64,000 nucleotides of DNA, taken from Pontibacter qinzhouensis. Its GTDB lineage: Bacteria; Bacteroidota; Bacteroidia; Cytophagales; Hymenobacteraceae. The stretch's first letter is position 1. Every line of letters starts with the position of its first letter. The notes under the pieces are model-generated. The model searched no databases, had not been told where the DNA came from, and saw only the letters and a list, made by a program, of their open reading frames with translations. Of the stretch, positions 1 to 64,000 are shown piece after piece. The DNA is taken from contig NZ_VRTY01000001.1 of assembly GCF_008017455.1 (NCBI RefSeq), positions 62,001 through 126,000 of the forward strand. Reading direction: 5' to 3'. The translations under genes were made by a program, and so were the position numbers.

Positions 1-1364
1 GTCACAAACTTGCCACCTCTGTCTATTAACACAATAAGCGAGGTTTTCGGAAACTGCAGTTCTACAATAGATTTTCCAATTGCCGTACTTTGGCTTTGCA
101 GTACCAGTTCCACCAGCGCATTTTTGGCATCGTAGCCCATCTCCTCCCCCAACCGGATTCTCTTAGGCCGTGTATCATGCTCACTCAGGTTGAGCCATCG
201 GGCTACTACTGACAGGGTGGTACCCTGCAACATAACAGAGGTAAGCACAATAAAAAATACGATATTAAAAATCATATCAGACTTTTCGACACCAGCCAAC
301 AAGGGGTAAGTTGCAAACACAATAGGCACAGCTCCTCTTAGGCCAACCCAGGATATATACAATTTCTCTTTGTTCGAAGACTTTGAAAAAGCAAGACCAA
401 TGTAGACACTTATCGGGCGGGCCACTAATATAAGAAACATAGATATAAGTACTCCTGTGCCTATTACTGGTATTATCTGCGACGGAAAAACCAGCAACCC
501 CAGCGTGAGGAACATCAGAATCTGCATGAGCCAGGCCACTCCGTCGTAAAATTTAATTAAACTGCCTTTGTGTATGAAGTTCTTATTGCCAAGGATTACA
601 CCCGCCACATAAACCGCCAGAAAGCCATTACCGCTAATAAGATTGGTGAAGGCATACGTAAAAATAACCATCCCTAGAGTTAGAGCAGGGTATAGCCCAT
701 CTTGCTCTAATTTGATATTATTAATAACCCACGCCATAACCCGCCCCATTACCACGCCCATTACAGCGCCAATACTCATCTGAAGAAAAAACATGGGCAC
801 CAACTGCAGAATGCCAGCCTCTTCCTGGTTCATTACCAAGTATGTAAGGCTAACAGTAAGAAAGTACGCCATGGGGTCGTTACTGCCCGACTCCAGTTCC
901 AGGGTAGGGCGCAGGTTGTTCTTTAGTCCGATGTTTTTGGAACGAAGAATAGAGAATACCGCAGCCGCATCGGTCGAGGAAACAATAGATCCCAGTAGCA
1001 AGCCCTCCAGCAATGTAAAGTCCGCGACTAAGGAAACAAATGTACCGAGCAGCATCGCCGTAATAAAAACCCCCAGCGTAGAAAGCGACACGCCACGCCA
1101 CAGCACAGGCTTTATGCTCTCCCAGCGCGTATCCAAACCACCTGAGAAAAGGATCAGAGTTAGTGCGATGGACCCGATAGATTGTGCTGAGAGAGGGTCG
1201 TTAAAATGAACGCGGCCAATCCCTTCTGAACCAGCCAGCATGCCCACTCCCAGAAACAGGATCAGGGCAGGAATGCCAAACCTTCCCAAACTTTTACTAA
1301 TTACTATACTGATAAGCAGTAAGGTTGAGGCTCCAAGTAATATGTCTTCGATCGTAAAATTCAT
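1..1364 (-). CDS. Potassium/proton antiporter, CPA1 family (NhaP2/CvrA-like), 3' end cut by window edge
   Basis: Polytopic inner-membrane cation/proton antiporter. The minus strand is open from an ATG at 1364 to the window edge (about 454 residues visible, no stop), so the C-terminus is missing. Seen: many hydrophobic segments; the SSTDAAAV motif near residue 130 and ESGSNDP near residue 160, where the Asn-Asp pair is typical of electroneutral CPA1 exchangers; and after residue about 400 a hydrophilic stretch resembling the start of a TrkA-C (RCK-C) domain. That domain at this place favours the NhaP2 subgroup (K+/H+) over plain Na+/H+ antiporters. One interspersed repeat lies just upstream, between this gene and kynU. 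Ion specificity is inferred from family only. Confidence 0.88.
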   Translation of the reverse strand, partial: MNFTIEDILLGASTLLLISIVISKSLGRFGIPALILFLGVGMLAGSEGIGRVHFNDPLSAQSIGSIALTLILFSGGLDTRWESIKPVLWRGVSLSTLGVFITAMLLGTFVSLVADFTLLEGLLLGSIVSSTDAAAVFSILRSKNIGLKNNLRPTLELESGSNDPMAYFLTVSLTYLVMNQEEAGILQLVPMFFLQMSIGAVMGVVMGRVMAWVINNIKLEQDGLYPALTLGMVIFTYAFTNLISGNGFLAVYVAGVILGNKNFIHKGSLIKFYDGVAWLMQILMFLTLGLLVFPSQIIPVIGTGVLISMFLILVARPISVYIGLAFSKSSNKEKLYISWVGLRGAVPIVFATYPLLAGVEKSDMIFNIVFFIVLTSVMLQGTTLSVVARWLNLSEHDTRPKRIRLGEEMGYDAKNALVELVLQSQSTAIGKSIVELQFPKTSLIVLIDRGGKFV

Positions 1365-1413
1365 CTGCTGCTGTTTTTCATCATAAATTTAATTCACAAA
1401 AGTTCATATTATT

Positions 1414-1472
1414 TAAATTATTCTAATAAAAATGTCCTTCCGAAGATAAAAAGTCCTTTTAGCCCTCAGGGT
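1414..1472 (-). repeat. Interspersed repeat copy 1
   Basis: Member of the 19-copy intergenic family. Conserved blocks CTTCGGAAGGAC and ATTAGAATAATTT are intact; the first block is degenerate (ACCCTGAGG). It lies in sense orientation between the kynU stop and the antiporter start. Confidence 0.8.
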
Positions 1473-1493
1473 TGCACAGGGCTGGTATCTGCC

Positions 1494-2771
1494 TTACAGC
1501 TTTCCGGTTAGGCAAACGCGCAACACTTCGGCAAAACGGTATACTTCTTCAAAGCTATTGTACAGGGGCGTGGGTGCCACCCTGATAACGTTGGGCTCGC
1601 GGTAATCGACAATAATGCCCGCTTCCATCAGCAGGTCGAAAAGCTGGCGGGCGTTCTGCTTCACCAGCAACGAAAGCTGGCAGCCACGTGCCTGCGGGTC
1701 GCGGGGCGTAATTACCTCCAGCTGGCTTTTGTCTGCTCCTATCTCATCTATCAGAAACTCCAGGAAACCGGTTAGTTGCTCGCTCTTCGCCCGCAACTGC
1801 TCCATACCGGCTTCATCGAATAACTCCAGCGCGGCACGATGCACAGCCATGGGCAGAATCTGGGCGTTGCTTAGTTGCCAGCCAGCCGCACCAGGCATGG
1901 GTATAAAGCCCTTCTTCATCTGGAACCGCTCTTTTACCTCGTGGCCCCACCAACCGGCAAAGCGCGGCAGGGCAGCGTTGTGGGCGTGGCGCTCGTGCAC
2001 AAATACGCCGGAGGTGCCGCCGGGGCCGGAGTTCATGTATTTGTAGGTGCACCACACGGCAAAATCTACGTTCCAGTCGTGGAGGTGCAGCAGCACGTTA
2101 CCGGCAGCGTGTGCCAGGTCGAAGCCTACAAAGGCACCTGCCGCCTGGCCTGCTTTGGTAATAGCCTCCATATCGAACACCTGGCCGGTATAGTAGTTAA
2201 TGCCGCCCATCATTACCAGCGCCAGTTCCTCTTTGTGAGCTTCTATACTTGCCAGAATATCTTCGGTTCGCAGCGTGTGCTCACCCTCCCGCGGAAACAG
2301 CTCCACCACTGCCTCATCGGGGTTATAGCCATGGAACCTTGCCTGCGACTCCAGCGCATACTGGTCCGATGGGAAAGCACCACCTTCGGTTATAATTTTG
2401 AAGCGCTTGCCCTGCGGCCGGTAAAACGATACCAGCATGAGGTGCAGGTTTACGGTGAGCTGGTTCATAACTACCACCTCCAGCGGCCTGGCTCCTACTA
2501 CACGGGCTGTTGCCTCTGTCAGCAGCTCGTGGTAGTGCAGCCAGGGTGTGTCGGTTTTAAAATGGCCTTCAACGGCAAAATCGGCCCAGTTCTGCATTTC
2601 GTGGTCGAGGTAAGCCTGCGCCGATTTTGGCTGAAGCCCCAGGGAATTGCCGCAAAAGTAAATCGCGTCCTGCTTGTTTAGTTGAGGCGCGTAGAAACGA
2701 TCCTTTAAATGCCGGAGCGGGTCTTTCTGGTCCTGTTCCTGCGCAAAGGCAAGGGTATTGCTGTAGTTCAT
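1494..2771 (-). CDS. kynU: Kynureninase
   Basis: Cytoplasmic PLP enzyme that cleaves 3-hydroxykynurenine or kynurenine to (3-hydroxy)anthranilate plus alanine. The 425-residue length is normal. Seen: fold-type I features in order, FPSDQYA (133-139), the cofactor Asp/His region FDLAHA (217-222), and the Schiff-base Lys244 in CTYKYMNSGPG. ATG start at 2771. It is the last gene of a minus-strand run HAAO - ACMSD - KynU, though 295 bp containing repeat copy 2 separate it from ACMSD, so it may have its own promoter. With ACMSD and HAAO present this is tryptophan/3-hydroxyanthranilate degradation or the NAD quinolinate branch point. No tryptophan dioxygenase or kynurenine monooxygenase is in the window. 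Confidence 0.95.
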   Translation of the reverse strand: MNYSNTLAFAQEQDQKDPLRHLKDRFYAPQLNKQDAIYFCGNSLGLQPKSAQAYLDHEMQNWADFAVEGHFKTDTPWLHYHELLTEATARVVGARPLEVVVMNQLTVNLHLMLVSFYRPQGKRFKIITEGGAFPSDQYALESQARFHGYNPDEAVVELFPREGEHTLRTEDILASIEAHKEELALVMMGGINYYTGQVFDMEAITKAGQAAGAFVGFDLAHAAGNVLLHLHDWNVDFAVWCTYKYMNSGPGGTSGVFVHERHAHNAALPRFAGWWGHEVKERFQMKKGFIPMPGAAGWQLSNAQILPMAVHRAALELFDEAGMEQLRAKSEQLTGFLEFLIDEIGADKSQLEVITPRDPQARGCQLSLLVKQNARQLFDLLMEAGIIVDYREPNVIRVAPTPLYNSFEEVYRFAEVLRVCLTGKL

Positions 2772-2995
2772 GCGGTTGTAGCTGTGGTAGTAGGTTTGTT
2801 TTGCAAGTAGTGTTTAGTACTCTTTTCGGCTAATATAGTTAATTGTGGTGGTTTAGCAGAGGCTGATCGTGTGTCTCAAACTAATGATTGGCCCTTACCC
2901 GGTAGTTTACAGGATGAACAGCATACGGTAAATCTTTAAATTAAAGAGTCAACCATTTAGCCATTAAACAATTTAACAATCAACAACTAACAATT

Positions 2996-3053
2996 AAATT
3001 TTTCTAATGAAAATGGCCTTCCGAAGGTATTTTGCTAAAAGGAGGTCAAGGGT
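2996..3053 (-). repeat. Interspersed repeat copy 2
   Basis: Near-consensus member: ACCCTTGAC block, spacer, CTTCGGAAGGCC, then ATTTTCATTAGAAAAATTT. It starts 14 bp after the ACMSD stop, in sense orientation. Its AT-rich end runs into a spacer built from words such as TTAGCCATTAAAC and CAACAACTAACAATTAA that recur beside other copies. Confidence 0.85.
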
Positions 3054-3066
3054 ATAAGGACGAAAA

Positions 3067-4143
3067 CTATCTTCTTGCTGAGCTGGTGCTGGCTTTCACG
3101 AACTGCTCTTTCTGCAGGTTAAGCCACTCCAGTGCCGTGCCGTGCAGCAGGCGTTCTTTCTCAGCAGCATCGTATGCCATCGACTCGATGAGTTTGCCAG
3201 GTGCTGCCTCTCCAAGCGGAAAAGGGTAATCGGAGCCGAGGGCGATACTGTTGGAGCCGAGGGTTTGCACCAGGTAGTCGAGGGCCAGCGGGTCGTGCAC
3301 CAGCGAGTCTACGTAAAAGCGGCCCAGGTACGATCGTGGGTTCACGTTGTTGTCTACGGCACAAAGGTCGGGGCGCACCTCGAAGCCATGCGCAATACGG
3401 CCAATGGTAGCCGGAAAAGAACCTCCACCGTGCGCAAAAGCCACCCGCAGCTTTGGCAGCCGCTCCAGCACACCGCTAAATATGAGGGAGCAAATGGCCA
3501 TGGTGGTTTCGGCGGGCATGCCTACCAGCCAGGGCAGCCAGTACTTGGTCATGCGTTTTTTGCCGAGCATATCCCAGGGGTGCACAAAAATGGCGGCCCC
3601 CAGTTCTTCTGCCGCCTGAAAAACAGGAAAAAGCTCAGGTGCATCTAAGTTAAACTCGTTCACATGCGTGCCGATCTGGATACCGGCCATGCCCAATTCC
3701 TTCATGCTGCGCTCCAGCTCCTTTATGGCCAGGTCGGCATCCTGCATGGGCAAGGTGCTCAGGCCCACAAAACGGTCGGGGTAATCGGCTACCACACCGG
3801 CAATGTGGTCGTTCAGCATCCGCGACAGGTCGTAGGTGTGTTCCGGTTTGGCCCAGTAGTTAAACATGACCGGCACCGTAGACAGCACCTGCACCCCCAC
3901 CTTTGTACCGTTGCAATCGTGCAGGCGCACAGTTGGATCCCAGCTGTTGTCCTGAATTTCGCGGAAGAACTTGCCATCCATCATCATGCGGGCGCAGCAG
4001 GGCTTGTGGTGCTCCAGCCGCACAAAACCGCCATAGCCATAGCGCTCCCGCAAATTCGGCCACGTTTTGGGCAGGATATGCGTGTGTATGTCGATCTTCA
4101 ACAGATCGGCAGGAGGCAGTATAGAAGGCGTTTGTTTTGGCAT
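3067..4143 (-). CDS. nbaD: 2-amino-3-carboxymuconate-6-semialdehyde decarboxylase (ACMSD)
   Basis: Zinc amidohydrolase-fold decarboxylase that converts ACMS to 2-aminomuconate-6-semialdehyde, diverting carbon away from quinolinate/NAD. Length 358 is slightly above usual because of an N-terminal extension of about 11 residues. Seen: metal ligands H20 and H22 (DIHTH), H188 (HPWD) and D305 (GSDYP), and His238 (AHGGG). The spacing matches characterised ACMSD enzymes (H9, H11, H177, D294, H228) shifted by 10-11. ATG start; stop codon TAG, which is relevant because TAG is therefore a functional stop in this genome. Downstream of HAAO and upstream of kynU, with a REP-like pair and repeat copy 3 in the HAAO-ACMSD gap. 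Confidence 0.94.
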   Translation of the reverse strand: MPKQTPSILPPADLLKIDIHTHILPKTWPNLRERYGYGGFVRLEHHKPCCARMMMDGKFFREIQDNSWDPTVRLHDCNGTKVGVQVLSTVPVMFNYWAKPEHTYDLSRMLNDHIAGVVADYPDRFVGLSTLPMQDADLAIKELERSMKELGMAGIQIGTHVNEFNLDAPELFPVFQAAEELGAAIFVHPWDMLGKKRMTKYWLPWLVGMPAETTMAICSLIFSGVLERLPKLRVAFAHGGGSFPATIGRIAHGFEVRPDLCAVDNNVNPRSYLGRFYVDSLVHDPLALDYLVQTLGSNSIALGSDYPFPLGEAAPGKLIESMAYDAAEKERLLHGTALEWLNLQKEQFVKASTSSARR

Positions 4144-4209
4144 GTTGGAGTAAAAGGAAGTGGCGGAGCTAGTATATACGAGCGGTACCTACTGAAGCAA
4201 CAATTAATT

Positions 4210-4330
4210 ATGGCGCGAGCGTCCTCGCTCGTGTCTACTATTCTGAGGCTTCCGCCCGAACTATGGCTTTACTTTCATGCGGCCAGAGGCCCCGAAATAA
4301 GCATCACGAGCGAAGACGCTCGCGCTAGAA
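4210..4330. repeat. REP-like inverted pair (BIME/MITE-like, about 120 bp)
   Basis: Two inverted copies of a GC-rich hairpin lie 72 bp apart: GCGCGAGCGTCCTCGCTCGTG at 4213-4233 and its near-complement CACGAGCGAAGACGCTCGCG at 4305-4324. Each forms a 6-bp CGAGCG/CGCTCG stem with a four-base loop. A diverged single relative lies at 30297-30350. The arrangement is like REP doublets mobilised by RAYT transposases; no transposase is in the window. Confidence 0.75.
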
Positions 4331-4353
4331 ATACTTTTGACTAACGTAAAACC

Positions 4354-4412
4354 AAATTATTCTAATCAAAAAGCCCTTCCAAAGCTTAAACAGATCAAAA
4401 GGGGTCAAGGGT
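4354..4412 (-). repeat. Interspersed repeat copy 3, abutting the HAAO stop codon
   Basis: The ACCCTTGAC block begins on the base immediately after the TAA stop of the 3-hydroxyanthranilate dioxygenase gene (sense orientation). CTTTGGAAGG and ATTAGAATAATTT blocks follow. Confidence 0.82.
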
Positions 4413-4940
4413 TTAGGCAGGTTTGGAAGGTGGTGCCATAACCTCGCCGCAGTTTTTGCAGGTGCGGCGTTCTTCGTTTTCCCAGAAATTGTTCATAATT
4501 ACAGGCAGCTGCCCCACTATGTCGGTTACGTCGGCATATTCTTCGTAAAGTTTGGTGCCGCAGTTCTCGCAGAACCACAGAAAACCATCTTGCTCGCCTG
4601 CCTTGCGGTAGCGCTCTATTACCAGGCCAATGGTGTTGGCGGGGCGGCGCGGCGAGTGTGGCACTTTGGGCGGCAGCAAAAATATCTCGCCCTCCTTTAT
4701 CGGGATATCCACAGGTTTGCCGTCTTCAATAATCTTGAGTACAATGTCGCCTTCCAGCTGGTAAAAAAACTCCTCGCCTTCGTCGTAGTGGTAGTCTTTG
4801 CGGGCGTTGGGGCCGCCTACCACCATCACAATAAAATCGTCGTTGGCTTTAAAAACCTGCTGGTTTCCTACAGGTGGTTTCAGCAGGTGCCGGTGGTCTT
4901 CTATCCATTGCTTAAAGTTGAAAGGTTTTGCTACAGCCAT
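4413..4940 (-). CDS. nbaC: 3-hydroxyanthranilate 3,4-dioxygenase
   Basis: Cytoplasmic Fe(II) cupin dioxygenase that opens 3-hydroxyanthranilate to ACMS, the ACMSD substrate. I place the start at ATG 4940 (175 aa), preceded by a purine-rich AAGAAGAGAAA, rather than the in-frame TTG at 4970. Seen with this numbering: iron ligands H51, E57, H95; substrate residues R47, R99, E110; and a C-terminal rubredoxin-like site C124, C127, C161, C164, typical of bacterial (not animal) enzymes. First gene of the minus-strand kynurenine run; divergent from the metallophosphoesterase gene at 5200. Confidence 0.95.
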   Translation of the reverse strand: MAVAKPFNFKQWIEDHRHLLKPPVGNQQVFKANDDFIVMVVGGPNARKDYHYDEGEEFFYQLEGDIVLKIIEDGKPVDIPIKEGEIFLLPPKVPHSPRRPANTIGLVIERYRKAGEQDGFLWFCENCGTKLYEEYADVTDIVGQLPVIMNNFWENEERRTCKNCGEVMAPPSKPA

Positions 4941-5199
4941 TTTCTCTTCTTGTTTTTGATGATAACCCAAGTTACGAAAAAGCGGCAGAAACAGGCAAAA
5001 GGCTCCTCCAGGTAACCAAGATTATCTGAACAAATAACACTTGCCAGGGCAGCACCTGTGGCTCCTGAAAATCTTTTAAACTCAGGACCCGATTAAAAGT
5101 ATATAAGCAGAACAGCCAGGCAGCCAGTTTTCCGGATCACACGCTATCTTAGTAAAAAAGTACCGTGTGTGCAGGCCCTGCTACTTGTACCCAACAATC

Positions 5200-8100
5200 A
5201 TGAAACACGCTTTACAGGCCACCCTACTTTTTATTTGCGCACTCAATATCTTCTCCTGCCGAAGCAGCAAAATATACTATGGCCCCGAAGCCGGCAACTG
5301 GCAGGAACAGCAGCTACCCGATACCGCTGAGCTGGCTTACACGGTGTATTTGCTGGGCGATGCCGGCGCTCCCAAACCAGAGGAACCCACATTTAAACTA
5401 CTCAAGTCGCAGCTGGACCGTGACCCGAACAGCACGCTGGTAGTGCTTGGTGATAACCTCTACCACAACGGTCTTTCAGAAGAAGGTGCGGCTGGCAGAG
5501 ACGTGCAGGAGCAACGCCTCGACGACCAGATAAACCTGGCAGCTGATTACCAGGGCCAGGTGTTTTTTGTACCCGGCAACCACGACTGGGATTATATGGG
5601 CCCCAAAGGTCTGGAGAAAATTAACAGGCAGGAGCAGTACGTGGAGCAGAAGCTGAACCGTGGCAACACCTTTGTACCCGACAATGGCTGCCCCGGCCCC
5701 TTTACCGCTACCCTGCACAACGATGTGGTGTTTATTGGCTTCGACTCGCAGTGGTGGCTGCACCGGCACGAAAAACCTTACGGCCCCAACAGCGGCTGCC
5801 AGGCCACCAACGAAACAGAAATGCTGCAGAAAATAGAGCAGATACTGGAGCAGAGCAAAGGCAAGCACGTGGTGGTATCGGCGCACCATCCGTTTTTCAG
5901 TAACAGCAACCACGGCGGCTACTATTCTATTCTGGACCACCTGTTCCCGCTCCGGCTCATCCGCGATGGCCTGTACATACCCCTGCCGGTTATTGGTTCG
6001 CTTTATCCTTTCTTCCGGAAGTTTGGAGGTGTAGACCAGGATATTCCGCACTTCCGGTACCAACAGCTCATTAACGAGCTTACCCGCATCTTTACCCGCT
6101 ACGACAATATTATTTACACGGCCGGCCACGACCACAACCTGCAACTGCACCGCACCGATCGGTTTGTGCACATCATCAGCGGGTCGGGCTGCAAATCGAA
6201 CCATACCGAAAGAGGCAACAACGCTACCTTTGTGCACAACGAGAAAGGCTTTGTAAAGCTGCTTTACTACAGCAACGGCGATGCCTGGACCGAGTTCTGG
6301 ACTCCTGAAGGTGACGGTACAACCGGCCAGGTTAATTATCGTGAAAAGCTCTACAACAGGAAGTTTGCAGACGCAACTACTGTTTGCCCCGACACCCTAT
6401 TGGCCGACAGCCACACCACCCTTACCCCCAGCCCCAACGGGCTGGACAAGCACCCGCTGGCCGGGCTACTGCTCCGTCGCCATTACAAACAGGAATGGAA
6501 CACGCCAGTGCAGGTACCCCTGCTGAACCTGGGCAGTCCGGAGCACAAACTGGCACCTTATGGCGTCAGCACAAACCAGGATAAGTACCTGCTCCGGCTG
6601 CAGAACACCAATGGGTTTGAGTTCAGCTTCAGGCCCCTGCTCCGAAACTCGCTCCTGACGGTGCCCATGCGCTACCGGCACGCGGGCTCCATAGAACAGC
6701 TCCGCGATACCTGGCTCCCCTCGCAGCACCCTTACGCGCCGCTTGTAGTCAGCCACCTCGAAAAAGCAGCCTGCATTCTCACCACCTCTCCAACGCTCTA
6801 TTTTTTGTCGGAAGAGGCATGCCTGGGGCTATACCAGGAGCAGTTCAAAAATAAACTCGGCTACCTGGAACCAGATGCAGAAGATTACCATGCGGAGTTG
6901 CTTTCTGATAAACCTTCTCCTCCGGTGCTTAGTTACAACAGCTTATTGCTGGAACTGGAGCGCAACCACCAACACGTTATAGATGCCAGAGCCTTCGCTA
7001 AAGTCCGCCTCCTCGACATGCTTGTTGGCGACTGGGACAGGCACGAGGCGCAGTACGACTGGGCACAGACAAGGCAAAACGAGCATATTGTGTACCTGCC
7101 TATTCCGGAAGACCGCGATAATGCCTTTTTTTACTTTAACGGGCTTGTGCCTTGGCTGGCAAGCCGGGCATGGGGGGTACGGGAGCTGCAGCATTTCAGC
7201 TACAACATCACGCGCCTCAAAGACCTGAACAACGAAGCCCGTAACCTGGACCGGCGCTTGCTCGGGAGCCTGACTCCTGCCGATTGGGTAGCCATTGCCG
7301 ATTCTTTGCAGCAAGCGCTCACCGACCAGGTACTGGATTCGGCGGTGCGCCAGATGCCACCGGAAGTATACCATTTTCATGGAAATGAGATAGCCGCCAA
7401 GTTAAAGTCGCGGCGCATGCAGCTGCAGGAGGTAGCGCAAAAATACGCGCACCTGCTCTCCCGGTATGTAGATGTGTACGGCAGCGAACAGCAGGAGCGG
7501 TTTGAGGTAGTACGGCAGCAGAATGGTACGACCCAAGTACGTGTTTACGCCATCGGCAACACTCCCGACTCACTGCTTTACAGCCGCACCTTCTCTCCTT
7601 CCGAAACAAAAGAAGTGCGCCTGTATGGCCTGGGCGGTCAGGACCAGTACCACATCAGCGGTAGCAAACCAGCTAAAAAAGACATTCTTGTTCGCATTAT
7701 CGGGCACAGAGGACATGGCCGCTACCAGAACACCTACTCCGGCGATACACTGGCTGCTCCACATGTAGAACTTTATAATGTTCATAACCCTAACAACGAT
7801 GCTCTTTTAGTAGACAACACAACCGAAACAGAGGCCGACTTTACATCTGGCGAACTCATTAACAGCCCTGCTTCCGACAGGTTTTTCTACACGCATTTCG
7901 GCCCCGGCATGAGTTTGCTGTACAACCAGGCCGATGGTGTAGTGGTGGGGGCTGGTGTGCAGTATCGTTCCTACAAATTCAGGAGCAACCCTTACGGCTC
8001 GCGGCATACGTTTCTTTATCAGCGGGCGCTCTCCACGGGCATGGCCCGCCTGTTTTACGAAAGTGAGCTGAAGAACTTTGCTTATGACCTGGACCTTATT

Positions 8101-8946
8101 AACAAGGCCTGGGCCTACGCCCCCTATTACAGCATGGGGTTTAGTGGCTATGGCAACAATCCTGCCCCCGCCGATGCCCCTGATCTGGTGCAGCAGGTAG
8201 AGTTCCGGACGGTGCATTTATCGAGCGCCCTGCAAAAGCCTTTTGGTTCTTTCTTTGCAGTTGGTGCAGGTCCTCTGTACGAATATTACCATCTGAGTGA
8301 GCGCCGCAACAGCTGGGTAGCAGACTATTTGCCGGAGCAAGACACCAAGCTTTTTGGCCATAAGCATTACTTTGGTGCCAGCGCCTTTTTTAAAACCAGC
8401 GTAAAAGACAACGACAACAACCCGATGCGCGGGTTGGTTATAAACCTGGAGGCAAACTGGCTGCAGGGGCTGCACAGGGGCGTCGGGCGCTATAGCCGTT
8501 ACCAATACGAAGTGCGGTACTACATGAGCCCGAGCCTGCCGTTTCAGGTAACTTTTGCCGGCAGGTTAGGTGGCGTGGTTAACACCGGAAAATACAGCTT
8601 TTACCAGGGCAGCATGCTGGGCGGAGGCATACTGCCAGACTTCAGTCAGAACCTGCGCGGCTTTTACCGATCCAGGTTCATTGGCGACAGGAGCCTTTAT
8701 ACGAACCTCGAAATGCGAGTCTCCTTGTTCAATTACCGGTTATACCTTTTCCCTGGCAAAATAGGTGTGCTTGGCCTTTACGACAATGGCCGCGTCTGGA
8801 CCCGCACCAACCATACCGGTGGCTGGCACAGCGCCTATGGCGGGGGCATTTGGATGTCGCTTTTTAACCGCATTGTACTTTCTGGCACTGTCGCTCATTC
8901 TGACCAAGGTTCCTTCATCAATATACAGCATGGGTTCTACTTCTAA
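5200..8946 (+). CDS. Metallophosphoesterase fused to BamA/Omp85-like outer-membrane beta-barrel, probable lipoprotein
   Basis: The 1248-residue protein starts at ATG 5200 (the upstream GTG at 5167 gives a poor N-terminus). Seen: signal peptide ending near NIFSC (Cys20), a plausible lipobox; calcineurin-like phosphoesterase motifs GDAG (53-56), GDN (84-86), GNHD (126-129), AHH (228-230) and GHDH (309-312), all metal ligands present; a middle region of about 500 residues of unknown fold; then from about residue 880 aromatic-rich alternating strands ending in QHGFYF, as in Omp85/surface-antigen barrels. Inference: a surface or periplasmic phosphatase anchored by its own barrel. Such fusions occur in Bacteroidota; substrate unknown. 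Monocistronic, with a long AT-rich spacer after it. Confidence 0.82.
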   Translation: MKHALQATLLFICALNIFSCRSSKIYYGPEAGNWQEQQLPDTAELAYTVYLLGDAGAPKPEEPTFKLLKSQLDRDPNSTLVVLGDNLYHNGLSEEGAAGRDVQEQRLDDQINLAADYQGQVFFVPGNHDWDYMGPKGLEKINRQEQYVEQKLNRGNTFVPDNGCPGPFTATLHNDVVFIGFDSQWWLHRHEKPYGPNSGCQATNETEMLQKIEQILEQSKGKHVVVSAHHPFFSNSNHGGYYSILDHLFPLRLIRDGLYIPLPVIGSLYPFFRKFGGVDQDIPHFRYQQLINELTRIFTRYDNIIYTAGHDHNLQLHRTDRFVHIISGSGCKSNHTERGNNATFVHNEKGFVKLLYYSNGDAWTEFWTPEGDGTTGQVNYREKLYNRKFADATTVCPDTLLADSHTTLTPSPNGLDKHPLAGLLLRRHYKQEWNTPVQVPLLNLGSPEHKLAPYGVSTNQDKYLLRLQNTNGFEFSFRPLLRNSLLTVPMRYRHAGSIEQLRDTWLPSQHPYAPLVVSHLEKAACILTTSPTLYFLSEEACLGLYQEQFKNKLGYLEPDAEDYHAELLSDKPSPPVLSYNSLLLELERNHQHVIDARAFAKVRLLDMLVGDWDRHEAQYDWAQTRQNEHIVYLPIPEDRDNAFFYFNGLVPWLASRAWGVRELQHFSYNITRLKDLNNEARNLDRRLLGSLTPADWVAIADSLQQALTDQVLDSAVRQMPPEVYHFHGNEIAAKLKSRRMQLQEVAQKYAHLLSRYVDVYGSEQQERFEVVRQQNGTTQVRVYAIGNTPDSLLYSRTFSPSETKEVRLYGLGGQDQYHISGSKPAKKDILVRIIGHRGHGRYQNTYSGDTLAAPHVELYNVHNPNNDALLVDNTTETEADFTSGELINSPASDRFFYTHFGPGMSLLYNQADGVVVGAGVQYRSYKFRSNPYGSRHTFLYQRALSTGMARLFYESELKNFAYDLDLINKAWAYAPYYSMGFSGYGNNPAPADAPDLVQQVEFRTVHLSSALQKPFGSFFAVGAGPLYEYYHLSERRNSWVADYLPEQDTKLFGHKHYFGASAFFKTSVKDNDNNPMRGLVINLEANWLQGLHRGVGRYSRYQYEVRYYMSPSLPFQVTFAGRLGGVVNTGKYSFYQGSMLGGGILPDFSQNLRGFYRSRFIGDRSLYTNLEMRVSLFNYRLYLFPGKIGVLGLYDNGRVWTRTNHTGGWHSAYGGGIWMSLFNRIVLSGTVAHSDQGSFINIQHGFYF

Positions 8947-9481
8947 TATCCCTGCAGAAAAAATCCTCAATTAAATGAGCAGAGTGAGCTGTACCAGTAC
9001 TTACGAATTTATATACACAGAGCTTTAAAAGCACCTCCGCTTCAGCAGATATATCTTGTGTAGTAACATAGAATAGATGATACAATTATTAACAGCGGAA
9101 ATATTTCATCATCTAAGAATTTAACAACTTTAAAAAACGCTTTATATAGGATTTTTTATATTAAAATGATTTCTATAATATTTTAAATTTTTTGAATTTA
9201 ATATAAATTTAATACGTAACTCATAAGGTTTAAATCATCCAATATCAGCTTAACAAAACAGCCACCACACGCCAAAATAGCACATTTTAAGTAATTTTCT
9301 TCGTCCAGGCAACAGCTACTCCTTCTTTTTTTTCATACAGGAATGTTTCTATTTAAAATAATAGTATAATTTTGAACTTATTACTTTAAATTAAACTTAA
9401 CCCAACAAGTTTTATCTTGTTATACTTCAACAGAATTTCAACCGTTTCCGATTCCAAATCAACCTCAAACAAACTTAATGT
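8947..9481. other. AT-rich intergenic region, no gene seen
   Basis: About 535 bp, extremely AT-rich at 9060-9230 and 9340-9470. It is presumably the 3' end of the barrel gene plus the leader of the adhesin gene. TTTATCTTG near 9410 is a weak match to a Bacteroidota -7 box. No convincing terminator, ORF or interspersed repeat copy. Confidence 0.5.
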
Positions 9482-10486
9482 ATGATTAGAATTCTACACT
9501 TCCTGTTTTTAGGTTTACTGCTGCTGCCTCTTACATTGCTAGGAGAAGGTTCTAAACAACTGACGCCTAACTTAAATTCGCTGGCTCTTACCAACCCTGG
9601 CAACGACAGAGCTGGCTATCTGGCGCATGATGCGAACTTCCCGAGTGCATCAGGAGTAGGTATTACCTCACTTAGCTTCCTAAAACCAGCCGGTTTTAGC
9701 CGAAATGGCGCCACCTATTCCAGAGATCACCGGCTTTACATTCGGGTAAAAAATGGAGAGAGAATGTATTATGGCGTACGTCGTGCCATTCACGATCAGA
9801 CATCTGCCAACCAGGCTAATTTAACTATTACTCTACGCCGTACGAATGCTGCTACGGGTGTAGATGATCCTAACTATTCTTACTCGGTTACCCTGAATGC
9901 CAATATTAATTCTACCAGAGCCATGCTTTTGCTAACAAACCAGGCTGGTGTTATTAATACGCCTGCACTGGCTTTAGCTGGTCCTACCCGCCCGGCTATA
10001 GGCCAAGCTTCGGCAGTATCTGGCTATAATCCATTGATGATCAATAATAACACAGGTACAGACTACGATTATTATGTGGAGTTTACACAGGCAGGAGAAT
10101 CTACCTGGACAGACGATGGCCGCCGTTTCTCGGTGTATGACCTTTGGGATTTTACAGTAATAGAAAACTCGACAGGTGCTGAACGACAAGGCCGTATGCG
10201 GAGTAAATTGTGGTCTTTTTCTGCTGGTGGAGCAGATAACGTGTTTTCAAAAGACTTCAACATGTTTCCGCTTATTCCGAGCGAGAACCAGACAAACAGT
10301 TATTTTGTAAAAAAGATCGAACTAGCTGGCATTGCCCCACAGAACTTTTTCAGGTTTGTGACCAACCGCTTCGGCTCTAATTCAAGTACGGGATCTACGT
10401 TTGCAGAAAGACGAAAAAGCCAGACCGGTGCTACCGATTACCCTGAGTTTTTCAACTTTGTAAACGACCCTGACCCTAGTATCTAG
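9482..10486 (+). CDS. N-terminal fragment of the DUF11/T9SS surface protein
   Basis: The 334-residue open segment begins with a clear Sec signal peptide (MIRILHFLFLGLLLLPLTL, then GEG) and continues as a Thr/Asn/Ser-rich secreted domain with no motif I recognise. It ends at TAG after NDPDPSI. Downstream sequence in the same frame continues without a break, so this is most likely the first part of the longer gene, not an independent protein. If translated alone it would be exported but would lack any T9SS sorting domain. Confidence 0.6.
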   Translation: MIRILHFLFLGLLLLPLTLLGEGSKQLTPNLNSLALTNPGNDRAGYLAHDANFPSASGVGITSLSFLKPAGFSRNGATYSRDHRLYIRVKNGERMYYGVRRAIHDQTSANQANLTITLRRTNAATGVDDPNYSYSVTLNANINSTRAMLLLTNQAGVINTPALALAGPTRPAIGQASAVSGYNPLMINNNTGTDYDYYVEFTQAGESTWTDDGRRFSVYDLWDFTVIENSTGAERQGRMRSKLWSFSAGGADNVFSKDFNMFPLIPSENQTNSYFVKKIELAGIAPQNFFRFVTNRFGSNSSTGSTFAERRKSQTGATDYPEFFNFVNDPDPSI

Positions 10487-10651
10487 CCCAGTGCTACTGC
10501 ACCAACCTTTTCGGTAACGCAGGTAAACAGCTGTAACACCGCTACAGGAGGTGGTAAAGCTACCTTTACTGTTAACAGCAGCGAGAACAGTACCTTCCTG
10601 GTATATATTGAGCGTAACGGCACCGCAGGCTACCAAGCCAACACAGCTGAT

Positions 10652-13600
10652 GTGCTAATCGAATCGTCAGGATCGAGCGGCAGCAGAACAGTTGAATGGA
10701 GTGGCTTAGATGGTTTGGGCAACAGAGTCCCTACCAACACAACTTTAACGTACAACTTTAAAAATGCCTCTGCCCCAATCAACTTCCCGATGTGGGATGC
10801 CGAGTGGAACGATGGCTTCAGAGTGGCTGATGTAAGGCCGCTGCCCAGTTCAGGCTACACTTCTGAACTGTACTGGGACCACACCAACCTGCCTACTTCT
10901 GCCTTTCCTACACCACAAAGCAACTTGTTTGGCTCGGCTCCAACCAGTACCAATACAACAGGCATAAACCCTTGGGGCTCATCCTCTAGCTTTGCCGGCG
11001 ACCTTAGAACCGTAAACACCTGGACCTACGGCTTTACCAATGTGCAAAACACCACCAGCACCTTCACTTATGATTGTAGTGCCGACGTAGGTGTGACCAA
11101 CGTAGCTTCTGCTGGCCCTTATACCGTAGGCAAACCATTTACCTACACGGTTACAGTCACCAACAACGGCCCTATAGTGGCTACCAATGTGAGAGTAACA
11201 GATTTGCTCGATCCTAATCAGTTAAACTTTATAAGTTCTTCTGTTGGCTCGGCTTATAATGTGAATACTGGTGTCTGGACTGTGGGTTCTCTGGCAGTTG
11301 GCGCCACGCAAACCATGACCATTACAGCCAGCCCGCGTGTAACAGGCACTATTTCTACCACTGCCACGCAAACGCACACAGAACCCGACAATGTGACAAG
11401 CAATAATAGCGCCACGGCCACTATTACCGTTGTGCCAGCTGCCGACATAGAGGTCAGGAATACCGCCAGTGGAACCACCTTTAACAATGGTGACCTGGTG
11501 ACCTACACCGTTACAGCACGCAACCTTGGCCCCAATGCAGCTACAGGCGTTGTGGTAACAGACAGGCTTCCGGCTGGTTTAACCCTGGAAGGTGCAGTAC
11601 CTGCCGGTTACGATGCGGCCACCGGTAACTGGACCGTTGGAAACCTGGCCGTAAACGAAACGAAAACCTTAACCCTGACAGCCAGGATTTCTACTTTGGG
11701 TTCTATTACCACCACCGCTACACTAGGCAGCCGAGCTAATCATCAACTTGATGAAAACGCAAATAATAACACAGCTTCCAATACGATTACGGTTACGCCA
11801 TCGGCTGATGTGGCGGTGACCAATGTAGTCTCCAATGCTACCCCAAACCAGAATGGTAGCATTACCTACACCATACAGGCAACGAACAATGGCCCTAACA
11901 ATGCCACAAATGTTATTCTAAGTGGAGCCTTACCTGCAGGTCTTAACTTTACAGGCTTTACAGCATCGCTTGGAACAGTGACTTTAGCAGGCAGCACAGG
12001 AACCTGGACAGTTGGTACCATCCAACCGAACACTACACAAACCCTTACTTTAACAGCAACTCCAACTGCGACAGGAGTCATAAACCTAACACTTGCCCAA
12101 ACTCATACTGAGTTCGATAATAACGCAGCCAATAACTCGGCTACCAGCACCATTACTGTAGGCGCCACAGCCGATGTAGCTGTTACAAACACAGTTTCTG
12201 CTCCGGCCGATTTAGAAGATGGTTATACAACAAATGAAACGGTTACCTACACAGTAGAAGTAAAAAACAATGGTCCAAGTGCAGCCACCAATGTGGTGGT
12301 AACAGATAAACTTCCTGCTAACCTCACATTCCTGGAAAGTACAGCAACGACAGGCTCATATGTAGCAGCTTCTGGCATCTGGACTGTAGGTACCTTAGCC
12401 AATGGAGCCTCAGCTACCCTAACTATAAAAGCTACTATAAATGAAAGTGCGGTAATTACAACTACTGCTACACAAACGCATACAGAATTCGACAACGTTG
12501 CCGGTAACAACAGCGCCTCCAACACCATTACATCAGGTTCTGGCGTCATCACAGCCGATATTGCAGTAACTGTTTCTACACCACAAACAAACTACTACAC
12601 CGGCAACGAGGTACCTTTCCGTGTTTTAATTACCAACAATGGCCCGGATGCTGCTACCAATGTTAACATTATGGCTGCACTTCCGGCTGGCATGACCTTC
12701 GTTAGCGCAGATCCAAGAGGAGGAACTTATTCAAATACAAACAATACCTGGACCATACCTGCACTAGCTTCAGGAGCCTATACAGAACTATTCCTGATTG
12801 GCAAGCCAGCCCCAGACACCAGTGTACCTGGTGCAAAAACGTATAACTTTACAGCTACTGCTTCGGGAACACCGGCTCAGGCCGACAGCAACCCGAACAA
12901 CAACACGGCTACTACCTCCATTACGGTTAATAAGCAGGTAGATGTAGCTACTACTGTAACCGTTACCAGCAACGATCCGGAAGGTAATTTTTACCACAAT
13001 GTAACGGAGGCTACCTTCAGAATGACCGTTACGAACAACGGTCCGGATGTAGTGACGAACCTGAAAGGGATGGATACCCGAACCGGTACTCTTAACTTTA
13101 TCCTGCCAAGCCTCACCACCTCCCCCGGCACTACCTACTCTGTTGCAACCGGTATATGGGATGTAGGCACCCTGGCTCCGGGCGAGTCTGCTTATCTTGA
13201 AATTACCGGTGTACCCAACAGAACAGGCCGCTTAAACCTGGGAGGTGGTGTAACAGAGAAAGACCAGACTGATTTAAATCAGGCAAATAATACCGCTGTA
13301 GCTTTACTGAATGTGCTACCTGTTGCCGACCTGGCCATTACCAACACAGCCTCTTCTGCAACGTTTAACAACGGAGAAGAAGTAAGCTTTACAGTAGTCC
13401 TTCAAAATAATGGCCCCGATGCGGCTTCAGGTGTGGTGATTGCAGATGTGCTGCCGGACGGCTTAACTTTTGTGCGTGCCACTGCTACCGCTGGTGCTTA
13501 TGATGCGACAACCGGCCTCTGGACCCTCGGCACCGATGTACTGCCTGGCGAGGCTAATGCCCAGACGCTCGTGCTAACGGTAAGGCCACAGGCTGCTGCC

Positions 13601-15886
13601 TCGTACACTACCACTGCCACTGTTCAGTCTTCCGAGCAGTACGATAACAATGCCAGCAACAATAGCCAGTCAGCCACCATTCAGGGAACTGCGAGTGCCG
13701 ATATTGCCGTAGGCAGCTCTGTAGTTAGCGGTCCGTATTATGTTGGTGGCCAATATCAGGTTACCATTACGGCCAGCAATATTGGTCCCGACCCCGCCAC
13801 AGGTGTTGTTATAGCAGCAGGCGTTGCTCCTGGTTTAATACTGGTTCCTGGCAGCGGCAGGCCTAGCAAAGGCACCATCGATCCGGCTACAGGCCTCTGG
13901 ACAGTTGGAAATTTAGGAGTAAATGAAACAGATACGCTTACTTTGCTGGCCCAGCCAACCCGCTTAGGTGAATTGAACAGCATCGGCTATAAATATGCCG
14001 CCAATGAGTTCGATTCGAATGGTGGAAACGATAACATAAACCCAACCGGCAACAACATTACCTATATCTTTATAACAGCTGTAGACCGACCTGTAACTTA
14101 CGAAGTAGTACGTCCTGTTATTCATATGTTCTCGGTAAGAGTAGGTTATAACATTGCTGAAGTAACCGACCCGGATGGTCCTATTGTAAGTGCAAAGGTA
14201 GTGGAAGGCACTTTACCCGCAGGTATTCGTTTGTTGAGCAACGGTGAATTAGAGGTAGAAAGGCGTACACTACTTGTACCCGGCACCTATACTTTGTCTA
14301 TTGCAACAACCGATGCCAATGGCAGTGTTGATACAAGCCAGGTTTCCTTTACCATCTCTGACGATTTTGATGGAGACGGTGTACCTGACGCACAGGATAT
14401 AGACAGAAACAACGACGGCCTCGTTGACAACATGCTGGGTGGCATCGATCCTTTGGCAGATGAAGACGGAGACGGAATACCCAACTTCCTCGATACTGAC
14501 TTCGTGCACCCTCTATACGGTGCCTTCCGCGACAGGAACAGCGATGGTATAAACGATATTTTCGATATGGACCTCGACGGGCAAATTATCGGCTTCGACA
14601 TAGATGAGGACGGAGACGGCATTGTAAACGCAGTAGAGGCAAACAGAGGTGTTGTACCAACTGCTGCTGGCTACGATGCTATCAGAGGCATATTTACAGG
14701 TGCTGTAGCAGCAAACGGTATGCCGGTAGCTGCTACAGCTGCTAATCTTCCTAACCCTGATACAGACGGAGACGGAAAACCTGATTACCAGGATGTGGAC
14801 TCTGACAATGACGGCATACTCGACAACATTGAAGCACAGACAACTGCTGGTTACATTAACAGCTTAGGCACAGACAGCAACCTGAACGGCCTTAGAGATG
14901 GCTACGACCCAGCTGTGGGTGGTGTTGCCATAGTGCCAATAGACACCGATGGCGATGGCATACCTGATTACCTGGACCTGGATAGTGACAGCGACCTAGT
15001 TCCTGACTTTATAGAAGCCTTTGATGATAATGAGAATGGCCAGTCTGGTGATGACCTGATTGAGCGGGCAAGAATTTTTGAACTGGCGAACAACAGAGGC
15101 TGGTACCTGCAAACAGGCTTGAACGCCGATGGTATTCCGGCATGGCTGCAGCAGGCGCCAGGCCAGAGCCGCCCGGCCTACCTGACACCAGGCAACCCCT
15201 ATTACCACGACACAGACAACGATGGTATTATCGACTTATTCGACATCGATAATGGAGGTCGCGGAGCATCACTGCAAATTCAGACCGAAATAGAGGGCCT
15301 GTATGAATATTCTTTCAGAGCTATTGATGTTCAGACAGTGCTGCCGGTTACCTTGATCAGCTTTAGCGGAAGTGCCCAAAAAGATGGCGTTCAATTACGT
15401 TGGGCAACAGCTACTGAAAAAGACAACGCCTATTTTGAAGTACAAAGAAGCACCGACGGCAAGAACTTCCAGACCATTGGAAAAGTAGCCGGCAAAGGCA
15501 ACTCCAGCGTGCGCATCAATTATGCTTATATAGATGCCAAGCCCGTTTCCGGCACTGTCTTCTACAGGTTAAAGCAAGTCGATTTTGATGGAGCTTTTGA
15601 GTACAGCTTCGTAATTTCGGTTTCAACAAGCAACCTTCAGCAAGCGCCAAAGGCAAAGCTTTACCCGAACCCGGTTGCTGCTATTGCACACCTGGATATG
15701 ACGATGTTGCCAGCCGGCCAGTACCAGATCCGCATCATCACCATGGAAGGCAGAACAATTCAGCAGAAAGTGCTTAACAGTGAAGTAGAGCAGCAACTCG
15801 ACCTTCGCAACCTGTCTACCGGAAAATACATCCTCCAGATTCAGGGAGCAGGAACCAACCAAACCATCAGCTTTATAAAACACTAA
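10652..15886 (+). CDS. C-terminal part of the DUF11/T9SS surface protein (eight DUF11 repeats, Ca-binding repeats, sorting domain)
   Basis: Open from 10487; 10652 (GTG) is just the first possible initiator and no signal peptide follows it. Eight repeats of about 110-125 residues begin with ADxxVTN-like strands and carry NNGPxxATNVxVTDxLP and GxWTVGxL motifs, diagnostic of DUF11. Then come a PAGIxL-type Ig/cadherin-like domain, DxDxDGxxD loops resembling thrombospondin type 3/calcium-binding repeats, an [19 protein letters not shown] domain common before sorting signals, and the C-terminal KLYPNPV...GKYILQI sorting domain. Function inferred: cell-surface adhesin or structural protein. A rho-independent terminator follows at 15905. 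Confidence 0.75.
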
Positions 15887-15904
15887 GCAGGTTCTGATAC
15901 CGAC

Positions 15905-15938
15905 AAAAAAGGCTTCTCATTTAGAGGAGCCTTTTTTT
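15905..15938 (+). terminator. Rho-independent terminator after the DUF11 gene
   Basis: GGCTTCTC / GAGGAGCC stem (one G-U wobble) with a five-base loop, flanked by A6 and T7 runs; 18 bp past the stop. Confidence 0.85.
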
Positions 15939-15977
15939 ATGAAGCTCCTGGTGGAGGTGCGGTCAAAAGATAGGTAG

Positions 15978-16036
15978 ACCCTTGACAAAATTTTGTTAAA
16001 AACCCGTTGGGAGGGCAAAATCATTAGAATAATCTG
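15978..16036 (+). repeat. Interspersed repeat copy 4
   Basis: ACCCTTGAC, AT-rich spacer, a diverged core CGTTGGGAGGGC, then ATTAGAATAATCT. Sense relative to the upstream DUF11 gene. It forms an inverted pair with copy 5, 80 bp away; between them lie words such as AACCATTTAA. The rest of 15887-16352 holds no gene. Confidence 0.75.
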
Positions 16037-16115
16037 GTATGTGGCAACCATTTAAAGTTTCCTTAATAACCATTTAATAGGGCAATCCTTTAACATCAAC
16101 AACTTTCAAGCAACT

Positions 16116-16173
16116 GAATTATTCTAATGAAATTGGTCTTCCAAAGGATTAAATGGCATTTCTTGCCAAGGGT
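16116..16173 (-). repeat. Interspersed repeat copy 5
   Basis: Opposite strand to copy 4: ACCCTTGGC, spacer, CTTTGGAAGACC, ATTTCATTAGAATAATTC. Located upstream of the SDR gene. Confidence 0.78.
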
Positions 16174-16352
16174 AAGAAGTAGGTTTAGGAAGAGATCATG
16201 GTTCCTTTTACAGAACACCAACTCCTAAGACAAGCAATTTTTAAAACATCTGCTTATATTTAAAAAAGCAACAGAAGGAGAAAGAGGTGAGAGATAACGT
16301 ACATCTTTACCTCAACTCACTCCTCCACACACTCAAAACGCCACATTAAACC

Positions 16353-17141
16353 ATGAACTTAGACCTGAAAAACAAACAAGCTATTGTCTGCGGCAGCACA
16401 CAGGGTATTGGCAAAGCAGTAGCCGTAGAACTTGCCTTGCTTGGAGCAAACGTAACACTTGTAGCGCGTAATGAGGAAAAACTACAGGAGGTGGTACAAG
16501 AACTGGCGCAATCCGGGGAGCAGCAACACGATTATTTTGTTGCAGATTTCGCCAACCCGCAGGCGGTACAGCAGCAGATAAAAGCTTATGTGCAGCAACG
16601 GGAAGCGGTGCATATTCTGGTAAACAACACCGGCGGACCGGCAGGCGGCCCTATTACCGAAGCTAAACCAGAGGAATTTCTGAAAGCCTTTAACATGCAC
16701 CTGCTCAATAACCACCAACTGGTACAGGCGGTGCTGCCACTCATGAAAAAAGCTGGCTATGGCCGCATTATCAATATCATCAGTACTTCCGTAAAAGAAC
16801 CTATTCCGGGTTTGGGCGTGTCGAACACAACGCGTGGTGCTGTGGCCAGTTGGGCCAAGACATTGGCAAACGAGCTGGGCCAATTCGGTATAACGGTAAA
16901 CAACGTGCTCCCTGGCTCCACTAAAACCGGCCGCATTTATTCGCTCGTAGAGAGCCGCGCCGAAAAGTCAGGACGCAGCAAAGAAGAGGTGCAGCAGGAA
17001 ATGGAAAACGCCATACCAGCCCGCCGCTTTGCCGAACCCGAAGAAGTAGCCGCTGCCGCTGCCTTTCTGGCCACACCTGCCGCCGCTTACATTAACGGCG
17101 TTAGCCTGGCTGTAGACGGAGGCAGAACAGGAGCTATTTAG
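16353..17141 (+). CDS. SDR-family protein with atypical active site (3-oxoacyl-ACP reductase-like)
   Basis: The 262-residue Rossmann protein has the nucleotide-binding loop GSTQGIG (14-20), NNTGG (91-95) and the C-terminal INGVSLAVDGG motif of classical SDRs. The catalytic YxxxK is absent: the expected stretch reads SNTTRGAV (157-164), so Tyr is Ser157 and Lys is Arg161. A BKR-like SDR subgroup with this substitution is known, so this is probably conserved, not damage. It lies upstream of aminomuconate-semialdehyde dehydrogenase, separated by one small gene, suggesting a role in 3-hydroxyanthranilate degradation; the reaction is unknown. ATG start; stop TAG is immediately followed by the next ATG. 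Confidence 0.85.
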   Translation: MNLDLKNKQAIVCGSTQGIGKAVAVELALLGANVTLVARNEEKLQEVVQELAQSGEQQHDYFVADFANPQAVQQQIKAYVQQREAVHILVNNTGGPAGGPITEAKPEEFLKAFNMHLLNNHQLVQAVLPLMKKAGYGRIINIISTSVKEPIPGLGVSNTTRGAVASWAKTLANELGQFGITVNNVLPGSTKTGRIYSLVESRAEKSGRSKEEVQQEMENAIPARRFAEPEEVAAAAAFLATPAAAYINGVSLAVDGGRTGAI

Positions 17142-17669
17142 ATGGTAGATACTAGATTTTATATGAATAAGATTTTCAAGCTATCTCATGAGCGATTTTC
17201 AATAGAGATACACTTACCTAAAAATAAGGTATTAGAGAGTATAGCTTTGAAGAAAAAAAAGGAGAATGACCAATTTCACTTTCTAACTAGCAGTCCTGTT
17301 GACTTTAATGAAATCACAGTAATCAACAGCAACCTGATTGAGATACATGTAATGCCGAAGATGTTTAATCCATACAGAGGAACAGGCAAAATACATATGG
17401 CGCTGCACCAAAACGGCTGTAATTTAAAAACTAAAGTAAAAGGTGAGATCGTACCTTATAGCAGTACCTACATCTTTGGCTTCTACATGATTATTGGCTT
17501 TTTATTATTATGGACAGTAGTAGCGAGAGCTATCAGTACAAGCGTCCACACCATTATTATGCTACTAATCGGCTGGATGGTATTTCCATTCATTTTATAT
17601 CTAATTCCTTTCTGGAATAGAAGCAGGCTAAGAAGGTACAGAGATTCATTTTTGACTATGTTGAACTAA
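17142..17669 (+). CDS. Hypothetical two-TM membrane protein
   Basis: 175 residues, unrecognised. ATG 17142 directly abuts the SDR stop codon; an internal Met at 17163 is an alternative start. Seen: a soluble N-terminal half rich in Lys/Ile, a hydrophobic segment at about 108-128, another at about 134-155, then a basic tail (RSRLRRYR). Base composition is clearly more AT-rich than the flanking SDR and dehydrogenase genes, hinting at recent insertion or weak constraint. Translational coupling to the SDR is possible. No function can be assigned. Confidence 0.6.
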   Translation: MVDTRFYMNKIFKLSHERFSIEIHLPKNKVLESIALKKKKENDQFHFLTSSPVDFNEITVINSNLIEIHVMPKMFNPYRGTGKIHMALHQNGCNLKTKVKGEIVPYSSTYIFGFYMIIGFLLLWTVVARAISTSVHTIIMLLIGWMVFPFILYLIPFWNRSRLRRYRDSFLTMLN

Positions 17670-17829
17670 TTGAGATAATATTCCTCGCTGTTGTTTGAGG
17701 TCTTCCGTAGAGCGACTCAAAAAAGCAGGGTAAATTTTAATTGAATGAATGAGAAAATGATTGAATTAAAATATAACTCTCAACTCATAACTTTTAACTC
17801 TTAACTTATTAACATCTTAAAAAAGGAAC

Positions 17830-19272
17830 TTGCTGAAGCTGAAGAACTATATAAACGGGGAACTGGTGGCACCAGTGGCGGGGCAGTATATCGGCAGCTA
17901 TAATCCGGCTGTGGGGGCTATGCATGCGCTCCTGCCCGACTCCGATGAGCAGGATGTGGAGCTGGCGGTGCAGGCAGCTTTGGCTGCTTTTCCGGCATGG
18001 GCTGCTACTGCTGCAGAAAAACGCGGACAGCTGCTGCTCCGGCTCGCCGACCTGATAGACCTGCACCTCAACCGCCTCGCCGAAGCCGAAGCAACAGACA
18101 CCGGCAAACCGCTTTCTTCAGCCAAAACCATGGACATACCGCGTGCCAGCAGCAATATGCGTTTTTATGGCACCGCTATACAGCACTTCGCTTCGGAGGC
18201 GCATTACATGGCGGGTACAGCCATTAACTACACGGTGCGGCACCCGCATGGGGTGGTAGGCTGTATCTCGCCCTGGAACCTGCCGCTGTACCTCTTCACC
18301 TGGAAAATAGCCCCTGCGCTTGCCGCTGGCAATTGTGTGGTGGCCAAGCCATCGGAGGTAACGCCCCTAACAGCTTACCTGCTCTCGGAGCTGTGCCAGG
18401 AGGCAGGGCTACCGCCGGGAGTGCTGAACATTGTGCATGGCTATGGCCATAAAGTTGGTGCAGCTATGGTGGCTCATCCTAAAGTTCCGGTTATCTCGTT
18501 TACGGGTGGTACCAAAACCGGGCGCAGCATTGCGGCCACGGCCGCTCCTATGTTCAAGAAACTATCTTTGGAGCTGGGTGGTAAAAACCCGAACATCGTA
18601 TTTGCCGATTGTAACTTCGAGGAGGCGGTGGTTACCTCTGTGCGTGCTGCCTTTGCCAACCAGGGCCAGATCTGCCTTTGCGGCTCCCGCATCTTTGTGG
18701 AGCGGTCGCTGTACGAGCAATTTAAAGCTGCCTTTGTAGAAAAAGTAAATGCCCTGGTAGTTGGCGACCCACTGCAGGAAAACACCAGCCAGGGAGCCAT
18801 TGTATCGGAGGAGCACCTGCAGAAAGTGCTTTCTTACATAGAACTGGCTAAGGCAGAAGGCGGCACTATTGTAGCTGGCGGGGAGCAGGTGCAGGTAAAA
18901 GGCCGCTGCGAAAAAGGCTGGTTTGTTGCCCCCACGGTTATAGAAGGCCTCGCCCACAACTGCCGCACCAATACCGAAGAAATTTTCGGTCCGGTGGTTA
19001 CGCTTACACCTTTCGATACAGAGGAGGAAGTACTGCACTACGCCAACTGCACCGACTATGGCCTCTCCGCCACCATCTGGACGCAGGACCTGACGCGTGC
19101 CCACCGCGTAGCGCACCAGGTGCATGCTGGTATTATCTGGGTAAATACCTGGCTGCTCCGCGACCTCCGCACGCCGTTCGGCGGCATGAAAAACTCGGGT
19201 GTAGGCCGTGAAGGAGGTTTTGAGGCATTGCGGTTTTTTACGGAGCCGCAGAATGTTTGTATAAAGCTGTAA
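17830..19272 (+). CDS. nbaE: 2-aminomuconate-6-semialdehyde dehydrogenase (AMSDH, ALDH superfamily)
   Basis: The 480-residue NAD-dependent aldehyde dehydrogenase fits oxidation of the unstable ACMSD product 2-aminomuconate semialdehyde to 2-aminomuconate. Seen: SPWN (147-150), general base Glu248 in SLELGGKNPN, nucleophile Cys282 in NQGQICLCG, and Arg111 in the NMRFYG stretch corresponding to a substrate Arg of AMSDH/2-hydroxymuconate-semialdehyde dehydrogenases. Start is TTG 17830; no ATG occurs before residue 31 and homologous proteins begin with a similar LKNYING. Assignment to AMSDH over 2-hydroxymuconate-semialdehyde dehydrogenase rests on the kynurenine genes 13 kb away, so it is partly contextual. 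Confidence 0.87.
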   Translation: MLKLKNYINGELVAPVAGQYIGSYNPAVGAMHALLPDSDEQDVELAVQAALAAFPAWAATAAEKRGQLLLRLADLIDLHLNRLAEAEATDTGKPLSSAKTMDIPRASSNMRFYGTAIQHFASEAHYMAGTAINYTVRHPHGVVGCISPWNLPLYLFTWKIAPALAAGNCVVAKPSEVTPLTAYLLSELCQEAGLPPGVLNIVHGYGHKVGAAMVAHPKVPVISFTGGTKTGRSIAATAAPMFKKLSLELGGKNPNIVFADCNFEEAVVTSVRAAFANQGQICLCGSRIFVERSLYEQFKAAFVEKVNALVVGDPLQENTSQGAIVSEEHLQKVLSYIELAKAEGGTIVAGGEQVQVKGRCEKGWFVAPTVIEGLAHNCRTNTEEIFGPVVTLTPFDTEEEVLHYANCTDYGLSATIWTQDLTRAHRVAHQVHAGIIWVNTWLLRDLRTPFGGMKNSGVGREGGFEALRFFTEPQNVCIKL

Positions 19273-19274
19273 CC

Positions 19275-19820
19275 ATGGAGGCAGTACCAGTACACACATC
19301 GTTTGAGGAAACGTACAGGCAGCTGCTGTTTATAGATAGGTTTATACTGGCTGCCTTAAAAAAGAAAATCCTGAAAAGAAGCTTTTTTTACCTGGGGCTT
19401 ACAGCCGTTATGGTGGCTGCCTTCTTTTTTACAGATAGTAACGTTGGAGCTGTCGGGTTATTTTTGTCGCCGGTGCTCTGGCTTTGCTTTGGCCTTTACC
19501 TGCTGTACCTCCGCTGGAAAACCCATAAGCGCAGAAGTGTCACTCTCAGAGACTTGGCTACTTCCATTGTAGCAGAAACCGACTCAGAAGCCAAGCTTTC
19601 GTTTACAGAGGAAGCCATTAACTTTATGCTGGCTACAAAAACGCACACGCTGAAGTGGAGCGAGTTTCAGGCTTACTTAGAAGAAGAAAACACCGTGTAC
19701 CTTTTTCAGGACAGCCCGTATGCTGCCTGGTCTTTTTCTGACAAAGAGATTGCCGCCACTGCTGTAAAAGCTCTGAAAGAACTGGCAAAACGAAAGTTGC
19801 CGGTTCTTTCAGTAGCTTAG
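19275..19820 (+). CDS. YcxB-like two-TM membrane protein
   Basis: Start taken at ATG 19275, 2 bp after the AMSDH stop (181 aa). Seen: a short cytoplasmic N-terminus, two hydrophobic segments (about 40-60 and 65-85) in a hairpin, then a soluble domain with FTEEAINFM ... HTLKWSEFQAYLEEENTVYLF, a pattern like YcxB-family proteins. Role unknown. It is likely cotranscribed with the dehydrogenase but functionally unrelated, and converges on clpP with only 3 bp between the two stop codons. Confidence 0.65.
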   Translation: MEAVPVHTSFEETYRQLLFIDRFILAALKKKILKRSFFYLGLTAVMVAAFFFTDSNVGAVGLFLSPVLWLCFGLYLLYLRWKTHKRRSVTLRDLATSIVAETDSEAKLSFTEEAINFMLATKTHTLKWSEFQAYLEEENTVYLFQDSPYAAWSFSDKEIAATAVKALKELAKRKLPVLSVA

Positions 19821-19823
19821 GTT

Positions 19824-20534
19824 TTATTTCTCTCTTGTCAGCACCTCGTCTATAATACCGTAGGCTCTGGCTTCTTCGGCTATCATCCAGTAATCGCGGT
19901 CGGAGTTGTCATGTACTTCCTGGTACGTTTTGCCGCTGTGCTTCGAAATAATATCATAAAGCTCTTTCTTCAGTTTCAGGATTTCGCGGGCGGTAATTTC
20001 TATATCGGTTGCCTGGCCCTGCACACCGCCCAGGGGCTGGTGAATCATGACACGGGCATGCGGAAGAGCCGAACGCTTACCGGCTGCACCGCCACACAGC
20101 AATACCGCTCCCATAGAGGCCGCCAAACCTGTGCAAATAGTAGCTACATCGGGGGCTACATATTGCATGGTATCGTAAATACCAAGGCCGGCATACACAG
20201 AGCCGCCGGGGCTGTTAATGTAGAGCAGCACATCTTTTTTAGCATCTGTAGACTCCAGAAAAAGTAGCTGCGCCGTAATAATGTTGGCAATGTTCTCTTC
20301 TACCTGTGTTCCTAAAAATATGATGCGGTCCATCATCAGGCGCGAAAACACATCTATTTCACGGAAGTTCGTCGGGCGTTCTTCGATAACAGAACGTGTC
20401 ATGCCCTCTATGCGGTGAATGCCTGCTGCGTTTTCGACCTGGCGGAAATACCGGTCCATGTTGGAGCCACTGATGCCCCGCCCCTGCACGGCATATTTTC
20501 GGAATTCGTTTTTATTGTATTCTGAACTATTCAT
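19824..20534 (-). CDS. clpP: ATP-dependent Clp protease proteolytic subunit
   Basis: Serine protease core of ClpXP/ClpAP; forms a tetradecameric cytoplasmic barrel. 236 aa with an N-terminal extension of about 40 residues compared with E. coli ClpP. Seen: catalytic Ser140 (GLAASMGAV), His165 (MIHQP) and Asp214 (SDRDYWM), each exactly 43 residues after the E. coli positions, plus [15 protein letters not shown] 20534. clpX is not adjacent. The upstream spacer contains a short AT repeat (TTAGAAATTAAAAATTAGAG) but no clear promoter. Confidence 0.97.
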
Positions 20535-20815
20535 AGTACCTGGTCAAATTAGAAATTAAAAATTAGAGATTAAAAATTGGCTTACCTAGGTTGGCTTTGC
20601 TGCTGCTTTAGATTAGCTTCATCATTAGAAACAAATTTGGCAATATTTTAACCTGTTGTTTAGCTAAAGGTAATAAATTTTAGGACACAAGTATCAGGAC
20701 ACAAGACACAGGATCTTTTTGTTTTTGTGCTTCAGTCTTTCGTCTTCCTGAATGAGCCGCTTCATTAGCGTGTGGCTCTATTTTAACTAGAAGAGAAAGT
20801 CTTGTGTCCTGCATC

Positions 20816-21040
20816 TTAAGTCCTTAAAAAAAGTCTATTGTGAATTGCCTGCAGTTCCTGTCGCAGTTGCTTTCGCCCGGCCTCCTGTACAGCCCGATAA
20901 GCCAACTCCTGCAGCTTCACTTTCTGTTGCAGGCCCTGGTCCCAGAGCAACTGTATTTCCAGCTCCTGCTCCTGCTCCTCGTGCAGGCTGCCTCCCAAAA
21001 AGGCTTCCAGCAGTTTTATTTCTTCCAGTTCCGGCCTCAT
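20816..21040 (-). CDS. Small charged protein coupled to ECF sigma factor
   Basis: 74 residues, strongly helical, Glu/Gln/Leu-rich (for example LEAFLGGSLHEEQEQELE). No Cys/His zinc motif and no membrane segment. Its ATG lies 4 bp after the sigma factor stop, implying translational coupling. By position it would be the anti-sigma or co-regulator, but it is far shorter than the usual membrane-anchored anti-sigma factors of Bacteroidota, so that role is only a hypothesis. The N-terminal half resembles the first helices of cytoplasmic anti-sigma domains. Confidence 0.62.
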   Translation of the reverse strand: MRPELEEIKLLEAFLGGSLHEEQEQELEIQLLWDQGLQQKVKLQELAYRAVQEAGRKQLRQELQAIHNRLFLRT

Positions 21041-21044
21041 TATT

Positions 21045-21605
21045 TTATCTGAAATGGTGTATGCTAAAACCTTGCAACGACTTGCGCAGGCGCTCCAGGC
21101 ACTTAAACTTTTGCACAGTGGCCGAGCGCACGTTTCGGTACTGGTGCTGTTGTGCTATCTGTTCCAGTTGCTGGCCCAGGTAGTAAAATGCCACTAGGGT
21201 AGCGCGGCACTTTTCTCCTAGCTTATCCACGAAAGCGGCCAGTGCAAAGGCCGGAGCCTCCAGAGCAGATTCCTCCTGCAGTTGCTCCCCTACCTCCGGT
21301 GAGAGCTCCTGCTGCCGGTTACGCTTCTCCAGTTCATGTCGCCAGCGGTTTTTGCAAACTGCCATGAGGTAAGTAGTGGGTGCAGCGGTTAAGGTCAGCT
21401 TCTGGTGCACCACCTTCTCATAAAACAAAATAATAGCGTCTTGTAAAAGGTCTTTGGCATCGTCGGGGGAGCCGTGCTGCTGCTTTACGTAGTGCAGCAC
21501 CATCGGGTATGCTTTGGCATACAATTTTTCGAGTGTTTTCTCCCGGTGCTGCACCAAGTCCTCGCGTATATCTGTAGCTATTACAGGTTGTTCTAGTGTC
21601 TGCAT
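21045..21605 (-). CDS. RNA polymerase sigma factor, sigma-70/ECF family
   Basis: 186 residues. Seen: a sigma-2 region (LYAKAYPMVLHYVKQ ... AKDLLQDAIILFYEKV) and region 2.4-like TYLMAVCKNRWRHELEKRNR, a Glu-rich linker, and a sigma-4 helix-turn-helix (LEQIAQQHQYRNVRSATVQK). Paired with the 74-aa protein downstream. The upstream region 21606-21830 contains CGATAACTTATATCG and a block shared with 39771-39862, possibly its own or target promoter DNA. Regulon not predictable. Confidence 0.88.
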   Translation of the reverse strand: MQTLEQPVIATDIREDLVQHREKTLEKLYAKAYPMVLHYVKQQHGSPDDAKDLLQDAIILFYEKVVHQKLTLTAAPTTYLMAVCKNRWRHELEKRNRQQELSPEVGEQLQEESALEAPAFALAAFVDKLGEKCRATLVAFYYLGQQLEQIAQQHQYRNVRSATVQKFKCLERLRKSLQGFSIHHFR

Positions 21606-21705
21606 GTGCTTTTTTTATTGTTAATCCGGCAGATGGCGCAAGTATCACCTCCCAGTTCGGAAAAATTTCTGATGTTATCGACTACGTCTTCACTTATCGG
21701 GAATA

Positions 21706-21826
21706 GAAATTGCATCGCCTTGAAAAATACGACATACCTAGCACGATTCACGATACACAATTTTTTATGATTTGTATAAAAGGTGTAACAGTTTGCGATA
21801 ACTTATATCGTCAATCTATCAGGTAA
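21706..21826. repeat. Two-copy intergenic block, copy A
   Basis: It shares with 39771-39862 the ordered pieces AAATTGYATCG, TACGACA, CGAT, TTTTTTAT and ATTTGTA, AAAAGGT, and CGATAA-n-TT-n-TATCG (an imperfect dyad). Copy B is shorter. Located upstream of the ECF sigma gene. The rest of 21606-22121 holds repeat copy 6 and the HPP promoter. Confidence 0.5.
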
Positions 21827-21916
21827 GTTTATAACGCTGGCAAAGCTCCTTTGTGGTATAGTTCTAGATGCCCTTTGAATGAGCACCTCTCTAATTTTTA
21901 ATTTGGCACAGCCAGC

Positions 21917-21974
21917 AAATTATTCTAATAAATTTGGCCTTCCGAAGGCTTTTTGCTGCTTTTTGGCCAAGGGC
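21917..21974 (-). repeat. Interspersed repeat copy 6
   Basis: GCCCTTGGC block, spacer, CTTCGGAAGGCC, ATTAGAATAATTT. Located between the divergent sigma and HPP genes. Confidence 0.84.
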
Positions 21975-22018
21975 AACAGGCAGTATGGCCTGTTGCTGCA
22001 GCTTAAACGGGTTGTTTG

Positions 22019-22050
22019 TTGCAGACCTGCTGTCAGACTTCTTATCTTTG
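22019..22050 (+). promoter_or_regulatory. Bacteroidota-type promoter for the HPP gene
   Basis: TTG at 22019-22021, 21-bp spacer, perfect TATCTTTG (TAnnTTTG) at 22043-22050; predicted leader of about 66 nt to ATG 22122. Confidence 0.6.
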
Positions 22051-22121
22051 CACAAATTTTAACCTCTTGTGGTGTAAAGCTTTACTCCAAAACAAAGGCC
22101 TTTATACCTGTAACAGCATAC

Positions 22122-22772
22122 ATGAAAAAAATTAAGCGTAACTACAGAATAGCCAGATACGTGGTGTACCGACAAACGATCATTGACCCGACAGATCATA
22201 TCTGGACATTTATCGGCTCGTTGCTTGGAATCGGTATTATCGGGTTTGTGCAAACGCAAAACTCATTTGTTTCGAGTTCAGACCAGCTTTTCCTGATAGG
22301 TTCTTTTGGTGCTTCGGCCGTGCTGGTTTACGGCGCTACCAACAGCCCGCTGGCGCAGCCCCGCAACCTGATCGGAGGGCACCTGCTAAGTGCCATTGTG
22401 GGAGTTTCGGTTTACAAAATATTTAATAACCCGGATCTGATCTGGCTGTCTGCCGCCTTGTCTGTTTCTGTTTCTATTGTGCTGATGCAGATAACCAAAA
22501 CATTGCATCCTCCGGGTGGTGCTACAGCACTTATCGCCAACATCGGCTCCGAAAAAATAAAAGCGCTTGGTTTCTATTATGTGCTTCACCCGGTTTTATT
22601 TGGCGTATTGGTTTTGTTCGTGGTAGCCATTCTGGTAAACAATATTCCGAAGAACAGAAACTACCCTTATAACCCGTACAAGGCGCTGATGCCCTGGAAA
22701 AAGCACCTGAAACATCATAAATCAAAGCCTGCTGCAGCAAAGCAACCCTCGCAAAATGCTGTAGCTGAATAG
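22122..22772 (+). CDS. HPP family integral membrane protein
   Basis: 216 residues from ATG 22122; the frame is open upstream to 21879, but that extension translates repeat copy 6 and the promoter, so I reject it. Seen: four or five hydrophobic segments and the diagnostic LHPPGGATALIANIGS motif (residues about 125-140), after which the family is named, and a His/Lys-rich C-terminal tail. HPP proteins have been linked to nitrite or anion transport in plastids and cyanobacteria; substrate here is unknown. Single gene with its own promoter. Confidence 0.88.
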   Translation: MKKIKRNYRIARYVVYRQTIIDPTDHIWTFIGSLLGIGIIGFVQTQNSFVSSSDQLFLIGSFGASAVLVYGATNSPLAQPRNLIGGHLLSAIVGVSVYKIFNNPDLIWLSAALSVSVSIVLMQITKTLHPPGGATALIANIGSEKIKALGFYYVLHPVLFGVLVLFVVAILVNNIPKNRNYPYNPYKALMPWKKHLKHHKSKPAAAKQPSQNAVAE

Positions 22773-23216
22773 TGGGTTTATATGAGTTAAGAGTTATGAG
22801 TTTAGAGGTGTGAATATTTCATTCCATAATTCTAAATTCTTACTTCTTAAATTAATTAATTAGCACATTGCTGGCATCCTTCTACCTCTAGCTTTGCTCC
22901 AAAAACATATTGCGGCAGGTAGCAACAGAGCAGACAAAGTAGCCAGGTGCATAGAATGAAAATAAACTGTTTGAGCGTTCAGCGAGTTTTTATTTTCTTG
23001 ATTTTTTTTGTTCTTTTTGTATCAAGACAAAAAGAACAAAGACTTGGGCTATGAAATAACTTACCTCTGAGAGTATGTTATCAAGTGGCTATGCGAACTT
23101 AAACTTTAAAGCAAATAGCCATCGCCTCTGGCTCTTGCCCACAAGATCCTTTCAGGAGGACAAAAAGTGAGTTACTTTAAGTGGAGATGAAGCATTACAC
23201 CGGCTACTGTACAACC
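22773..23216. other. Intergenic region with long perfect palindrome
   Basis: No gene seen. It contains AT words (GAGTTAAGAGTTATGAG at 22787-22803) and a perfect 13-bp inverted repeat, TTGTTCTTTTTGT and ACAAAAAGAACAA, with a 6-base loop at 23008-23039. The palindrome could act as a bidirectional terminator or be a dispersed hairpin; a similar T/C-rich hairpin is common in this phylum (recollection, not checked). Confidence 0.5.
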
Positions 23217-23274
23217 AATTATTTAAATTAAAACACCCTTCCGAAGGGTTTTTGCCCTGGAAGCACTCAAGGGT
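23217..23274 (-). repeat. Interspersed repeat copy 7
   Basis: ACCCTTGAG, spacer, CTTCGGAAGGGT, ATTTAAATAATT. Sense, downstream of the DPP-IV gene and beyond its terminator. Confidence 0.8.
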
Positions 23275-23298
23275 AACAAGGTAAATTTGAGCTGGTAA

Positions 23299-23334
23299 AA
23301 CAGCAAGGCCCGCCAAAAAGCGGGCCTTGCTGTT
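23299..23334 (-). terminator. Terminator of the DPP-IV gene
   Basis: Perfect 15-bp stem AACAGCAAGGCCCGC with a 6-base loop, 16 bp past the stop; a short T run follows on the minus strand. Confidence 0.8.
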
Positions 23335-23349
23335 GTTATGCTGTTTCTG

Positions 23350-25584
23350 CTACTGCGCTACCTGATTTGTTGGGTTGAGCAGGTTTCGCTCCAGGAAGTT
23401 GGTCATCATGCGGAAGCGGTGCAGTGAAGTAATGCCTCCTCCTACACCGTGGTTTCGGTTCGGGTAGTAAAAGCTCTCGAACTGTTTGTTGGCACTAATC
23501 AGGGCATCCTGCATGGCAACTGCATTCTGGAAGTGCACGTTATCGTCGCCGGTGCCGTGTATCAGGAGCAGCTCTCCCTGCAGTTTGTCGGCATGTTGCA
23601 GCGGTGAGTTATCGTCGTAGCCGGCGGCGTTATCTTGTGGTTTTTTCAGGAAACGCTCTGTATAAATAGAGTCGTAAAAGCGCCAGCTCGTAACGGGTGC
23701 CACCGATATGCCCGCTCTGAAAATACCCTCGCCTTTTGTTAAGCCGAGCAAGGCCATGTACCCGCCAAAGCTGTGCCCCCAGATACCGATCCGGTCTTTA
23801 TCTACATAGTTTTGCTGCCCCAGCCATTTCGCTGCTTCTACCTGGTCTTCAATCTCGTATTTGCCCAGGTTGGCGTATGTTACCTTTTTAAAGGCTGCGC
23901 CACGGGCACCTGTTCCACGGTTATCGACACTCACTACAATGGCTCCTTTATCGGCCAGCACCTGGTACCAGAGGTAGTTGGCGCCACCCCAGCTGTTGGT
24001 AACAGTCTGCGAGCCGGGTCCGCCGTAAACAAACATCAGCACCGGGTACTTCTTTTTCGGATCGAAGTCAGTCGGCTTTATCATCCAGCCATTCAGTTGC
24101 GTACCATCTGCAGTCTTCATCGTAAAAAACTCCTGCTTCGCGATATTGTATTGCGCCAGCGTATTTTTGAGCTTCTGGTTATCTTCGAGCACCTTTATCA
24201 GTTTACCGTCTTTGGCTGTGTGTAGCCCTACAGTAACAGGCACATTGGCAGCCGTGTGGTAATCGAGGTAATATTTGTAGTCGTGGCTCATGTTGATGGT
24301 GTGTGTACCGGCGGCAGGTGTCAGGCGCTTTTTGCTTTTGCCTTTGCTGCTGATGCTGTACAAATGCCGGTCGAGCGGCGACACTTCTGTCGACATGTAA
24401 TAGAGCACATCGTTTGTCTCGTCGAAGCCAATAAAGCTGCTCACTTCCCAGTTGCCACTCGTGATCTGGCGCACCAGTTTACCGCTCATGTTGTAGAGGT
24501 ACAGGTGGTTGTAGCCATCTTTCTCAGAAGAATGAAGAAAGCTTTTTCCATCTTTCAGATAAATAAGATCATCGGTAACATCTATGTAAGCTTTGTCTGT
24601 TTCTTTCAGCACTACGGTTGCCTTGCCAGTGGTAGCGTTGGCGTGCAGCAGCTCCAGCGTGTTCTGCAGGCGGTTCATTTTCTGAATCGAGAGCAGGTTG
24701 CTGTTGTTCGTCCACTTTATGCGGGGCAGGTACATATCTGTTTCGTTGCCGGTGTCCATCTTCACAGTTTGCCCGCTGCTCAGGTTGTACACCGATACTG
24801 TTACCACAGAGTTTGCCTCTCCTGCTTTCGGGTATTTAAATTTGTAGTCCTGCGGGTAAAGCTCTCCCCAGAGTTGCATGTTAAACTCCGGCACCTGGCT
24901 CTCATCAAATGTATAAAAAGCGATTTTTGAGCCATCCGGTGACCAATGGAAGCCCTGGGCAAAGCTGAATTCTTCTTCGTAAACCCAGTCGGCATATCCG
25001 TTAATAATAGAATTAAACTTACCGGTGGTGGTAATCTGTGTTTCCTGCATGGTACCCAGGTCTACTACAAACATGTTGTTGTCGCGGGCAAAGGCCACCC
25101 GCTTAGCATCCGGAGAGAAAGTGGCATAGAGCTGTTTGCCACCATTACTCAGCTTAGTCAGTTTTTTAGACGGAATGTCGTAGATATAAAAATCTGCTTT
25201 AGAGGACCGACGGTAAATCTGCTCAGACTCAGTGGCGAACAACACCTTTTGCTCATCAGATGAAAAAGAATAATCGTCGAACTGAATAGGCTGGCTGCTC
25301 CCCTCCGGCTTCAGGTCCTCTCCTTCTATAATGGTGGCAACAGCCTGCCCGGTAGTTACATCGTATTTTATGATGTCGTACACACGGTTTTGCTGGTCCT
25401 GCACCTGTGAGCTGTAGTATCGCCCATCGTTCATCCAGTTCACACCGTAAACCGATTTGGCAGCAAACGTACCTTTTTGGTAAATATCTTCGAGGGTAAC
25501 CTGCTTTTTCTGCTGGGCCTGCATAGTAAGGGCCACGCTGCATAGCCATATGACCAAAACGGCCGATTTAATTTTTAATAACAT
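23350..25584 (-). CDS. Dipeptidyl peptidase IV-like serine peptidase (S9B)
   Basis: 744-residue exported peptidase removing N-terminal X-Pro/X-Ala dipeptides. Seen: signal peptide ending near MQA-QQ (about residue 23); N-terminal beta-propeller (about 90-490) with the DWVYEEEF Glu motif that anchors the substrate N-terminus; alpha/beta hydrolase domain with YGGPGSQ, nucleophile Ser605 in GHSFGGYMA, Asp near 680 in GTGDDNVHF, and His712 in NRNHGV. Length and order match DPP-IV. Followed by a strong terminator. Function: periplasmic or outer-membrane peptide use. High confidence. Confidence 0.95.
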   Translation of the reverse strand: MLLKIKSAVLVIWLCSVALTMQAQQKKQVTLEDIYQKGTFAAKSVYGVNWMNDGRYYSSQVQDQQNRVYDIIKYDVTTGQAVATIIEGEDLKPEGSSQPIQFDDYSFSSDEQKVLFATESEQIYRRSSKADFYIYDIPSKKLTKLSNGGKQLYATFSPDAKRVAFARDNNMFVVDLGTMQETQITTTGKFNSIINGYADWVYEEEFSFAQGFHWSPDGSKIAFYTFDESQVPEFNMQLWGELYPQDYKFKYPKAGEANSVVTVSVYNLSSGQTVKMDTGNETDMYLPRIKWTNNSNLLSIQKMNRLQNTLELLHANATTGKATVVLKETDKAYIDVTDDLIYLKDGKSFLHSSEKDGYNHLYLYNMSGKLVRQITSGNWEVSSFIGFDETNDVLYYMSTEVSPLDRHLYSISSKGKSKKRLTPAAGTHTINMSHDYKYYLDYHTAANVPVTVGLHTAKDGKLIKVLEDNQKLKNTLAQYNIAKQEFFTMKTADGTQLNGWMIKPTDFDPKKKYPVLMFVYGGPGSQTVTNSWGGANYLWYQVLADKGAIVVSVDNRGTGARGAAFKKVTYANLGKYEIEDQVEAAKWLGQQNYVDKDRIGIWGHSFGGYMALLGLTKGEGIFRAGISVAPVTSWRFYDSIYTERFLKKPQDNAAGYDDNSPLQHADKLQGELLLIHGTGDDNVHFQNAVAMQDALISANKQFESFYYPNRNHGVGGGITSLHRFRMMTNFLERNLLNPTNQVAQ

Positions 25585-25801
25585 AGATGTAGTTTTAGAG
25601 TTGATGGAAAAGGCACGTGTGCTTCAGCAAATTAGAAATTAGAATTTAGAAATTCAAAATTATGACAGATGTGCCTGTAAGAGCTTGGTCGAAGTTGGTT
25701 TTTGCAGGCACAGGGTTCCGGTGAAATAGTTTGTGAGCTTCTTGTTTTGGGCATAAGGCAAAAAAGCATGAACAAGCTGTATTTATAAGCGGATTAAAAC
25801 A

Positions 25802-25838
25802 AAAAAAGAGGCTGTTCCGGTTTCCCGGGCAGCCTCCT
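25802..25838 (-). terminator. Terminator of the FadL-like porin gene
   Basis: GAGGCTG / CAGCCTC outer stem with an inner CCGG/CCGGG pairing; on the minus strand it runs into T7 followed by GTTTT. Confidence 0.85.
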
Positions 25839-25866
25839 TATCAATAAAAACAGGAAAGTTATATTC

Positions 25867-27426
25867 TTAGAAATTGAATCCTAGCGTAAAAACAACATTG
25901 TTGAACCTGTTGTCGATGTCTATTTCTGGTGATGTACCTGTATCAAACGTATATGGTGAGTAAGCAGTTCCTAAGCTGGTGTTAGTGTAAGCTACATCTA
26001 CAAAGTAGTTCTGCAGCCGTATGCCTGTACCCAACGAGAAGGTGCTGGTGCTACCATCCAGCCCTGCTGCTTTGTAAGGATTTCCTCCGTGAGCGTAACC
26101 TGCCCTGAACCTGAACACTTCGTAGCGGGCTTCAGCACCTATACGCACATTTACAGCAGACTGGTAGGTGTCTTTGATACGTGTATTTATTGTTCCAAAA
26201 TAATTGCCGCTGCCACCAAAGTCGCTGTCACGCTCCCGGAACCGCATGCCAGCATAATTTACATACTCTACATCAGCAGAGATAAAGCCGTATTTGTTGA
26301 TGAAGTACGCTAAACCACCTGTAGCCCGGAAAGGTGTGGTAAGGCCATATGAGGATTGGCCAGGTATTATTGATTCAGTAATTCTACTTGAACCAGTATA
26401 ATCAACAGCAAGAGAGGTTGAATACGATTCGTCAAAGCTAAAAGAAGTAGGTGTTTGAATAGATGCTCCTAATCTTAATGCATCATTAAACCTGTATATC
26501 GCTCCTAATTTTAAATTTATTCCAGCACCTCTTGAGGTATAATGATCTCTAAGAGCTAAGCTATAGTTACCATCTGATTCTATTTCATCATTTTCATTTA
26601 GTCTTTCAATATAATAACCAGATTCTCTGAAAATTCGCTCCTGTTCAAAATTTGTAGAAATAATACCTACAGAAGCGCCTAAGTATAGTTTTTCCTTATA
26701 ACTTGTACCAACCCCTATATCAAACTGATTTTGTGAACCTCTACGCTTGGTTTGTTCCTGTTGATCAATACTTCCTAAACTATAAATTGGGTCAGCATTT
26801 TGTGTTGGGTTTCCATATACATCATTGAAATTGATCAAATATGTACCATAAGCCAAACCTTCAAATGTACTAAGCCCAGTATCATATTCAGCATCTAAAT
26901 CCACTTTATCTCTACCAAATATATTTGCTTGTTCAGCAAAATAATCTACAATCGTATTAGGTGGTTCTGTAGTATTTCTATAACTTATTTGTTGATTAAA
27001 GTTGTTAAGCCGAGTAATGCTTAAACCAATGCTGGTGCCGCGCCAGTCACTCCCATCGTTGTCAGCCTTTCTTTCAGAAAATACAATGCCCGCTTGGGGA
27101 ATTCCGATAGAGTTACGACTATCTGATACATTGGGCCCAAAATAAGAATCGGGATTAGCGATTCTGGTGTTGGCATTAGCGGTGCTGAAGCCTGGGCTAA
27201 CGGTTATTTCAGACCGTCGGAACATACCTAAACCGGCAGGGTTTACAAACATACTGGAAATATCGGCCCCTAATGCTGACTGTGCGCCACCGATACCCTG
27301 AATTCGAGCAGAACCTGATATGCCTAGTTGTGTGTAGCGCAGTGCGTCTACCTCACTTTGGGCAAAAGCGGTTCCACTCCAGCCTAGCAGTAACGCTAAG
27401 CTGGCTGAAACAATTTTATTTGACAT
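25867..27426 (-). CDS. Outer-membrane protein, FadL/OmpP1-like porin
   Basis: 519 residues with a Sec signal peptide (MSNKIVSASLALLLGWSGTAFAQ). Seen: the N-terminal IGGAQSALGADISSMFVNPAGLGMF stretch is the NPAG motif typical of FadL-type hydrophobic-compound channels and related PorV-like proteins; many alternating amphipathic strands follow; terminal FTLGFNF with aromatic last residue, as required for BAM insertion. Substrate unknown (fatty acids or aromatics by family). PorV (T9SS) is a related alternative, but length and surrounding genes do not favour it. The next gene upstream (27455) may be cotranscribed, with a 28-bp gap. Confidence 0.8.
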   Translation of the reverse strand: MSNKIVSASLALLLGWSGTAFAQSEVDALRYTQLGISGSARIQGIGGAQSALGADISSMFVNPAGLGMFRRSEITVSPGFSTANANTRIANPDSYFGPNVSDSRNSIGIPQAGIVFSERKADNDGSDWRGTSIGLSITRLNNFNQQISYRNTTEPPNTIVDYFAEQANIFGRDKVDLDAEYDTGLSTFEGLAYGTYLINFNDVYGNPTQNADPIYSLGSIDQQEQTKRRGSQNQFDIGVGTSYKEKLYLGASVGIISTNFEQERIFRESGYYIERLNENDEIESDGNYSLALRDHYTSRGAGINLKLGAIYRFNDALRLGASIQTPTSFSFDESYSTSLAVDYTGSSRITESIIPGQSSYGLTTPFRATGGLAYFINKYGFISADVEYVNYAGMRFRERDSDFGGSGNYFGTINTRIKDTYQSAVNVRIGAEARYEVFRFRAGYAHGGNPYKAAGLDGSTSTFSLGTGIRLQNYFVDVAYTNTSLGTAYSPYTFDTGTSPEIDIDNRFNNVVFTLGFNF

Positions 27427-27454
27427 AATGAATTGAAGCTAAGTTTAATTTCCT

Positions 27455-28591
27455 CTATCGGATTGGCCGACCGCCGCCGCCGCCGCCTCTTGATGGCGCA
27501 GGTCTGGAAGCTGGACTACTTTGCATTGGTGAGCTGCTACGCTCATAGGTACGGCTCGGCGTGCTGCGCTCATAGCTTGGGGTACTGCGCTGTATATTCT
27601 GCTCCCGCTGCTGTGGCTGCACACGCTGTCTGGCAGGTGCTGTTTCTCTTGTAGTACGTTGCGGACGATCGGGCTGCGTGGCAGGTACCTGCGGTGTTGA
27701 TGGCAGCGTTTGTTTTACTCCCTGCTCCTGCTGGCCACTTATTGCCTCATTGCCACGTGATGGCCTGGCGGGGCGCCCAGGATTAACAGTATTTGCTCCG
27801 CCTGGTGTAACAGCACGTTGCTCGTTCGATAAGCTTTGGCGGTCTGGTCTGCCAGATGCGCCACTTGGGCGAGCCGGTTGTGCGCCAGTAGTGCTTCTGT
27901 CGATGCGGGGACCATATTGCACTCTGCGAGTCTGGCCAGGGGCATCGAAGAAATAACCGCCACCTGCATAAAGACCTCGGTTAAAGCCACTGTAGTAACC
28001 GTTGTAGAAGCTGTTATAAGCGCCAAAACCGCCCATTCCCATATACGGGTTACCCCAACCCATCATGTAAGGGTTGCCCCACATACCCATGCCTCCCATC
28101 ATAAAGGGATCCATGTAAGGGTTATAGAATCTTCCCATACCCATTCCCATTCCCATACCAAAGCCAATGTTCATACTGAAACGGCTATACGGTCTGTAAG
28201 GGCTGTAAAACGGATCGAAGAAGGGGTCGTAAAAGGCAGAACCAAATCTGTTAAAGCTACCGAAACCAGGATGCACGGCGGCTCCCCAGTATGGGTCGAT
28301 AAACGAATGATTCAGGTTTCTTCCTTCGTTATAAGTACGGCCGTCGTAATATTCATCGGCATAATATTCTTCTGTGCCATCGGCCACATACTCATCTCCG
28401 GCTTCTGCGTTAGATCCGGATCTGAAGTCTTCCATGGTGGCTTCAGGTGCCGCAGCTGCATATTCTGTTCTATCGGAAGAGGAGTAATACATATCGTCGT
28501 ACTCGGAAGTCTGCAAGGCCATGGGGCTGTTGCAGCTTACCACCAACAAACAGAGGGCAGGGGCTATGGCTAATAAATTTATCTTTTTCAT
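27455..28591 (-). CDS. Gly/Met/Tyr/Pro-rich low-complexity lipoprotein
   Basis: 378 residues. Seen: a lipoprotein signal peptide with VVSC (Cys20); an acidic Tyr/Glu/Asp-rich segment (about 30-85); a central region rich in Gly, Met, Tyr, Phe, Pro and Asn with repeated NPYM and GMGMG runs (about 95-215); and a Ser/Pro/Arg/Gln-rich disordered tail ending in a poly-Gly/Arg motif. No catalytic domain. Probably an intrinsically disordered cell-envelope protein; function unknown. Preceded by a candidate promoter box at 28631. Confidence 0.75.
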   Translation of the reverse strand: MKKINLLAIAPALCLLVVSCNSPMALQTSEYDDMYYSSSDRTEYAAAAPEATMEDFRSGSNAEAGDEYVADGTEEYYADEYYDGRTYNEGRNLNHSFIDPYWGAAVHPGFGSFNRFGSAFYDPFFDPFYSPYRPYSRFSMNIGFGMGMGMGMGRFYNPYMDPFMMGGMGMWGNPYMMGWGNPYMGMGGFGAYNSFYNGYYSGFNRGLYAGGGYFFDAPGQTRRVQYGPRIDRSTTGAQPARPSGASGRPDRQSLSNEQRAVTPGGANTVNPGRPARPSRGNEAISGQQEQGVKQTLPSTPQVPATQPDRPQRTTRETAPARQRVQPQQREQNIQRSTPSYERSTPSRTYERSSSPMQSSPASRPAPSRGGGGGGRPIR

Positions 28592-28630
28592 GGGCTTCCT
28601 GTAATAGTTGATGTGCGAATATCACTATAT

Positions 28631-28638
28631 CAAAGATA
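28631..28638 (-). promoter_or_regulatory. Candidate -7 box (TATCTTTG) for the low-complexity lipoprotein
   Basis: Perfect TAnnTTTG on the minus strand giving a leader of about 35 nt; no well-spaced TTG element upstream, so moderate support only. Confidence 0.4.
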
Positions 28639-28787
28639 ACAGACATTCATACAAAATGTTACTAATAGTATTATTTATTAACGTAATTTTGTACGAGAAT
28701 GATATAGTTTTATTTGCATTAACTACTGCAAAATCCATTCCAAACTAAAGTTAATTAGTTACAATACACTATAATACTACATAAAAC

Positions 28788-30266
28788 ATGAGCAAAGGGC
28801 TACCTAAAAGAAGCGAAGACTATTCGTTGTGGTACAATGAGCTGGTAAAAAAGGCCGGTTTAGCTGAGAATTCTGCTGTGCGCGGCTGTATGGTTATCAA
28901 ACCTTACGGCTATGCTATATGGGAGAAAATGCAGCGTGTGTTAGATGATATGTTTAAGGCTACAGGTCATGAAAATGCTTATTTCCCTTTGTTTGTTCCT
29001 AAAAGCCTGTTTGAGGCCGAGGAGCAGAACGCCGAAGGATTTGCCAAAGAATGCGCTGTAGTAACCCACTACCGCCTGCAGACCGACCCCGATAACAAAG
29101 GCAAGCTCCGCGTTGACCCGGCTGCCCGCCTGGAAGAGGAACTGATTGTGCGGCCTACCTCTGAGGCTATTATCTGGAGCACCTACAAAAACTGGATTCA
29201 GAGTTACCGCGACCTGCCTTTGCTCGTGAACCAATGGGCTAACGTGGTGCGCTGGGAGATGCGTACGCGCCTGTTTCTGCGCACAGCAGAGTTCCTGTGG
29301 CAGGAAGGCCACACAGCCCATGCCACTGCCGAAGAAGCCATTGCCGAAACCGAACAGATGCTGCATGTATATGCCGACTTTGTAGAGAACTACATGGCTG
29401 TGCCTGTTGTAAAAGGCATTAAAACGCCAAACGAACGCTTTGCAGGTGCCCTCGAAACGTATTGTATCGAGAGCCTGATGCAGGATGGCAAGGCGCTGCA
29501 GACCGGCACGTCACACTTCCTGGGTCAGAACTTCGCCAAGGCTTTTGATGTAAAGTTTGCCACAAAAGAAGGTGGCCTGGACTATGTATGGGGAACCTCA
29601 TGGGGCGTGAGTACCCGTTTAATGGGCGCCCTTATTATGACGCACTCCGACGACGAAGGCCTGGTACTGCCACCAAACCTGGCTCCTATACAAGTTGTTA
29701 TTGTGCCGATCTACAAAGGCGAGGAGCAGCTGGCACAGATCAGCGAAAAGGTAAACCAGCTAAAGAAGGAGCTACAGGCAAAAGGCATCAGCGTGAAGTT
29801 CGACAACCGCGACACCGAAAGACCAGGCTTTAAGTTTGCGGAGTGGGAGCTGAAAGGGGTGCCGGTGCGCATTGCCATAGGAGGCCGCGACCTGGAGAAC
29901 GGCACCGCCGAAGTAGCCCGCCGCGACACCAAAGAGAAAAGCACCCAACAGTTCGATAGCCTGACAACTTACATTCCGGCTTTGCTGGAGGAGATGCAGG
30001 CCAGCATCTTTAACAAGGCGCTTCAACACCGGGCAGAGCATACTACCAAAGTAGACAGCTACGAAGAGTTTAAGCAAGTGCTGGAGACCAAAGGAGGCTT
30101 TGTGCTAGCGCACTGGGATGGCTCACCCGAAACAGAAGAACGCATAAAAGAAGAAACCAAAGCCACCATCCGTTGCATCGCCCTCGATGCCGAGGATGAA
30201 GACGGTGTAGACATGCTTTCGGGTAAACCATCTAAAAAACGCGTTTACTTTGCAAAGGCATATTAG
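28788..30266 (+). CDS. proS: Prolyl-tRNA synthetase (short, archaeal/eukaryal type)
   Basis: Class II aminoacyl-tRNA synthetase charging tRNA-Pro in the cytoplasm. At 492 residues and without an INS editing insertion it belongs to the archaeal/eukaryal-like ProS group common in Bacteroidota. Seen: motif 1 region ([12 protein letters not shown]), motif 2 ([42 protein letters not shown]), motif 3 ([19 protein letters not shown]), anticodon-binding domain ([11 protein letters not shown] ...), and the C-terminal KRVYFAKAY tail. ATG 28788; stop TAG at the normal position. A terminator follows at 30426. Confidence 0.97.
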
Positions 30267-30296
30267 GGCTGCGCCAAATTAAAAATCAGAAATTAT

Positions 30297-30350
30297 GATG
30301 GCGCGAGTTTCCTCGCTCGTGATGACTATTCCACGGCATTCGGCCGCTTC
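30297..30350 (+). repeat. Single diverged REP-like hairpin
   Basis: GGCGCGAGTTTCCTCGCTCG at 30300-30319 is related to the left half of the 4210 element; homology appears to extend into ACTATTC and the GGC-rich part. It has lost perfect stem pairing and has no inverted partner. Confidence 0.6.
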
Positions 30351-30425
30351 AATTATATAATCGGGAACATTCGTTTTCTGAAAAATAAGCCTGTCTGTAT
30401 ACCAGCCAGCAAGTGCAACCACTTT

Positions 30426-30464
30426 AAAAGCCACTCTTCCACCTATCAGGAGAGTGGCTTTTTT
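30426..30464 (+). terminator. Terminator of proS
   Basis: AAAAGCCACTCT / AGAGTGGCTTTT stem with a 13-base loop and T6 run. Confidence 0.85.
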
Positions 30465-30503
30465 GCTTTCACAGCACCTTCTGCTTCCTCAACCTCATCA
30501 ACT

Positions 30504-30562
30504 ACCCTTGGCTAGGAATGCGTAAAAAACCTTCCGGAGGCAAGATTCATTCGAATAATTTG
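30504..30562 (+). repeat. Interspersed repeat copy 8
   Basis: ACCCTTGGC, spacer, CTTCCGGAGGC, ATTCATTCGAATAATTT. Lies between the proS terminator and the nfeD gene. With the REP hairpin and terminator it fills 30267-30669, which has no other gene. Confidence 0.8.
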
Positions 30563-30669
30563 ATCAGCACAGGCAGGCACTGTTGTGAACTAGCTGTAAT
30601 TTAATAACAAGTTTAAACAGGTATTTCATAATCAAATTGCTATATTTACTAAATCTGCAAGGAGGCCTT

Positions 30670-31143
30670 ATGGTACTAGATTGGGTAACGGTAATACTGC
30701 TGATCGGAATCGGACTGGTTCTGATTATTGTGGAACTTATATTTATTCCGGGCACCACCATTGTCGGGGTGCTGGGTTTTGCATTGGCCGCCATTGGCAT
30801 CTGGATCGGCTATGTCGCCCTGGGCACTACCATTGGCCATATTGTGCTGGCACTTTCTGTCTTGGCCTCTGGTGTTGCTGTTTTTTATAGTTTCCGAAAC
30901 GATGCCTGGTCGCGGTTCGCGCTGAAAGGCAGCATTTCGGGGAAGGTGAATGACGATGTGCTGCACACGCTGCACGTTGGCGACACAGGCAAAACGGTTT
31001 CTGCGCTCCGCCCCCAGGGAACCGCTATTTTTCAGGAACAGCATTTCGAGGTGCAGACGCAGGGAGAATTTATTGACTCTAATGCCGCTATCCGCATTAT
31101 AACCTTAACTGCAAACAAAATTATTGTTGAAGAAATAAGTTAA
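30670..31143 (+). CDS. NfeD-like membrane protein
   Basis: 157 residues from ATG 30670, which has a good Shine-Dalgarno sequence AAGGAGG at 30659-30665 (the earlier start at 30637 lacks one). Seen: two to three membrane segments (about 5-75) rich in Gly/Ile/Val, then a C-terminal OB-fold-like domain with GDTGKTVSALRPQGTA and QTQGEFI, the signature of NfeD C-terminal domains. Followed 9 bp later by a flotillin-like gene, the standard nfeD-floA partnership in membrane microdomain organisation. Short form without the ClpP-like protease domain. Confidence 0.88.
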   Translation: MVLDWVTVILLIGIGLVLIIVELIFIPGTTIVGVLGFALAAIGIWIGYVALGTTIGHIVLALSVLASGVAVFYSFRNDAWSRFALKGSISGKVNDDVLHTLHVGDTGKTVSALRPQGTAIFQEQHFEVQTQGEFIDSNAAIRIITLTANKIIVEEIS

Positions 31144-31152
31144 AACAACCAA

Positions 31153-32136
31153 ATGGAAAACTATTCAGTGCTGTTTCTGATTGCAGGTGGTCTCATCCTG
31201 CTCATGATCTTTTTATATTTTGTCCCGATCAGTCTCTGGATCACCGCCTTGTTCTCTGGTGTACGAGTTGGCCTGCTGGAACTGGTGTTTATGCGTATCC
31301 GGAAAGTGCCGCCCAGCCTGATCGTCAACTCCATGATTAACTCGACCAAAGCAGGCATCAACCTGACAACCACCGAACTCGAAACCCATTACCTGGCTGG
31401 TGGTAATGTGCCAATGGTTATTAAAGCACTGATCTCTGCCGACAAAGCCAATATTCCGCTGACCTTTAAGCAAGCCACTGCCATAGACCTGGCAGGCCGT
31501 AATGTGTTCGAGGCTGTAACCACTTCTGTAAACCCGAAGGTTATCAATACACCCAAAGTAGCCGCCGTGGCGCTAGACGGCATACAACTGATGGCGCAGG
31601 CCCGCGTAACAGTGCGCGCCAACATCCGCCAGCTGGTAGGTGGCGCCGGCGAAGAAACCATTCTGGCCCGGGTAGGCGAAGGCATTGTAACCTCCATCGG
31701 CTCCTCGATCTCGCACAAGGCAGTACTCGAGAGCCCCGATATTATTTCGAAGCTGGTGCTGCAAAAAGGCCTTGATGCCGGTACTGCTTACGAAATTCTC
31801 TCGATAGATATCGCTGACATAGACGTAGGCGAGAACATTGGGGCCAAACTGCAGATAGACCAGGCAGGTGCCGACTTAAAGGTAGCTGAGGCCAAAGCAG
31901 AAGAGCGTCGCGCCATGGCCGTAGCCGTAGAGCAGGAAATGAAAGCCAAGGCACAGGAAGCCCGCGCCTCCGTAATTGCAGCCGAAGTAGAGATTCCGCA
32001 AGCTATTGCAGCAGCCTTCCGAAGCGGACACCTCGGCATCATGGACTATTACCGCATGCAGAACATCCAGTCAGATACCGATATGCGCAACTCTATTGCC
32101 GACCCGAACGCTGGCCAGAACAAGCCGAAGTCGTAA
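31153..32136 (+). CDS. floA: Flotillin-like SPFH protein FloA
   Basis: 327 residues, membrane-anchored scaffold of functional membrane microdomains. Seen: N-terminal hydrophobic hairpin (about 5-40), conserved [26 protein letters not shown], the PHB/SPFH domain (about 60-230) with [24 protein letters not shown], then an Ala/Glu-rich coiled coil (about 235-285, [21 protein letters not shown]) and a conserved [10 protein letters not shown] near the end. Length and motifs fit the bacterial FloA (YqfA) family. Forms an operon with NfeD and is closed by a strong terminator. Confidence 0.93.
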
Positions 32137-32156
32137 AACAAAGCCTAAAAAAGTTA

Positions 32157-32205
32157 ATCGCCCGCACAGCTTTGCCTCCAGCAAAACGGTGCGGGCGATT
32201 TTTTT
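32157..32205 (+). terminator. Terminator of nfeD-floA
   Basis: ATCGCCCGCAC / GTGCGGGCGAT 11-bp stem with a T7-8 run. Confidence 0.9.
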
Positions 32206-32222
32206 ATGATGGTACCCCATAA

Positions 32223-32282
32223 ACCCTTGACCTGGTTAGAGCCAAAATTGCTTTGGAAGGCTGTTTTCATTGGAATAATTTG
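32223..32282 (+). repeat. Interspersed repeat copy 9
   Basis: ACCCTTGAC, spacer, CTTTGGAAGGCT, TTTTCATTGGAATAATTT; followed by the TTG-rich word run GATTGTTGGTGATTGCTGA that also follows copy 14. First of a direct pair with copy 10, 213 bp apart. Confidence 0.84.
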
Positions 32283-32435
32283 ATTGTTGGTGATTGCTGA
32301 TTGTTTATTGCTGGATGTTAGTGGCTAAATGGTTTATCTGGTAATCTGAAGAGGGTGAAGGAAAAGTATATACTGCAAAAAACACCTTAGAAGCTACCTC
32401 GAAGTACATTCCTCTAAAACATCTCTGCCAGGTTA

Positions 32436-32493
32436 ACCCTTGACAAAATTTTGGCGAAAAGCCTTCTGGAGGCCATTTTTATTTGAATAATTT
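32436..32493 (+). repeat. Interspersed repeat copy 10
   Basis: ACCCTTGAC, spacer, CTTCTGGAGGCC, ATTTTTATTTGAATAATTT. Copies 9 and 10 plus two terminators account for most of the gene-free 32137-32713. Confidence 0.82.
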
Positions 32494-32647
32494 ATAATCT
32501 GAGTCTGAGAAAGGTTTAATTTAGCTGGCACAACTTCTTTGCCTGAACGTGGGCCTTCAAACTCAAAAAGGAAAGCATCCTGAGAAGCATAAAACATATA
32601 TTTTCAGCCAACAAAGGTTCTGAAAACAACAACATCTCCTGTTAACT

Positions 32648-32692
32648 AAAAAAGACCTCCGGCGAGCCTATATAGCTGCCGGAGGTCTTTTT
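32648..32692 (-). terminator. Terminator of the 32714 lipoprotein gene
   Basis: AAGACCTCCGGC / GCCGGAGGTCTT stem flanked by A and T runs; usable from either strand. Confidence 0.85.
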
Positions 32693-32713
32693 CAAGTTAG
32701 AAACAGTTATAAC

Positions 32714-33559
32714 TTATGAACTTGCGCTTAAGGTAAAGGTGCGGGTTACGGTGTTAAATGGCCCGGGAATGACAGTACCGTTGTTGTCTATCAGTTCAAG
32801 CTTGATGGTGTTTTCGCCCATTGGCATACCTTCAATAATATATGGCAACCATCTGTCTAACGTAAATTCTGTTCCGTTTATGGTAGCACGCACTTTGTTA
32901 CCGGTAGTAGAAAGTTCTGTATTTACCAGGTAGAAATCGAGCATAACGCGTTCTGCATCAGCGCCAGTATACGTGTCTTTAGGGCGGCTATAGAACAAGT
33001 GCGGTGCGTTGGCATCGAACTCCATGCGCTGCTGTGGTCTACCAACGGTTATCATGCGCAGGTCGTAAGCGCCTTTGTGTTTCAGGCTCTCGTGGTAAGA
33101 CCTCGACAGGAACGAAAGCACCACGTGGTCGCCTTCTTCCAGCTCTTTCGTAAACTGCGTTTCGTAGTGGGCCGTGTAAGGCTGGTTATCTACGATGTTA
33201 TGAATATGCTGGCCTTTTTCGGAGTTCGCAAGGTGTTCTGAATTGGTGTGCGATGTCATGCGAGTCAGCTGAAAGTTGCTCAGGTCGTAAGAGAACTCAA
33301 CCGCACCTGTTTGCACCACACTACCGGCAGCCGGCGAAGAAAGGCGCAACTGCGATTCCGGAAAAGTAGGAGAATCGTTGAAAGCATACACACGTAAGCC
33401 ATCTTTAGACATAACAGCTCCACTGGGTGTTGGACCTGATCTTTCGCCGGTAACGTCTGTCGCCATCTGGGCTTCATTTTCCTGGGTCTGGCGCGTGGTA
33501 TCACAAGCAGTGGTGCCAACCAATAAGGCAGCTGCCAGGAATAAGTAAGTCTTTTTCAT
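32714..33559 (-). CDS. Hypothetical lipoprotein
   Basis: 281 residues with a lipoprotein signal peptide (MKKTYLFLAAALLVGTTAC, Cys19). The mature part is beta-rich with conserved-looking stretches (KGQHIHNIVDNQPY, HVVLSFLSRSYHESLKHKGAY, GENTIKLELID) that resemble Ig-like or phosphopeptide-binding-like folds in other Bacteroidota lipoproteins. A function cannot be assigned. The His-containing HIHNIVDN motif is worth noting as a possible ligand site. Monocistronic, with its own terminator. Confidence 0.78.
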   Translation of the reverse strand: MKKTYLFLAAALLVGTTACDTTRQTQENEAQMATDVTGERSGPTPSGAVMSKDGLRVYAFNDSPTFPESQLRLSSPAAGSVVQTGAVEFSYDLSNFQLTRMTSHTNSEHLANSEKGQHIHNIVDNQPYTAHYETQFTKELEEGDHVVLSFLSRSYHESLKHKGAYDLRMITVGRPQQRMEFDANAPHLFYSRPKDTYTGADAERVMLDFYLVNTELSTTGNKVRATINGTEFTLDRWLPYIIEGMPMGENTIKLELIDNNGTVIPGPFNTVTRTFTLSASS

Positions 33560-33663
33560 TTATAATTATGGTTTGGTTGATTGAGGAAACTAATTTAGCA
33601 TTTTAAATTTTGTATATTGCGAACTACGTGCGTATTAGGAAAAAGTATACAGCAAATTAATTT

Positions 33664-34647
33664 ATGAGTGAGATATTGTTTGATGAAGTTCCTTCATTAG
33701 ACCTGGCCGATTTTACATCAGGAGACGAAGGAAGAAGGGCTAAATTTGTTCAGCAGCTTGGTGAGGCCTATCAGAACATCGGTTTTATTGCTTTACGCAA
33801 CCATGGCTTAAGCGATGAGCTAACGCAAAAGCTGTATGCTGCCACCCAAAAGTTTTTTGCTCTACCCGACGAGGTAAAGCAAAAATATGAAATTGCCGGA
33901 CTTGCCGGGCAACGCGGCTATGTGGGCAAAGGCAAAGAAAAAGCGAAAGGTTTTAACACAGGCGACCTGAAGGAGTTCTACCATGTAGGCCAGGACCTAA
34001 ATGGTATACCCGACACCGACCCTATTAAAACCGAGTACCCCGCCAACGTATGGCCTGCCGAGGTAGCTGAGTTTGAAGCAGTAACCCTGGAGGCCTACCG
34101 AAAGCTCGAAGCAGCAGGCAAAGAAGTACTCAAGGCCCTGGCTATTCTGCTGGAGCTGCCCGAGAATTATTTCGACGATAAGGTGCAATATGGCAACAGC
34201 ATTTTGCGCGCCATCCACTACTTCCCTATCGAAAACCCTGACAGTGTGCCAGCCGATGCTGTAAGAGCTGCCGAGCACGGTGACATTAACCTGATTACCC
34301 TGCTCATGGGTGCCAGCGCCGATGGCCTGCAGGTGCTGCGCCGCGATGGCAAATGGATACCGATTACGGCCCTGCCAGAGCAGGTAGTGGTAAACGTAGG
34401 CGACATGCTGGCCCGCCTTACCAATAACAAGCTGAAATCAACAATACACCGGGTCGTAAACCCACCGCGCGAGCTCATGCATACCTCCCGGTTCTCGATT
34501 CCGTTTTTTATGCACCCACGCTCCGAAATGGACCTTACCTGCCTGGAGAGTTGCATAAGCGAGCAAAATCCCAAAGCCTACCCCGATGCTACTGCAGGCG
34601 AATACCTGAACGAGCGCCTGATAGAGCTAGGGTTGAAGAAGGTCTGA
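33664..34647 (+). CDS. 2-oxoglutarate/Fe(II)-dependent dioxygenase, isopenicillin-N-synthase-like
   Basis: 327-residue cytoplasmic oxygenase. Seen: N-terminal DIOX_N region (YQNIGFIALRNHGLS), double-stranded beta-helix iron ligands in HGDINLITLL (His/Asp, about residues 206-208) and His in STIHRVVNP (about 262), and the 2OG-binding Arg-x-Ser in SRFSIPFF (about 275-277). Length is normal. Substrate unknown; bacterial members are often annotated as flavanone/gibberellin-type oxygenases without evidence. A terminator follows at 34665. Confidence 0.88.
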   Translation: MSEILFDEVPSLDLADFTSGDEGRRAKFVQQLGEAYQNIGFIALRNHGLSDELTQKLYAATQKFFALPDEVKQKYEIAGLAGQRGYVGKGKEKAKGFNTGDLKEFYHVGQDLNGIPDTDPIKTEYPANVWPAEVAEFEAVTLEAYRKLEAAGKEVLKALAILLELPENYFDDKVQYGNSILRAIHYFPIENPDSVPADAVRAAEHGDINLITLLMGASADGLQVLRRDGKWIPITALPEQVVVNVGDMLARLTNNKLKSTIHRVVNPPRELMHTSRFSIPFFMHPRSEMDLTCLESCISEQNPKAYPDATAGEYLNERLIELGLKKV

Positions 34648-34664
34648 TATTTCTATTTCCTGAG

Positions 34665-34702
34665 TAGAGAGATTGCCTGCTGTGGTGGTCTCTCTATTTT
34701 TT
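34665..34702 (+). terminator. Terminator between oxygenase and chromate transporter genes
   Basis: TAGAGAGA / TCTCTCTA stem with a 16-base loop and T6 run, ending 11 bp before ATG 34714; it may work as an attenuator for the next gene. Confidence 0.7.
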
Positions 34703-34713
34703 GATCTGTAAGC

Positions 34714-35886
34714 ATGAGCCTGCGCTATTACATCTTTCTCAAAGACGTCCTGGTACTTGCCCTTACTTCGTTTGGGGGGCCACAGGCGCATGTGGCGCTC
34801 ATGTTCAAGATGCTGGTCGACAAACGGCATTATATTTCCGAAAAAGAGCTGATAGAACTAAACGCCCTCTGCCAGATTCTGCCCGGCCCCACTTCTACCC
34901 AAACTATAACCGCCCTCGGCTATAAAATTGGGGGGGCCAACCTCGCTTACCTCACCCTGCTGGTCTGGATTACACCTGCTGCCACTATCATGACGCTGGC
35001 CGGACTTGGCATCTCCTATCTGCAGCAAAATAATATTTCGCTGGGTTTTCTGAAGTTTATTCAGCCTATGGCGGTGGGTTTTGTGGCTTATGCCGCCTAC
35101 ATGATCAGCTCTAAAGTAGTAAACACAAAACTTGCTATTGGCCTGATGGTGGTGTCGGCGATAATCGGCTATTTTTACAACTCCCCGTGGGTTTACCCCC
35201 TGCTCCTGATTGGCGGAGGTGTTATCACAGCATTCCGGTTTAAGCAGCACCCGGAGGAAATGGGGCAGAAGCTTAAAATACAGTGGGCTAATTTTGTGCT
35301 GTACGTAGCCGTATTGGTAACAGCCGCTGTGCTAGGCGGTGCCACCTCGTTTCTCCCGATCAGGCTGTTCGAGAACTTTTACCGCAACGGCAGCCTGGTG
35401 TTTGGCGGAGGCCAGGTGCTCATCCCGCTGATGTACACGGAGTTTGTAGATTTCAAAAAATACCTTTCTGCCGAAGAGTTTCTATCCGGCTTCGCTATAG
35501 TGCAGGCACTGCCGGGGCCGGTGTTCGCCTATTGCTCTTATATTGGCAGCCTGGCTATGCGCGGCTATGGCATTCCGGGGCAATTGCTTGGGTCGTTTGT
35601 TGCCACAGTGGGCATTTTCCTACCCGGCACGTTCCTGATCTTCTTCGTCATCCGGTTTTGGGATGGTTTAAAGAAGTTCAGGGTGGTACGGGCCTCGCTG
35701 GAGGGCGTGAGCGCGGTTAGTTCCGGCATGGTGGTGTCCGCAGCCATTATGCTCTACCACCCCATCGACAATACTCTCCTGAACTTAGGATTAGTAATAG
35801 CTACTTTTTGCCTGCTGTTGTTCACCAAAATACCGCCTCCGGTCCTCATCCTGACGGGGCTGTTGATGGGCTTTTTGTTTGGGTGA
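34714..35886 (+). CDS. chrA: Chromate efflux transporter, CHR family
   Basis: 390-residue inner-membrane protein of two homologous halves, the long-chain CHR type. Seen: first half motif FGGPQAHVALM with LPGPTSTQ, second half FGGGQVLIPLM with QALPGPVFAY, each followed by several membrane segments. Family role: chromate (and perhaps sulfate) efflux. No chrB regulator adjacent. ATG 34714 sits just after a terminator. Confidence 0.9.
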   Translation: MSLRYYIFLKDVLVLALTSFGGPQAHVALMFKMLVDKRHYISEKELIELNALCQILPGPTSTQTITALGYKIGGANLAYLTLLVWITPAATIMTLAGLGISYLQQNNISLGFLKFIQPMAVGFVAYAAYMISSKVVNTKLAIGLMVVSAIIGYFYNSPWVYPLLLIGGGVITAFRFKQHPEEMGQKLKIQWANFVLYVAVLVTAAVLGGATSFLPIRLFENFYRNGSLVFGGGQVLIPLMYTEFVDFKKYLSAEEFLSGFAIVQALPGPVFAYCSYIGSLAMRGYGIPGQLLGSFVATVGIFLPGTFLIFFVIRFWDGLKKFRVVRASLEGVSAVSSGMVVSAAIMLYHPIDNTLLNLGLVIATFCLLLFTKIPPPVLILTGLLMGFLFG

Positions 35887-35929
35887 TGGGCTTCTTGCTC
35901 CATCGAGGTTAAACTGCCTTTGCAATGCA

Positions 35930-35987
35930 AAATTATTTAAATCGAAATAGCCTTCAAAAGAAAAAACTGTTAATCCAAGCCAAGGGT
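35930..35987 (-). repeat. Interspersed repeat copy 11
   Basis: ACCCTTGGC, spacer, CTTTTGAAGGCT, ATTTAAATAATTT. Sense relative to the T9SS NHL gene ending at 36072. Confidence 0.75.
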
Positions 35988-36071
35988 TAAACGTAATAAC
36001 TAAACTTTCGGGCAGGCCTGATTATTTGCTGAAGGAGCGCCTAAGGCCTTCTGTTTAGTTGCTACAGCTCA

Positions 36072-37079
36072 TTACAGCCTGTAAAATTTAATTGTTTTAT
36101 ATACGCCGGTTGGTCCTACAAACCGGATCAGGTAAAGTCCTTTTTGCAGGGCAGAAAAATCCAGATGTTGCGTTTCGTCATCATTCAGCCTGAAACTCAT
36201 AACCACTCCACCCGAAAGCGTGCATACCTCTACCAACGCACCCTGGAAAGCAGGCTCCAGTTTAATTACGATTTTGCCGTTATCTGATGGGTTCGGGAAC
36301 AGCTCTACCTCTTGTTCCGTCTCCGGCTCTGGTGTCGGTTCTGGCTCTGGGTCTGGTGCAGGCATGTTCACTCCCCAAATAAACAACGAGTCACTGGCTG
36401 CGCCTTCGTAGTTCGTCTCAAGAATGGTTGCCTCTACCAGGTAGGATCCTGCAGCAGCAGGGGGGTTAGTTTTCCCGTTATAGGTTACCTGCACCTGCAA
36501 ACCTTCCGGCGATGTATTAACTGTCGCCTCAATGGCTTTACCGGTATGCTCATGCCATAAACCGGAAAGTGAAACAAGCGCCTTTTGCTTTATAATAGTA
36601 AGGGTTCCGGTTACATAGTGCAGCTCATAATTACTGTCGGCACCTCCTGTTACAAGTAGTGGGTATTTTCCTGCGTTGCTTTGCAGCGTTGCTTCTGTTG
36701 TAACCTCTGGCTGCTCCTGCAGATACGTCGCATCCTGGCCCTTCACGAAGCCTTTATAAGCCAATGTAAAAAGAGGGTCAGGCTGTTGATATTCTCTTGA
36801 TTTATCTTCTGCAGTAACCGTAAGTTGTTTTTTCTTTACAACGAAACTTTGCATAACGGCAGGTGCAGGCTCATAAACGCCATCGCCTGCCTGATAGGCA
36901 AGTACCACCACTGTGCCTGTACCTGTTACGTCTAGCAACATGTTTCCTGCGGCTCCCTCTACCACAGCAGCCGGCCCGCTAAATACTGCAAAGCTTACCG
37001 GAAGGCCACTTGAGGAGGTAGCTGCAGGCAGAAAAGGAGCATCTCCGAACGTTTTTTCGCTTACAGGCCCAAAGGACAC
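36072..37079 (-). CDS. C-terminal fragment: MBG-like domains plus T9SS sorting domain
   Basis: 335 residues from a GTG, open upstream to the TAG at 37095. Seen: a MBG/YDG-like region (KKKQLTVTAEDKSREYQQPDP ... YKGFVKGQD, NYELHYVTGTLTI), a second Ig-like segment, a Pro/Glu/Asp linker (about 243-258) and a C-terminal VELFPNPSDNGKIVI ... LDFSALQKGLYLIRF sorting domain ending FYRL. As a separate protein it would have no signal peptide, so it is best read as the end of the 39456 gene. Confidence 0.6.
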   Translation of the reverse strand: MSFGPVSEKTFGDAPFLPAATSSSGLPVSFAVFSGPAAVVEGAAGNMLLDVTGTGTVVVLAYQAGDGVYEPAPAVMQSFVVKKKQLTVTAEDKSREYQQPDPLFTLAYKGFVKGQDATYLQEQPEVTTEATLQSNAGKYPLLVTGGADSNYELHYVTGTLTIIKQKALVSLSGLWHEHTGKAIEATVNTSPEGLQVQVTYNGKTNPPAAAGSYLVEATILETNYEGAASDSLFIWGVNMPAPDPEPEPTPEPETEQEVELFPNPSDNGKIVIKLEPAFQGALVEVCTLSGGVVMSFRLNDDETQHLDFSALQKGLYLIRFVGPTGVYKTIKFYRL

Positions 37080-37094
37080 CTGTTGCGGCTGGCG

Positions 37095-37637
37095 CTACAT
37101 AGTCAGAACTATTAGTCTAAAAGCAGCCTTATACAAGTCATTTTCTTCGACGTTGGCTTTAATTGTAACGTAGCCTCCTTTTATAATTTTAACATGGCTG
37201 TTATTTTCTCCTGAAAGTTCTACCTGCCCGTTGCCTGCCACTACACTGTAGGTTACAGGCGCAGTAGAGTTGGTTTTTGCGTTAAGCTGAAAAGGTGCGG
37301 CACTTGCCTTTAATACTATATCTTCCAGGTTTGTGATAGTGGTCTCCAATCGGGTGCCTTGCCCGCCCAACTTAATGACCAAGGGGCTTTCTTCATCGGA
37401 GGTAGGCAGCAGCAACTCCGCAAATCGTGGGCCTCCTGCAGCAGGTTTAAAAGTGATGGTAAAGGTAACCTGTGCGCCAGGTGCGAGTTTAGCAGGCATC
37501 GTGCCCAGGTCCAGTGAAAAGTCGCCGGGGTCACGGCCTGTTATAGTAGCGGCCGGTGTACCCGTCAGGTGCAGGTCCTGCAGCCCAACGTTGGTGAGCG
37601 TAAACGGGACTGGGGTGCCTTGCTCCAGCACACGCAC
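37095..37637 (-). CDS. Middle fragment: choice-of-anchor/abnormal-spindle-like beta domain
   Basis: 180 residues; the nominal start lies inside an open stretch that extends up to the TAG at 37728. Seen: FTLTNVGLQDLHLTGTPAATITGRDPGDFSL and GAQVTFTITFKPAAGG, a pattern typical of DUF1573/ASPM-SPD-2-like beta-sandwich domains in secreted proteins, then an Ig-like segment. Ends at TAG. No signal peptide; part of the split gene. Confidence 0.55.
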   Translation of the reverse strand: MRVLEQGTPVPFTLTNVGLQDLHLTGTPAATITGRDPGDFSLDLGTMPAKLAPGAQVTFTITFKPAAGGPRFAELLLPTSDEESPLVIKLGGQGTRLETTITNLEDIVLKASAAPFQLNAKTNSTAPVTYSVVAGNGQVELSGENNSHVKIIKGGYVTIKANVEENDLYKAAFRLIVLTM

Positions 37638-37727
37638 CGCACCAAAGCTATAGGTTCGTTCTTCGGATAAGTAAATGGTACTGCCTTGCGTAAGTTCAGC
37701 CTTGGCGGCCGGCTCTCTTTTAAATTT

Positions 37728-39416
37728 CTACACACGCCCATTGCGCGCTTCCGTTACGTAAACATCTCCTGCTCCGGTAACGGCTACGCCAACCGGATGC
37801 TGCAGTTGCCCGTTAGCGTGGCCTGGGCTACCAATCTTACCCAGGGTGCTATAGAGCTGCACCTCATCCCGAATGTACCTCGCCACTATCAGATTACCTT
37901 CTTTGTCTATGGTCAGCTTTTCTTCGGCAAGTGAGATCTGGTCATAAGCATTGTACAAGGTCCATCTTTTAACAAAGCTGCCATCGGGTTTATGTTTATA
38001 TATCTGGCTAAAGCTCAACACATATATAAACCCTTCTGCATCAACAACCACATCAACTGGCCGAGTAAACTTGTCGTTGCCAAAGCTATTGTACCCTACC
38101 ACCAGCAAAAATTTTCCATTTGGGTCAAACTTCTTTACATCGTCCATGCCTGCCACAAACAAACATCCCTCCTTATCTACATGTATTCCCAGCGGAAAAC
38201 TCACCCTTCGGTCTGTTGTTCCTTTAAACTCAGCGAGCCACTGCCCGTCTGCACTAAACTTCTGCACATTGTGGTTATACTCATCCGACACGTACACATT
38301 TCCGCTGGCATCAGTTGCCACATCGGAGGGGGTTTCGAATTGGCTTTGCCCTTTACCATGACTCCCCCACTCTCTGAGCAGCTTTCCGGTGCTGTCGAAG
38401 TGCTTTACTTTACGCGTAACATCAATTACGTAGAGCTCATCTGCAGCATTAACCGCTACAGCCTTCGGCGACAAGAATTCATCTGGTGCAAAGCCGGCCC
38501 CTCCTATCGTCTGGATCAGTTCCGGGAAAATACCTTTTTGTGAATACACTTGAATTCGTCGTCCGCCCCGATCGGCGACATAAACCTTGCCGTTTTTGCC
38601 TACGGCCACACCACCCGGTGAGCTGATGGTTGCGGGACCATAATGGGAGCTGCCCCAGGTGTACACGTAGCCGCCCTCTTTCGTCAACTTTGTAACCTCA
38701 CCGAAGCCAACCACATACACGTTCCCTTCCTCATCAAAATCGATGCTGCGTAAGCTTTTGCTGCCTACACGTAAAATTGTGCTCAGCCGCTTGCCCTGGT
38801 TATCGTAACGTTGCACATAATCTTTGTTCAATTCTACTACATGCACATTTCCGTCTTTTGTTACAGTAATGCCTTGCGGGGCCTGCATTTCGGAGGCATA
38901 GTACATTTCGTTGCCAAACTGCAGCAGGTAATTCCCTTCTTTGTCGAACTTCTGGACACGCTTGTTCTGGGTATCGGCCACGAATATGTTGCCTTCCTGG
39001 TCCAGGTCAAAGTCGTTCGGGAAATTCAGCTGCCCATTTCCTGTTCCTGGTTTTCCGAATGCCAGCAGGAAATTGCCTTGCGGGTCGAACTTATGGATAT
39101 TGCCCTGTGAGCGATCTAGTGCATAAATGTTGCCCTGCGCATCTACGCGAACAGCCGCTATTGTATGGAATCCACCATCAAAATACCCTTTCCTGCCGAA
39201 GCGCAGAAGCAGGTTTCCTTCTGGGTCGAACTTCCGGATACTGAAGTTATGGGTATCGGCTACATACAGATTACCGGCGGCATCTACTTCCACACCTTCG
39301 ACTGCACTTAGCTGCAGCAGGTTCTTACTTCCTGCTCCTAGCTGGCTCTCGTAAGTAAATTTATATTGCCCCCGCACCGAGAGTGGCGCAAGCAGCATTA
39401 GAAGAGCTAGCAACAT
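37728..39416 (-). CDS. N-terminal fragment: NHL-repeat beta-propeller
   Basis: 562 residues. Seen: about ten NHL-type repeats with recurrent GVAVD..GNVYVAD..N.RVQKFD..G and FGKPGTGNGQLNFP motifs, forming probably more than one propeller. The N-terminus MLLALLMLLAPLSVRGQ is a hydrophobic core without positive charges, explained by the frameshift at 39430. Ends at a TAG replacing the usual Gln of the last NHL motif. NHL propellers mediate ligand or protein binding; role here unknown. Confidence 0.65.
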   Translation of the reverse strand: MLLALLMLLAPLSVRGQYKFTYESQLGAGSKNLLQLSAVEGVEVDAAGNLYVADTHNFSIRKFDPEGNLLLRFGRKGYFDGGFHTIAAVRVDAQGNIYALDRSQGNIHKFDPQGNFLLAFGKPGTGNGQLNFPNDFDLDQEGNIFVADTQNKRVQKFDKEGNYLLQFGNEMYYASEMQAPQGITVTKDGNVHVVELNKDYVQRYDNQGKRLSTILRVGSKSLRSIDFDEEGNVYVVGFGEVTKLTKEGGYVYTWGSSHYGPATISSPGGVAVGKNGKVYVADRGGRRIQVYSQKGIFPELIQTIGGAGFAPDEFLSPKAVAVNAADELYVIDVTRKVKHFDSTGKLLREWGSHGKGQSQFETPSDVATDASGNVYVSDEYNHNVQKFSADGQWLAEFKGTTDRRVSFPLGIHVDKEGCLFVAGMDDVKKFDPNGKFLLVVGYNSFGNDKFTRPVDVVVDAEGFIYVLSFSQIYKHKPDGSFVKRWTLYNAYDQISLAEEKLTIDKEGNLIVARYIRDEVQLYSTLGKIGSPGHANGQLQHPVGVAVTGAGDVYVTEARNGRV

Positions 39417-39429
39417 CAGGGAGGTTGCA

Positions 39430-39437
39430 TTTTTTTT
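39430..39437 (-). other. A8 homopolymer tract in signal-peptide coding region
   Basis: Eight A on the minus strand separate MKKIMRQK from the LMLLALLMLLAPLS core by one frame. A one-base contraction restores a 29-30-residue signal peptide, a layout seen in slipped-strand phase variation. Confidence 0.55.
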
Positions 39438-39456
39438 GCCTCATTATCTTTTTCAT

Positions 39457-40042
39457 CTGGAAATAGAAAAGAGGTAGCTGAAAGACGAGATATTCATATA
39501 ATCCTGCTGCAAAAACGAAATGCGGTGTAGAAAAAACTAATAATTAGTATTGAAACAGGAGTACAGCAACCTACTACTCCTGCTACTTAAAAACTTCACC
39601 TCTGGGCTCCTAAATTTGGTTTGGGGGCAGATGGTACCCAGCTTTGCATGAGCTGCTGCATACCCACTTGTGCATGCAAGCTTATGCAGCTTGTTCTACA
39701 TAAGCTTGCAGGCACTGTATGACTACAGTGTACATTTACTTGTAGGCTGCGACTTCACTTTTCAAAGTCATAAATTGTATCGACTTAAAAGTACGACAAA
39801 CGATTTTTTATTATTTGTAGAAAAAGGTAACTAACCCCGATAAGTTGTATCGCAGTCTATAATGTAGTAAATATTGGAGGCGGTGTAATGTGTATCCAGA
39901 TAAAACTCTTTAAAATTTTTGGTAATTGCATTTGTACATGCTGCTCCTGATGGCTGCAGCACAGGGTGCCAGTATGCTTAGTAAGCCTACAATGCCCTAT
40001 GTTATATCAACAGCACACACTTAACCAGGAGGTATAAAGTTG
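39457..40042. other. Intergenic region with cruciform-type inverted repeat
   Basis: No gene seen. GTGCATGCAAGCTTATG at 39670-39686 and CATAAGCTTGCAGGCAC at 39699-39715 form a 17-bp stem with one mismatch and a 12-base loop. A second copy of the two-copy block is at 39771-39862, with the dyad CGATAAGTTGTATCG. Confidence 0.6.
39771..39862. repeat. Two-copy intergenic block, copy B
   Basis: Shares ordered words with 21706-21826 (AAATTGTATCG, TACGACA, TTTTTTATTATTTGTA, CGATAAGTTGTATCG). Here it lies between the NHL gene start and repeat copy 12. Confidence 0.5.
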
Positions 40043-40100
40043 ACCCTTGACGGTAACTAAGCTAAAAAACTTTTGGAGGCCTTTTTCATTTAAATAATTC
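40043..40100 (+). repeat. Interspersed repeat copy 12
   Basis: ACCCTTGAC, spacer, CTTTTGGAGGCC, TTTTTCATTTAAATAATTC. One of the copies antisense to both flanking genes. Confidence 0.8.
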
Positions 40101-40229
40101 GAATACCAACTTCCACACTAGCATCAACGGGTCAGGCAGTGTTTGCTTAGCTGTATCTATTGCTCCTGCAGCCGAGTATGAATAGCTTTTGCTTAAACAT
40201 TTCGCTGCAGGAGCAATAACAGGATAATA

Positions 40230-41090
40230 CTATCGCAGCAGGTTCAGCAGGTAATCGCCGTAGCCGCTTTTGCGGAGCGGTTCAGCTACACGCTTCAGCT
40301 GCTCTGCATCTATAAAGCCCATGCGGTAGGCCACTTCTTCAATAGAACCGATTTTCAGGCCTTGCCGCTCTTCTATTACCTGCACAAAAGTAGCAGCCTG
40401 CATGAGCGACTGTATGGTGCCGGTATCGAGCCAGGCGGTGCCTCTGTCTAAAATGCCTACTTTAAGATTGCCCCGGCGCAGGTACTCTTTGTTGATGTCG
40501 GTTATTTCGTATTCGCCACGTGGGCTGGGCTCCAGGCTTTTCGCTATCTCCACCACCTCGTTGTCGTAGAAATAAAGGCCTGGCACTGCATAATTCGATT
40601 TTGGTTCTTTCGGCTTTTCTTCTATAGAAACGGCTTTCAGATCCTGATCAAACTCTACAACGCCGTAGCGCTCCGGGTCCTGCACATGGTAGGCATACAC
40701 CACGCCGCCATCGGGGTCGCTGTTCTGCTGCAGCAGCTTGCTCATACCGGAGCCATAGAAAATATTATCGCCGAGCACCAGCGCTACCTTGTCATCGCCT
40801 ATAAAATCTTCCCCTATCACAAATGCCTGTGCCAGTCCGTTGGGCACCTCCTGCACCGCATAGCTGAACTTGCAGCCCACATTGGCACCATCGCCCAGCA
40901 GGCGCTGAAACTGCGGCGTATCGTGCGGCGTGGAGATGATCAGGATTTCCTGGATGCCGGCGAGCATCAGCGTCGACAGCGGGTAGTAGATCATGGGCTT
41001 GTCGTACACAGGCATCAGTTGCTTACTTACAGCCAGCGTTAACGGGTGGAGTCTTGTGCCAGAGCCTCCGGCAAGAATAATTCCTTTCAT
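40230..41090 (-). CDS. rfbA: Glucose-1-phosphate thymidylyltransferase
   Basis: 286 residues; makes dTDP-glucose from dTTP and glucose-1-phosphate. Seen: N-terminal nucleotide-binding [43 protein letters not shown], and [20 protein letters not shown], all diagnostic of RmlA. ATG 41090. Last of four minus-strand nucleotide-sugar genes (galE, rfbB, WbpP-like, rfbA), 141 bp after the WbpP-like gene. Feeds RmlB (rfbB) in the same cluster; rmlC and rmlD are absent from the window, so the final sugar may not be rhamnose. Confidence 0.95.
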
Positions 41091-41231
41091 TTGTTTTCGG
41101 TAATGTTTATCTTTTCAGAATGGGCTAGTGCGCTTCCAATGTAGTTGCTAGTAGTTACTGCTTTACCTGGCAAAACAGAGGTGAGGGTTTTAACACCATT
41201 TCTAATTTCAAATTTTGAATTTGCCGCAGCA

Positions 41232-42239
41232 CTAATGTGCCTGCTCCAGCAGTTGTTTCTGTAATTTAAACCATTTAAACGTACGCTGCAGCCCCTCCGG
41301 CATGCTTACCTGCGGGTTGTAGCCCAACAATGCTCGTGCTTTCGAAATATCGGCCAGGCTGTCTTTTATATCACCTATGCGTGCGGGCTTAAAATGCGGC
41401 TCCTGCTGCACACCAGCGGCTTTTCCTATTATTTGGTATACCTCCAGCAGTTTGGAGCGCACACCGGTTGCAATGTTGTACACCTGGTTCAGGGCCTTTG
41501 GGTTTTGCACCAGCGCTGCCTTTATGTTGGCCTGCACACAGTTTTCTATGTAAGTAAAGTCTCGTGTTTGCAGCCCATCGCCGTTAATCTGGGGAGCCCG
41601 CCCTTGCAGCAAGGCCTCCATAAACAACGGAATAACACCTGCGTACTCTGCTTCCGGACTTTGCCTGTTTCCGAAAATATTGAAGTACCGTAACCCGATA
41701 ATCTCCATGCCATAGGTTTTAGCGAAAACATCGGCATACAGCTCATTGGCGCGCTTGGCAACCGCATAAGGCGTAAGCGGATTCCCCACCTGTGTCTCTA
41801 CCTTTGGTAAGGTTACGCTATCGCCGTAAACAGATGAAGATGAGGCGTATACCACCCGCTTTACTTTCTGATCTTTGGCCGCAGTTAGCATGTTTACAAA
41901 ACCGCTAACATTTACCTCATTACTCATGGCCGGATTATGGATGCTCCTGGGCACAGAGCCCAAGGCCGCCTGGTGCAGTACAATATCCACTCCCTCACAG
42001 GCTGCCAGGCAGGTAGCCAGGTCACAGATGTCGCCTTCTACTACCTCTAATGCCGGATTACCTGCAAAAGGTAACAGGTTTTGCCGAAATCCGGTCGAGA
42101 AATTATCCAGTACGCGCACACTGCCTGCGCCATGCAGCAGCAGGTACTCTACCAGGTTTGAGCCTATAAAGCCACCGCCACCTGTTACCAGAAAGGTAAG
42201 ATGGTTTATAGATGTTGTATGAAAAGGGGTACTATACAA
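41232..42239 (-). CDS. NAD-dependent epimerase, UDP-N-acetylglucosamine 4-epimerase (WbpP/TviC)-like
   Basis: 335-residue extended SDR. Seen: VTGGGGFIGSNLVEYLL (about 18-34), GSVPRSIHNPAMSNEVNVSGF and ASSSSVYGD, catalytic YAVAK (Tyr/Lys about 155-159), GLRYFNIFGNRQSP and QTRDFTYIENCV. The GSVPRSI and RYFNIFGNRQ motifs match UDP-GlcNAc/UDP-GalNAc(A) epimerases of the WbpP group. The start is TTG 42239, 13 bp after the rfbB stop; no ATG precedes the Rossmann strand. Likely supplies GalNAc-type precursors for surface polysaccharide. Confidence 0.85.
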   Translation of the reverse strand: MYSTPFHTTSINHLTFLVTGGGGFIGSNLVEYLLLHGAGSVRVLDNFSTGFRQNLLPFAGNPALEVVEGDICDLATCLAACEGVDIVLHQAALGSVPRSIHNPAMSNEVNVSGFVNMLTAAKDQKVKRVVYASSSSVYGDSVTLPKVETQVGNPLTPYAVAKRANELYADVFAKTYGMEIIGLRYFNIFGNRQSPEAEYAGVIPLFMEALLQGRAPQINGDGLQTRDFTYIENCVQANIKAALVQNPKALNQVYNIATGVRSKLLEVYQIIGKAAGVQQEPHFKPARIGDIKDSLADISKARALLGYNPQVSMPEGLQRTFKWFKLQKQLLEQAH

Positions 42240-42252
42240 AATTAGTAAGCTA

Positions 42253-43302
42253 TTATCGGTGCGTGTATTGCTGCTCGTAGTAAGCTTTGTAGTTGCCGGA
42301 TGTCACATTATTCAGCCACTCTGTATTCTCAAGGTACCAGTCTACGGTTTTGCTGAGGCCTTGCTCAAAGGTTACAGACGGAGCCCAGCCCAGTTCGTTC
42401 ATCAGTTTAGAAGAATCGATGGCGTAGCGCAGGTCGTGGCCGGCACGGTCTTTTACAAACGTGATCAGCTTTCTCGACTCTCCGGTTGGTCTGCCCAGTT
42501 TCTCGTCCATCTGGTCGCACAGCAGCTCTATCAGGTCGATATTGCGCCACTCGTTTACACCTCCAATGTTGTAGGTTTCGCCTATGTTTCCTTTGTGGAA
42601 AATATCGTCGATGGCACGGGCATGGTCGAGCACGTAGAGCCAGTCGCGCACATTTTCGCCTTTGCCATAAACAGGCACGGGCCGTTCGTTCTGAATGTTA
42701 TAGATGGCCAGCGGAATCAGCTTTTCGGGGAAGTGATTCGGTCCGTAGTTGTTCGAGCAGTTAGAAAGCTTTACGGGCAAGCCATAGGTATGGTAATAAG
42801 CCCGTACAAAATGGTCGGAGCTGGCTTTGGAGGCAGAGTAAGGCGAGCGTGGGTCGTAGGCAGTTTCTTCTGTAAACAGGCCTTCTTCTCCTAAAGAGCC
42901 ATACACCTCATCAGTAGACACATGGTAGAACAGGTGGTCCTGCAGGTTCGTTTTCCAGTGCTTGCGTGCCGTGTTCAGCAGGTTTACCGTACCGATAACG
43001 TTGGTATACACAAAAGCCAGCGGGTCGGCAATAGACCGGTCTACATGCGACTCTGCCGCCAGGTGAATAACTGAATCGAACTTGTGCTCCTCAAAAATGC
43101 CTTCCAGGTAAGCCGGGTCTACAATATCGCCTTTCAAAAAGGTATAGTTTTCGCGTTCCTCTATATCCGACAGGTTGGCCAGGTTACCGGCATAGGTCAG
43201 GTTATCGAGGTTGAAGATCTGGTACTCAGGGTACTTTGTAACAAACAACCTTACCACATGCGATCCGATAAAGCCGGCACCACCAGTTATTAATACTTTC
43301 AT
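42253..43302 (-). CDS. rfbB: dTDP-glucose 4,6-dehydratase
   Basis: 349-residue NAD-dependent dehydratase converting dTDP-glucose to dTDP-4-keto-6-deoxyglucose. Seen: ITGGAGFIGSHVVRLF (5-20), HLAAESHVDRSI, HVSTDEVYGSL with the catalytic Asp-Glu pair after Thr, YSASK (Tyr/Lys about 158-162), NNYGPNHFPEKLIPL and RDWLYVLDHARAID. Full length. Between galE and the WbpP-like gene in one operon; substrate is made by RfbA of the same operon. Confidence 0.96.
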   Translation of the reverse strand: MKVLITGGAGFIGSHVVRLFVTKYPEYQIFNLDNLTYAGNLANLSDIEERENYTFLKGDIVDPAYLEGIFEEHKFDSVIHLAAESHVDRSIADPLAFVYTNVIGTVNLLNTARKHWKTNLQDHLFYHVSTDEVYGSLGEEGLFTEETAYDPRSPYSASKASSDHFVRAYYHTYGLPVKLSNCSNNYGPNHFPEKLIPLAIYNIQNERPVPVYGKGENVRDWLYVLDHARAIDDIFHKGNIGETYNIGGVNEWRNIDLIELLCDQMDEKLGRPTGESRKLITFVKDRAGHDLRYAIDSSKLMNELGWAPSVTFEQGLSKTVDWYLENTEWLNNVTSGNYKAYYEQQYTHR

Positions 43303-43329
43303 TTCTGCTATTAAAAATTAATCTATTAT

Positions 43330-44352
43330 TTATTTTGACTCCTGCAACGACACTTGCCAGTCCCAGGCGCTTTTCATGGCTTCTTCCAGGGTTTTGGTTG
43401 TTTTATAGCCAAGCACTGTTTCTACCTTTGTAACATCAGCAAATATTTTGGGTACATCGCCGGCACGGCGCGGCCCAATTTTATAATTAAGCTTTACGCC
43501 GGTGGCACGCTCAAAGGCCTGCACAGCCTCTAACACGGTTACACCCTTTCCTGTTCCTACATTGTAGAACTCCAGGGCTTCTCCGGCACCTGTCAGCAGC
43601 CTGTCTATAGCCATTACGTGTGCTTTTGCCAGGTCTACCACATGCAGGTAATCACGCACGCAAGTACCATCGGGGGTATCGTAGTCGTTTCCGAAAATGG
43701 TAACCTGCTCGCGCATGCCAATGGCTGTTTGCGTAATAAATGGCACCAGGTTGCTCGGAATGCCCAACGGAAGCTCACCTATTTTGGCAGAGGCATGTGC
43801 CCCGATCGGGTTGAAATAGCGTAGCGCAATAGAGCTGATGGCACTGCCGCTGGCAGCCACATCGGTCAGAATTTCTTCGCAGATTTTTTTGGTGTTGCCA
43901 TACGGGGAGTTAGCTTTCTGTACGGGCGTCTGTTCCGTAACAGGCAGCTGCTCCGGAATACCATACACGGTGCAGGAGGAGGAGAAAACCAGCTTGGTTA
44001 CATTAAACTCGCTCATAACCTGCAGCAGCACCACCAGCGAACCTACGTTATTGTGGTAATAATTCAGCGGTTTTTCTACTGATTCGCCTACGGCTTTGTA
44101 AGCGGCAAAATGGATAACGCCTGCCAGATCAGGTTCTTTCTGAAACACATCGCGCATAGCAGCAGCATCTGTGCAGTCGATTCGGTAGCAGGACACCCGC
44201 TTGCCTACAATAGATTCGATACCTGCCAATGCCCGTTCTTCTGAATTATTGAAATTATCTACAATTACGGGTTCGTAGCCTGCCTCTATAAGTTCTACTA
44301 CGGTGTGGGAGCCTATATAACCTGCTCCTCCGGTTACCAAAATCTTTTTCAA
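43330..44352 (-). CDS. galE: UDP-glucose 4-epimerase
   Basis: 340-residue SDR interconverting UDP-glucose and UDP-galactose. Seen: ILVTGGAGYIGSHTVVELIE (4-23), VDNFNNSEERAL, HFAAYKAVGESVEKPLNYYHNN, SSSCTVYG, catalytic YGNTK (Tyr/Lys about 149-153), RYFNPIGAH and GTCVRDYLHVVDLAKAH. The start is TTG 44352 (LKKILVTG), with no alternative ATG before the Rossmann loop. First gene of the nucleotide-sugar operon, 27 bp before rfbB. Confidence 0.96.
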   Translation of the reverse strand: MKKILVTGGAGYIGSHTVVELIEAGYEPVIVDNFNNSEERALAGIESIVGKRVSCYRIDCTDAAAMRDVFQKEPDLAGVIHFAAYKAVGESVEKPLNYYHNNVGSLVVLLQVMSEFNVTKLVFSSSCTVYGIPEQLPVTEQTPVQKANSPYGNTKKICEEILTDVAASGSAISSIALRYFNPIGAHASAKIGELPLGIPSNLVPFITQTAIGMREQVTIFGNDYDTPDGTCVRDYLHVVDLAKAHVMAIDRLLTGAGEALEFYNVGTGKGVTVLEAVQAFERATGVKLNYKIGPRRAGDVPKIFADVTKVETVLGYKTTKTLEEAMKSAWDWQVSLQESK

Positions 44353-44647
44353 TGCTGCTTACTTTATAAGTGAGAGACCAAATTAATTGATCTTTTTATG
44401 TTGTGAAAGGTTATAAACCGTTAAATCTACAAAAACTACCCAATTTCAGGTAACAAAATTATATCTATTTGGATTATATAATCTTTATAATTTATAAAGC
44501 CCTGACACCTGAAACATTTATCTGGTACTCATTGGCTTGTTCATCAGGCTTTTCTGCGCTCACAAATGTAATGTTTTCCGTTAACTCCTACTAATTTCTA
44601 CTTTTTTTGCACCACAGCGTAAACTTCCAGGCTTAAAACAGCAGGCA
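44353..44647. other. Intergenic region upstream of galE
   Basis: AT-rich; presumed galE operon promoter. TTATAACCTTTCAC on the minus strand (about 44408-44421) is an imperfect -7 box. Ends in repeat copy 13. No gene seen. Confidence 0.4.
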
Positions 44648-44706
44648 ACCCTTGAAGCAGATTGACCAAAATGCCTTCGGAAGGCCATTTTCATTAGAAA
44701 AATTTA
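44648..44706 (+). repeat. Interspersed repeat copy 13, overlapping the prmC stop codon
   Basis: Nearly perfect blocks ACCCTTGAA, CTTCGGAAGGCC, ATTTTCATTAGAAAAATTT. The AT-rich end overlaps the TAA (44704-44706) of prmC on the opposite strand. Confidence 0.85.
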
Positions 44707-45567
44707 ACTTTTGCCCCAAACAGCTGCCACCATACGCTCCTTACCGAAAAGGTCCTGCAGCACTTTTACCTGCTTATACCCTGCCTGCTCCAGCATTTGC
44801 TGCGTGGCCTGGCCATAGCGTTCGTTTATCTCGAAGTAGAGGCCGCCACCCGGCTTCAGAAGCTGCTGCCCCAGCACGGCAATTCTATTGTAGTATTTCA
44901 GGGCATTGTTGTCGGGCACAAAGAGGGCCAGGTGCGGCTCAAATTCCAGCACGTTGGCACGCATCAGCTCCATCTCCGACTCCAGCACATATGGCGGGTT
45001 GCTGATCAGGATGTCGAGGGAGTGTGCGGGTATGGCTGCTACAGGCTCAAAAACATCTTGCTGCAGCCAGGTAATGTTTACCTTGTACTTTTCGGCATTG
45101 GCGCGTGCCACTGCCAGGGCATCGGCCGAAACATCGAGACCACAGACCTGCGCACCCTGCAGGTTGGTAGCCAGCGCAATAGGTATGCAGCCGCTGCCGG
45201 TGCCGATATCGAGTATGTGGAGGTGCTGCCTCCCTTTATGCTGCTGTAGAATCAGGTGCACCAGTTCTTCGGTTTCGGGCCTGGGTATGAGCACACGCTG
45301 GTCTACTAGCAGTTCCAGGTCGTAAAAGTGCGCCACTCCCAATACATACTGCAGAGGCTCCTGCTGCAAAAGGCGTTCTGTTATTTTCTGGATAGCTGCT
45401 AAATGCTGCTCCTCTACCTCCTGCTCGCGCGTCAGGCTCAGTTCCAGCCTCGATTTCTGCAACACATGCTCTACCACCTGCTGCGCCATAGCACCTGCCT
45501 CTGGTGCCGGGTACAGCTGCTGCAACGTTTCTTTTAAAGATCTGGTCGTGTCCTGAATGGTTGCCAC
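44704..45567 (-). CDS. prmC: Peptide chain release factor N5-glutamine methyltransferase
   Basis: 287-residue SAM-dependent enzyme methylating the GGQ glutamine of release factors. Seen: N-terminal helical domain, RPETE (96-100), SAM-binding DIGTGSGCI (120-128), and the catalytic NPPYV (190-194) used for Gln-N methylation. C-terminal KVLQDLFGKERMVAAVWGK is typical. ATG 45567. Divergent from ribD. Confidence 0.95.
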   Translation of the reverse strand: MATIQDTTRSLKETLQQLYPAPEAGAMAQQVVEHVLQKSRLELSLTREQEVEEQHLAAIQKITERLLQQEPLQYVLGVAHFYDLELLVDQRVLIPRPETEELVHLILQQHKGRQHLHILDIGTGSGCIPIALATNLQGAQVCGLDVSADALAVARANAEKYKVNITWLQQDVFEPVAAIPAHSLDILISNPPYVLESEMELMRANVLEFEPHLALFVPDNNALKYYNRIAVLGQQLLKPGGGLYFEINERYGQATQQMLEQAGYKQVKVLQDLFGKERMVAAVWGKS

Positions 45568-45671
45568 TATTTTGATTGTTAATTGTTACTTGTTGTAGAT
45601 AGACGTAAGTAGCAGGGATTTTAAACCTTAAGTGTCTTTCAGGGCCGCAAGCGTTTTGCCGGCGAACCGCC

Positions 45672-45701
45672 TTGCTACTTGTGTCCTATTACTTACCTTT
45701 G
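45672..45701 (+). promoter_or_regulatory. Bacteroidota-type promoter for ribD
   Basis: TTG at 45672-45674, 19-bp spacer, perfect TACCTTTG (TAnnTTTG) at 45694-45701; leader of about 14 nt to ATG 45721. Confidence 0.65.
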
Positions 45702-45720
45702 CCAAAGTTACAAACTTACC

Positions 45721-46767
45721 ATGACATCAGCCGACGAACTATACATGCGCCGGGCCCTTGAACTGGCGGCGCTGGGCCGTGGCACAGCAAGCCCTAACCC
45801 GATGGTGGGCTGCGTTATCGTGCATAACAACGTTATTATCGGGGAAGGATGGCACCGGCAGTATGGCGGCCCCCATGCCGAGGTGCATGCCGTGCAGGCT
45901 GTGCAGGACAAAAGCTTGCTGCCCGAGAGCCGGGTATACGTAACGCTGGAGCCCTGTTCCCATTTCGGCAAAACACCGCCCTGCGCCGATCTGCTCATCA
46001 GCAGTGGCGTGCGCGATGTGGTTGTCTGCAACACCGACCCTAACCCGCTTGTTTCGGGGCGAGGCATAAAAAGGCTGCAGGAGGCGGGCATACAGGTGCA
46101 AACCGGGTTGCTGGCGGCCGAGGGACTGGAGCTGAACAAGCGCTTTTTTACGTTTCAGAACCTGAAGCGGCCTTATATTATTTTAAAATGGGCCGAAACC
46201 GCCGATGGCTTTATTGCCGGGCCAGGTTGTGAGCGGGTACAGATTAGTGGCAAGCTGGCGCGAAGGCTGGTGCACAAGTGGCGCACCGAGGAGCAGGCCA
46301 TTATGGTTGGCACCCGCACCGCCCTCCACGATAACCCGCACCTCGACACGCGCCACTGGCCCGGCCATAACCCACTGCGCATCGTCATAGACAGGCAACT
46401 GCAGTTACCCGAGCACCTGCACCTGTTCGATGGGAGCCAGCCCACACTCGTGTATAACTACCTGAAGCAGGAGCAGCCCCAGGAGAACCTGACCTTTGCG
46501 CAACTACAGCAGGAGCAGGACTTGCTGCCGCAACTGTTCCAGGACCTCCACCAGCGTAATGTGTTGTCGGTACTGGTAGAAGGTGGCACGTACCTGCTCG
46601 AGAGCCTGCTGCAGCAAGGCCTCTGGGACGAAGCCTTCATCTTCAAAAACACCGCCAAAACCTTAGGGGCAGGCATAAAAGCACCCGTAATGGTTGGCGG
46701 CAACTTAAAGAACAGCCAAACCTTTGGCACAGATTTGTTGTTCCAGTTTGGCAATTTAAATGAGTGA
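45721..46767 (+). CDS. ribD: Bifunctional diaminohydroxyphosphoribosylaminopyrimidine deaminase/reductase
   Basis: Riboflavin pathway enzyme; 348 residues from ATG 45721, which follows the promoter by 20 bp (a GTG at 45679 precedes the promoter and is rejected). Seen: deaminase domain with zinc ligands His52 and catalytic Glu54 (PHAEVHA), Cys79 and Cys88 (PCSHFGKTPPC); reductase domain from about 150 with ILKWAETADGFIAG and VLVEGGTYLL. Other rib genes are not adjacent. Confidence 0.95.
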   Translation: MTSADELYMRRALELAALGRGTASPNPMVGCVIVHNNVIIGEGWHRQYGGPHAEVHAVQAVQDKSLLPESRVYVTLEPCSHFGKTPPCADLLISSGVRDVVVCNTDPNPLVSGRGIKRLQEAGIQVQTGLLAAEGLELNKRFFTFQNLKRPYIILKWAETADGFIAGPGCERVQISGKLARRLVHKWRTEEQAIMVGTRTALHDNPHLDTRHWPGHNPLRIVIDRQLQLPEHLHLFDGSQPTLVYNYLKQEQPQENLTFAQLQQEQDLLPQLFQDLHQRNVLSVLVEGGTYLLESLLQQGLWDEAFIFKNTAKTLGAGIKAPVMVGGNLKNSQTFGTDLLFQFGNLNE

Positions 46768-46774
46768 GAGAAAT

Positions 46775-46939
46775 AAATTTTGAGTGAATGAATATGAGAT
46801 AGAGTGAATAAAAAGCGAACGAAAAACATTAACTTCAACAATTTTCAATTGACTTTAGATAATCAGCAGATACACTTTTACCAACAGTATAGCGGCAGCA
46901 AGTCTACTCACTTTTATTATATTCACTCACTCAAAATTC
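46775..46939. repeat. Imperfect inverted repeat in the ribD-msrC spacer
   Basis: AAATTTTGAGTGAATGAATAT at 46775-46795 is inverted against ATATTCACTCACTCAAAATT at 46919-46938 (about 18 of 21 match), with more GAGTGA words around. Function unknown. Confidence 0.45.
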
Positions 46940-46980
46940 TTAATTGAAAAATCACTCAATCAAAACTCACAATTAAAAAG

Positions 46981-47463
46981 ATGGCTGAATCACTTTTAGT
47001 AGACGCGACGCTTAGCAAAGAAGAAAAATATAAAAGCCTGCTGCCTCAGATAGAGGCGCTGGTAACCGGCGAAACCGACCTGATTGCCAACATCGCGAAC
47101 CTGGTGGCTGCGCTGAAGCAGGCGATGGGCTTTTTCTGGGTTGGGGTGTATTTTAACAAAGAGGGGCAGCTGGTGCTGGGGCCATTTCAGGGGCCGGTGG
47201 CTTGTACGCGCATTCCGTACCACAAAGGCGTTTGCGGTGCCTGCTACACCCAACAGCAAACCATACTCGTGCCCGATGTAGAAGCGTTTCCGGGGCACAT
47301 AGCCTGCAGCTCCGACTCTAAATCTGAAATTGTGGTTCCTGTTCTAAAAGATGGCGAAGTAAAACTGGTACTCGACGTAGACAGCGACAAACTGAACGAT
47401 TTCGACGAAACCGACCAGCACTACCTGGAGCACCTCATGAAACTAGTAGCCAACTGGTACTAA
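46981..47463 (+). CDS. msrC: Free methionine-(R)-sulfoxide reductase (GAF domain)
   Basis: 160-residue cytoplasmic GAF-fold reductase of free Met-R-sulfoxide, an oxidative repair enzyme. Seen: GFFWVGVYF, CTRIPYHKGVCG and LVPDVEAFPGHIAC, with Cys75, Cys85 and Cys109 matching the three redox cysteines of E. coli fRMsr (84, 94, 118) shifted by nine, then SKSEIVVPV and VLDVDSD. Length normal. Repeat copy 14 begins 10 bp after the stop. Confidence 0.93.
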   Translation: MAESLLVDATLSKEEKYKSLLPQIEALVTGETDLIANIANLVAALKQAMGFFWVGVYFNKEGQLVLGPFQGPVACTRIPYHKGVCGACYTQQQTILVPDVEAFPGHIACSSDSKSEIVVPVLKDGEVKLVLDVDSDKLNDFDETDQHYLEHLMKLVANWY

Positions 47464-47473
47464 AACAGCAGCT

Positions 47474-47531
47474 ACCCTTGACTAAAATCCTCTACAACTC
47501 TCTCGGAAGGCCATTTTCATTGGAATAATTG
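47474..47531 (+). repeat. Interspersed repeat copy 14
   Basis: ACCCTTGAC, spacer, CTCGGAAGGCC, ATTTTCATTGGAATAATT; sense, just after msrC. First of a direct pair with copy 15 (214 bp), enclosing a different REP-like hairpin. The pair and hairpin fill 47464-47786. Confidence 0.85.
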
Positions 47532-47602
47532 CTGGTTGTTGGTTGTTAATTGCTGATTGTTTTATGGCTAACTGGTTAAATTGCTGCATTAAAGGTAAAG
47601 CA

Positions 47603-47648
47603 GGTAAGACCTCGCAGTGTGCACAGCTCCTGCGAGTGTCTGATAGAA
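47603..47648 (+). repeat. REP-like hairpin type 2, copy A
   Basis: A 44-46-bp sequence matching the reverse complement of 58430-58475 with one clear mismatch. Contains an CTCGCAG / CTGCGAG stem around GTGTGCACAGCTC. Confidence 0.8.
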
Positions 47649-47687
47649 GCAGTAAGAAGGAGGAAAACCAGCTTTAAAAACAGTCTA

Positions 47688-47747
47688 GCCCCTGAGGTCT
47701 AAAATCTATAAAAAGCTTCTGAAGGCTAATTTCATTTGAATAATTTA
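47688..47747 (+). repeat. Interspersed repeat copy 15
   Basis: Degenerate GCCCCTGAG block, spacer, CTTCTGAAGGCT, ATTTCATTTGAATAATTT; 40 bp before the small lipoprotein gene. Confidence 0.7.
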
Positions 47748-47786
47748 AAGCACAGCTAATGGCAGTGCACTTTACAGCTAAACCGT

Positions 47787-48215
47787 ATGAATAAGAATAA
47801 CCTATTTTTAGTACTGGCTGCTTTTGCCGCCATGGCAACTGCCTCGTGTTCGAAAAAGCCTTTTGATGTGGAGCGTGTGGAAGTGGCACAGGGCCAGACT
47901 TTTAGCATTTGCCTGGACCAGGCACTGCCACCGGAGCGACAGTATTTCTACTCCATCCAGTTTGTGACCAAAGACAGCCTGCGCTATACCACCGTTGGCC
48001 CCTTAACCGCCGATTCAACTGCCACCGACAACTGCTTTACCGAAACCAAGTTCCGCTACAGTATGAGCGCTTACGCCGACGAAACCATAAGTGCCATCGA
48101 GAACATCAGCAACCAGAACCTGGATACCTGCCGCGTACAGATTTATACTGACCGGCAGCTGGAGCAAGGCAAAATGGTGCTGGAGAAGGTGTTTACTGCT
48201 GAGGATTTTAAGTAA
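47787..48215 (+). CDS. Small hypothetical lipoprotein
   Basis: 142 residues, ATG 47787. Seen: lipoprotein signal peptide MNKNNLFLVLAAFAAMATASC (Cys21); a beta-rich mature part with three further Cys (FSICLDQ, DNCFTETKF, LDTCRVQIYTD) that could form disulfides. No recognised family. It is transcribed alone from a region of repeats; no clear promoter. Confidence 0.7.
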   Translation: MNKNNLFLVLAAFAAMATASCSKKPFDVERVEVAQGQTFSICLDQALPPERQYFYSIQFVTKDSLRYTTVGPLTADSTATDNCFTETKFRYSMSAYADETISAIENISNQNLDTCRVQIYTDRQLEQGKMVLEKVFTAEDFK

Positions 48216-48412
48216 GGGTTGTGGCTGGGAATGGTTTTCTAATATCAACATTTTTGATTTTGAATAACCAATCTGGTGAAGCTCCTAAGCTGCTATAATT
48301 ATTTATCTAAATCGTTCTTAGAAAGTAATGCTTGGTTGTGGAAAGGTCAATTGTAAGCAGCAGGGGAGGCTAACAGCCGATGAATTACCCAATTATTTTA
48401 TTTTATGCGTTT

Positions 48413-48895
48413 TTATTTTTTAGTAAAGATGGTTTTGAAGTATTCGCACACGATGACCATGTTTTCGTTGAAATGCTCTCCATACGGTTTCATTTCCCTT
48501 GCATAATATGCTTTATGCACTTTTCTCCAGTATCCTAATGACTTATCACCTTCGCCTTCTGCCTGAGCGAATGCAGCAGATACTTTGTTGTAAGGGACTT
48601 GCTTTATCTTTGTCGTTTCTATTATTGCCTTTGCATTTCCGGCCCAATCAGTAACAACATACTGGTCCCCAACTTCAGGTAACTGCTCCTTGTTTCTCTG
48701 GTACCACCAAAGAGAAGTGGCTGTAGCTTGTTTTATACCTTTCACCACCAACTCGGCACACTCGTCAGCATCCTTCTTGTTATCACAAAAGTAAAATGAA
48801 ACAGGTGTTTCTTTGATGGGGTTATCAGGAGTCTGAGCTATGAAACCAGTCCAAAGAGTTTCAGCTGAAGTATAATTTTCTTCTATTCCGTCCAC
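48413..48895 (-). CDS. ASCH domain protein
   Basis: 160 residues from GTG 48895. Seen: KGIKQATATSLWWYQRNKEQLPEVGDQYVVTDW and the KQVPYNKVSAAFAQAEGEGDKSLGYWRKVH pattern typical of ASCH (PUA-like beta-barrel) proteins of about 150 aa; some relatives hydrolyse N4-acetylcytidine or bind RNA. Flanking spacers are long and AT-rich, and a GC-rich dyad lies just upstream, so this may be an accessory gene. No ATG is available near the N-terminus. Confidence 0.85.
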   Translation of the reverse strand: MDGIEENYTSAETLWTGFIAQTPDNPIKETPVSFYFCDNKKDADECAELVVKGIKQATATSLWWYQRNKEQLPEVGDQYVVTDWAGNAKAIIETTKIKQVPYNKVSAAFAQAEGEGDKSLGYWRKVHKAYYAREMKPYGEHFNENMVIVCEYFKTIFTKK

Positions 48896-49064
48896 TTAAA
48901 TTTTCTGTTTTCTCTAAATAACGCTAATAACTTGAGAAAAGGCAATGCTGACAAGCGGCATTCTATTCTGCTTATTTTTTGTAGAAGGCGGCACAATCTA
49001 TTGGTGTAAGCGGCGACGAGGCCGTTAGCAGAAGCACAAAGCCTGCACAATATTGTAGCCACTT
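48896..49064. other. GC-rich imperfect dyad in an accessory-looking spacer
   Basis: The region 48925-49031 is bounded by GCTAATAAC and GCCGTTAGC and contains related words AAGCGGCATTC, AGGCGGCAC and TAAGCGGCGACGAGG. It looks like a gene-cassette-type or transposon-end structure but does not match the attC core consensus. Confidence 0.3.
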
Positions 49065-49255
49065 TTACTTCATTTTTTCCGTCAGATAAATTCTATATCG
49101 TTTGTCATTCGTTAAAGGAAAGCATGCTTTCACCATTCCATTATCTTCTTTTGTTCGAACAGTTATAAGAGTTGCTTTGCTTTTATCAGAGAATCTAAAT
49201 ATGTGCCTTACCGTCGCCCGATCAAAAATCCGAGGTTCAGCCCCGTCAGTGGCGT
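49065..49255 (-). pseudogene. Possible gene remnant (C-terminal fragment)
   Basis: An open minus-strand frame of about 63 codons, beginning after a TAG inside the 49208 gene and lacking a good start, reads like protein (for example TLITVRTKEDNGMVKACF and LTNDKRYRIYLTEK) and ends in TAA. Too short to assign; possibly the tail of a lost gene or chance. Confidence 0.22.
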
Positions 49256-49759
49256 AACTCTATTTTCACCTAAATAATTTTTAGTGTACCCTGCTCCTAA
49301 CGTCAGCGTTAAACTGAATCCGTTGTTATAGTTTCTTTGCATTCCCCACACCGGCCCAACACTAAAGGAGGCTTGGTTTACGGAATAGTCATTTTTTAAA
49401 ATGGAGGCGGTGCTTCCAGATGTACTAAGTGCTATAAAGTTGCCAGAGTTATAAGCGGTGTTCTTTTCCTGCTCCTGCCTTTTAGATAAATTATAATACT
49501 TGCGTGCCTGTACTTCCAATGAGGGAAACAAAAAGGCTCTAATACCAATTTCGTTATGGTAACGTATTCCAAAATTAAGTTTAGGATTAATATTCACTGT
49601 TGTTAATTCGGCAATTCTTCGCTCATACTCCAGACCGGGAGTACGAAAGTTTAATTTGAAAAGGCTTCTGACAACTGTGGCAGGCTGCTCGCTCTGTGCC
49701 TGTACAGCACCAAATGATGCCAGGATAATAGTTAAAGTAAATAGTAGTTTTGCTTTCAT
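49208..49759 (-). CDS. Hypothetical outer-membrane beta-barrel-like protein
   Basis: 183 residues. Seen: a Sec signal peptide (MKAKLLFTLTIILASFGAVQA), then a region with alternating aromatic/hydrophobic strands (LNFGIRYHNEIGIRAFLFPSLEVQARKYYNL, FSLTLTLGAGYTKNYL) ending GLNLGFLIGRR, as in small eight-stranded barrels of Bacteroidota (DUF3575-like). No specific family. Stands alone in a gene-poor stretch. Confidence 0.65.
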   Translation of the reverse strand: MKAKLLFTLTIILASFGAVQAQSEQPATVVRSLFKLNFRTPGLEYERRIAELTTVNINPKLNFGIRYHNEIGIRAFLFPSLEVQARKYYNLSKRQEQEKNTAYNSGNFIALSTSGSTASILKNDYSVNQASFSVGPVWGMQRNYNNGFSLTLTLGAGYTKNYLGENRVTPLTGLNLGFLIGRR

Positions 49760-49997
49760 ATGTGCTTATAGATTTGATTTAGCGTATCATGTAGATTTCT
49801 GCAACGGCTCATGCAATTTCACTTTCCAGCTCAACTGTACTATCTCTCCAAGCCTTTCCCTCACAGAATAAACGCAGTAATAATCTAACTGGTCAGGAGC
49901 CCCTCTACTATTGCATAATCTCAAGGCAATATACAACTTTAAGCATATTGCTACTATAACACCAGCTACATTTTTCACGCAACTGCAGAGCCAAAAG
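49760..49997. other. Gene-free spacer
   Basis: AT-moderate spacer between the small barrel gene and the psd terminator; no ORF, repeat copy or promoter I can support. Confidence 0.4.
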
Positions 49998-50037
49998 CAG
50001 CAGGGGCTGCCCCGAAGATCCGGAGCAGCCCCTGCTG
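49998..50037 (-). terminator. Terminator of psd
   Basis: Perfect 13-bp stem CAGCAGGGGCTGC / GCAGCCCCTGCTG with a 14-base loop; weak T tract. Confidence 0.75.
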
Positions 50038-50059
50038 TATAATCTAGAGTTGCGGTCTT

Positions 50060-50743
50060 TTATGAAAACAGCGAAGGCGTTGGCGTTTTGAGCTGGGCAA
50101 TAACAGTTTCGCCACCTTTTGTTTTTTGGCCTAGTTCTACCTTAATTTCTGTATCGAGGGGCAGGAACACATCTACGCGGGAGCCGAACTTTATGAAGCC
50201 GAACTCTTCGCCCTGGCTTACTTCATCGCCTTCCTTCACATACCACACAATACGGCGCGCCATGGCTCCGGCAATCTGGCGAAAAAGCACTTCAGGGCCA
50301 GCCGTAGATTCTACTACTACTGTGGTGCGTTCGTTCTGGGTACTGGACTTTGGGTGCCAGGCCACAAAGTAGTTGCCTGGGTGGTACTTAAAATATTTTA
50401 CGATGCCAGAAACCGGGTTACGCGTTACGTGCACGTTTATAGGCGACATAAAAATAGAGATCTGCTTGCGCCTCTCCTTAAAATACTCCGGCTCTTCAAT
50501 TTCTTCTATCACCACTACCTTGCCATCGGCGGGAGCTACAATCAAGTCTTCGTGCAGGAGCAGGTTACGGTAGGGGCTGCGGAAGAACTGCAAAATCAGC
50601 AGAAAAACAATAACTGAAATAGCAGAGAAAATTCTGTTAAACGTCATGTTGGCTGCATTGTAGTTATAAAGCAACAGGTTAATGACCAACAAGATCAGCA
50701 ATGTAAAAAAAAGTATTCGTCTTCCTTCCTTATGAATTTTCAT
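50060..50743 (-). CDS. psd: Phosphatidylserine decarboxylase (archaeal-type, pyruvoyl)
   Basis: 227-residue inner-membrane enzyme making phosphatidylethanolamine. Seen: two N-terminal membrane segments (about 10-55), VAPADGKVVVIEE, IFMSPINVHVTRNPVSG, and the self-cleavage site in GFIKFGSRVDVFLP, where Gly-Ser replaces the LGST of E. coli and Ser becomes the pyruvoyl group. Short length fits the archaeal-type group (PssD2). 154 bp downstream of cdsA, so phospholipid genes are clustered. Confidence 0.94.
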   Translation of the reverse strand: MKIHKEGRRILFFTLLILLVINLLLYNYNAANMTFNRIFSAISVIVFLLILQFFRSPYRNLLLHEDLIVAPADGKVVVIEEIEEPEYFKERRKQISIFMSPINVHVTRNPVSGIVKYFKYHPGNYFVAWHPKSSTQNERTTVVVESTAGPEVLFRQIAGAMARRIVWYVKEGDEVSQGEEFGFIKFGSRVDVFLPLDTEIKVELGQKTKGGETVIAQLKTPTPSLFS

Positions 50744-50897
50744 CCGTAGTTTTATTAGCAGCAGTCACTTTAATATTCTGCAATGGTTTCATCTATAAAT
50801 AGAGCAAACCAATATCGGGGATAAAATTAGATAAACTTTAGCTTATTTGGCAATAAATTATTAGAAACTGCACATAATCCCCCTGCACGCGTTTTTG

Positions 50898-51725
50898 CTA
50901 AAATATTTTAAGAAATGCCACTATAAACGGAATGGCCAGCAACAGGCTGTCGAAGCGGTCTAATATACCACCGTGGCCTGGCAACAAAGTACCGGAATCT
51001 TTAACGCCTAAACTCCGCTTCAGCATCGATTCTACCAAATCGCCCAGCACTCCGAAAACAGATATGATAATGGCGGTGCCTATCCATTGGTACAGTTCCA
51101 GGTCAGGAAAGAACATCGAGAGCACATAAGCTACTCCTACAGCCGTTAGCACCCCTCCGGCCCAGCCTTCCCAGGTCTTGCCCGGCGATACCCTCGGCAG
51201 CAGTTTGTGCTTGCCAAAGCTTTTACCAAATGCATACGCTCCTGTGTCAGAAGCCCATATAAGAAGCAGCGCACCCAATATAGGTTGCCAGCTATAGTCG
51301 CCCTGCAGGTAGCCCAGCAGGTGCAAAAGGCCAAACGGAACACCTATATAAAGCGCACCCAGCATGGTAAAGGCAATATTGGTGAATGGCTGTGCATGCT
51401 TGCGGTATAGCTCCAGCACCGGCACCATAAACAGTGTTGGCGGCAGCAGGTAGAGTATTTCCGGGGCTACAAATTTCTTTTCAACCACAAACACGCTTAC
51501 ATAAATCAGGCAGCCCAGTGTTAAGCCCACGCCCCTGTGCGGCTTAATGCCCTGCGCAGCCACCAGCCGGTAAAATTCCAGTATACCCAGCAGCGTGAGC
51601 CCCAGAAAAAGCGCAAAGTACGTCCACTCGCTATACAGAATACCGCCTATAAAAAGCGTGGCGCCTAGCACCCCCACAATTATGCGCTGCTGCAGGTTGT
51701 TAAGAGAAGCTAATTTTTGACTCAT
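50898..51725 (-). CDS. cdsA: Phosphatidate cytidylyltransferase
   Basis: 275-residue inner-membrane enzyme forming CDP-diacylglycerol, the precursor for the phosphatidylserine used by Psd. Seen: about eight membrane segments and the CDP-alcohol signature SMLKRSLGVKDSGTLLPGHG followed by GILDRFDSLL near the C-terminus. ATG 51725. 66 bp after a CPBP protease gene on the same strand, with psd downstream. Confidence 0.96.
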   Translation of the reverse strand: MSQKLASLNNLQQRIIVGVLGATLFIGGILYSEWTYFALFLGLTLLGILEFYRLVAAQGIKPHRGVGLTLGCLIYVSVFVVEKKFVAPEILYLLPPTLFMVPVLELYRKHAQPFTNIAFTMLGALYIGVPFGLLHLLGYLQGDYSWQPILGALLLIWASDTGAYAFGKSFGKHKLLPRVSPGKTWEGWAGGVLTAVGVAYVLSMFFPDLELYQWIGTAIIISVFGVLGDLVESMLKRSLGVKDSGTLLPGHGGILDRFDSLLLAIPFIVAFLKIF

Positions 51726-51791
51726 GTAGTGTGTTTGATCCGGAGGTGCAACTATGGCAAAAATAGGGTTTAAATAGAGAATGCCAAAAAC

Positions 51792-52793
51792 TTAAACATC
51801 GTCCATTCTGTCGGGTGAGCTGCTGGTATCGGTTAGGTTGGCGGCAGGCTCAGGTTCTGCTTCCCGCTTCTGCAAAAGTGGCAGCTTCATGAACTCGTTG
51901 TAGAGGTAGTAGAGCAAAGCAGCACTCAGCACAACCGACATGGCCACGCTGTAAATCGGCATTGGTTCCGACGATTCTATATCGGCCTCTATCCTGCCGG
52001 TTTGGTAGAGGTACAGGAGCAGCACCGTAAAACCATTGTTTACAAAGTGCGCCACAATGGGCACGCTAATTCTGCCCGACCACCAGTACAGGTAGCCAAA
52101 CAAGGCGCCTAGCACCATGCGGGGCACAAACCCGAAGAACTGCACATGAATGGCACTAAAGGCGATAGCTGCCACCCAAATGCCTACATGCCCATTGCCG
52201 GACCAGCGCTGGATCTGCCGCTGCACCACCCCTCTGAATAGTAACTCCTCGCCTATGGCCGGAATAACAGCAATTACCAGCAGCCCCACCAGCAGCTCCG
52301 GAACAGTGGTGAACTTGGCAAACAACTTGGTGAGTTCGGCAGCATACTCTTCTTTCTGCCGGGCCCATTCCTCAAATGTTTTCATGAACTCAGGCAACGA
52401 CATGTTGGCATTCCAGTAAATAATGAGCGAGTTGGCAGGCATGATCACGATAATCAGCAGGCCGCTCAGCAACACCAGGCCAAGCATAGGGCGGCCTTTC
52501 CAGTTCAGGTAGCGGCCCAGGTCGTAGCCCAACGACTGTATGAGCAGCAACGGAGCCAGCACAAACATGCATATCGACACAATGCCCTGGTAAAACATTA
52601 TAGCATTGCGCCCCTGCGGGAACTCCGTCGGGTTTTTCAGGGCCCTCTCTAGCTCAAACATACCTACTCCAAACAGCATGTCGCCAAATACGGCATATAA
52701 AAAAGTGGCTACAAAAGCCCCTCCTATCACAAAGGCAATCAGCAACAGCAGCACCAGAAATGGACTTGTTTCTTTCGGGATGAAACCTTTCAT
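51792..52793 (-). CDS. CPBP-family intramembrane glutamic endopeptidase (ABI/Rce1-like)
   Basis: 334 residues from ATG 52793 (the longer frame to 52898 would overlap the divergent dus gene and adds no membrane start). Seen: eight or so membrane segments; motif 1 EELLFRG (Glu182, Glu183, Arg187), motif 2 FSAIHVQF (His216), then VPRMVLGALFGYLYWWSG and HFVNN, the Rce1/CPBP catalytic pattern. Substrate unknown. Possibly cotranscribed with cdsA. Confidence 0.9.
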   Translation of the reverse strand: MKGFIPKETSPFLVLLLLIAFVIGGAFVATFLYAVFGDMLFGVGMFELERALKNPTEFPQGRNAIMFYQGIVSICMFVLAPLLLIQSLGYDLGRYLNWKGRPMLGLVLLSGLLIIVIMPANSLIIYWNANMSLPEFMKTFEEWARQKEEYAAELTKLFAKFTTVPELLVGLLVIAVIPAIGEELLFRGVVQRQIQRWSGNGHVGIWVAAIAFSAIHVQFFGFVPRMVLGALFGYLYWWSGRISVPIVAHFVNNGFTVLLLYLYQTGRIEADIESSEPMPIYSVAMSVVLSAALLYYLYNEFMKLPLLQKREAEPEPAANLTDTSSSPDRMDDV

Positions 52794-52846
52794 AGAGAAG
52801 TTTAGGTTTAATTGATGTAAATTTACGTGAAAAAATAAATTAAGCT

Positions 52847-53830
52847 TTGGTAAAGATAGCGAACATAGAACTTGGCGAGTTTCCGCTGCTGCTGGCACCT
52901 ATGGAAGACGTAAGCGATCCGCCGTTCCGGAAGGTGTGCAAAGCAAATGGCGCTGATTTGATGTATACGGAATTTATCTCGTCGGAGGGTTTGATCCGGG
53001 ATGCAGCCAAAAGTCTGCAGAAGCTCGACATTTTCGATTATGAGCGCCCGATCGGCATCCAGATTTTCGGCTCTGAGATAGATTCGATGCGCGAAGCCGC
53101 CATTGTATCGACACAGGCAGGCCCCGACCTGATTGATATAAATTACGGTTGCCCTGTAAAAAATGTGGCCTGCAAAGGTGCCGGAGCCGCCCTGCTCCGC
53201 GACATCCCGAAAATGGTGCAGATGACTTCCGAAATCGTGAAGGCCACGCACCTGCCGGTAACGGTAAAAACACGCCTCGGCTGGGACGATAACACCAAAA
53301 ACATTGTAGAAACAGCCGAGCGCCTGCAGGATATCGGCATTAAAGCCCTGAGCATACACGGCCGCACCCGTGTGCAGATGTACAAAGGCGAAGCCGACTG
53401 GAGTCTGATAGCCGAAGTTAAGAACAACCCCCGCATGAAGATCCCGATCTTTGGCAACGGCGACATCGACACACCTGAAAAAGCACTAGAGTACCGCAAC
53501 CGCTACGGTGTGGATGGCATCATGATCGGCCGGGCCTCTATTGGCTACCCCTGGATTTTTAACGAGATAAAGCACTACATGGCAACCGGGGAACAACTGC
53601 CGGGGCCAACCCTGGAGGAGCGCGTAGCTGTTTGCCGCCAGCACTTTACGCACTCGCTGGAGTGGAAAGGCGAAAAACTTGGCATTTTTGAAATGCGCCG
53701 CCACTACACCAACTACTTCAGGGGGTTGTCGCACTTTAAGCCGCTGCGCATGCGCCTGGTGCAGTCCGAAGACATAAACGAAATTTACGATACGCTGGAG
53801 GAGATTGCCCAGACCATGAGTTTCGTTTAA
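52847..53830 (+). CDS. dusB: tRNA-dihydrouridine synthase
   Basis: 327-residue FMN enzyme reducing uridines in tRNA. Seen: LAPMEDVSDPPFRKVCK (16-32), DINYGCPVKNVACKGAGAALL with the proton-donor Cys after NVA, TVKTRLGWDD, SIHGRTRVQMYKGEADW, and NGDID ... DGIMIGRASIGYPW. Start TTG 52847, 54 bp from the divergent CPBP start. DusB subgroup chosen by motif style; DusA/C less likely. Confidence 0.92.
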   Translation: MVKIANIELGEFPLLLAPMEDVSDPPFRKVCKANGADLMYTEFISSEGLIRDAAKSLQKLDIFDYERPIGIQIFGSEIDSMREAAIVSTQAGPDLIDINYGCPVKNVACKGAGAALLRDIPKMVQMTSEIVKATHLPVTVKTRLGWDDNTKNIVETAERLQDIGIKALSIHGRTRVQMYKGEADWSLIAEVKNNPRMKIPIFGNGDIDTPEKALEYRNRYGVDGIMIGRASIGYPWIFNEIKHYMATGEQLPGPTLEERVAVCRQHFTHSLEWKGEKLGIFEMRRHYTNYFRGLSHFKPLRMRLVQSEDINEIYDTLEEIAQTMSFV

Positions 53831-53843
53831 TAAACCTTTTTAT

Positions 53844-53901
53844 AAATTATTTGAATAAAAATGTCCTCCAAAAGGTTTTTTAGCCTTTTAGACTCCAGGG
53901 C
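53844..53901 (-). repeat. Interspersed repeat copy 16
   Basis: Degenerate GCCCTGGAG, spacer, CTTTTGGAGGAC, ATTTTTATTCAAATAATTT; antisense, 13 bp after the dus stop. Inverted pair with copy 17 across 54 bp. Confidence 0.72.
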
Positions 53902-53955
53902 GCTGGCAGCACCTGATCTGTTACCGGTGCCCTGCATTTGCATGAAAAGGTTTCG

Positions 53956-54014
53956 ACCCTTGGCATAGAAATGGTTGTAAAGGTCTCCGAAGGGCATTTT
54001 CATTCGAATAATTT
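53956..54014 (+). repeat. Interspersed repeat copy 17
   Basis: ACCCTTGGC, spacer, CTCCGAAGGGC, ATTTTCATTCGAATAATTT; followed by TTGATTGTTGATTTG and, inverted 50 bp later, CAACCAACAATCAGCAACC. Confidence 0.8.
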
Positions 54015-54097
54015 GATTGTTGATTTGAAGGCGCAACGCAGCTTTTACATTTCTTAATAACAACCAACAATCAGCAACCATCAATTAACTAAACACC

Positions 54098-55003
54098 ATC
54101 AAAACAACTATTCCTCCCGCACAAGTCAAAACTGCCGTTCCGGTACTTACCTGGCTGCTGATTATCGTGCTCACCTTTATCTGGGGCACTTCTTTTATTC
54201 TGATAAAAAAAGGACTTGTCGTTTTTGCCTCCGATGAGCTGGGAGCCTTACGCATTGTCATTGCCTGCCTTTCGCTGCTGCCCTTTGCCATTGCCAACCT
54301 GCGCAAAATAGCGCCCGACCGCTGGAAGTTCCTGCTGCTGAGCGGGCTGCTGGGCAATCTGTTCCCGGCGTTTCTGTTTGCTTATGCCGAAACTGAGCTG
54401 GCAAGCGGACTGGCAGGTGTGCTCAATTCGCTCACGGCCCTGTTTACTCTTTTGATTGGTGCAGCCCTTTTCCGGCAGCGCATTACCTGGCTGCGTATGG
54501 CAGGCATTTTAGTGGGCATAGCAGGCACCGCCATGCTCATTTTTACCGGAAACGGAAATGCCGAAACGAGCAATGCCTTTTATGGGCTTTTTATTGTAAT
54601 CGCCACCATCTGCTATGGCGGCAGCGCCAACATCATCAAGTTCAGGTTGCAGGGCATACACCCGGTCGTGATGTCGAGTATGGCTTTGCTGACAGTGGGA
54701 CCTTTGGCAGCTGTTTACCTGGGCACAACAGATGCCTTTCACAAACTGCAGGTTACCGAAGGAGCCTGGGAAGCCTTGCTATATATTGCCCTGCTGGCAG
54801 TTTTCAGCACCGCCATCGGCCTGATTCTGCTCAACAAGCTCATCCATATCTCCACGCCCGTTTTCGCCAGCACCATCAACTACCTCATCCCGATTGTGGC
54901 GCTCATGTGGGGCGTGCTCGATGGCGAAACCATTCAGACCTGGCACTACCTGGGCATGGTGGTTATTCTGGCAGGCGTTTTTATTGTGAACAGGGCCAGG
55001 TAA
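54098..55003 (+). CDS. EamA/DMT-superfamily transporter with no canonical start
   Basis: About 302 residues if started at 54098, ten membrane segments in two EamA repeats (first FIWGTSFILIKKGL, second ATICYGGSANIIKF), consistent with a drug/metabolite exporter of unknown substrate. The frame is open from a TAA at 54086-54088, but no ATG, GTG or TTG occurs before GTG 54167, which would cut the first membrane segment. ATC at 54098 (reading IKTTIPPAQVKTAVPVLTW) looks like a former ATG. So the true start is ATC, ATT (54110), or the truncating GTG 54167, or the gene is damaged. Confidence 0.82.
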   Translation: MKTTIPPAQVKTAVPVLTWLLIIVLTFIWGTSFILIKKGLVVFASDELGALRIVIACLSLLPFAIANLRKIAPDRWKFLLLSGLLGNLFPAFLFAYAETELASGLAGVLNSLTALFTLLIGAALFRQRITWLRMAGILVGIAGTAMLIFTGNGNAETSNAFYGLFIVIATICYGGSANIIKFRLQGIHPVVMSSMALLTVGPLAAVYLGTTDAFHKLQVTEGAWEALLYIALLAVFSTAIGLILLNKLIHISTPVFASTINYLIPIVALMWGVLDGETIQTWHYLGMVVILAGVFIVNRAR

Positions 55004-55241
55004 AAATGCGTGCTTAGCAGCACCACAACTCACGGCATTGCTTATTTCTATTTCTGGTGGTACTTCAGCCTCCTACACCTCCTGCAACGGCACCTTTTTG
55101 GCTATGCTCATGCCAGGTTACAAAAAATGCCGGGCAGTTTTTATGGAGTTTATCGAAAACGACCTATCTGGCAGCAGTATATTTTCGTTTACGCATATTA
55201 TTTACTTATTTGTGGAGTTAAAAACTTATCTATCCTGTTAA
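55004..55241. other. Spacer upstream of the NhaC gene
   Basis: Contains short unsupported frames only; TACTTATTTG near 55204 is a poor -7 candidate. Confidence 0.35.
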
Positions 55242-57233
55242 ATGACGTTATTCCGGACAGTTCTTAGCTTCTTGTTAATTCTTTTAACTGCTTCTCAGGT
55301 CTTTTCACAGGAAGAAAACAAAAAGACTGCCATTGCTGAGCTTAAACTGCAGGCCGTAAACGATACGGCCTTTATGTTGCGCACCACCACCGAAACCGGA
55401 AACCTTGTAAAATATAACGGTCCGCTGCCACTACGCATAAACGGGTCATTGCAGGAAACCAGCTTCACCGAGGGCGAGGCAGTACTCTCACTGGCAGCCC
55501 CTGCCAACCTTATCCAGGTTACTGCCAACCTGGACACGCGCACCATTGCCCGCCTCTACCAACCTAATGCCGATTCTGAGCACGGGGTAAGAGAATTCCC
55601 GATGTGGGTCTCTATTCTGCCGCCGCTCCTGGCCATTGTGCTGGCGCTTATTTTCCGGGAAGTACTGCTGGCGCTGTTTGCCGGTATTTGGGTAGGAAGC
55701 TTTGTTATTTATGGCCTTTCTTTTAAATCGATGTTTACCGGCCTGCTCGCTGTGGCCGACACTTATTTAGTAGGCGCACTCACCGATACCGATCACGTGT
55801 CTGTTATTCTGTTTTCGATGCTGATAGGCGGCATGGTGGCCATTATCTCGAAGAATGGCGGCATGGCGGGTGTGGTAAACCTGCTTTCTGGCTATGCCAG
55901 GTCTGCCAAAAGCTCGCAGGTGGTGACCTGGGGCCTGGGACTAGCCATCTTTTTTGATGATTATGCCAACACCCTGATCGTGGGCAACACCATGCGACCA
56001 GTAACAGACAAACACCTGGTTTCCCGCGAAAAACTGGCTTATATCGTAGACAGCACGGCTGCGCCAGTGGCAGCCATCGCATTTGTAACAACCTGGGTCG
56101 GAGCCGAACTGGGTTATATAAAAGATGCTGCCAGTAGCTTGGGTATTCAGGAGGGAGCGTATTCTTTGTTCTTCAATTCGTTGCAATATGCCTATTACCC
56201 TGTGCTCACGCTGGTGTTTATGCTGATGCTGATCCTCATGAACCGCGACTTTGGATTGATGCACAAAGCAGAGACCCGGGCGCGTACTACAGGTGCGGTA
56301 AGTGCTATTCGCATAAACGAAAAATCGGAGGAAAAACAGCAGCAGGAGATGGCTGAGTTTGCTCCTGTGGACCCAAGCCGTAGCAGAGCTGTTAATGCAC
56401 TGTTGCCTGTGCTCATCGTTATATTCGGAACCATAGTGGGCTTACTGTACACAGGCTTTAACCCTGCCGTTTGGGAAGATACTTCTCTTAGCTTTTTCCG
56501 GAAGCTTTCAGTTACCATCGGAGACTCCAACTCTTATGTTGCTCTTATATGGGCCTCTTTATCGGGGGTGCTGGCAGCCATAATATTAACCATCAGCCAG
56601 CGCATTATGAGCCTGTATGAAACCATGGAATCGTTGGTAACTGGTTTTAAATCGATGCTACCGGCTATTCTTATTCTGGTGCTGGCCTGGTCGCTGGCAT
56701 CGGTTACAAAAGAGCTTTATACAGCCGAGTACCTCACCTCCCTTTTCTCAGGCAATGTGTCGCCACGGTTTCTGCCAGAGATCACCTTTTTTCTGGCAGC
56801 CATAATTGCTTTTTCTACTGGCTCCAGCTGGGGCACAATGGCTATTCTGTACCCGCTTATGCTGCCAGCCGCCTGGTATGTGTGCCAGCAGTTGGGCATG
56901 TCGCAGGAAGAAACAATGCCTATTATTTATAACATAATTTCGGTGGTGTTAGCTGGCTCCGTGTTCGGCGACCACTGCTCCCCTATTTCCGATACCACTA
57001 TTCTCAGCTCCCTTGCCTCCGGTTGCAACCACATCGACCACGTAAAAACCCAGATGCCTTATGCCATAACTGTGGCTTTGGTGGCTAATCTTATCTGCAC
57101 CAATCTCTCGAGCTGGGGCGTAAACTGGTTCCTGGTATACCTGATCGGGGCGGGTGTGCTCTGGCTCATTATCCGATTTCTGGGAACAAAGGTGGAGGCT
57201 GCGCCACCCACCCGGCAAGGGAAGCTGTTTTGA
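55242..57233 (+). CDS. NhaC-family Na+/H+ antiporter with N-terminal exported domain
   Basis: 663 residues, ATG 55242. Seen: a cleavable signal peptide (to FSQ, about residue 22), an extracytoplasmic beta-rich domain of about 95 residues, then from about 120 a 12-13-helix transporter with FDDYANTLIVGNTMRPVTD, STAAPVAAIAFVTTW, AFSTGSSWGTMAILYPL and GSVFGDHCSPISDTTILSS, all conserved in NhaC transporters. Standard NhaC lacks the exported domain. Family role: sodium or organic-substrate/proton exchange. Confidence 0.88.
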   Translation: MTLFRTVLSFLLILLTASQVFSQEENKKTAIAELKLQAVNDTAFMLRTTTETGNLVKYNGPLPLRINGSLQETSFTEGEAVLSLAAPANLIQVTANLDTRTIARLYQPNADSEHGVREFPMWVSILPPLLAIVLALIFREVLLALFAGIWVGSFVIYGLSFKSMFTGLLAVADTYLVGALTDTDHVSVILFSMLIGGMVAIISKNGGMAGVVNLLSGYARSAKSSQVVTWGLGLAIFFDDYANTLIVGNTMRPVTDKHLVSREKLAYIVDSTAAPVAAIAFVTTWVGAELGYIKDAASSLGIQEGAYSLFFNSLQYAYYPVLTLVFMLMLILMNRDFGLMHKAETRARTTGAVSAIRINEKSEEKQQQEMAEFAPVDPSRSRAVNALLPVLIVIFGTIVGLLYTGFNPAVWEDTSLSFFRKLSVTIGDSNSYVALIWASLSGVLAAIILTISQRIMSLYETMESLVTGFKSMLPAILILVLAWSLASVTKELYTAEYLTSLFSGNVSPRFLPEITFFLAAIIAFSTGSSWGTMAILYPLMLPAAWYVCQQLGMSQEETMPIIYNIISVVLAGSVFGDHCSPISDTTILSSLASGCNHIDHVKTQMPYAITVALVANLICTNLSSWGVNWFLVYLIGAGVLWLIIRFLGTKVEAAPPTRQGKLF

Positions 57234-57262
57234 CAGTGATGTGGAAGTGCTTCTGCAGAAAA

Positions 57263-58213
57263 CTACAGCGTTAGTTCATAAAAGTCCTGCACCACTGCCC
57301 GGGCACCATAGCTTTCTTTGTTCGCAATAAGGCCTTCGTTCAGGTACTGCCCCTGCTGCTCTGTAGAGATGCCGAAGCTGAAGTATTTTTTGTGTGGATA
57401 CACTTGCGTAAGCAGTTCGTGTATAAGAGCATCTAAGGCATAAGCGGCACGGCCTGCTGCAGTGGTGGCAATGTACTGGCAATGCGCTACTTGCGCTGTT
57501 TCGTATACTACTACCCCTGCTACCATAGCTCCTTGGTGCATCGCAACAAACAACTTTATGTTATCAGGGAAAAGAGAGACTAGTTTCTGAAGCTCGGCTG
57601 CTGAGTGCACAGGGGTTGTTTGATACTTGCTTTCCAGTAGTTCCTGCTCCATTTGCATGAACGTCTCGAGATCAGCGGAGGGAGCAACTAAAACACCTGT
57701 TTTTTCGGCTTTTGTTATTTGCCACCTCCTGGTTCTGGAGTAGCCTGGTTGCTCCTGCAACTCAATAACCGAACTTACATCGCGCCGGTAAAGCGCGGCC
57801 TGGTGCCGGAACAGCGCATACAGATCTTCCTCAGCTGGCAACTGATGGTAAATGTGCGGAATTGCTTTGTAGATTAACCTTCTGGACCCTTTCTCTCTGA
57901 AGTAGGAAAGCAATGCCTCGAACACCTCCAGCATCAGCGGCACTTTCATGCTGCTGCCGCTAATAATACTACCATACGTTAAACCGCCATGGGAGTAGAT
58001 GGTATCGCCAGCCACATTGGCAGGCAGCAGCGCCACCAACTTACCTTTATGGAAGAACAGCAGCGAGTGGTCCTCAAACCTGTCTGCATGGTACTCCATG
58101 TAGTTTCGCTGTAACAGAAACGTGCCGTTTTTAGAGGAAGATACAAAAGCATCCCAGGCAGCTTTATGCTCCGGGCTATATCGTTCTATATGTACTGTTG
58201 CTGCTGAACCCAC
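57263..58213 (-). CDS. GNAT/FemAB-like acyltransferase
   Basis: 316 residues. Seen: two tandem GNAT-like halves; conserved-looking GTFLLQRNYMEYHADRFEDHSLLFF, YSHGGLTYGSI and IYKAIPHIYH in the first, and LFVAMHQGAMVAGVVVYETAQVAHCQYIATTAAGR and YFSFGISTEQQGQYLNEGL in the second, as in FemAB-related proteins found beside polysaccharide genes. Donor and acceptor unknown. The only start is GTG 58213, which lies at the end of a 27-bp tandem repeat, so the 5' end is uncertain. Confidence 0.78.
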   Translation of the reverse strand: MGSAATVHIERYSPEHKAAWDAFVSSSKNGTFLLQRNYMEYHADRFEDHSLLFFHKGKLVALLPANVAGDTIYSHGGLTYGSIISGSSMKVPLMLEVFEALLSYFREKGSRRLIYKAIPHIYHQLPAEEDLYALFRHQAALYRRDVSSVIELQEQPGYSRTRRWQITKAEKTGVLVAPSADLETFMQMEQELLESKYQTTPVHSAAELQKLVSLFPDNIKLFVAMHQGAMVAGVVVYETAQVAHCQYIATTAAGRAAYALDALIHELLTQVYPHKKYFSFGISTEQQGQYLNEGLIANKESYGARAVVQDFYELTL

Positions 58214-58265
58214 CTTCTTTAGATGTTAGACTTTAGATACCTTCTTTAGATGTTAGACTTTAGAT
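58212..58265. repeat. Tandem 27-bp repeat, two perfect units
   Basis: Units begin ACCTTCTTTAGATG and end GACTTTAGAT; the second is followed by a partial TAGATGCTAGA. The repeat forms the 5' edge of the acyltransferase gene. Confidence 0.85.
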
Positions 58266-58367
58266 GCTAGATTTTTGTTTGAATCCCTAAATCTTGAAAT
58301 TTGAAAGCCTTCAAACAATTTATCACATCAATCATTTAGCCATTAAACCATTTAAAAATCAGCTTCC

Positions 58368-58425
58368 AAATTATTCTAATGAAAATAGCCTTCCGAAGAC
58401 TTTTAGGCTTTTTTTCGCTTAGGGT
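58368..58425 (-). repeat. Interspersed repeat copy 18
   Basis: ACCCTAAGC, spacer, CTTCGGAAGGCT, ATTTTCATTAGAATAATTT. 4 bp from a type 2 REP-like hairpin. Second of a direct pair in the minus direction with copy 19. Confidence 0.82.
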
Positions 58426-58429
58426 CTGG

Positions 58430-58475
58430 TTCTATCAGACACTCGCAGGAGCTGCGCACACTGCGAGGTCTTACC
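58430..58475 (-). repeat. REP-like hairpin type 2, copy B
   Basis: Reverse complement of 47603-47648 with one clear mismatch; same position between two interspersed repeats. Confidence 0.8.
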
Positions 58476-58534
58476 GGCAATAGCTTTAAATCTACAAATA
58501 CATTAACACATTAAACCATTAGCATATACGCAAC

Positions 58535-58592
58535 CAATTATTCGAATGAAAATGGACTCCAGAAGATTATTAAGCTAAATCTGGTCAAGGGT
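58535..58592 (-). repeat. Interspersed repeat copy 19
   Basis: ACCCTTGAC, spacer, CTTCTGGAGTCC, ATTTTCATTCGAATAATTG. Sense, 62 bp after the histidine kinase stop. The tandem repeat, copies 18-19 and hairpin fill 58214-58654. Confidence 0.82.
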
Positions 58593-58654
58593 CAAAGCTG
58601 CTCAAGCTCCTAAACTTTCTAACTTTAACCTCTCCAACTTTCTAACTCAGAAAA

Positions 58655-59830
58655 TCACCTGTTCAGCACAATCCGGAAAGTGGTGCCTTTGCCTATTTCA
58701 GAGGACTTTACGGTAAGTTTTCCTTCGTGATAGTTATCGATGATGCGTTTGGCGAGGGCCAAACCCAAGCCCCAGCCTCGCTTTTTGGTGGTGTAGCCGG
58801 GCAGAAACACCGAGTCGATCTTGCTTTTGGGGATGCCTTTGCCGGTATCGGTAATATCGAGGGCGATGTAGCTTTTGCCGAGCAGCGAGAGTTGCAGGGT
58901 TATGCTGCCTCTGCCTTCCATGGCATCTACGGCATTTTTGCAGATGTTCTCTATTACCCAATCAAAAAGCGGCACATTAACCTTAGCTGTTATTTCTGGC
59001 GGAAAATCTGCCTCTATGCTAAAGGCCACTTTGCTCGAAATGCGGTTCTGCAGGTAGTTAATGGCATTGTGCGTTACCTGTAGTATGTTCTCGTCGCGGA
59101 GCAATGGCACAGAACCGATGTTAGAGAAACGCTCTGTAATAACCTCCAGGCGCCTGATGTCTTTCCAGAGCTCTGCTACAATGGGTTCATTTTCGAACTT
59201 GGGGCTGGTTTTCATGTACTCGTACCAGGCCATAAGCGAGGAGAGCGGCGTGCCCAGCTGGTGCGCGGTTTCTTTGGCGAGCCCTACCCACACCCGGTTC
59301 TGCTCGGCCCTGCGGGAGTAGCTGAAGGCAAAATAAGCAATCAGGGCGAAGCAGGCGATAACCACCAACTGCACATAAGGGTAATAGCGGAGCTGCGAGA
59401 GCAAATCAGAATCTTTATAAAAAACGTAATTAACCGAGCCTTCTGCCCAGGGCACCACAATCGGGTCGTGCTGCTCCTTCATTTTCAGGATCTGGCGCTG
59501 CAACAGCTGATTTTTTCTGGCCTCTGAAATGTTTTCCGGAAAATTAATGTTCTTTGTATCTAGAATATTCTCATATTCGTCTGTAAGAATAACGGGCACT
59601 GTATGATTGGAAGATAGTATTTCCTGCTCTATGAACACAATATTATCGTCGCTGGGGGCATTGATCATGTAGCGCAGGCCTTTGGCATACAGCTGCACCA
59701 GTTCGCGCTCACTTTCAGACAATTTACTTACTAGTATGTTGGTATAGGTAATGGTAGCAGCACCAATAATGAGGGCAATAACAACAACCAGGAGCTTTAT
59801 CCTGTTCTTCTGAGAATAGATAAGTATCAT
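58655..59830 (-). CDS. Orphan sensor histidine kinase
   Basis: 391 residues, inner membrane. Seen: TM1 (about 11-33), extracytoplasmic sensor domain (34-150), TM2 (about 151-172), phosphoacceptor helix KETAHQLGTPLSSLMAW (His around 191) with HQLGTPL instead of the usual HE-x-RNPL, N box ENICKNAVDAM, G1 DTGKGI, F/G2 RGWGLGLALAKRI. Divergent from hemA with 114 bp between starts. No response regulator is adjacent, so its partner is elsewhere. Stimulus unknown. Confidence 0.92.
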   Translation of the reverse strand: MILIYSQKNRIKLLVVVIALIIGAATITYTNILVSKLSESERELVQLYAKGLRYMINAPSDDNIVFIEQEILSSNHTVPVILTDEYENILDTKNINFPENISEARKNQLLQRQILKMKEQHDPIVVPWAEGSVNYVFYKDSDLLSQLRYYPYVQLVVIACFALIAYFAFSYSRRAEQNRVWVGLAKETAHQLGTPLSSLMAWYEYMKTSPKFENEPIVAELWKDIRRLEVITERFSNIGSVPLLRDENILQVTHNAINYLQNRISSKVAFSIEADFPPEITAKVNVPLFDWVIENICKNAVDAMEGRGSITLQLSLLGKSYIALDITDTGKGIPKSKIDSVFLPGYTTKKRGWGLGLALAKRIIDNYHEGKLTVKSSEIGKGTTFRIVLNR

Positions 59831-59912
59831 GCAGAGTAAGACGAAAATTATCTGAAATTAGTATAAATTATTTATTAAGGGCAAGTAACTTTCATTTTAA
59901 AAAATCAGGGCG

Positions 59913-59920
59913 TAAATTTG
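59913..59920 (+). promoter_or_regulatory. Candidate hemA promoter -7 box (TAAATTTG)
   Basis: Perfect TAnnTTTG, with TTTC 20 bp upstream as a weak -33 element; gives a leader of about 20 nt to ATG 59945. Confidence 0.55.
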
Positions 59921-59944
59921 CGTTCTAGTATTTACCTCATAACT

Positions 59945-61225
59945 ATGCTTCAGAATTTCAAAGCAATCAGCCTCTCTTACAAGAAAGCACCGCTGGACAT
60001 CAGGGAACTGATTGCATTAGATGAGATATCGTGTAGGCAATACCTCCAAACACTCAAAGGCTTTATTCAGGCCTCCGATATTCTGGTGCTCTCTACCTGC
60101 AACCGCACCGAAGTTTATTACAACTCCGATGCAGATTACAGCACCGAGATTGTAAAGCTGCTGGGCATTACCAAGGGCATCGAGAACATCAGCAAATATT
60201 TCGATTATTTTACCATACTGAACGAACACGACGATGCCGTGCAGCACCTGTTCGAGGTTTCGATGGGGCTGGAGTCGCAGGTGGTGGGTGACATGCAGAT
60301 TACCAACCAGGTAAAGCAGGCTTACCAGTGGGCAGCCGACAACGAAACGGCAGGCCCTTTTCTGCACCGCCTGATGCATACGATCTTCTTTACCAACAAG
60401 CGTGTGGTGCAGGAAACTGCCTTCCGCGATGGTGCTGCCTCTACCTCTTATGCTGCCATTGAACTGATCGAGGACCTGACAGCAGAAATTACAGAACCTG
60501 CTATTTTAGTTGTTGGCCTGGGCGAGATTGGCGCAGATGTTTGCCGCAACCTGAAAGACAAAGGTTTTAAAAATGTAAAAATAACGAACCGTACCCTGAG
60601 CAAAGCTAAAATACTGGCTGAAGAGTGCGAGATGGAGGTACTGCCGTTCGAAGAAATAGTGCAAGGCTTGAAAGAGGCCGATGTTATTATCTCATCTGTA
60701 GCCCGCGAAATGCCTTTCTTTACAAAAGAAATGATTAAGCGCCTGAACGTACTTACCTATAAGTTTTTTATAGACTTGTCGGTGCCACGTAGCGTGGAGG
60801 CAGAAGTAGAAAGTATTCCGGGCGTGCTGGTTTACAACATCGATATTATTCAGAACAAAGCTTCTGAGGCACTGCAGCAGCGTATTAACTCGGTTCCTAA
60901 GGTAAAGGAGATTATTCTGGAGTCTATTGAGCAGTTTAACGACTGGTCGAAGGAGATGGTAGTGTCGCCTACAATCAACAAGTTGAAGAACGCCCTGGAG
61001 AGCATCCGGCAGGAGGAAATGGCGCGTTACCTGAAAAAACTGAGCCCGGAAGAAACCAAGCGCCTCGACAACATTACCAAGTCGATGATGCAGAAAATAA
61101 TAAAACTGCCGGTGCTACAGCTAAAAGCAGCCTGCAAGCGTGGCGAAGCCGAAACATTAATTGATGTGCTGAACGACCTGTTCGATCTGGAAAATAAGTC
61201 GGTAGATACTTCGCACACGTTGTAA
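59945..61225 (+). CDS. hemA: Glutamyl-tRNA reductase
   Basis: First committed step of C5 haem synthesis: reduces glutamyl-tRNA to glutamate-1-semialdehyde with NADPH. 426 residues from ATG 59945, just after the promoter box; the frame is open upstream to 59918. Seen: catalytic Cys52 in STCNRTEVYY, GLESQVVGDMQITNQVKQAY, FRDGAASTSYAAIEL, Rossmann VVGLGEIGADVCRNL, FIDLSVPRSVEAE, and a C-terminal dimerisation helix. Closed by a strong terminator. Other hem genes are not adjacent. Confidence 0.96.
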   Translation: MLQNFKAISLSYKKAPLDIRELIALDEISCRQYLQTLKGFIQASDILVLSTCNRTEVYYNSDADYSTEIVKLLGITKGIENISKYFDYFTILNEHDDAVQHLFEVSMGLESQVVGDMQITNQVKQAYQWAADNETAGPFLHRLMHTIFFTNKRVVQETAFRDGAASTSYAAIELIEDLTAEITEPAILVVGLGEIGADVCRNLKDKGFKNVKITNRTLSKAKILAEECEMEVLPFEEIVQGLKEADVIISSVAREMPFFTKEMIKRLNVLTYKFFIDLSVPRSVEAEVESIPGVLVYNIDIIQNKASEALQQRINSVPKVKEIILESIEQFNDWSKEMVVSPTINKLKNALESIRQEEMARYLKKLSPEETKRLDNITKSMMQKIIKLPVLQLKAACKRGEAETLIDVLNDLFDLENKSVDTSHTL

Positions 61226-61250
61226 TTGCAGCAAACTTACTATTAAAACA

Positions 61251-61287
61251 AAAAGGAGTGGTTCTGTTTAGAGCCACTCCTTTTTTT
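61251..61287 (+). terminator. Terminator of hemA
   Basis: AAAAGGAGTGG / CCACTCCTTTT stem, 12-base loop, T7 run. Confidence 0.9.
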
Positions 61288-61364
61288 GTTGATTATGAAA
61301 TATTAAAATAAGTGCATATTTTAATAGATATTATTATCTTTAAAAGTCAACAAACTTATTTAAA

Positions 61365-61964
61365 ATGAAAAAACATTTATTCTTGTTCAGTCTTATGGCA
61401 GTTTTCTGCTTAGGCGCATGTACCAACCAGGCCCGTTATTTTTCCTTTCAGCCAGAGAGTGCGGCAATTAAAACTAACCCTAAAAAGGATGTAGCTCCCG
61501 AAGCTAACCAGGAACTTGCCCTGGTTGTTACTGCTGAATCTATGATCAGCGAAGAAGCTCCACAACCAGAAACTACTGATGCAGCAACGGTCTTGGCATC
61601 AGTTGAAAACAAGCCTATCGCCATTGCTCCTAAAATCTCTAAAGTAGCGCCTGACCTTGCAGCAAAAACAAGTATTACAGAAGCCGCCGCTGGTTTAAGC
61701 AAAAAGGAACTAAAAAAGGAAATCAAGAAAGTAGCTAAAGAAAAGAGACAAAGCAGCTCGGGCAAAAGTCAGTTAGTGGCACTTTTACTGGCTATTTTTG
61801 TTGGTGTTATTGGCATACACCGTTTTTACCTGGGGTATGTTGGTATCGGCATTGCCCAAATCTTAACCTTGGGTGGCTGTGGCATCTGGTCGCTTATAGA
61901 CTTAATCCGAATTGCCATTGGAGACCTGAAACCCAAAGATGGTGATTACACAGAAAAGCTATAA
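61365..61964 (+). CDS. TM2-domain lipoprotein
   Basis: 199 residues, ATG 61365. Seen: lipoprotein signal peptide with LGAC (Cys19); a Pro/Ala/Glu/Thr-rich linker of about 90 residues; a Lys-rich coiled segment (KKELKKEIKKVAKEKR); then a TM2 domain (about 136-190) with LLAIFVGVIGIHRFYLGYVGIG and GGCGIWSLIDLIRI. The DxF-type hallmark here reads IHRFYLG. TATCTTTA at 61335-61342 is a near-match promoter box. Followed 13 bp later by a DUF2752 gene, a frequent partner. Function unknown. Confidence 0.87.
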   Translation: MKKHLFLFSLMAVFCLGACTNQARYFSFQPESAAIKTNPKKDVAPEANQELALVVTAESMISEEAPQPETTDAATVLASVENKPIAIAPKISKVAPDLAAKTSITEAAAGLSKKELKKEIKKVAKEKRQSSSGKSQLVALLLAIFVGVIGIHRFYLGYVGIGIAQILTLGGCGIWSLIDLIRIAIGDLKPKDGDYTEKL

Positions 61965-61977
61965 TATAATATAACGA

Positions 61978-62319
61978 ATGAAGCAGTATCGGGTGTATTG
62001 GAATTATGGCAAGCTGTTTGGCTTAATTTGCTTACCGCTTCTGCTACTCTGCCTGCCTGCTTCTTTTTTTGATGAGGGTCAGTCGATGTGCCTGAGTGTA
62101 TTGCTGGCTGATACTGAATGCCATGGCTGCGGCATGACGAGAGCCATCATGCACTTAATTCATTTCGATTTTGCCACAGCGCTGACTTACAACAAGCTTT
62201 CTGTTATAGTGTTACCTGTACTCATTTATCTGTGGGGCCAAACAATTTACCAGGAATTTCTTATTTACAGACGGCACCACGCGCAACTAACCTTAGAAAA
62301 GAAAAGAGCTGAAGCTTAA
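61978..62319 (+). CDS. DUF2752 membrane protein
   Basis: 113 residues. Seen: two hydrophobic segments and the family motif CHGCGMTRAIMHLIHFDFATALTYNKLSV, with the conserved Cys-x-x-Cys-Gly-x-Thr-Arg. A basic tail follows. Operon with the TM2 lipoprotein; ends at a very stable terminator shared with the converging arsR gene. Function unknown. Confidence 0.9.
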   Translation: MKQYRVYWNYGKLFGLICLPLLLLCLPASFFDEGQSMCLSVLLADTECHGCGMTRAIMHLIHFDFATALTYNKLSVIVLPVLIYLWGQTIYQEFLIYRRHHAQLTLEKKRAEA

Positions 62320-62375
62320 GGCAGTGCAAACCCTTAAAATTAAGTAAACGGCTATATTTTCTTAGTAAAAGAAAA

Positions 62376-62426
62376 AGTTAAAAGGCTCCCTGAAGTGATA
62401 TCTGTACTTCGGGGAGCCTTTTAACT
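62376..62426. terminator. Bidirectional terminator between DUF2752 and arsR genes
   Basis: About 21-bp stem: AGTTAAAAGGCTCCC and GGGAGCCTTTTAACT outer arms plus an inner GAAGT/ACTTC pair, 9-base loop; A- and T-rich on both ends. Confidence 0.85.
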
Positions 62427-62471
62427 TTGAGTAACTTTTAAACGTTTGGGCCAACTACAATCCATATTTTC

Positions 62472-62780
62472 TTAAATATCTATGCAGCATTCTTCCAGAC
62501 AATCGATTACATCTATTAATTTAGGAATCGAGAGGGAGTAGTAAATCTTCGTTCCGACTTTGAAAGAAGATAAAACACCTTTGTCTTTTAGCGTTATAAG
62601 GTGCTGAGAAGCAATTGCCTGAGGCAGATCCAGATACTTGTAAATCTCTGTAACCGTCATTTTCTCCTCCTTCCCCAGCAGATCTACAATCGCTAATCTT
62701 TTCGGGTGTGCCAGCACTTTCAGCATGGCAGCCGCTTTATCTATTTTCTTAGATTCAATTCTAGACAACAAACTTTTCAT
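62472..62780 (-). CDS. ArsR-family winged-helix regulator
   Basis: 102 residues. Seen: KVLAHPKRLAIVDLL, MTVTEIYKYLDLPQAIASQHLITLKDKGVL (recognition helix), and wing KVGTKIYYSLS; C-terminal CLEECC, three cysteines that might sense metal or thiol stress. Divergent from anmK, so it may regulate that promoter or itself. Effector is inference only. Confidence 0.9.
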   Translation of the reverse strand: MKSLLSRIESKKIDKAAAMLKVLAHPKRLAIVDLLGKEEKMTVTEIYKYLDLPQAIASQHLITLKDKGVLSSFKVGTKIYYSLSIPKLIDVIDCLEECCIDI

Positions 62781-62826
62781 AATTTAAAATAATACCTAAA
62801 CAGTTTCTACATACATTTAACATTCC

Positions 62827-62858
62827 TTGTCACATTTATACGGCACTTACAATATTTG
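62827..62858 (+). promoter_or_regulatory. Possible anmK promoter
   Basis: TTG at 62827-62829, 21-bp spacer, AATATTTG at 62851-62858 (one mismatch to TAnnTTTG); leader of about 28 nt. Confidence 0.4.
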
Positions 62859-62891
62859 GCTATACGCCGGTTAAAGCATTTCAATTATTTT

Positions 62892-63962
62892 ATGAACTCA
62901 TATAATGTAATCGGGCTAATGTCAGGCACTTCTCTCGACGGACTTGACATAGTACTTTGTAGGTTTACGTACGAAAACCAGAATTGGATATATAATATAC
63001 TTAATGCTACTACATTACTATATGATGATTATTGGATTGACTCCCTCCGTGATTGCGAAACCTGCACTGGCCGAAAATTAATTGCACTTGACCATGAATA
63101 CGGCAAGCACCTTGGCCAACAGGTAAAGGTGTTTGTGGAACAGCATAAAATTAAGGCAGATTTTGTGGCCTCACACGGCCATACTATCTTTCACCAGCCA
63201 GATCAGCATGTATCGCTGCAATTGGGCCATGGAGCCTACCTGGCAGCGCATGCGGGCCTGCCGGTTGTCTGCGATTTCCGCACCCTCGACATAGCGCTGG
63301 GAGGACAGGGCGCACCGCTTGTACCTACCGGAGATGAGCTACTTTTCCCGGAATATGATTTTTGCCTGAACCTGGGTGGCATCTCCAATGTGTCTTTTTC
63401 TTATAACGGGCAGCGGCTGGCCTTCGATATAAGCGCCTGCAACATGCTGCTGAACGCGTTGGCAAACGAAGCCGGACTGGCTTACGACGAAGACGGCCGC
63501 ATGGCAGCATCAGGAAAACTGCACCAGGAGTTGCTCGAGCAACTGAATGCCCCTGCTTACTTTTCGGCGCCATACCCAAAATCGTTGGGCAAAGAGTGGG
63601 TGCTTGAAAACAGTTTGGCCACACTTCAGGCAGCGGCCATTCCACTTGCCGACAAGCTTCATACGAGTTGCCACCACATTGCCACCCAGATTAAACTGGC
63701 ATTGCCCGTGCTGCACCAGCGGCGGCAGAAGATCTTAGTAACAGGTGGTGGCGCTTTTAACAAATACCTGGTTACGCTCCTCCAGCAGCACCTGGGCGAC
63801 AGGTACTTGGTTGTGGTGCCTGCACCAGAGGTAGTGTCTTATAAAGAGGCGCTGATATTTGCTTTTCTGGGGGTACTGCGCTGGCAGGAGCAGCCAAACT
63901 GCCGCAGAACAGTAACCGGTGCTGCCACAGATTCTATAGGTGGCGCCATTTATTTTCGGTAA
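62892..63962 (+). CDS. anmK: Anhydro-N-acetylmuramic acid kinase
   Basis: Peptidoglycan recycling enzyme that hydrolyses and phosphorylates 1,6-anhydro-MurNAc to MurNAc-6-phosphate. 356 residues from ATG 62892. Seen: IGLMSGTSLDGLDIVLC (about 7-23), SHGHTIFHQP, VVCDFRTLDIALGGQGAPLVPTGDELLF, FCLNLGGISNVSF, AFDISACNMLLN, and GGGAFNKYL near the C-terminus; all diagnostic of the AnmK branch of the ASKHA fold. murQ is not adjacent. Confidence 0.95.
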   Translation: MNSYNVIGLMSGTSLDGLDIVLCRFTYENQNWIYNILNATTLLYDDYWIDSLRDCETCTGRKLIALDHEYGKHLGQQVKVFVEQHKIKADFVASHGHTIFHQPDQHVSLQLGHGAYLAAHAGLPVVCDFRTLDIALGGQGAPLVPTGDELLFPEYDFCLNLGGISNVSFSYNGQRLAFDISACNMLLNALANEAGLAYDEDGRMAASGKLHQELLEQLNAPAYFSAPYPKSLGKEWVLENSLATLQAAAIPLADKLHTSCHHIATQIKLALPVLHQRRQKILVTGGGAFNKYLVTLLQQHLGDRYLVVVPAPEVVSYKEALIFAFLGVLRWQEQPNCRRTVTGAATDSIGGAIYFR

Positions 63963-64000
63963 CGCCTGCAACCCTGAGCAATAAAAACCCTTAATACCTT

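Follow-up and report, generated by a model that had tools for sequence, protein, structure and literature searches.

Abundant 58-bp intergenic elements of Pontibacter qinzhouensis as candidate docking sites for a DNA-bending protein

Results

A family of elements in the window and in the genome

The stretch analysed here (the window) comprises 64 kb of the P. qinzhouensis genome. A profile scan found 19 complete copies of a short repeat between positions 1415 and 58592, which confirms the 19 copies reported in a first-pass annotation; a 20th copy begins at 63971 and extends past the window end (Table 1). The unit is 58 bp long, non-palindromic and composed of a 5´ arm (ACCCTTGRC), a core (CTTCGGAAG) and a tail (ATTTTCATTnGAATAATTT). 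The near-constant spacing of two blocks described earlier holds as a fixed layout, which is however tighter than had been claimed: in 223 of 256 copies block 1 takes either of two registers that differ by 1 bp. In its strict form the two-block pattern gave 2 exact matches versus 0 in 100 shuffles, and CTTCGGAAGGCC with at most 2 mismatches occurred 18 times versus 4.58 ± 2.24.

Table 1. Positions of the element copies in the window.
Feature	Position	Strand	Profile score and remarks
Element copy (58 bp)	1415..1472	-	45.2 bits
Element copy, both blocks near consensus	2996..3053	-	47.8 bits; exact two-block match
Element copy	4354..4411	-	44.2 bits
Element copy, lowest-scoring of 19	15978..16035	+	29.6 bits
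Element copy, second of inverted pair	16116..16173	-	42.7 bits
Element copy, divergent gap	21917..21974	-	44.6 bits; exact two-block match
Element copy, convergent gap	23216..23273	-	39.9 bits
Element copy	30504..30561	+	33.2 bits; P. beigongshangensis counterpart at about the same distance from gene
Element copy, first of doublet	32224..32281	+	46.3 bits; doublet kept in P. beigongshangensis
Element copy, second of doublet (with 32224..32281)	32436..32493	+	47.3 bits; doublet kept in P. beigongshangensis
Element copy, convergent gap	35930..35987	-	39.8 bits
Element copy	40043..40100	+	43.4 bits
Element copy	44648..44705	+	47.8 bits; gap and orientation shared with P. beigongshangensis
Element copy, doublet	47474..47531	+	40.7 bits; sister's gap holds one copy
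Element copy, doublet	47689..47746	+	48.3 bits; sister's gap holds one copy
Element copy, diverging pair	53844..53901	-	38.8 bits
Element copy, diverging pair	53957..54014	+	37.8 bits
Element copy, doublet	58368..58425	-	51.3 bits; top score in window
Element copy, doublet	58535..58592	-	41.1 bits
Start of 20th copy (full 63971-64028, past window)	63971..64000	+	joined contig

A scan of 864 kb of the genome gave 258 sites above 10 bits. In the control, a single dinucleotide-resampled sequence, 1 site passed 10 bits; the control maximum was exceeded by more than 1 bit at 257 of the 258 genomic sites. The outcome named beforehand as fatal to the family, that only the window copies would be found and at chance-level similarity, thus did not occur: there are 257 copies in 864 kb, from which we estimate about 1,840 per genome. 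A 31-mer with at most 3 mismatches was found at 492 places genome-wide, its reversed control at none. The motif contains about 57 bits of information and decayed copies are few (9 of 258 sites in the 864 kb fall below 28 bits).

Rfam gave no match at the gathering score in the window, and with E up to 10 a search of 29500-59000 hit none of the elements. The part of the published literature that was surveyed held no paper on such repeats, in keeping with the earlier remark that no described family has this consensus. Phage or plasmid origin was considered and rejected: the exact pattern had no match in viral contigs, and one 63-base copy (a single query and a weak test) had none in plasmids or phages.

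Placement of elements relative to genes

Only 6 of 256 copies in the 864 kb lie inside genes as predicted by a simple purpose-written caller. The earlier count of 13 of 19 window copies downstream of a gene in sense orientation is correct (14 of 20 with the truncated copy). For the 864 kb the figure is 150 of 245 copies that lie outside genes and have two neighbours, partly because convergent gaps make every copy sense by definition. Among tandem-gap copies (n = 165), 98 are sense and 67 antisense, and element orientation is thus tied only weakly to transcription. Gaps bordered by more gene 3´ ends are more often occupied and divergent gaps are avoided; among gaps of 120-400 bp, elements occupy 23 of 36 convergent, 62 of 157 tandem and 3 of 27 divergent ones. 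The avoidance of divergent gaps would fit the earlier view that the element is no promoter. This gradient may merely reflect removal of copies from promoter regions.

Terminator-like hairpins accompany 27% of 205 gene ends whose gap holds an element and 28% of 137 whose gap holds none; a trade-off with intrinsic termination is therefore not seen. A role as replication-strand marker was likewise dropped, no tie between orientation and contig GC skew being visible by eye. Within the window, the copies at 53844 and 53957 fall within a weak 177-nt ORF call that is probably not a gene.

Comparison with P. beigongshangensis

Among 98 relatives, the sole other carrier is P. beigongshangensis (the sister species). 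With the element present in 2 of 50 genus genomes, its function is dispensable or replaced elsewhere. The sister profile finds 160 real sites above 10 bits; at chance level, six resampled sequences of 480 kb each gave 0-1 sites that passed 16 bits, one of them, in a base shuffle, at 24.4 bits.

We compared 60 orthologous gaps, each at least 100 bp long in both species. Elements are present in both species in 22 gaps, in neither in 28 and in one of them in 5 + 5. The resulting concordance (50 of 60) exceeds that of length-matched shuffling (40.5 ± 2.8, p 0.002). Orientation is kept in 9 of 11 one-to-one gaps and in 4 of 6 two-to-two gaps, and doublets are present in both species in 6 gaps. Across 17 orthologous copies, the differing fraction of core and tail positions is 0.255 versus 0.256 in random pairs, and that of flank positions, which is nearly saturated, 0.70-0.72 versus 0.74-0.75. 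Orthologous copies are thus as unlike as random pairs, which means that variable positions are saturated while fixed positions hold. The sites therefore seem to be maintained: gaps keep their elements, and mostly their orientation, despite nearly saturated flanks. The wording of the element differs between the two species, the 5´ arm being GCA-rich in the sister and bearing A-tracts here, and the sister core consensus being CTCCGGAGG.

Double-stranded DNA or RNA

The first-pass annotation had left open whether a protein or an RNA structure constrains the site. DNA-shape signatures speak for the protein-DNA side. TpA is avoided at -14/-13 (8 observed versus 43 expected) and at -5/-4 (5 versus 30), AA at 14/15 in the sister counts 10 versus 1, and in general AT tracts shun TpA and interchange AAA and TTT. 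TpA avoidance is not clear in the sister 5´ arm, so arm bending there is a guess.

An RNA element, that is, an intrinsic terminator or 3´-UTR hairpin, is a very improbable explanation. CCTTCGGAAGG can pair as a 4-bp stem followed by ATTTTC, and the prevalence of sense copies downstream of genes fits such a role. Against it, the hairpin has no covariation (65.9% of cells paired versus 66.3% shuffled), and in both species its pairing is what the columns alone would predict. The stem is not kept in the sister core, where pairing of positions 2 and 6 occurs in 14%. Moreover, TTT may turn into AAA and a large share of tandem copies are antisense. The combination typical of intrinsic terminators, a GC hairpin with compensatory changes followed by a U run in sense, was not found in the element. 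With no covariation in the hairpin, and AT tracts that swap AAA for TTT but shun TpA, it seems to be double-stranded DNA that is read. The earlier view of a real two-block intergenic family that is not a normal terminator is supported. A small antisense ORF starting in the tail (ATGAAAATG) was dropped because the first base of its CAT is C in just 55% of sister copies.

Discussion

Docking sites at transcription-unit borders

We tentatively suggest, at somewhat less than even chances, that the elements are maintained genome-wide docking sites for a putative DNA-bending protein at transcription-unit borders. Each site would be maintained one by one. The predicted protein would read double-stranded sites, with specificity conferred by core and tail, and the 5´ arm might be bent or wrapped. 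The putative bound complex could then mark or insulate the border, perhaps by acting as a transcription roadblock or a supercoil barrier. Abundance, placement between genes, the gaps shared with the sister, the DNA-shape signatures, the occupancy gradient and the lack of elements in the rpo/ribosomal-protein cluster speak for this reading. Weighing against it are the presence of the element in just 2 of 50 genus genomes, the weak tie of orientation to transcription, the similar frequency of terminator-like hairpins with and without an element, the unclear TpA avoidance in the sister arm and the slight likeness among spacers. Should each of the approximately 1,840 sites be maintained individually, a DNA-reading system not described before would extend over the chromosome.

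A wider proposal, which we regard as rather doubtful, is that the elements are border elements of a new, chromosome-wide class. Well over 1,000 long asymmetric sites, one or two per transcription-unit border, would be served by a putative lineage-specific DNA-wrapping reader. Co-evolution of reader and sites would have been so fast that the sister rewrote 5´ arm and core in place, and other Pontibacter lineages would use different iterated words for the same job. The sister pair, with its shared gaps and rewritten sites, makes such co-evolution directly testable.

Alternative explanations

The main rival, in our opinion an unlikely one, is that the elements are self-DNA words favoured by competence or recombination machinery; biased uptake would have spread them and would hold them in register, as with the uptake sequences of Haemophilus and Neisseria. 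Their wording is lineage-specific, as in DUS dialects: the 58-bp element belongs to two species, GCTATACCTG reaches 559-1,472 copies in 12 other genomes (which hold 32-57 copies of TTTATACTTT), TTTATACTTT itself 377-2,253 copies in 23 more, and genome G028 has another word. By raw counts the short words are distributed over gaps in a similar way, high in convergent, low in divergent and without strand preference. They occur in genes too, however, which the element almost never does. Nor is it shown that every species has its own word: in the large genomes G024, G025 and G045, of which 180, 120 and 140 kb were read, no intergenic word dominates, the top one being GCAAAGGTA with 9 occurrences in G045. 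AT tracts adjoin the core as described for USS in the portion of that literature consulted. Distances of 3-4 kb between elements are in excess (48 versus 21.4 ± 4.6 under random intergenic placement), though the excess partly vanishes once occupancy is matched by gap length and type (45 such distances between occupied gaps versus 30.2 ± 4.3). Overall, the distance CV is not below its null (0.92 versus 0.80; one 40-kb gap contributes). A 57-bit motif with few partial matches would also be unlike spread by point mutation, and the doublets shared by both species fit this explanation poorly. As to the machinery, for which the type IV pilus ATPase and ComEC were searched, ComEC matches exist in 50 of 50 genus genomes, but no recognisable ATPase was found in 7 genomes, where PF00437 matches span just 47-66 of 370 positions and one (G015) barely passes the cut-off; competence that does without pili may nevertheless exist. 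Riemerella columbina, another member of Bacteroidota, prefers its own DNA, and the k-mer counts of that paper gave only A/T-rich words (PMC7965970). The differing iterated words across the genus would be, to our knowledge, the first concrete candidates for self-DNA words in Bacteroidota.

It is still less probable, and indeed improbable, that the elements are a short mobile repeat, REP/BIME-like or of another type, which multiplied in the common ancestor and was retained afterwards, possibly with no function today. The family is intergenic, lineage-restricted, of high copy number, on both strands and enriched near gene 3´ ends, and a 57-bit unit would hardly reach more than 1,000 places except by copying. 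Spacers are on average slightly more alike than column-shuffled ones (4.68 versus 5.36 ± 0.06 differences), so some copies may share ancestry; the closest spacers here nevertheless differ at 2 of 17 bases, the same as after shuffling. Sister spacers are far more alike (3.91 versus 6.38 differences of 17, minimum 0), which may be caused by GCA repeats and the two registers. RAYT-like Y1 transposases have 5 matches in this genome and 6 in the sister, but 43 of 50 genus genomes have such matches, and 41 of these lack the element. The 17.3 kb read at 3 of the 5 RAYT-like loci here contain 6 elements, close to the background density, and the gene is not enclosed by a close inverted element pair. 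By reading, the consensus has neither a GTAG/CGTC end tag nor the terminal inverted repeats of MITEs, block 1 and tail end not being complementary. The recent amplification of a mobile unit, one of two possibilities raised in the first-pass annotation, is not supported: the closest spacers and the consensus ends speak against it, as do the scarcity of decayed copies and the positions, and mostly orientations, that are common to the sister despite nearly saturated flanks.

Relation to known systems

As far as the consulted parts of the sources describe them, USS and DUS resemble the elements in numbering about 1,000-2,000 copies on both strands, in some over-regular spacing, in AT tracts beside the core and in change in place (PMC1939737, PMC7811141, PMC3630211). 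The element family, too, is an iterated word with lineage dialects. It differs in its length of 58 bp and its information content of about 57 bits, USS/DUS words having 9-12 bp, in its near absence from genes, where USS/DUS are also common, and in that 7 genomes searched have no recognisable type IV pilus ATPase.

With REP, BIME and REPIN sequences the element shares abundance, intergenic location, enrichment on the 3´ side and occasional pairing. It lacks their tagged palindrome and fixed doublet geometry, within the genus its presence does not follow that of RAYT-like genes, and gaps keep it while flanks approach saturation. REPs associated with RAYTs carry, in the section of the report consulted, a palindrome with a GTAG or CGTC tag at one end (PMC3733652). 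The element ends in ACCCTTGRC and GAATAATTT, and its core stem has 3-4 bp.

DNA-shape features, a directional site and border placement are reminiscent of sites for nucleoid- or domain-organising proteins (IHF, matS, parS). The element is not shared across the genus. Compared with matS or parS, the element has far more copies and a longer motif, and it is better defined than IHF sites. HIP1 of cyanobacteria is likewise a highly iterated word of debated function; according to the portion of the HIP1 literature consulted it is an 8-bp palindrome, whereas the element is long, non-palindromic and intergenic.

Element-free stretches

A stretch of 40.6 kb with 41.5% GC contains no element, although 5.2 would be expected from its 13 gaps of 120 bp or more (P(0) 4e-4, for a stretch chosen after the fact). 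Its reading as an acquired horizontal island was wrong, since Pfam identifies it as the tuf-rpoBC-fusA-ribosomal-secY-rpoA-eno region (tuf, rpoB, rpoC, fusA, L3, L2, secY, rpoA, eno). Ten proteins from other element-free stretches, none of them phage-like by Pfam, represent a GH106/GH2 sugar locus, SusC/SusD-type genes, a molybdopterin-oxidoreductase/NrfD pair, a TIG-domain protein and one protein without match. Element distance does not correlate with GC (rho 0.014, 201 distances above 400 bp); the 10 distances above 9 kb have slightly lower GC (0.457 versus 0.478, p 0.03).

Structure and abundance of the element

The element is conserved from -27 to +30 relative to the core start, with an abrupt drop at both ends. 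Its 5´ arm carries ACCCTTGRC, placed at -27 in 174 of 256 copies and at -28 in 49 (in 33 the block lies elsewhere or is not clear), followed by an A-rich variable stretch. The core consensus in this genome is CTTCGGAAGG and that of the tail ATTTTCATTnGAATAATTT; the arm holds 14.6 bits of information, core and tail together 42.4 bits.

The assembly comprises 6.22 Mb in 220 contigs, the window being C1:62001-126000. The 19 copies listed there by the first-pass annotation were all recovered as complete by profile scan, together with a 20th that extends past the window end. In an 864-kb sample of this genome, window included, 258 sites exceeded 10 bits and 257 of them beat the top score of one dinucleotide-resampled sequence by more than 1 bit; that control had a single site above 10 bits. 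Low-scoring, decayed copies are rare (9/258 below 28 bits). The sample extrapolates to ~1,840 copies per genome, and the genome-wide count that had been proposed as a check gave 492 places for the core and tail 31-mer at up to 3 mismatches, against 0 for the reversed 31-mer.

Gene prediction with our own simple caller (618 genes, 79% coding) bears out the intergenic location originally described, only 6 of 256 copies lying within predicted genes. Tandem gaps hold 98 sense and 67 antisense copies, convergent gaps 52, divergent gaps 28 and contig edges 5. For gaps 120-400 bp long, occupancy is 23/36 when convergent, 62/157 when tandem and 3/27 when divergent. When gap length and type are matched in the null, distances between occupied gaps are enriched at 3-4 kb (45 vs 30.2 ± 4.3) and depleted below 1 kb (7 vs 14.3 ± 3.1); their overall CV is not reduced. 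For the longest element-free stretch (see table), a region picked post hoc, 5.2 elements are predicted from its 13 gaps and none is present.

Conservation between two species

The search of relatives, also suggested earlier, covered 98 genomes (49 at genus, 11 at family and 38 at order level) and left this genome and P. beigongshangensis (G026) as the only carriers, the latter with 134 31-mer matches at up to 3 mismatches. The tail ATTNGAATAATT has 903 and 960 occurrences in the carriers, vs 0-8 in each of the remaining 48 genus genomes. A scan of named genomes returned 17 stretches, each from P. beigongshangensis, the source genome being possibly excluded from that scan. Neither species' profile found a site above 16 bits in 1.18 Mb from 24 other Pontibacter genomes; 400 kb of G026 contain 136 such sites, and resampled sequence yields 0-1. 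G026 has the same tail consensus as this genome, with CTCCGGAGGG as its core consensus and a GCA-rich arm. CAGCAG is found in 85/134 G026 copies (40 upstream bases) vs 11/251 in this genome (60 upstream bases), CCCTTG in 0/134 vs 184/251.

From 159 reciprocal best hits we obtained 120 conserved neighbour pairs and compared the 60 in which the gap measures 100 bp or more in each species. Elements are present in both species in 22 gaps, in neither in 28 and in one species only in 5 + 5, so that 50 gaps are concordant vs 40.5 ± 2.8 with length-matched shuffling. Orientation is kept in 9/11 gaps with one element per species and in 4/6 with two per species. For 17 orthologous copies, drawn from gaps equal in element number and orientation, core and tail divergence equals that of random pairs (0.255 vs 0.256), and flank divergence is near saturation (0.70-0.72 vs 0.74-0.75). 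Variable positions have thus lost their ancestry and fixed ones hold. We infer that elements have been maintained site by site, the preferred sequence having shifted lineage-wide. Counting against this, some shared descent among copies is conceivable, because spacers (mean 4.68 vs 5.36 differences of 17) and tails (2.17 vs 2.49 of 31) are slightly more similar than column-shuffled ones, and some flanks resemble those of another copy (partial 5´ flank in 4/251, 3´ flank in 28/251).

Possible role and alternatives

The best fit, which we hold tentatively, is that the element is a putative docking site at transcription-unit borders, on which a DNA-bending protein would dock. AT-rich tracts near -14, -4.5, +14.5 and +26, as read off the profile, appear to be spaced roughly with helical phasing. 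In this genome TpA is avoided at -14/-13 (8 vs 43 expected) and at -5/-4 (5 vs 30), and AA and TT interchange as blocks in these tracts, which would appear to act like shape-read DNA; the effect is not clear in the GCA-rich arm of the sister. At positions 13-15, AAA substitutes for TTT in both species. Such block swaps would not be tolerable in an RNA U-run, and an RNA terminator is very unlikely. The core hairpin noted in the first pass found no backing as an RNA structure, covariation being absent from 63 aligned copies and from larger per-species sets (251 copies here, 134 in G026).

The main rival, in our view rather improbable, is a self-DNA word retained through biased uptake or recombination. 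It ranks first among the alternatives because iterated words of similar number and gap distribution exist in other lineages of Pontibacter, namely GCTATACCTG (12 genomes) and TTTATACTTT (23 genomes). The element is, however, long and nearly absent from genes, partial sites are few, and a type IV pilus ATPase was not recognisable in the 7 genomes searched. USS and DUS were compared through portions of PMC1939737, PMC7811141 and PMC3630211; according to portions of PMC7965970, Riemerella columbina prefers its own DNA, and the k-mer counts given there yielded A/T-rich words only. A REP-like origin (compared through portions of PMC3733652 and PMC8049555) is plausible for initial spread of the unit but leaves its persistence in place unexplained, and we regard it as unlikely. 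In the partial texts covered, our literature search found no publication on such repeats in Pontibacter.

Other iterated words in Pontibacter

The 10-mer GCTATACCTG numbers 559-1,472 per genome in its 12 genomes (e.g. G015, loci L143-L152) and 19-134 in the other 38 of the genus. Its 9-mer has 91 matches in genes and 51 between genes in G015 and G029, and the word is uptake-word-like. TTTATACTTT reaches 377-2,253 per genome in 23 others (e.g. G030, G013, G040) and is scarce, at 32-57, in GCTATACCTG genomes; raw matches of its 9-mer fall 23 times in convergent and 2 times in divergent gaps (loci from 8 genomes). Another genome, G028 (L153-L157), has its own, mostly intergenic element around GGCTGTGGTGGCAG, with 820 places at up to 1 mismatch vs 2-23 in each of the remaining 49 from the genus. 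By k-mer counts (20 kb each), GCTATAGTT (G044, G031) and TTTATATAT (G042, G037) are further candidate words.

Coordinates of individual features
Position	Feature	Reading
G000 C2:9874-50470 (L035-L037)	Longest stretch without element, 40.6 kb; tuf, rpoB, rpoC, fusA, ribosomal proteins, secY, rpoA, eno	
Window 32282-32320, 47532-47560	Examples of low-complexity TTGTTGGTTGTTGATTG-like run as 3´ flank of some copies	
Window 49979-50053	Rfam mir-4776 match on both strands, far under gathering score	Probably a chance palindrome
Window 62370-62440	Inverted repeat ggctccctgaag...CTTCGGGGAGCC, then TTTT	By appearance a normal intrinsic terminator that in part mimics the element core
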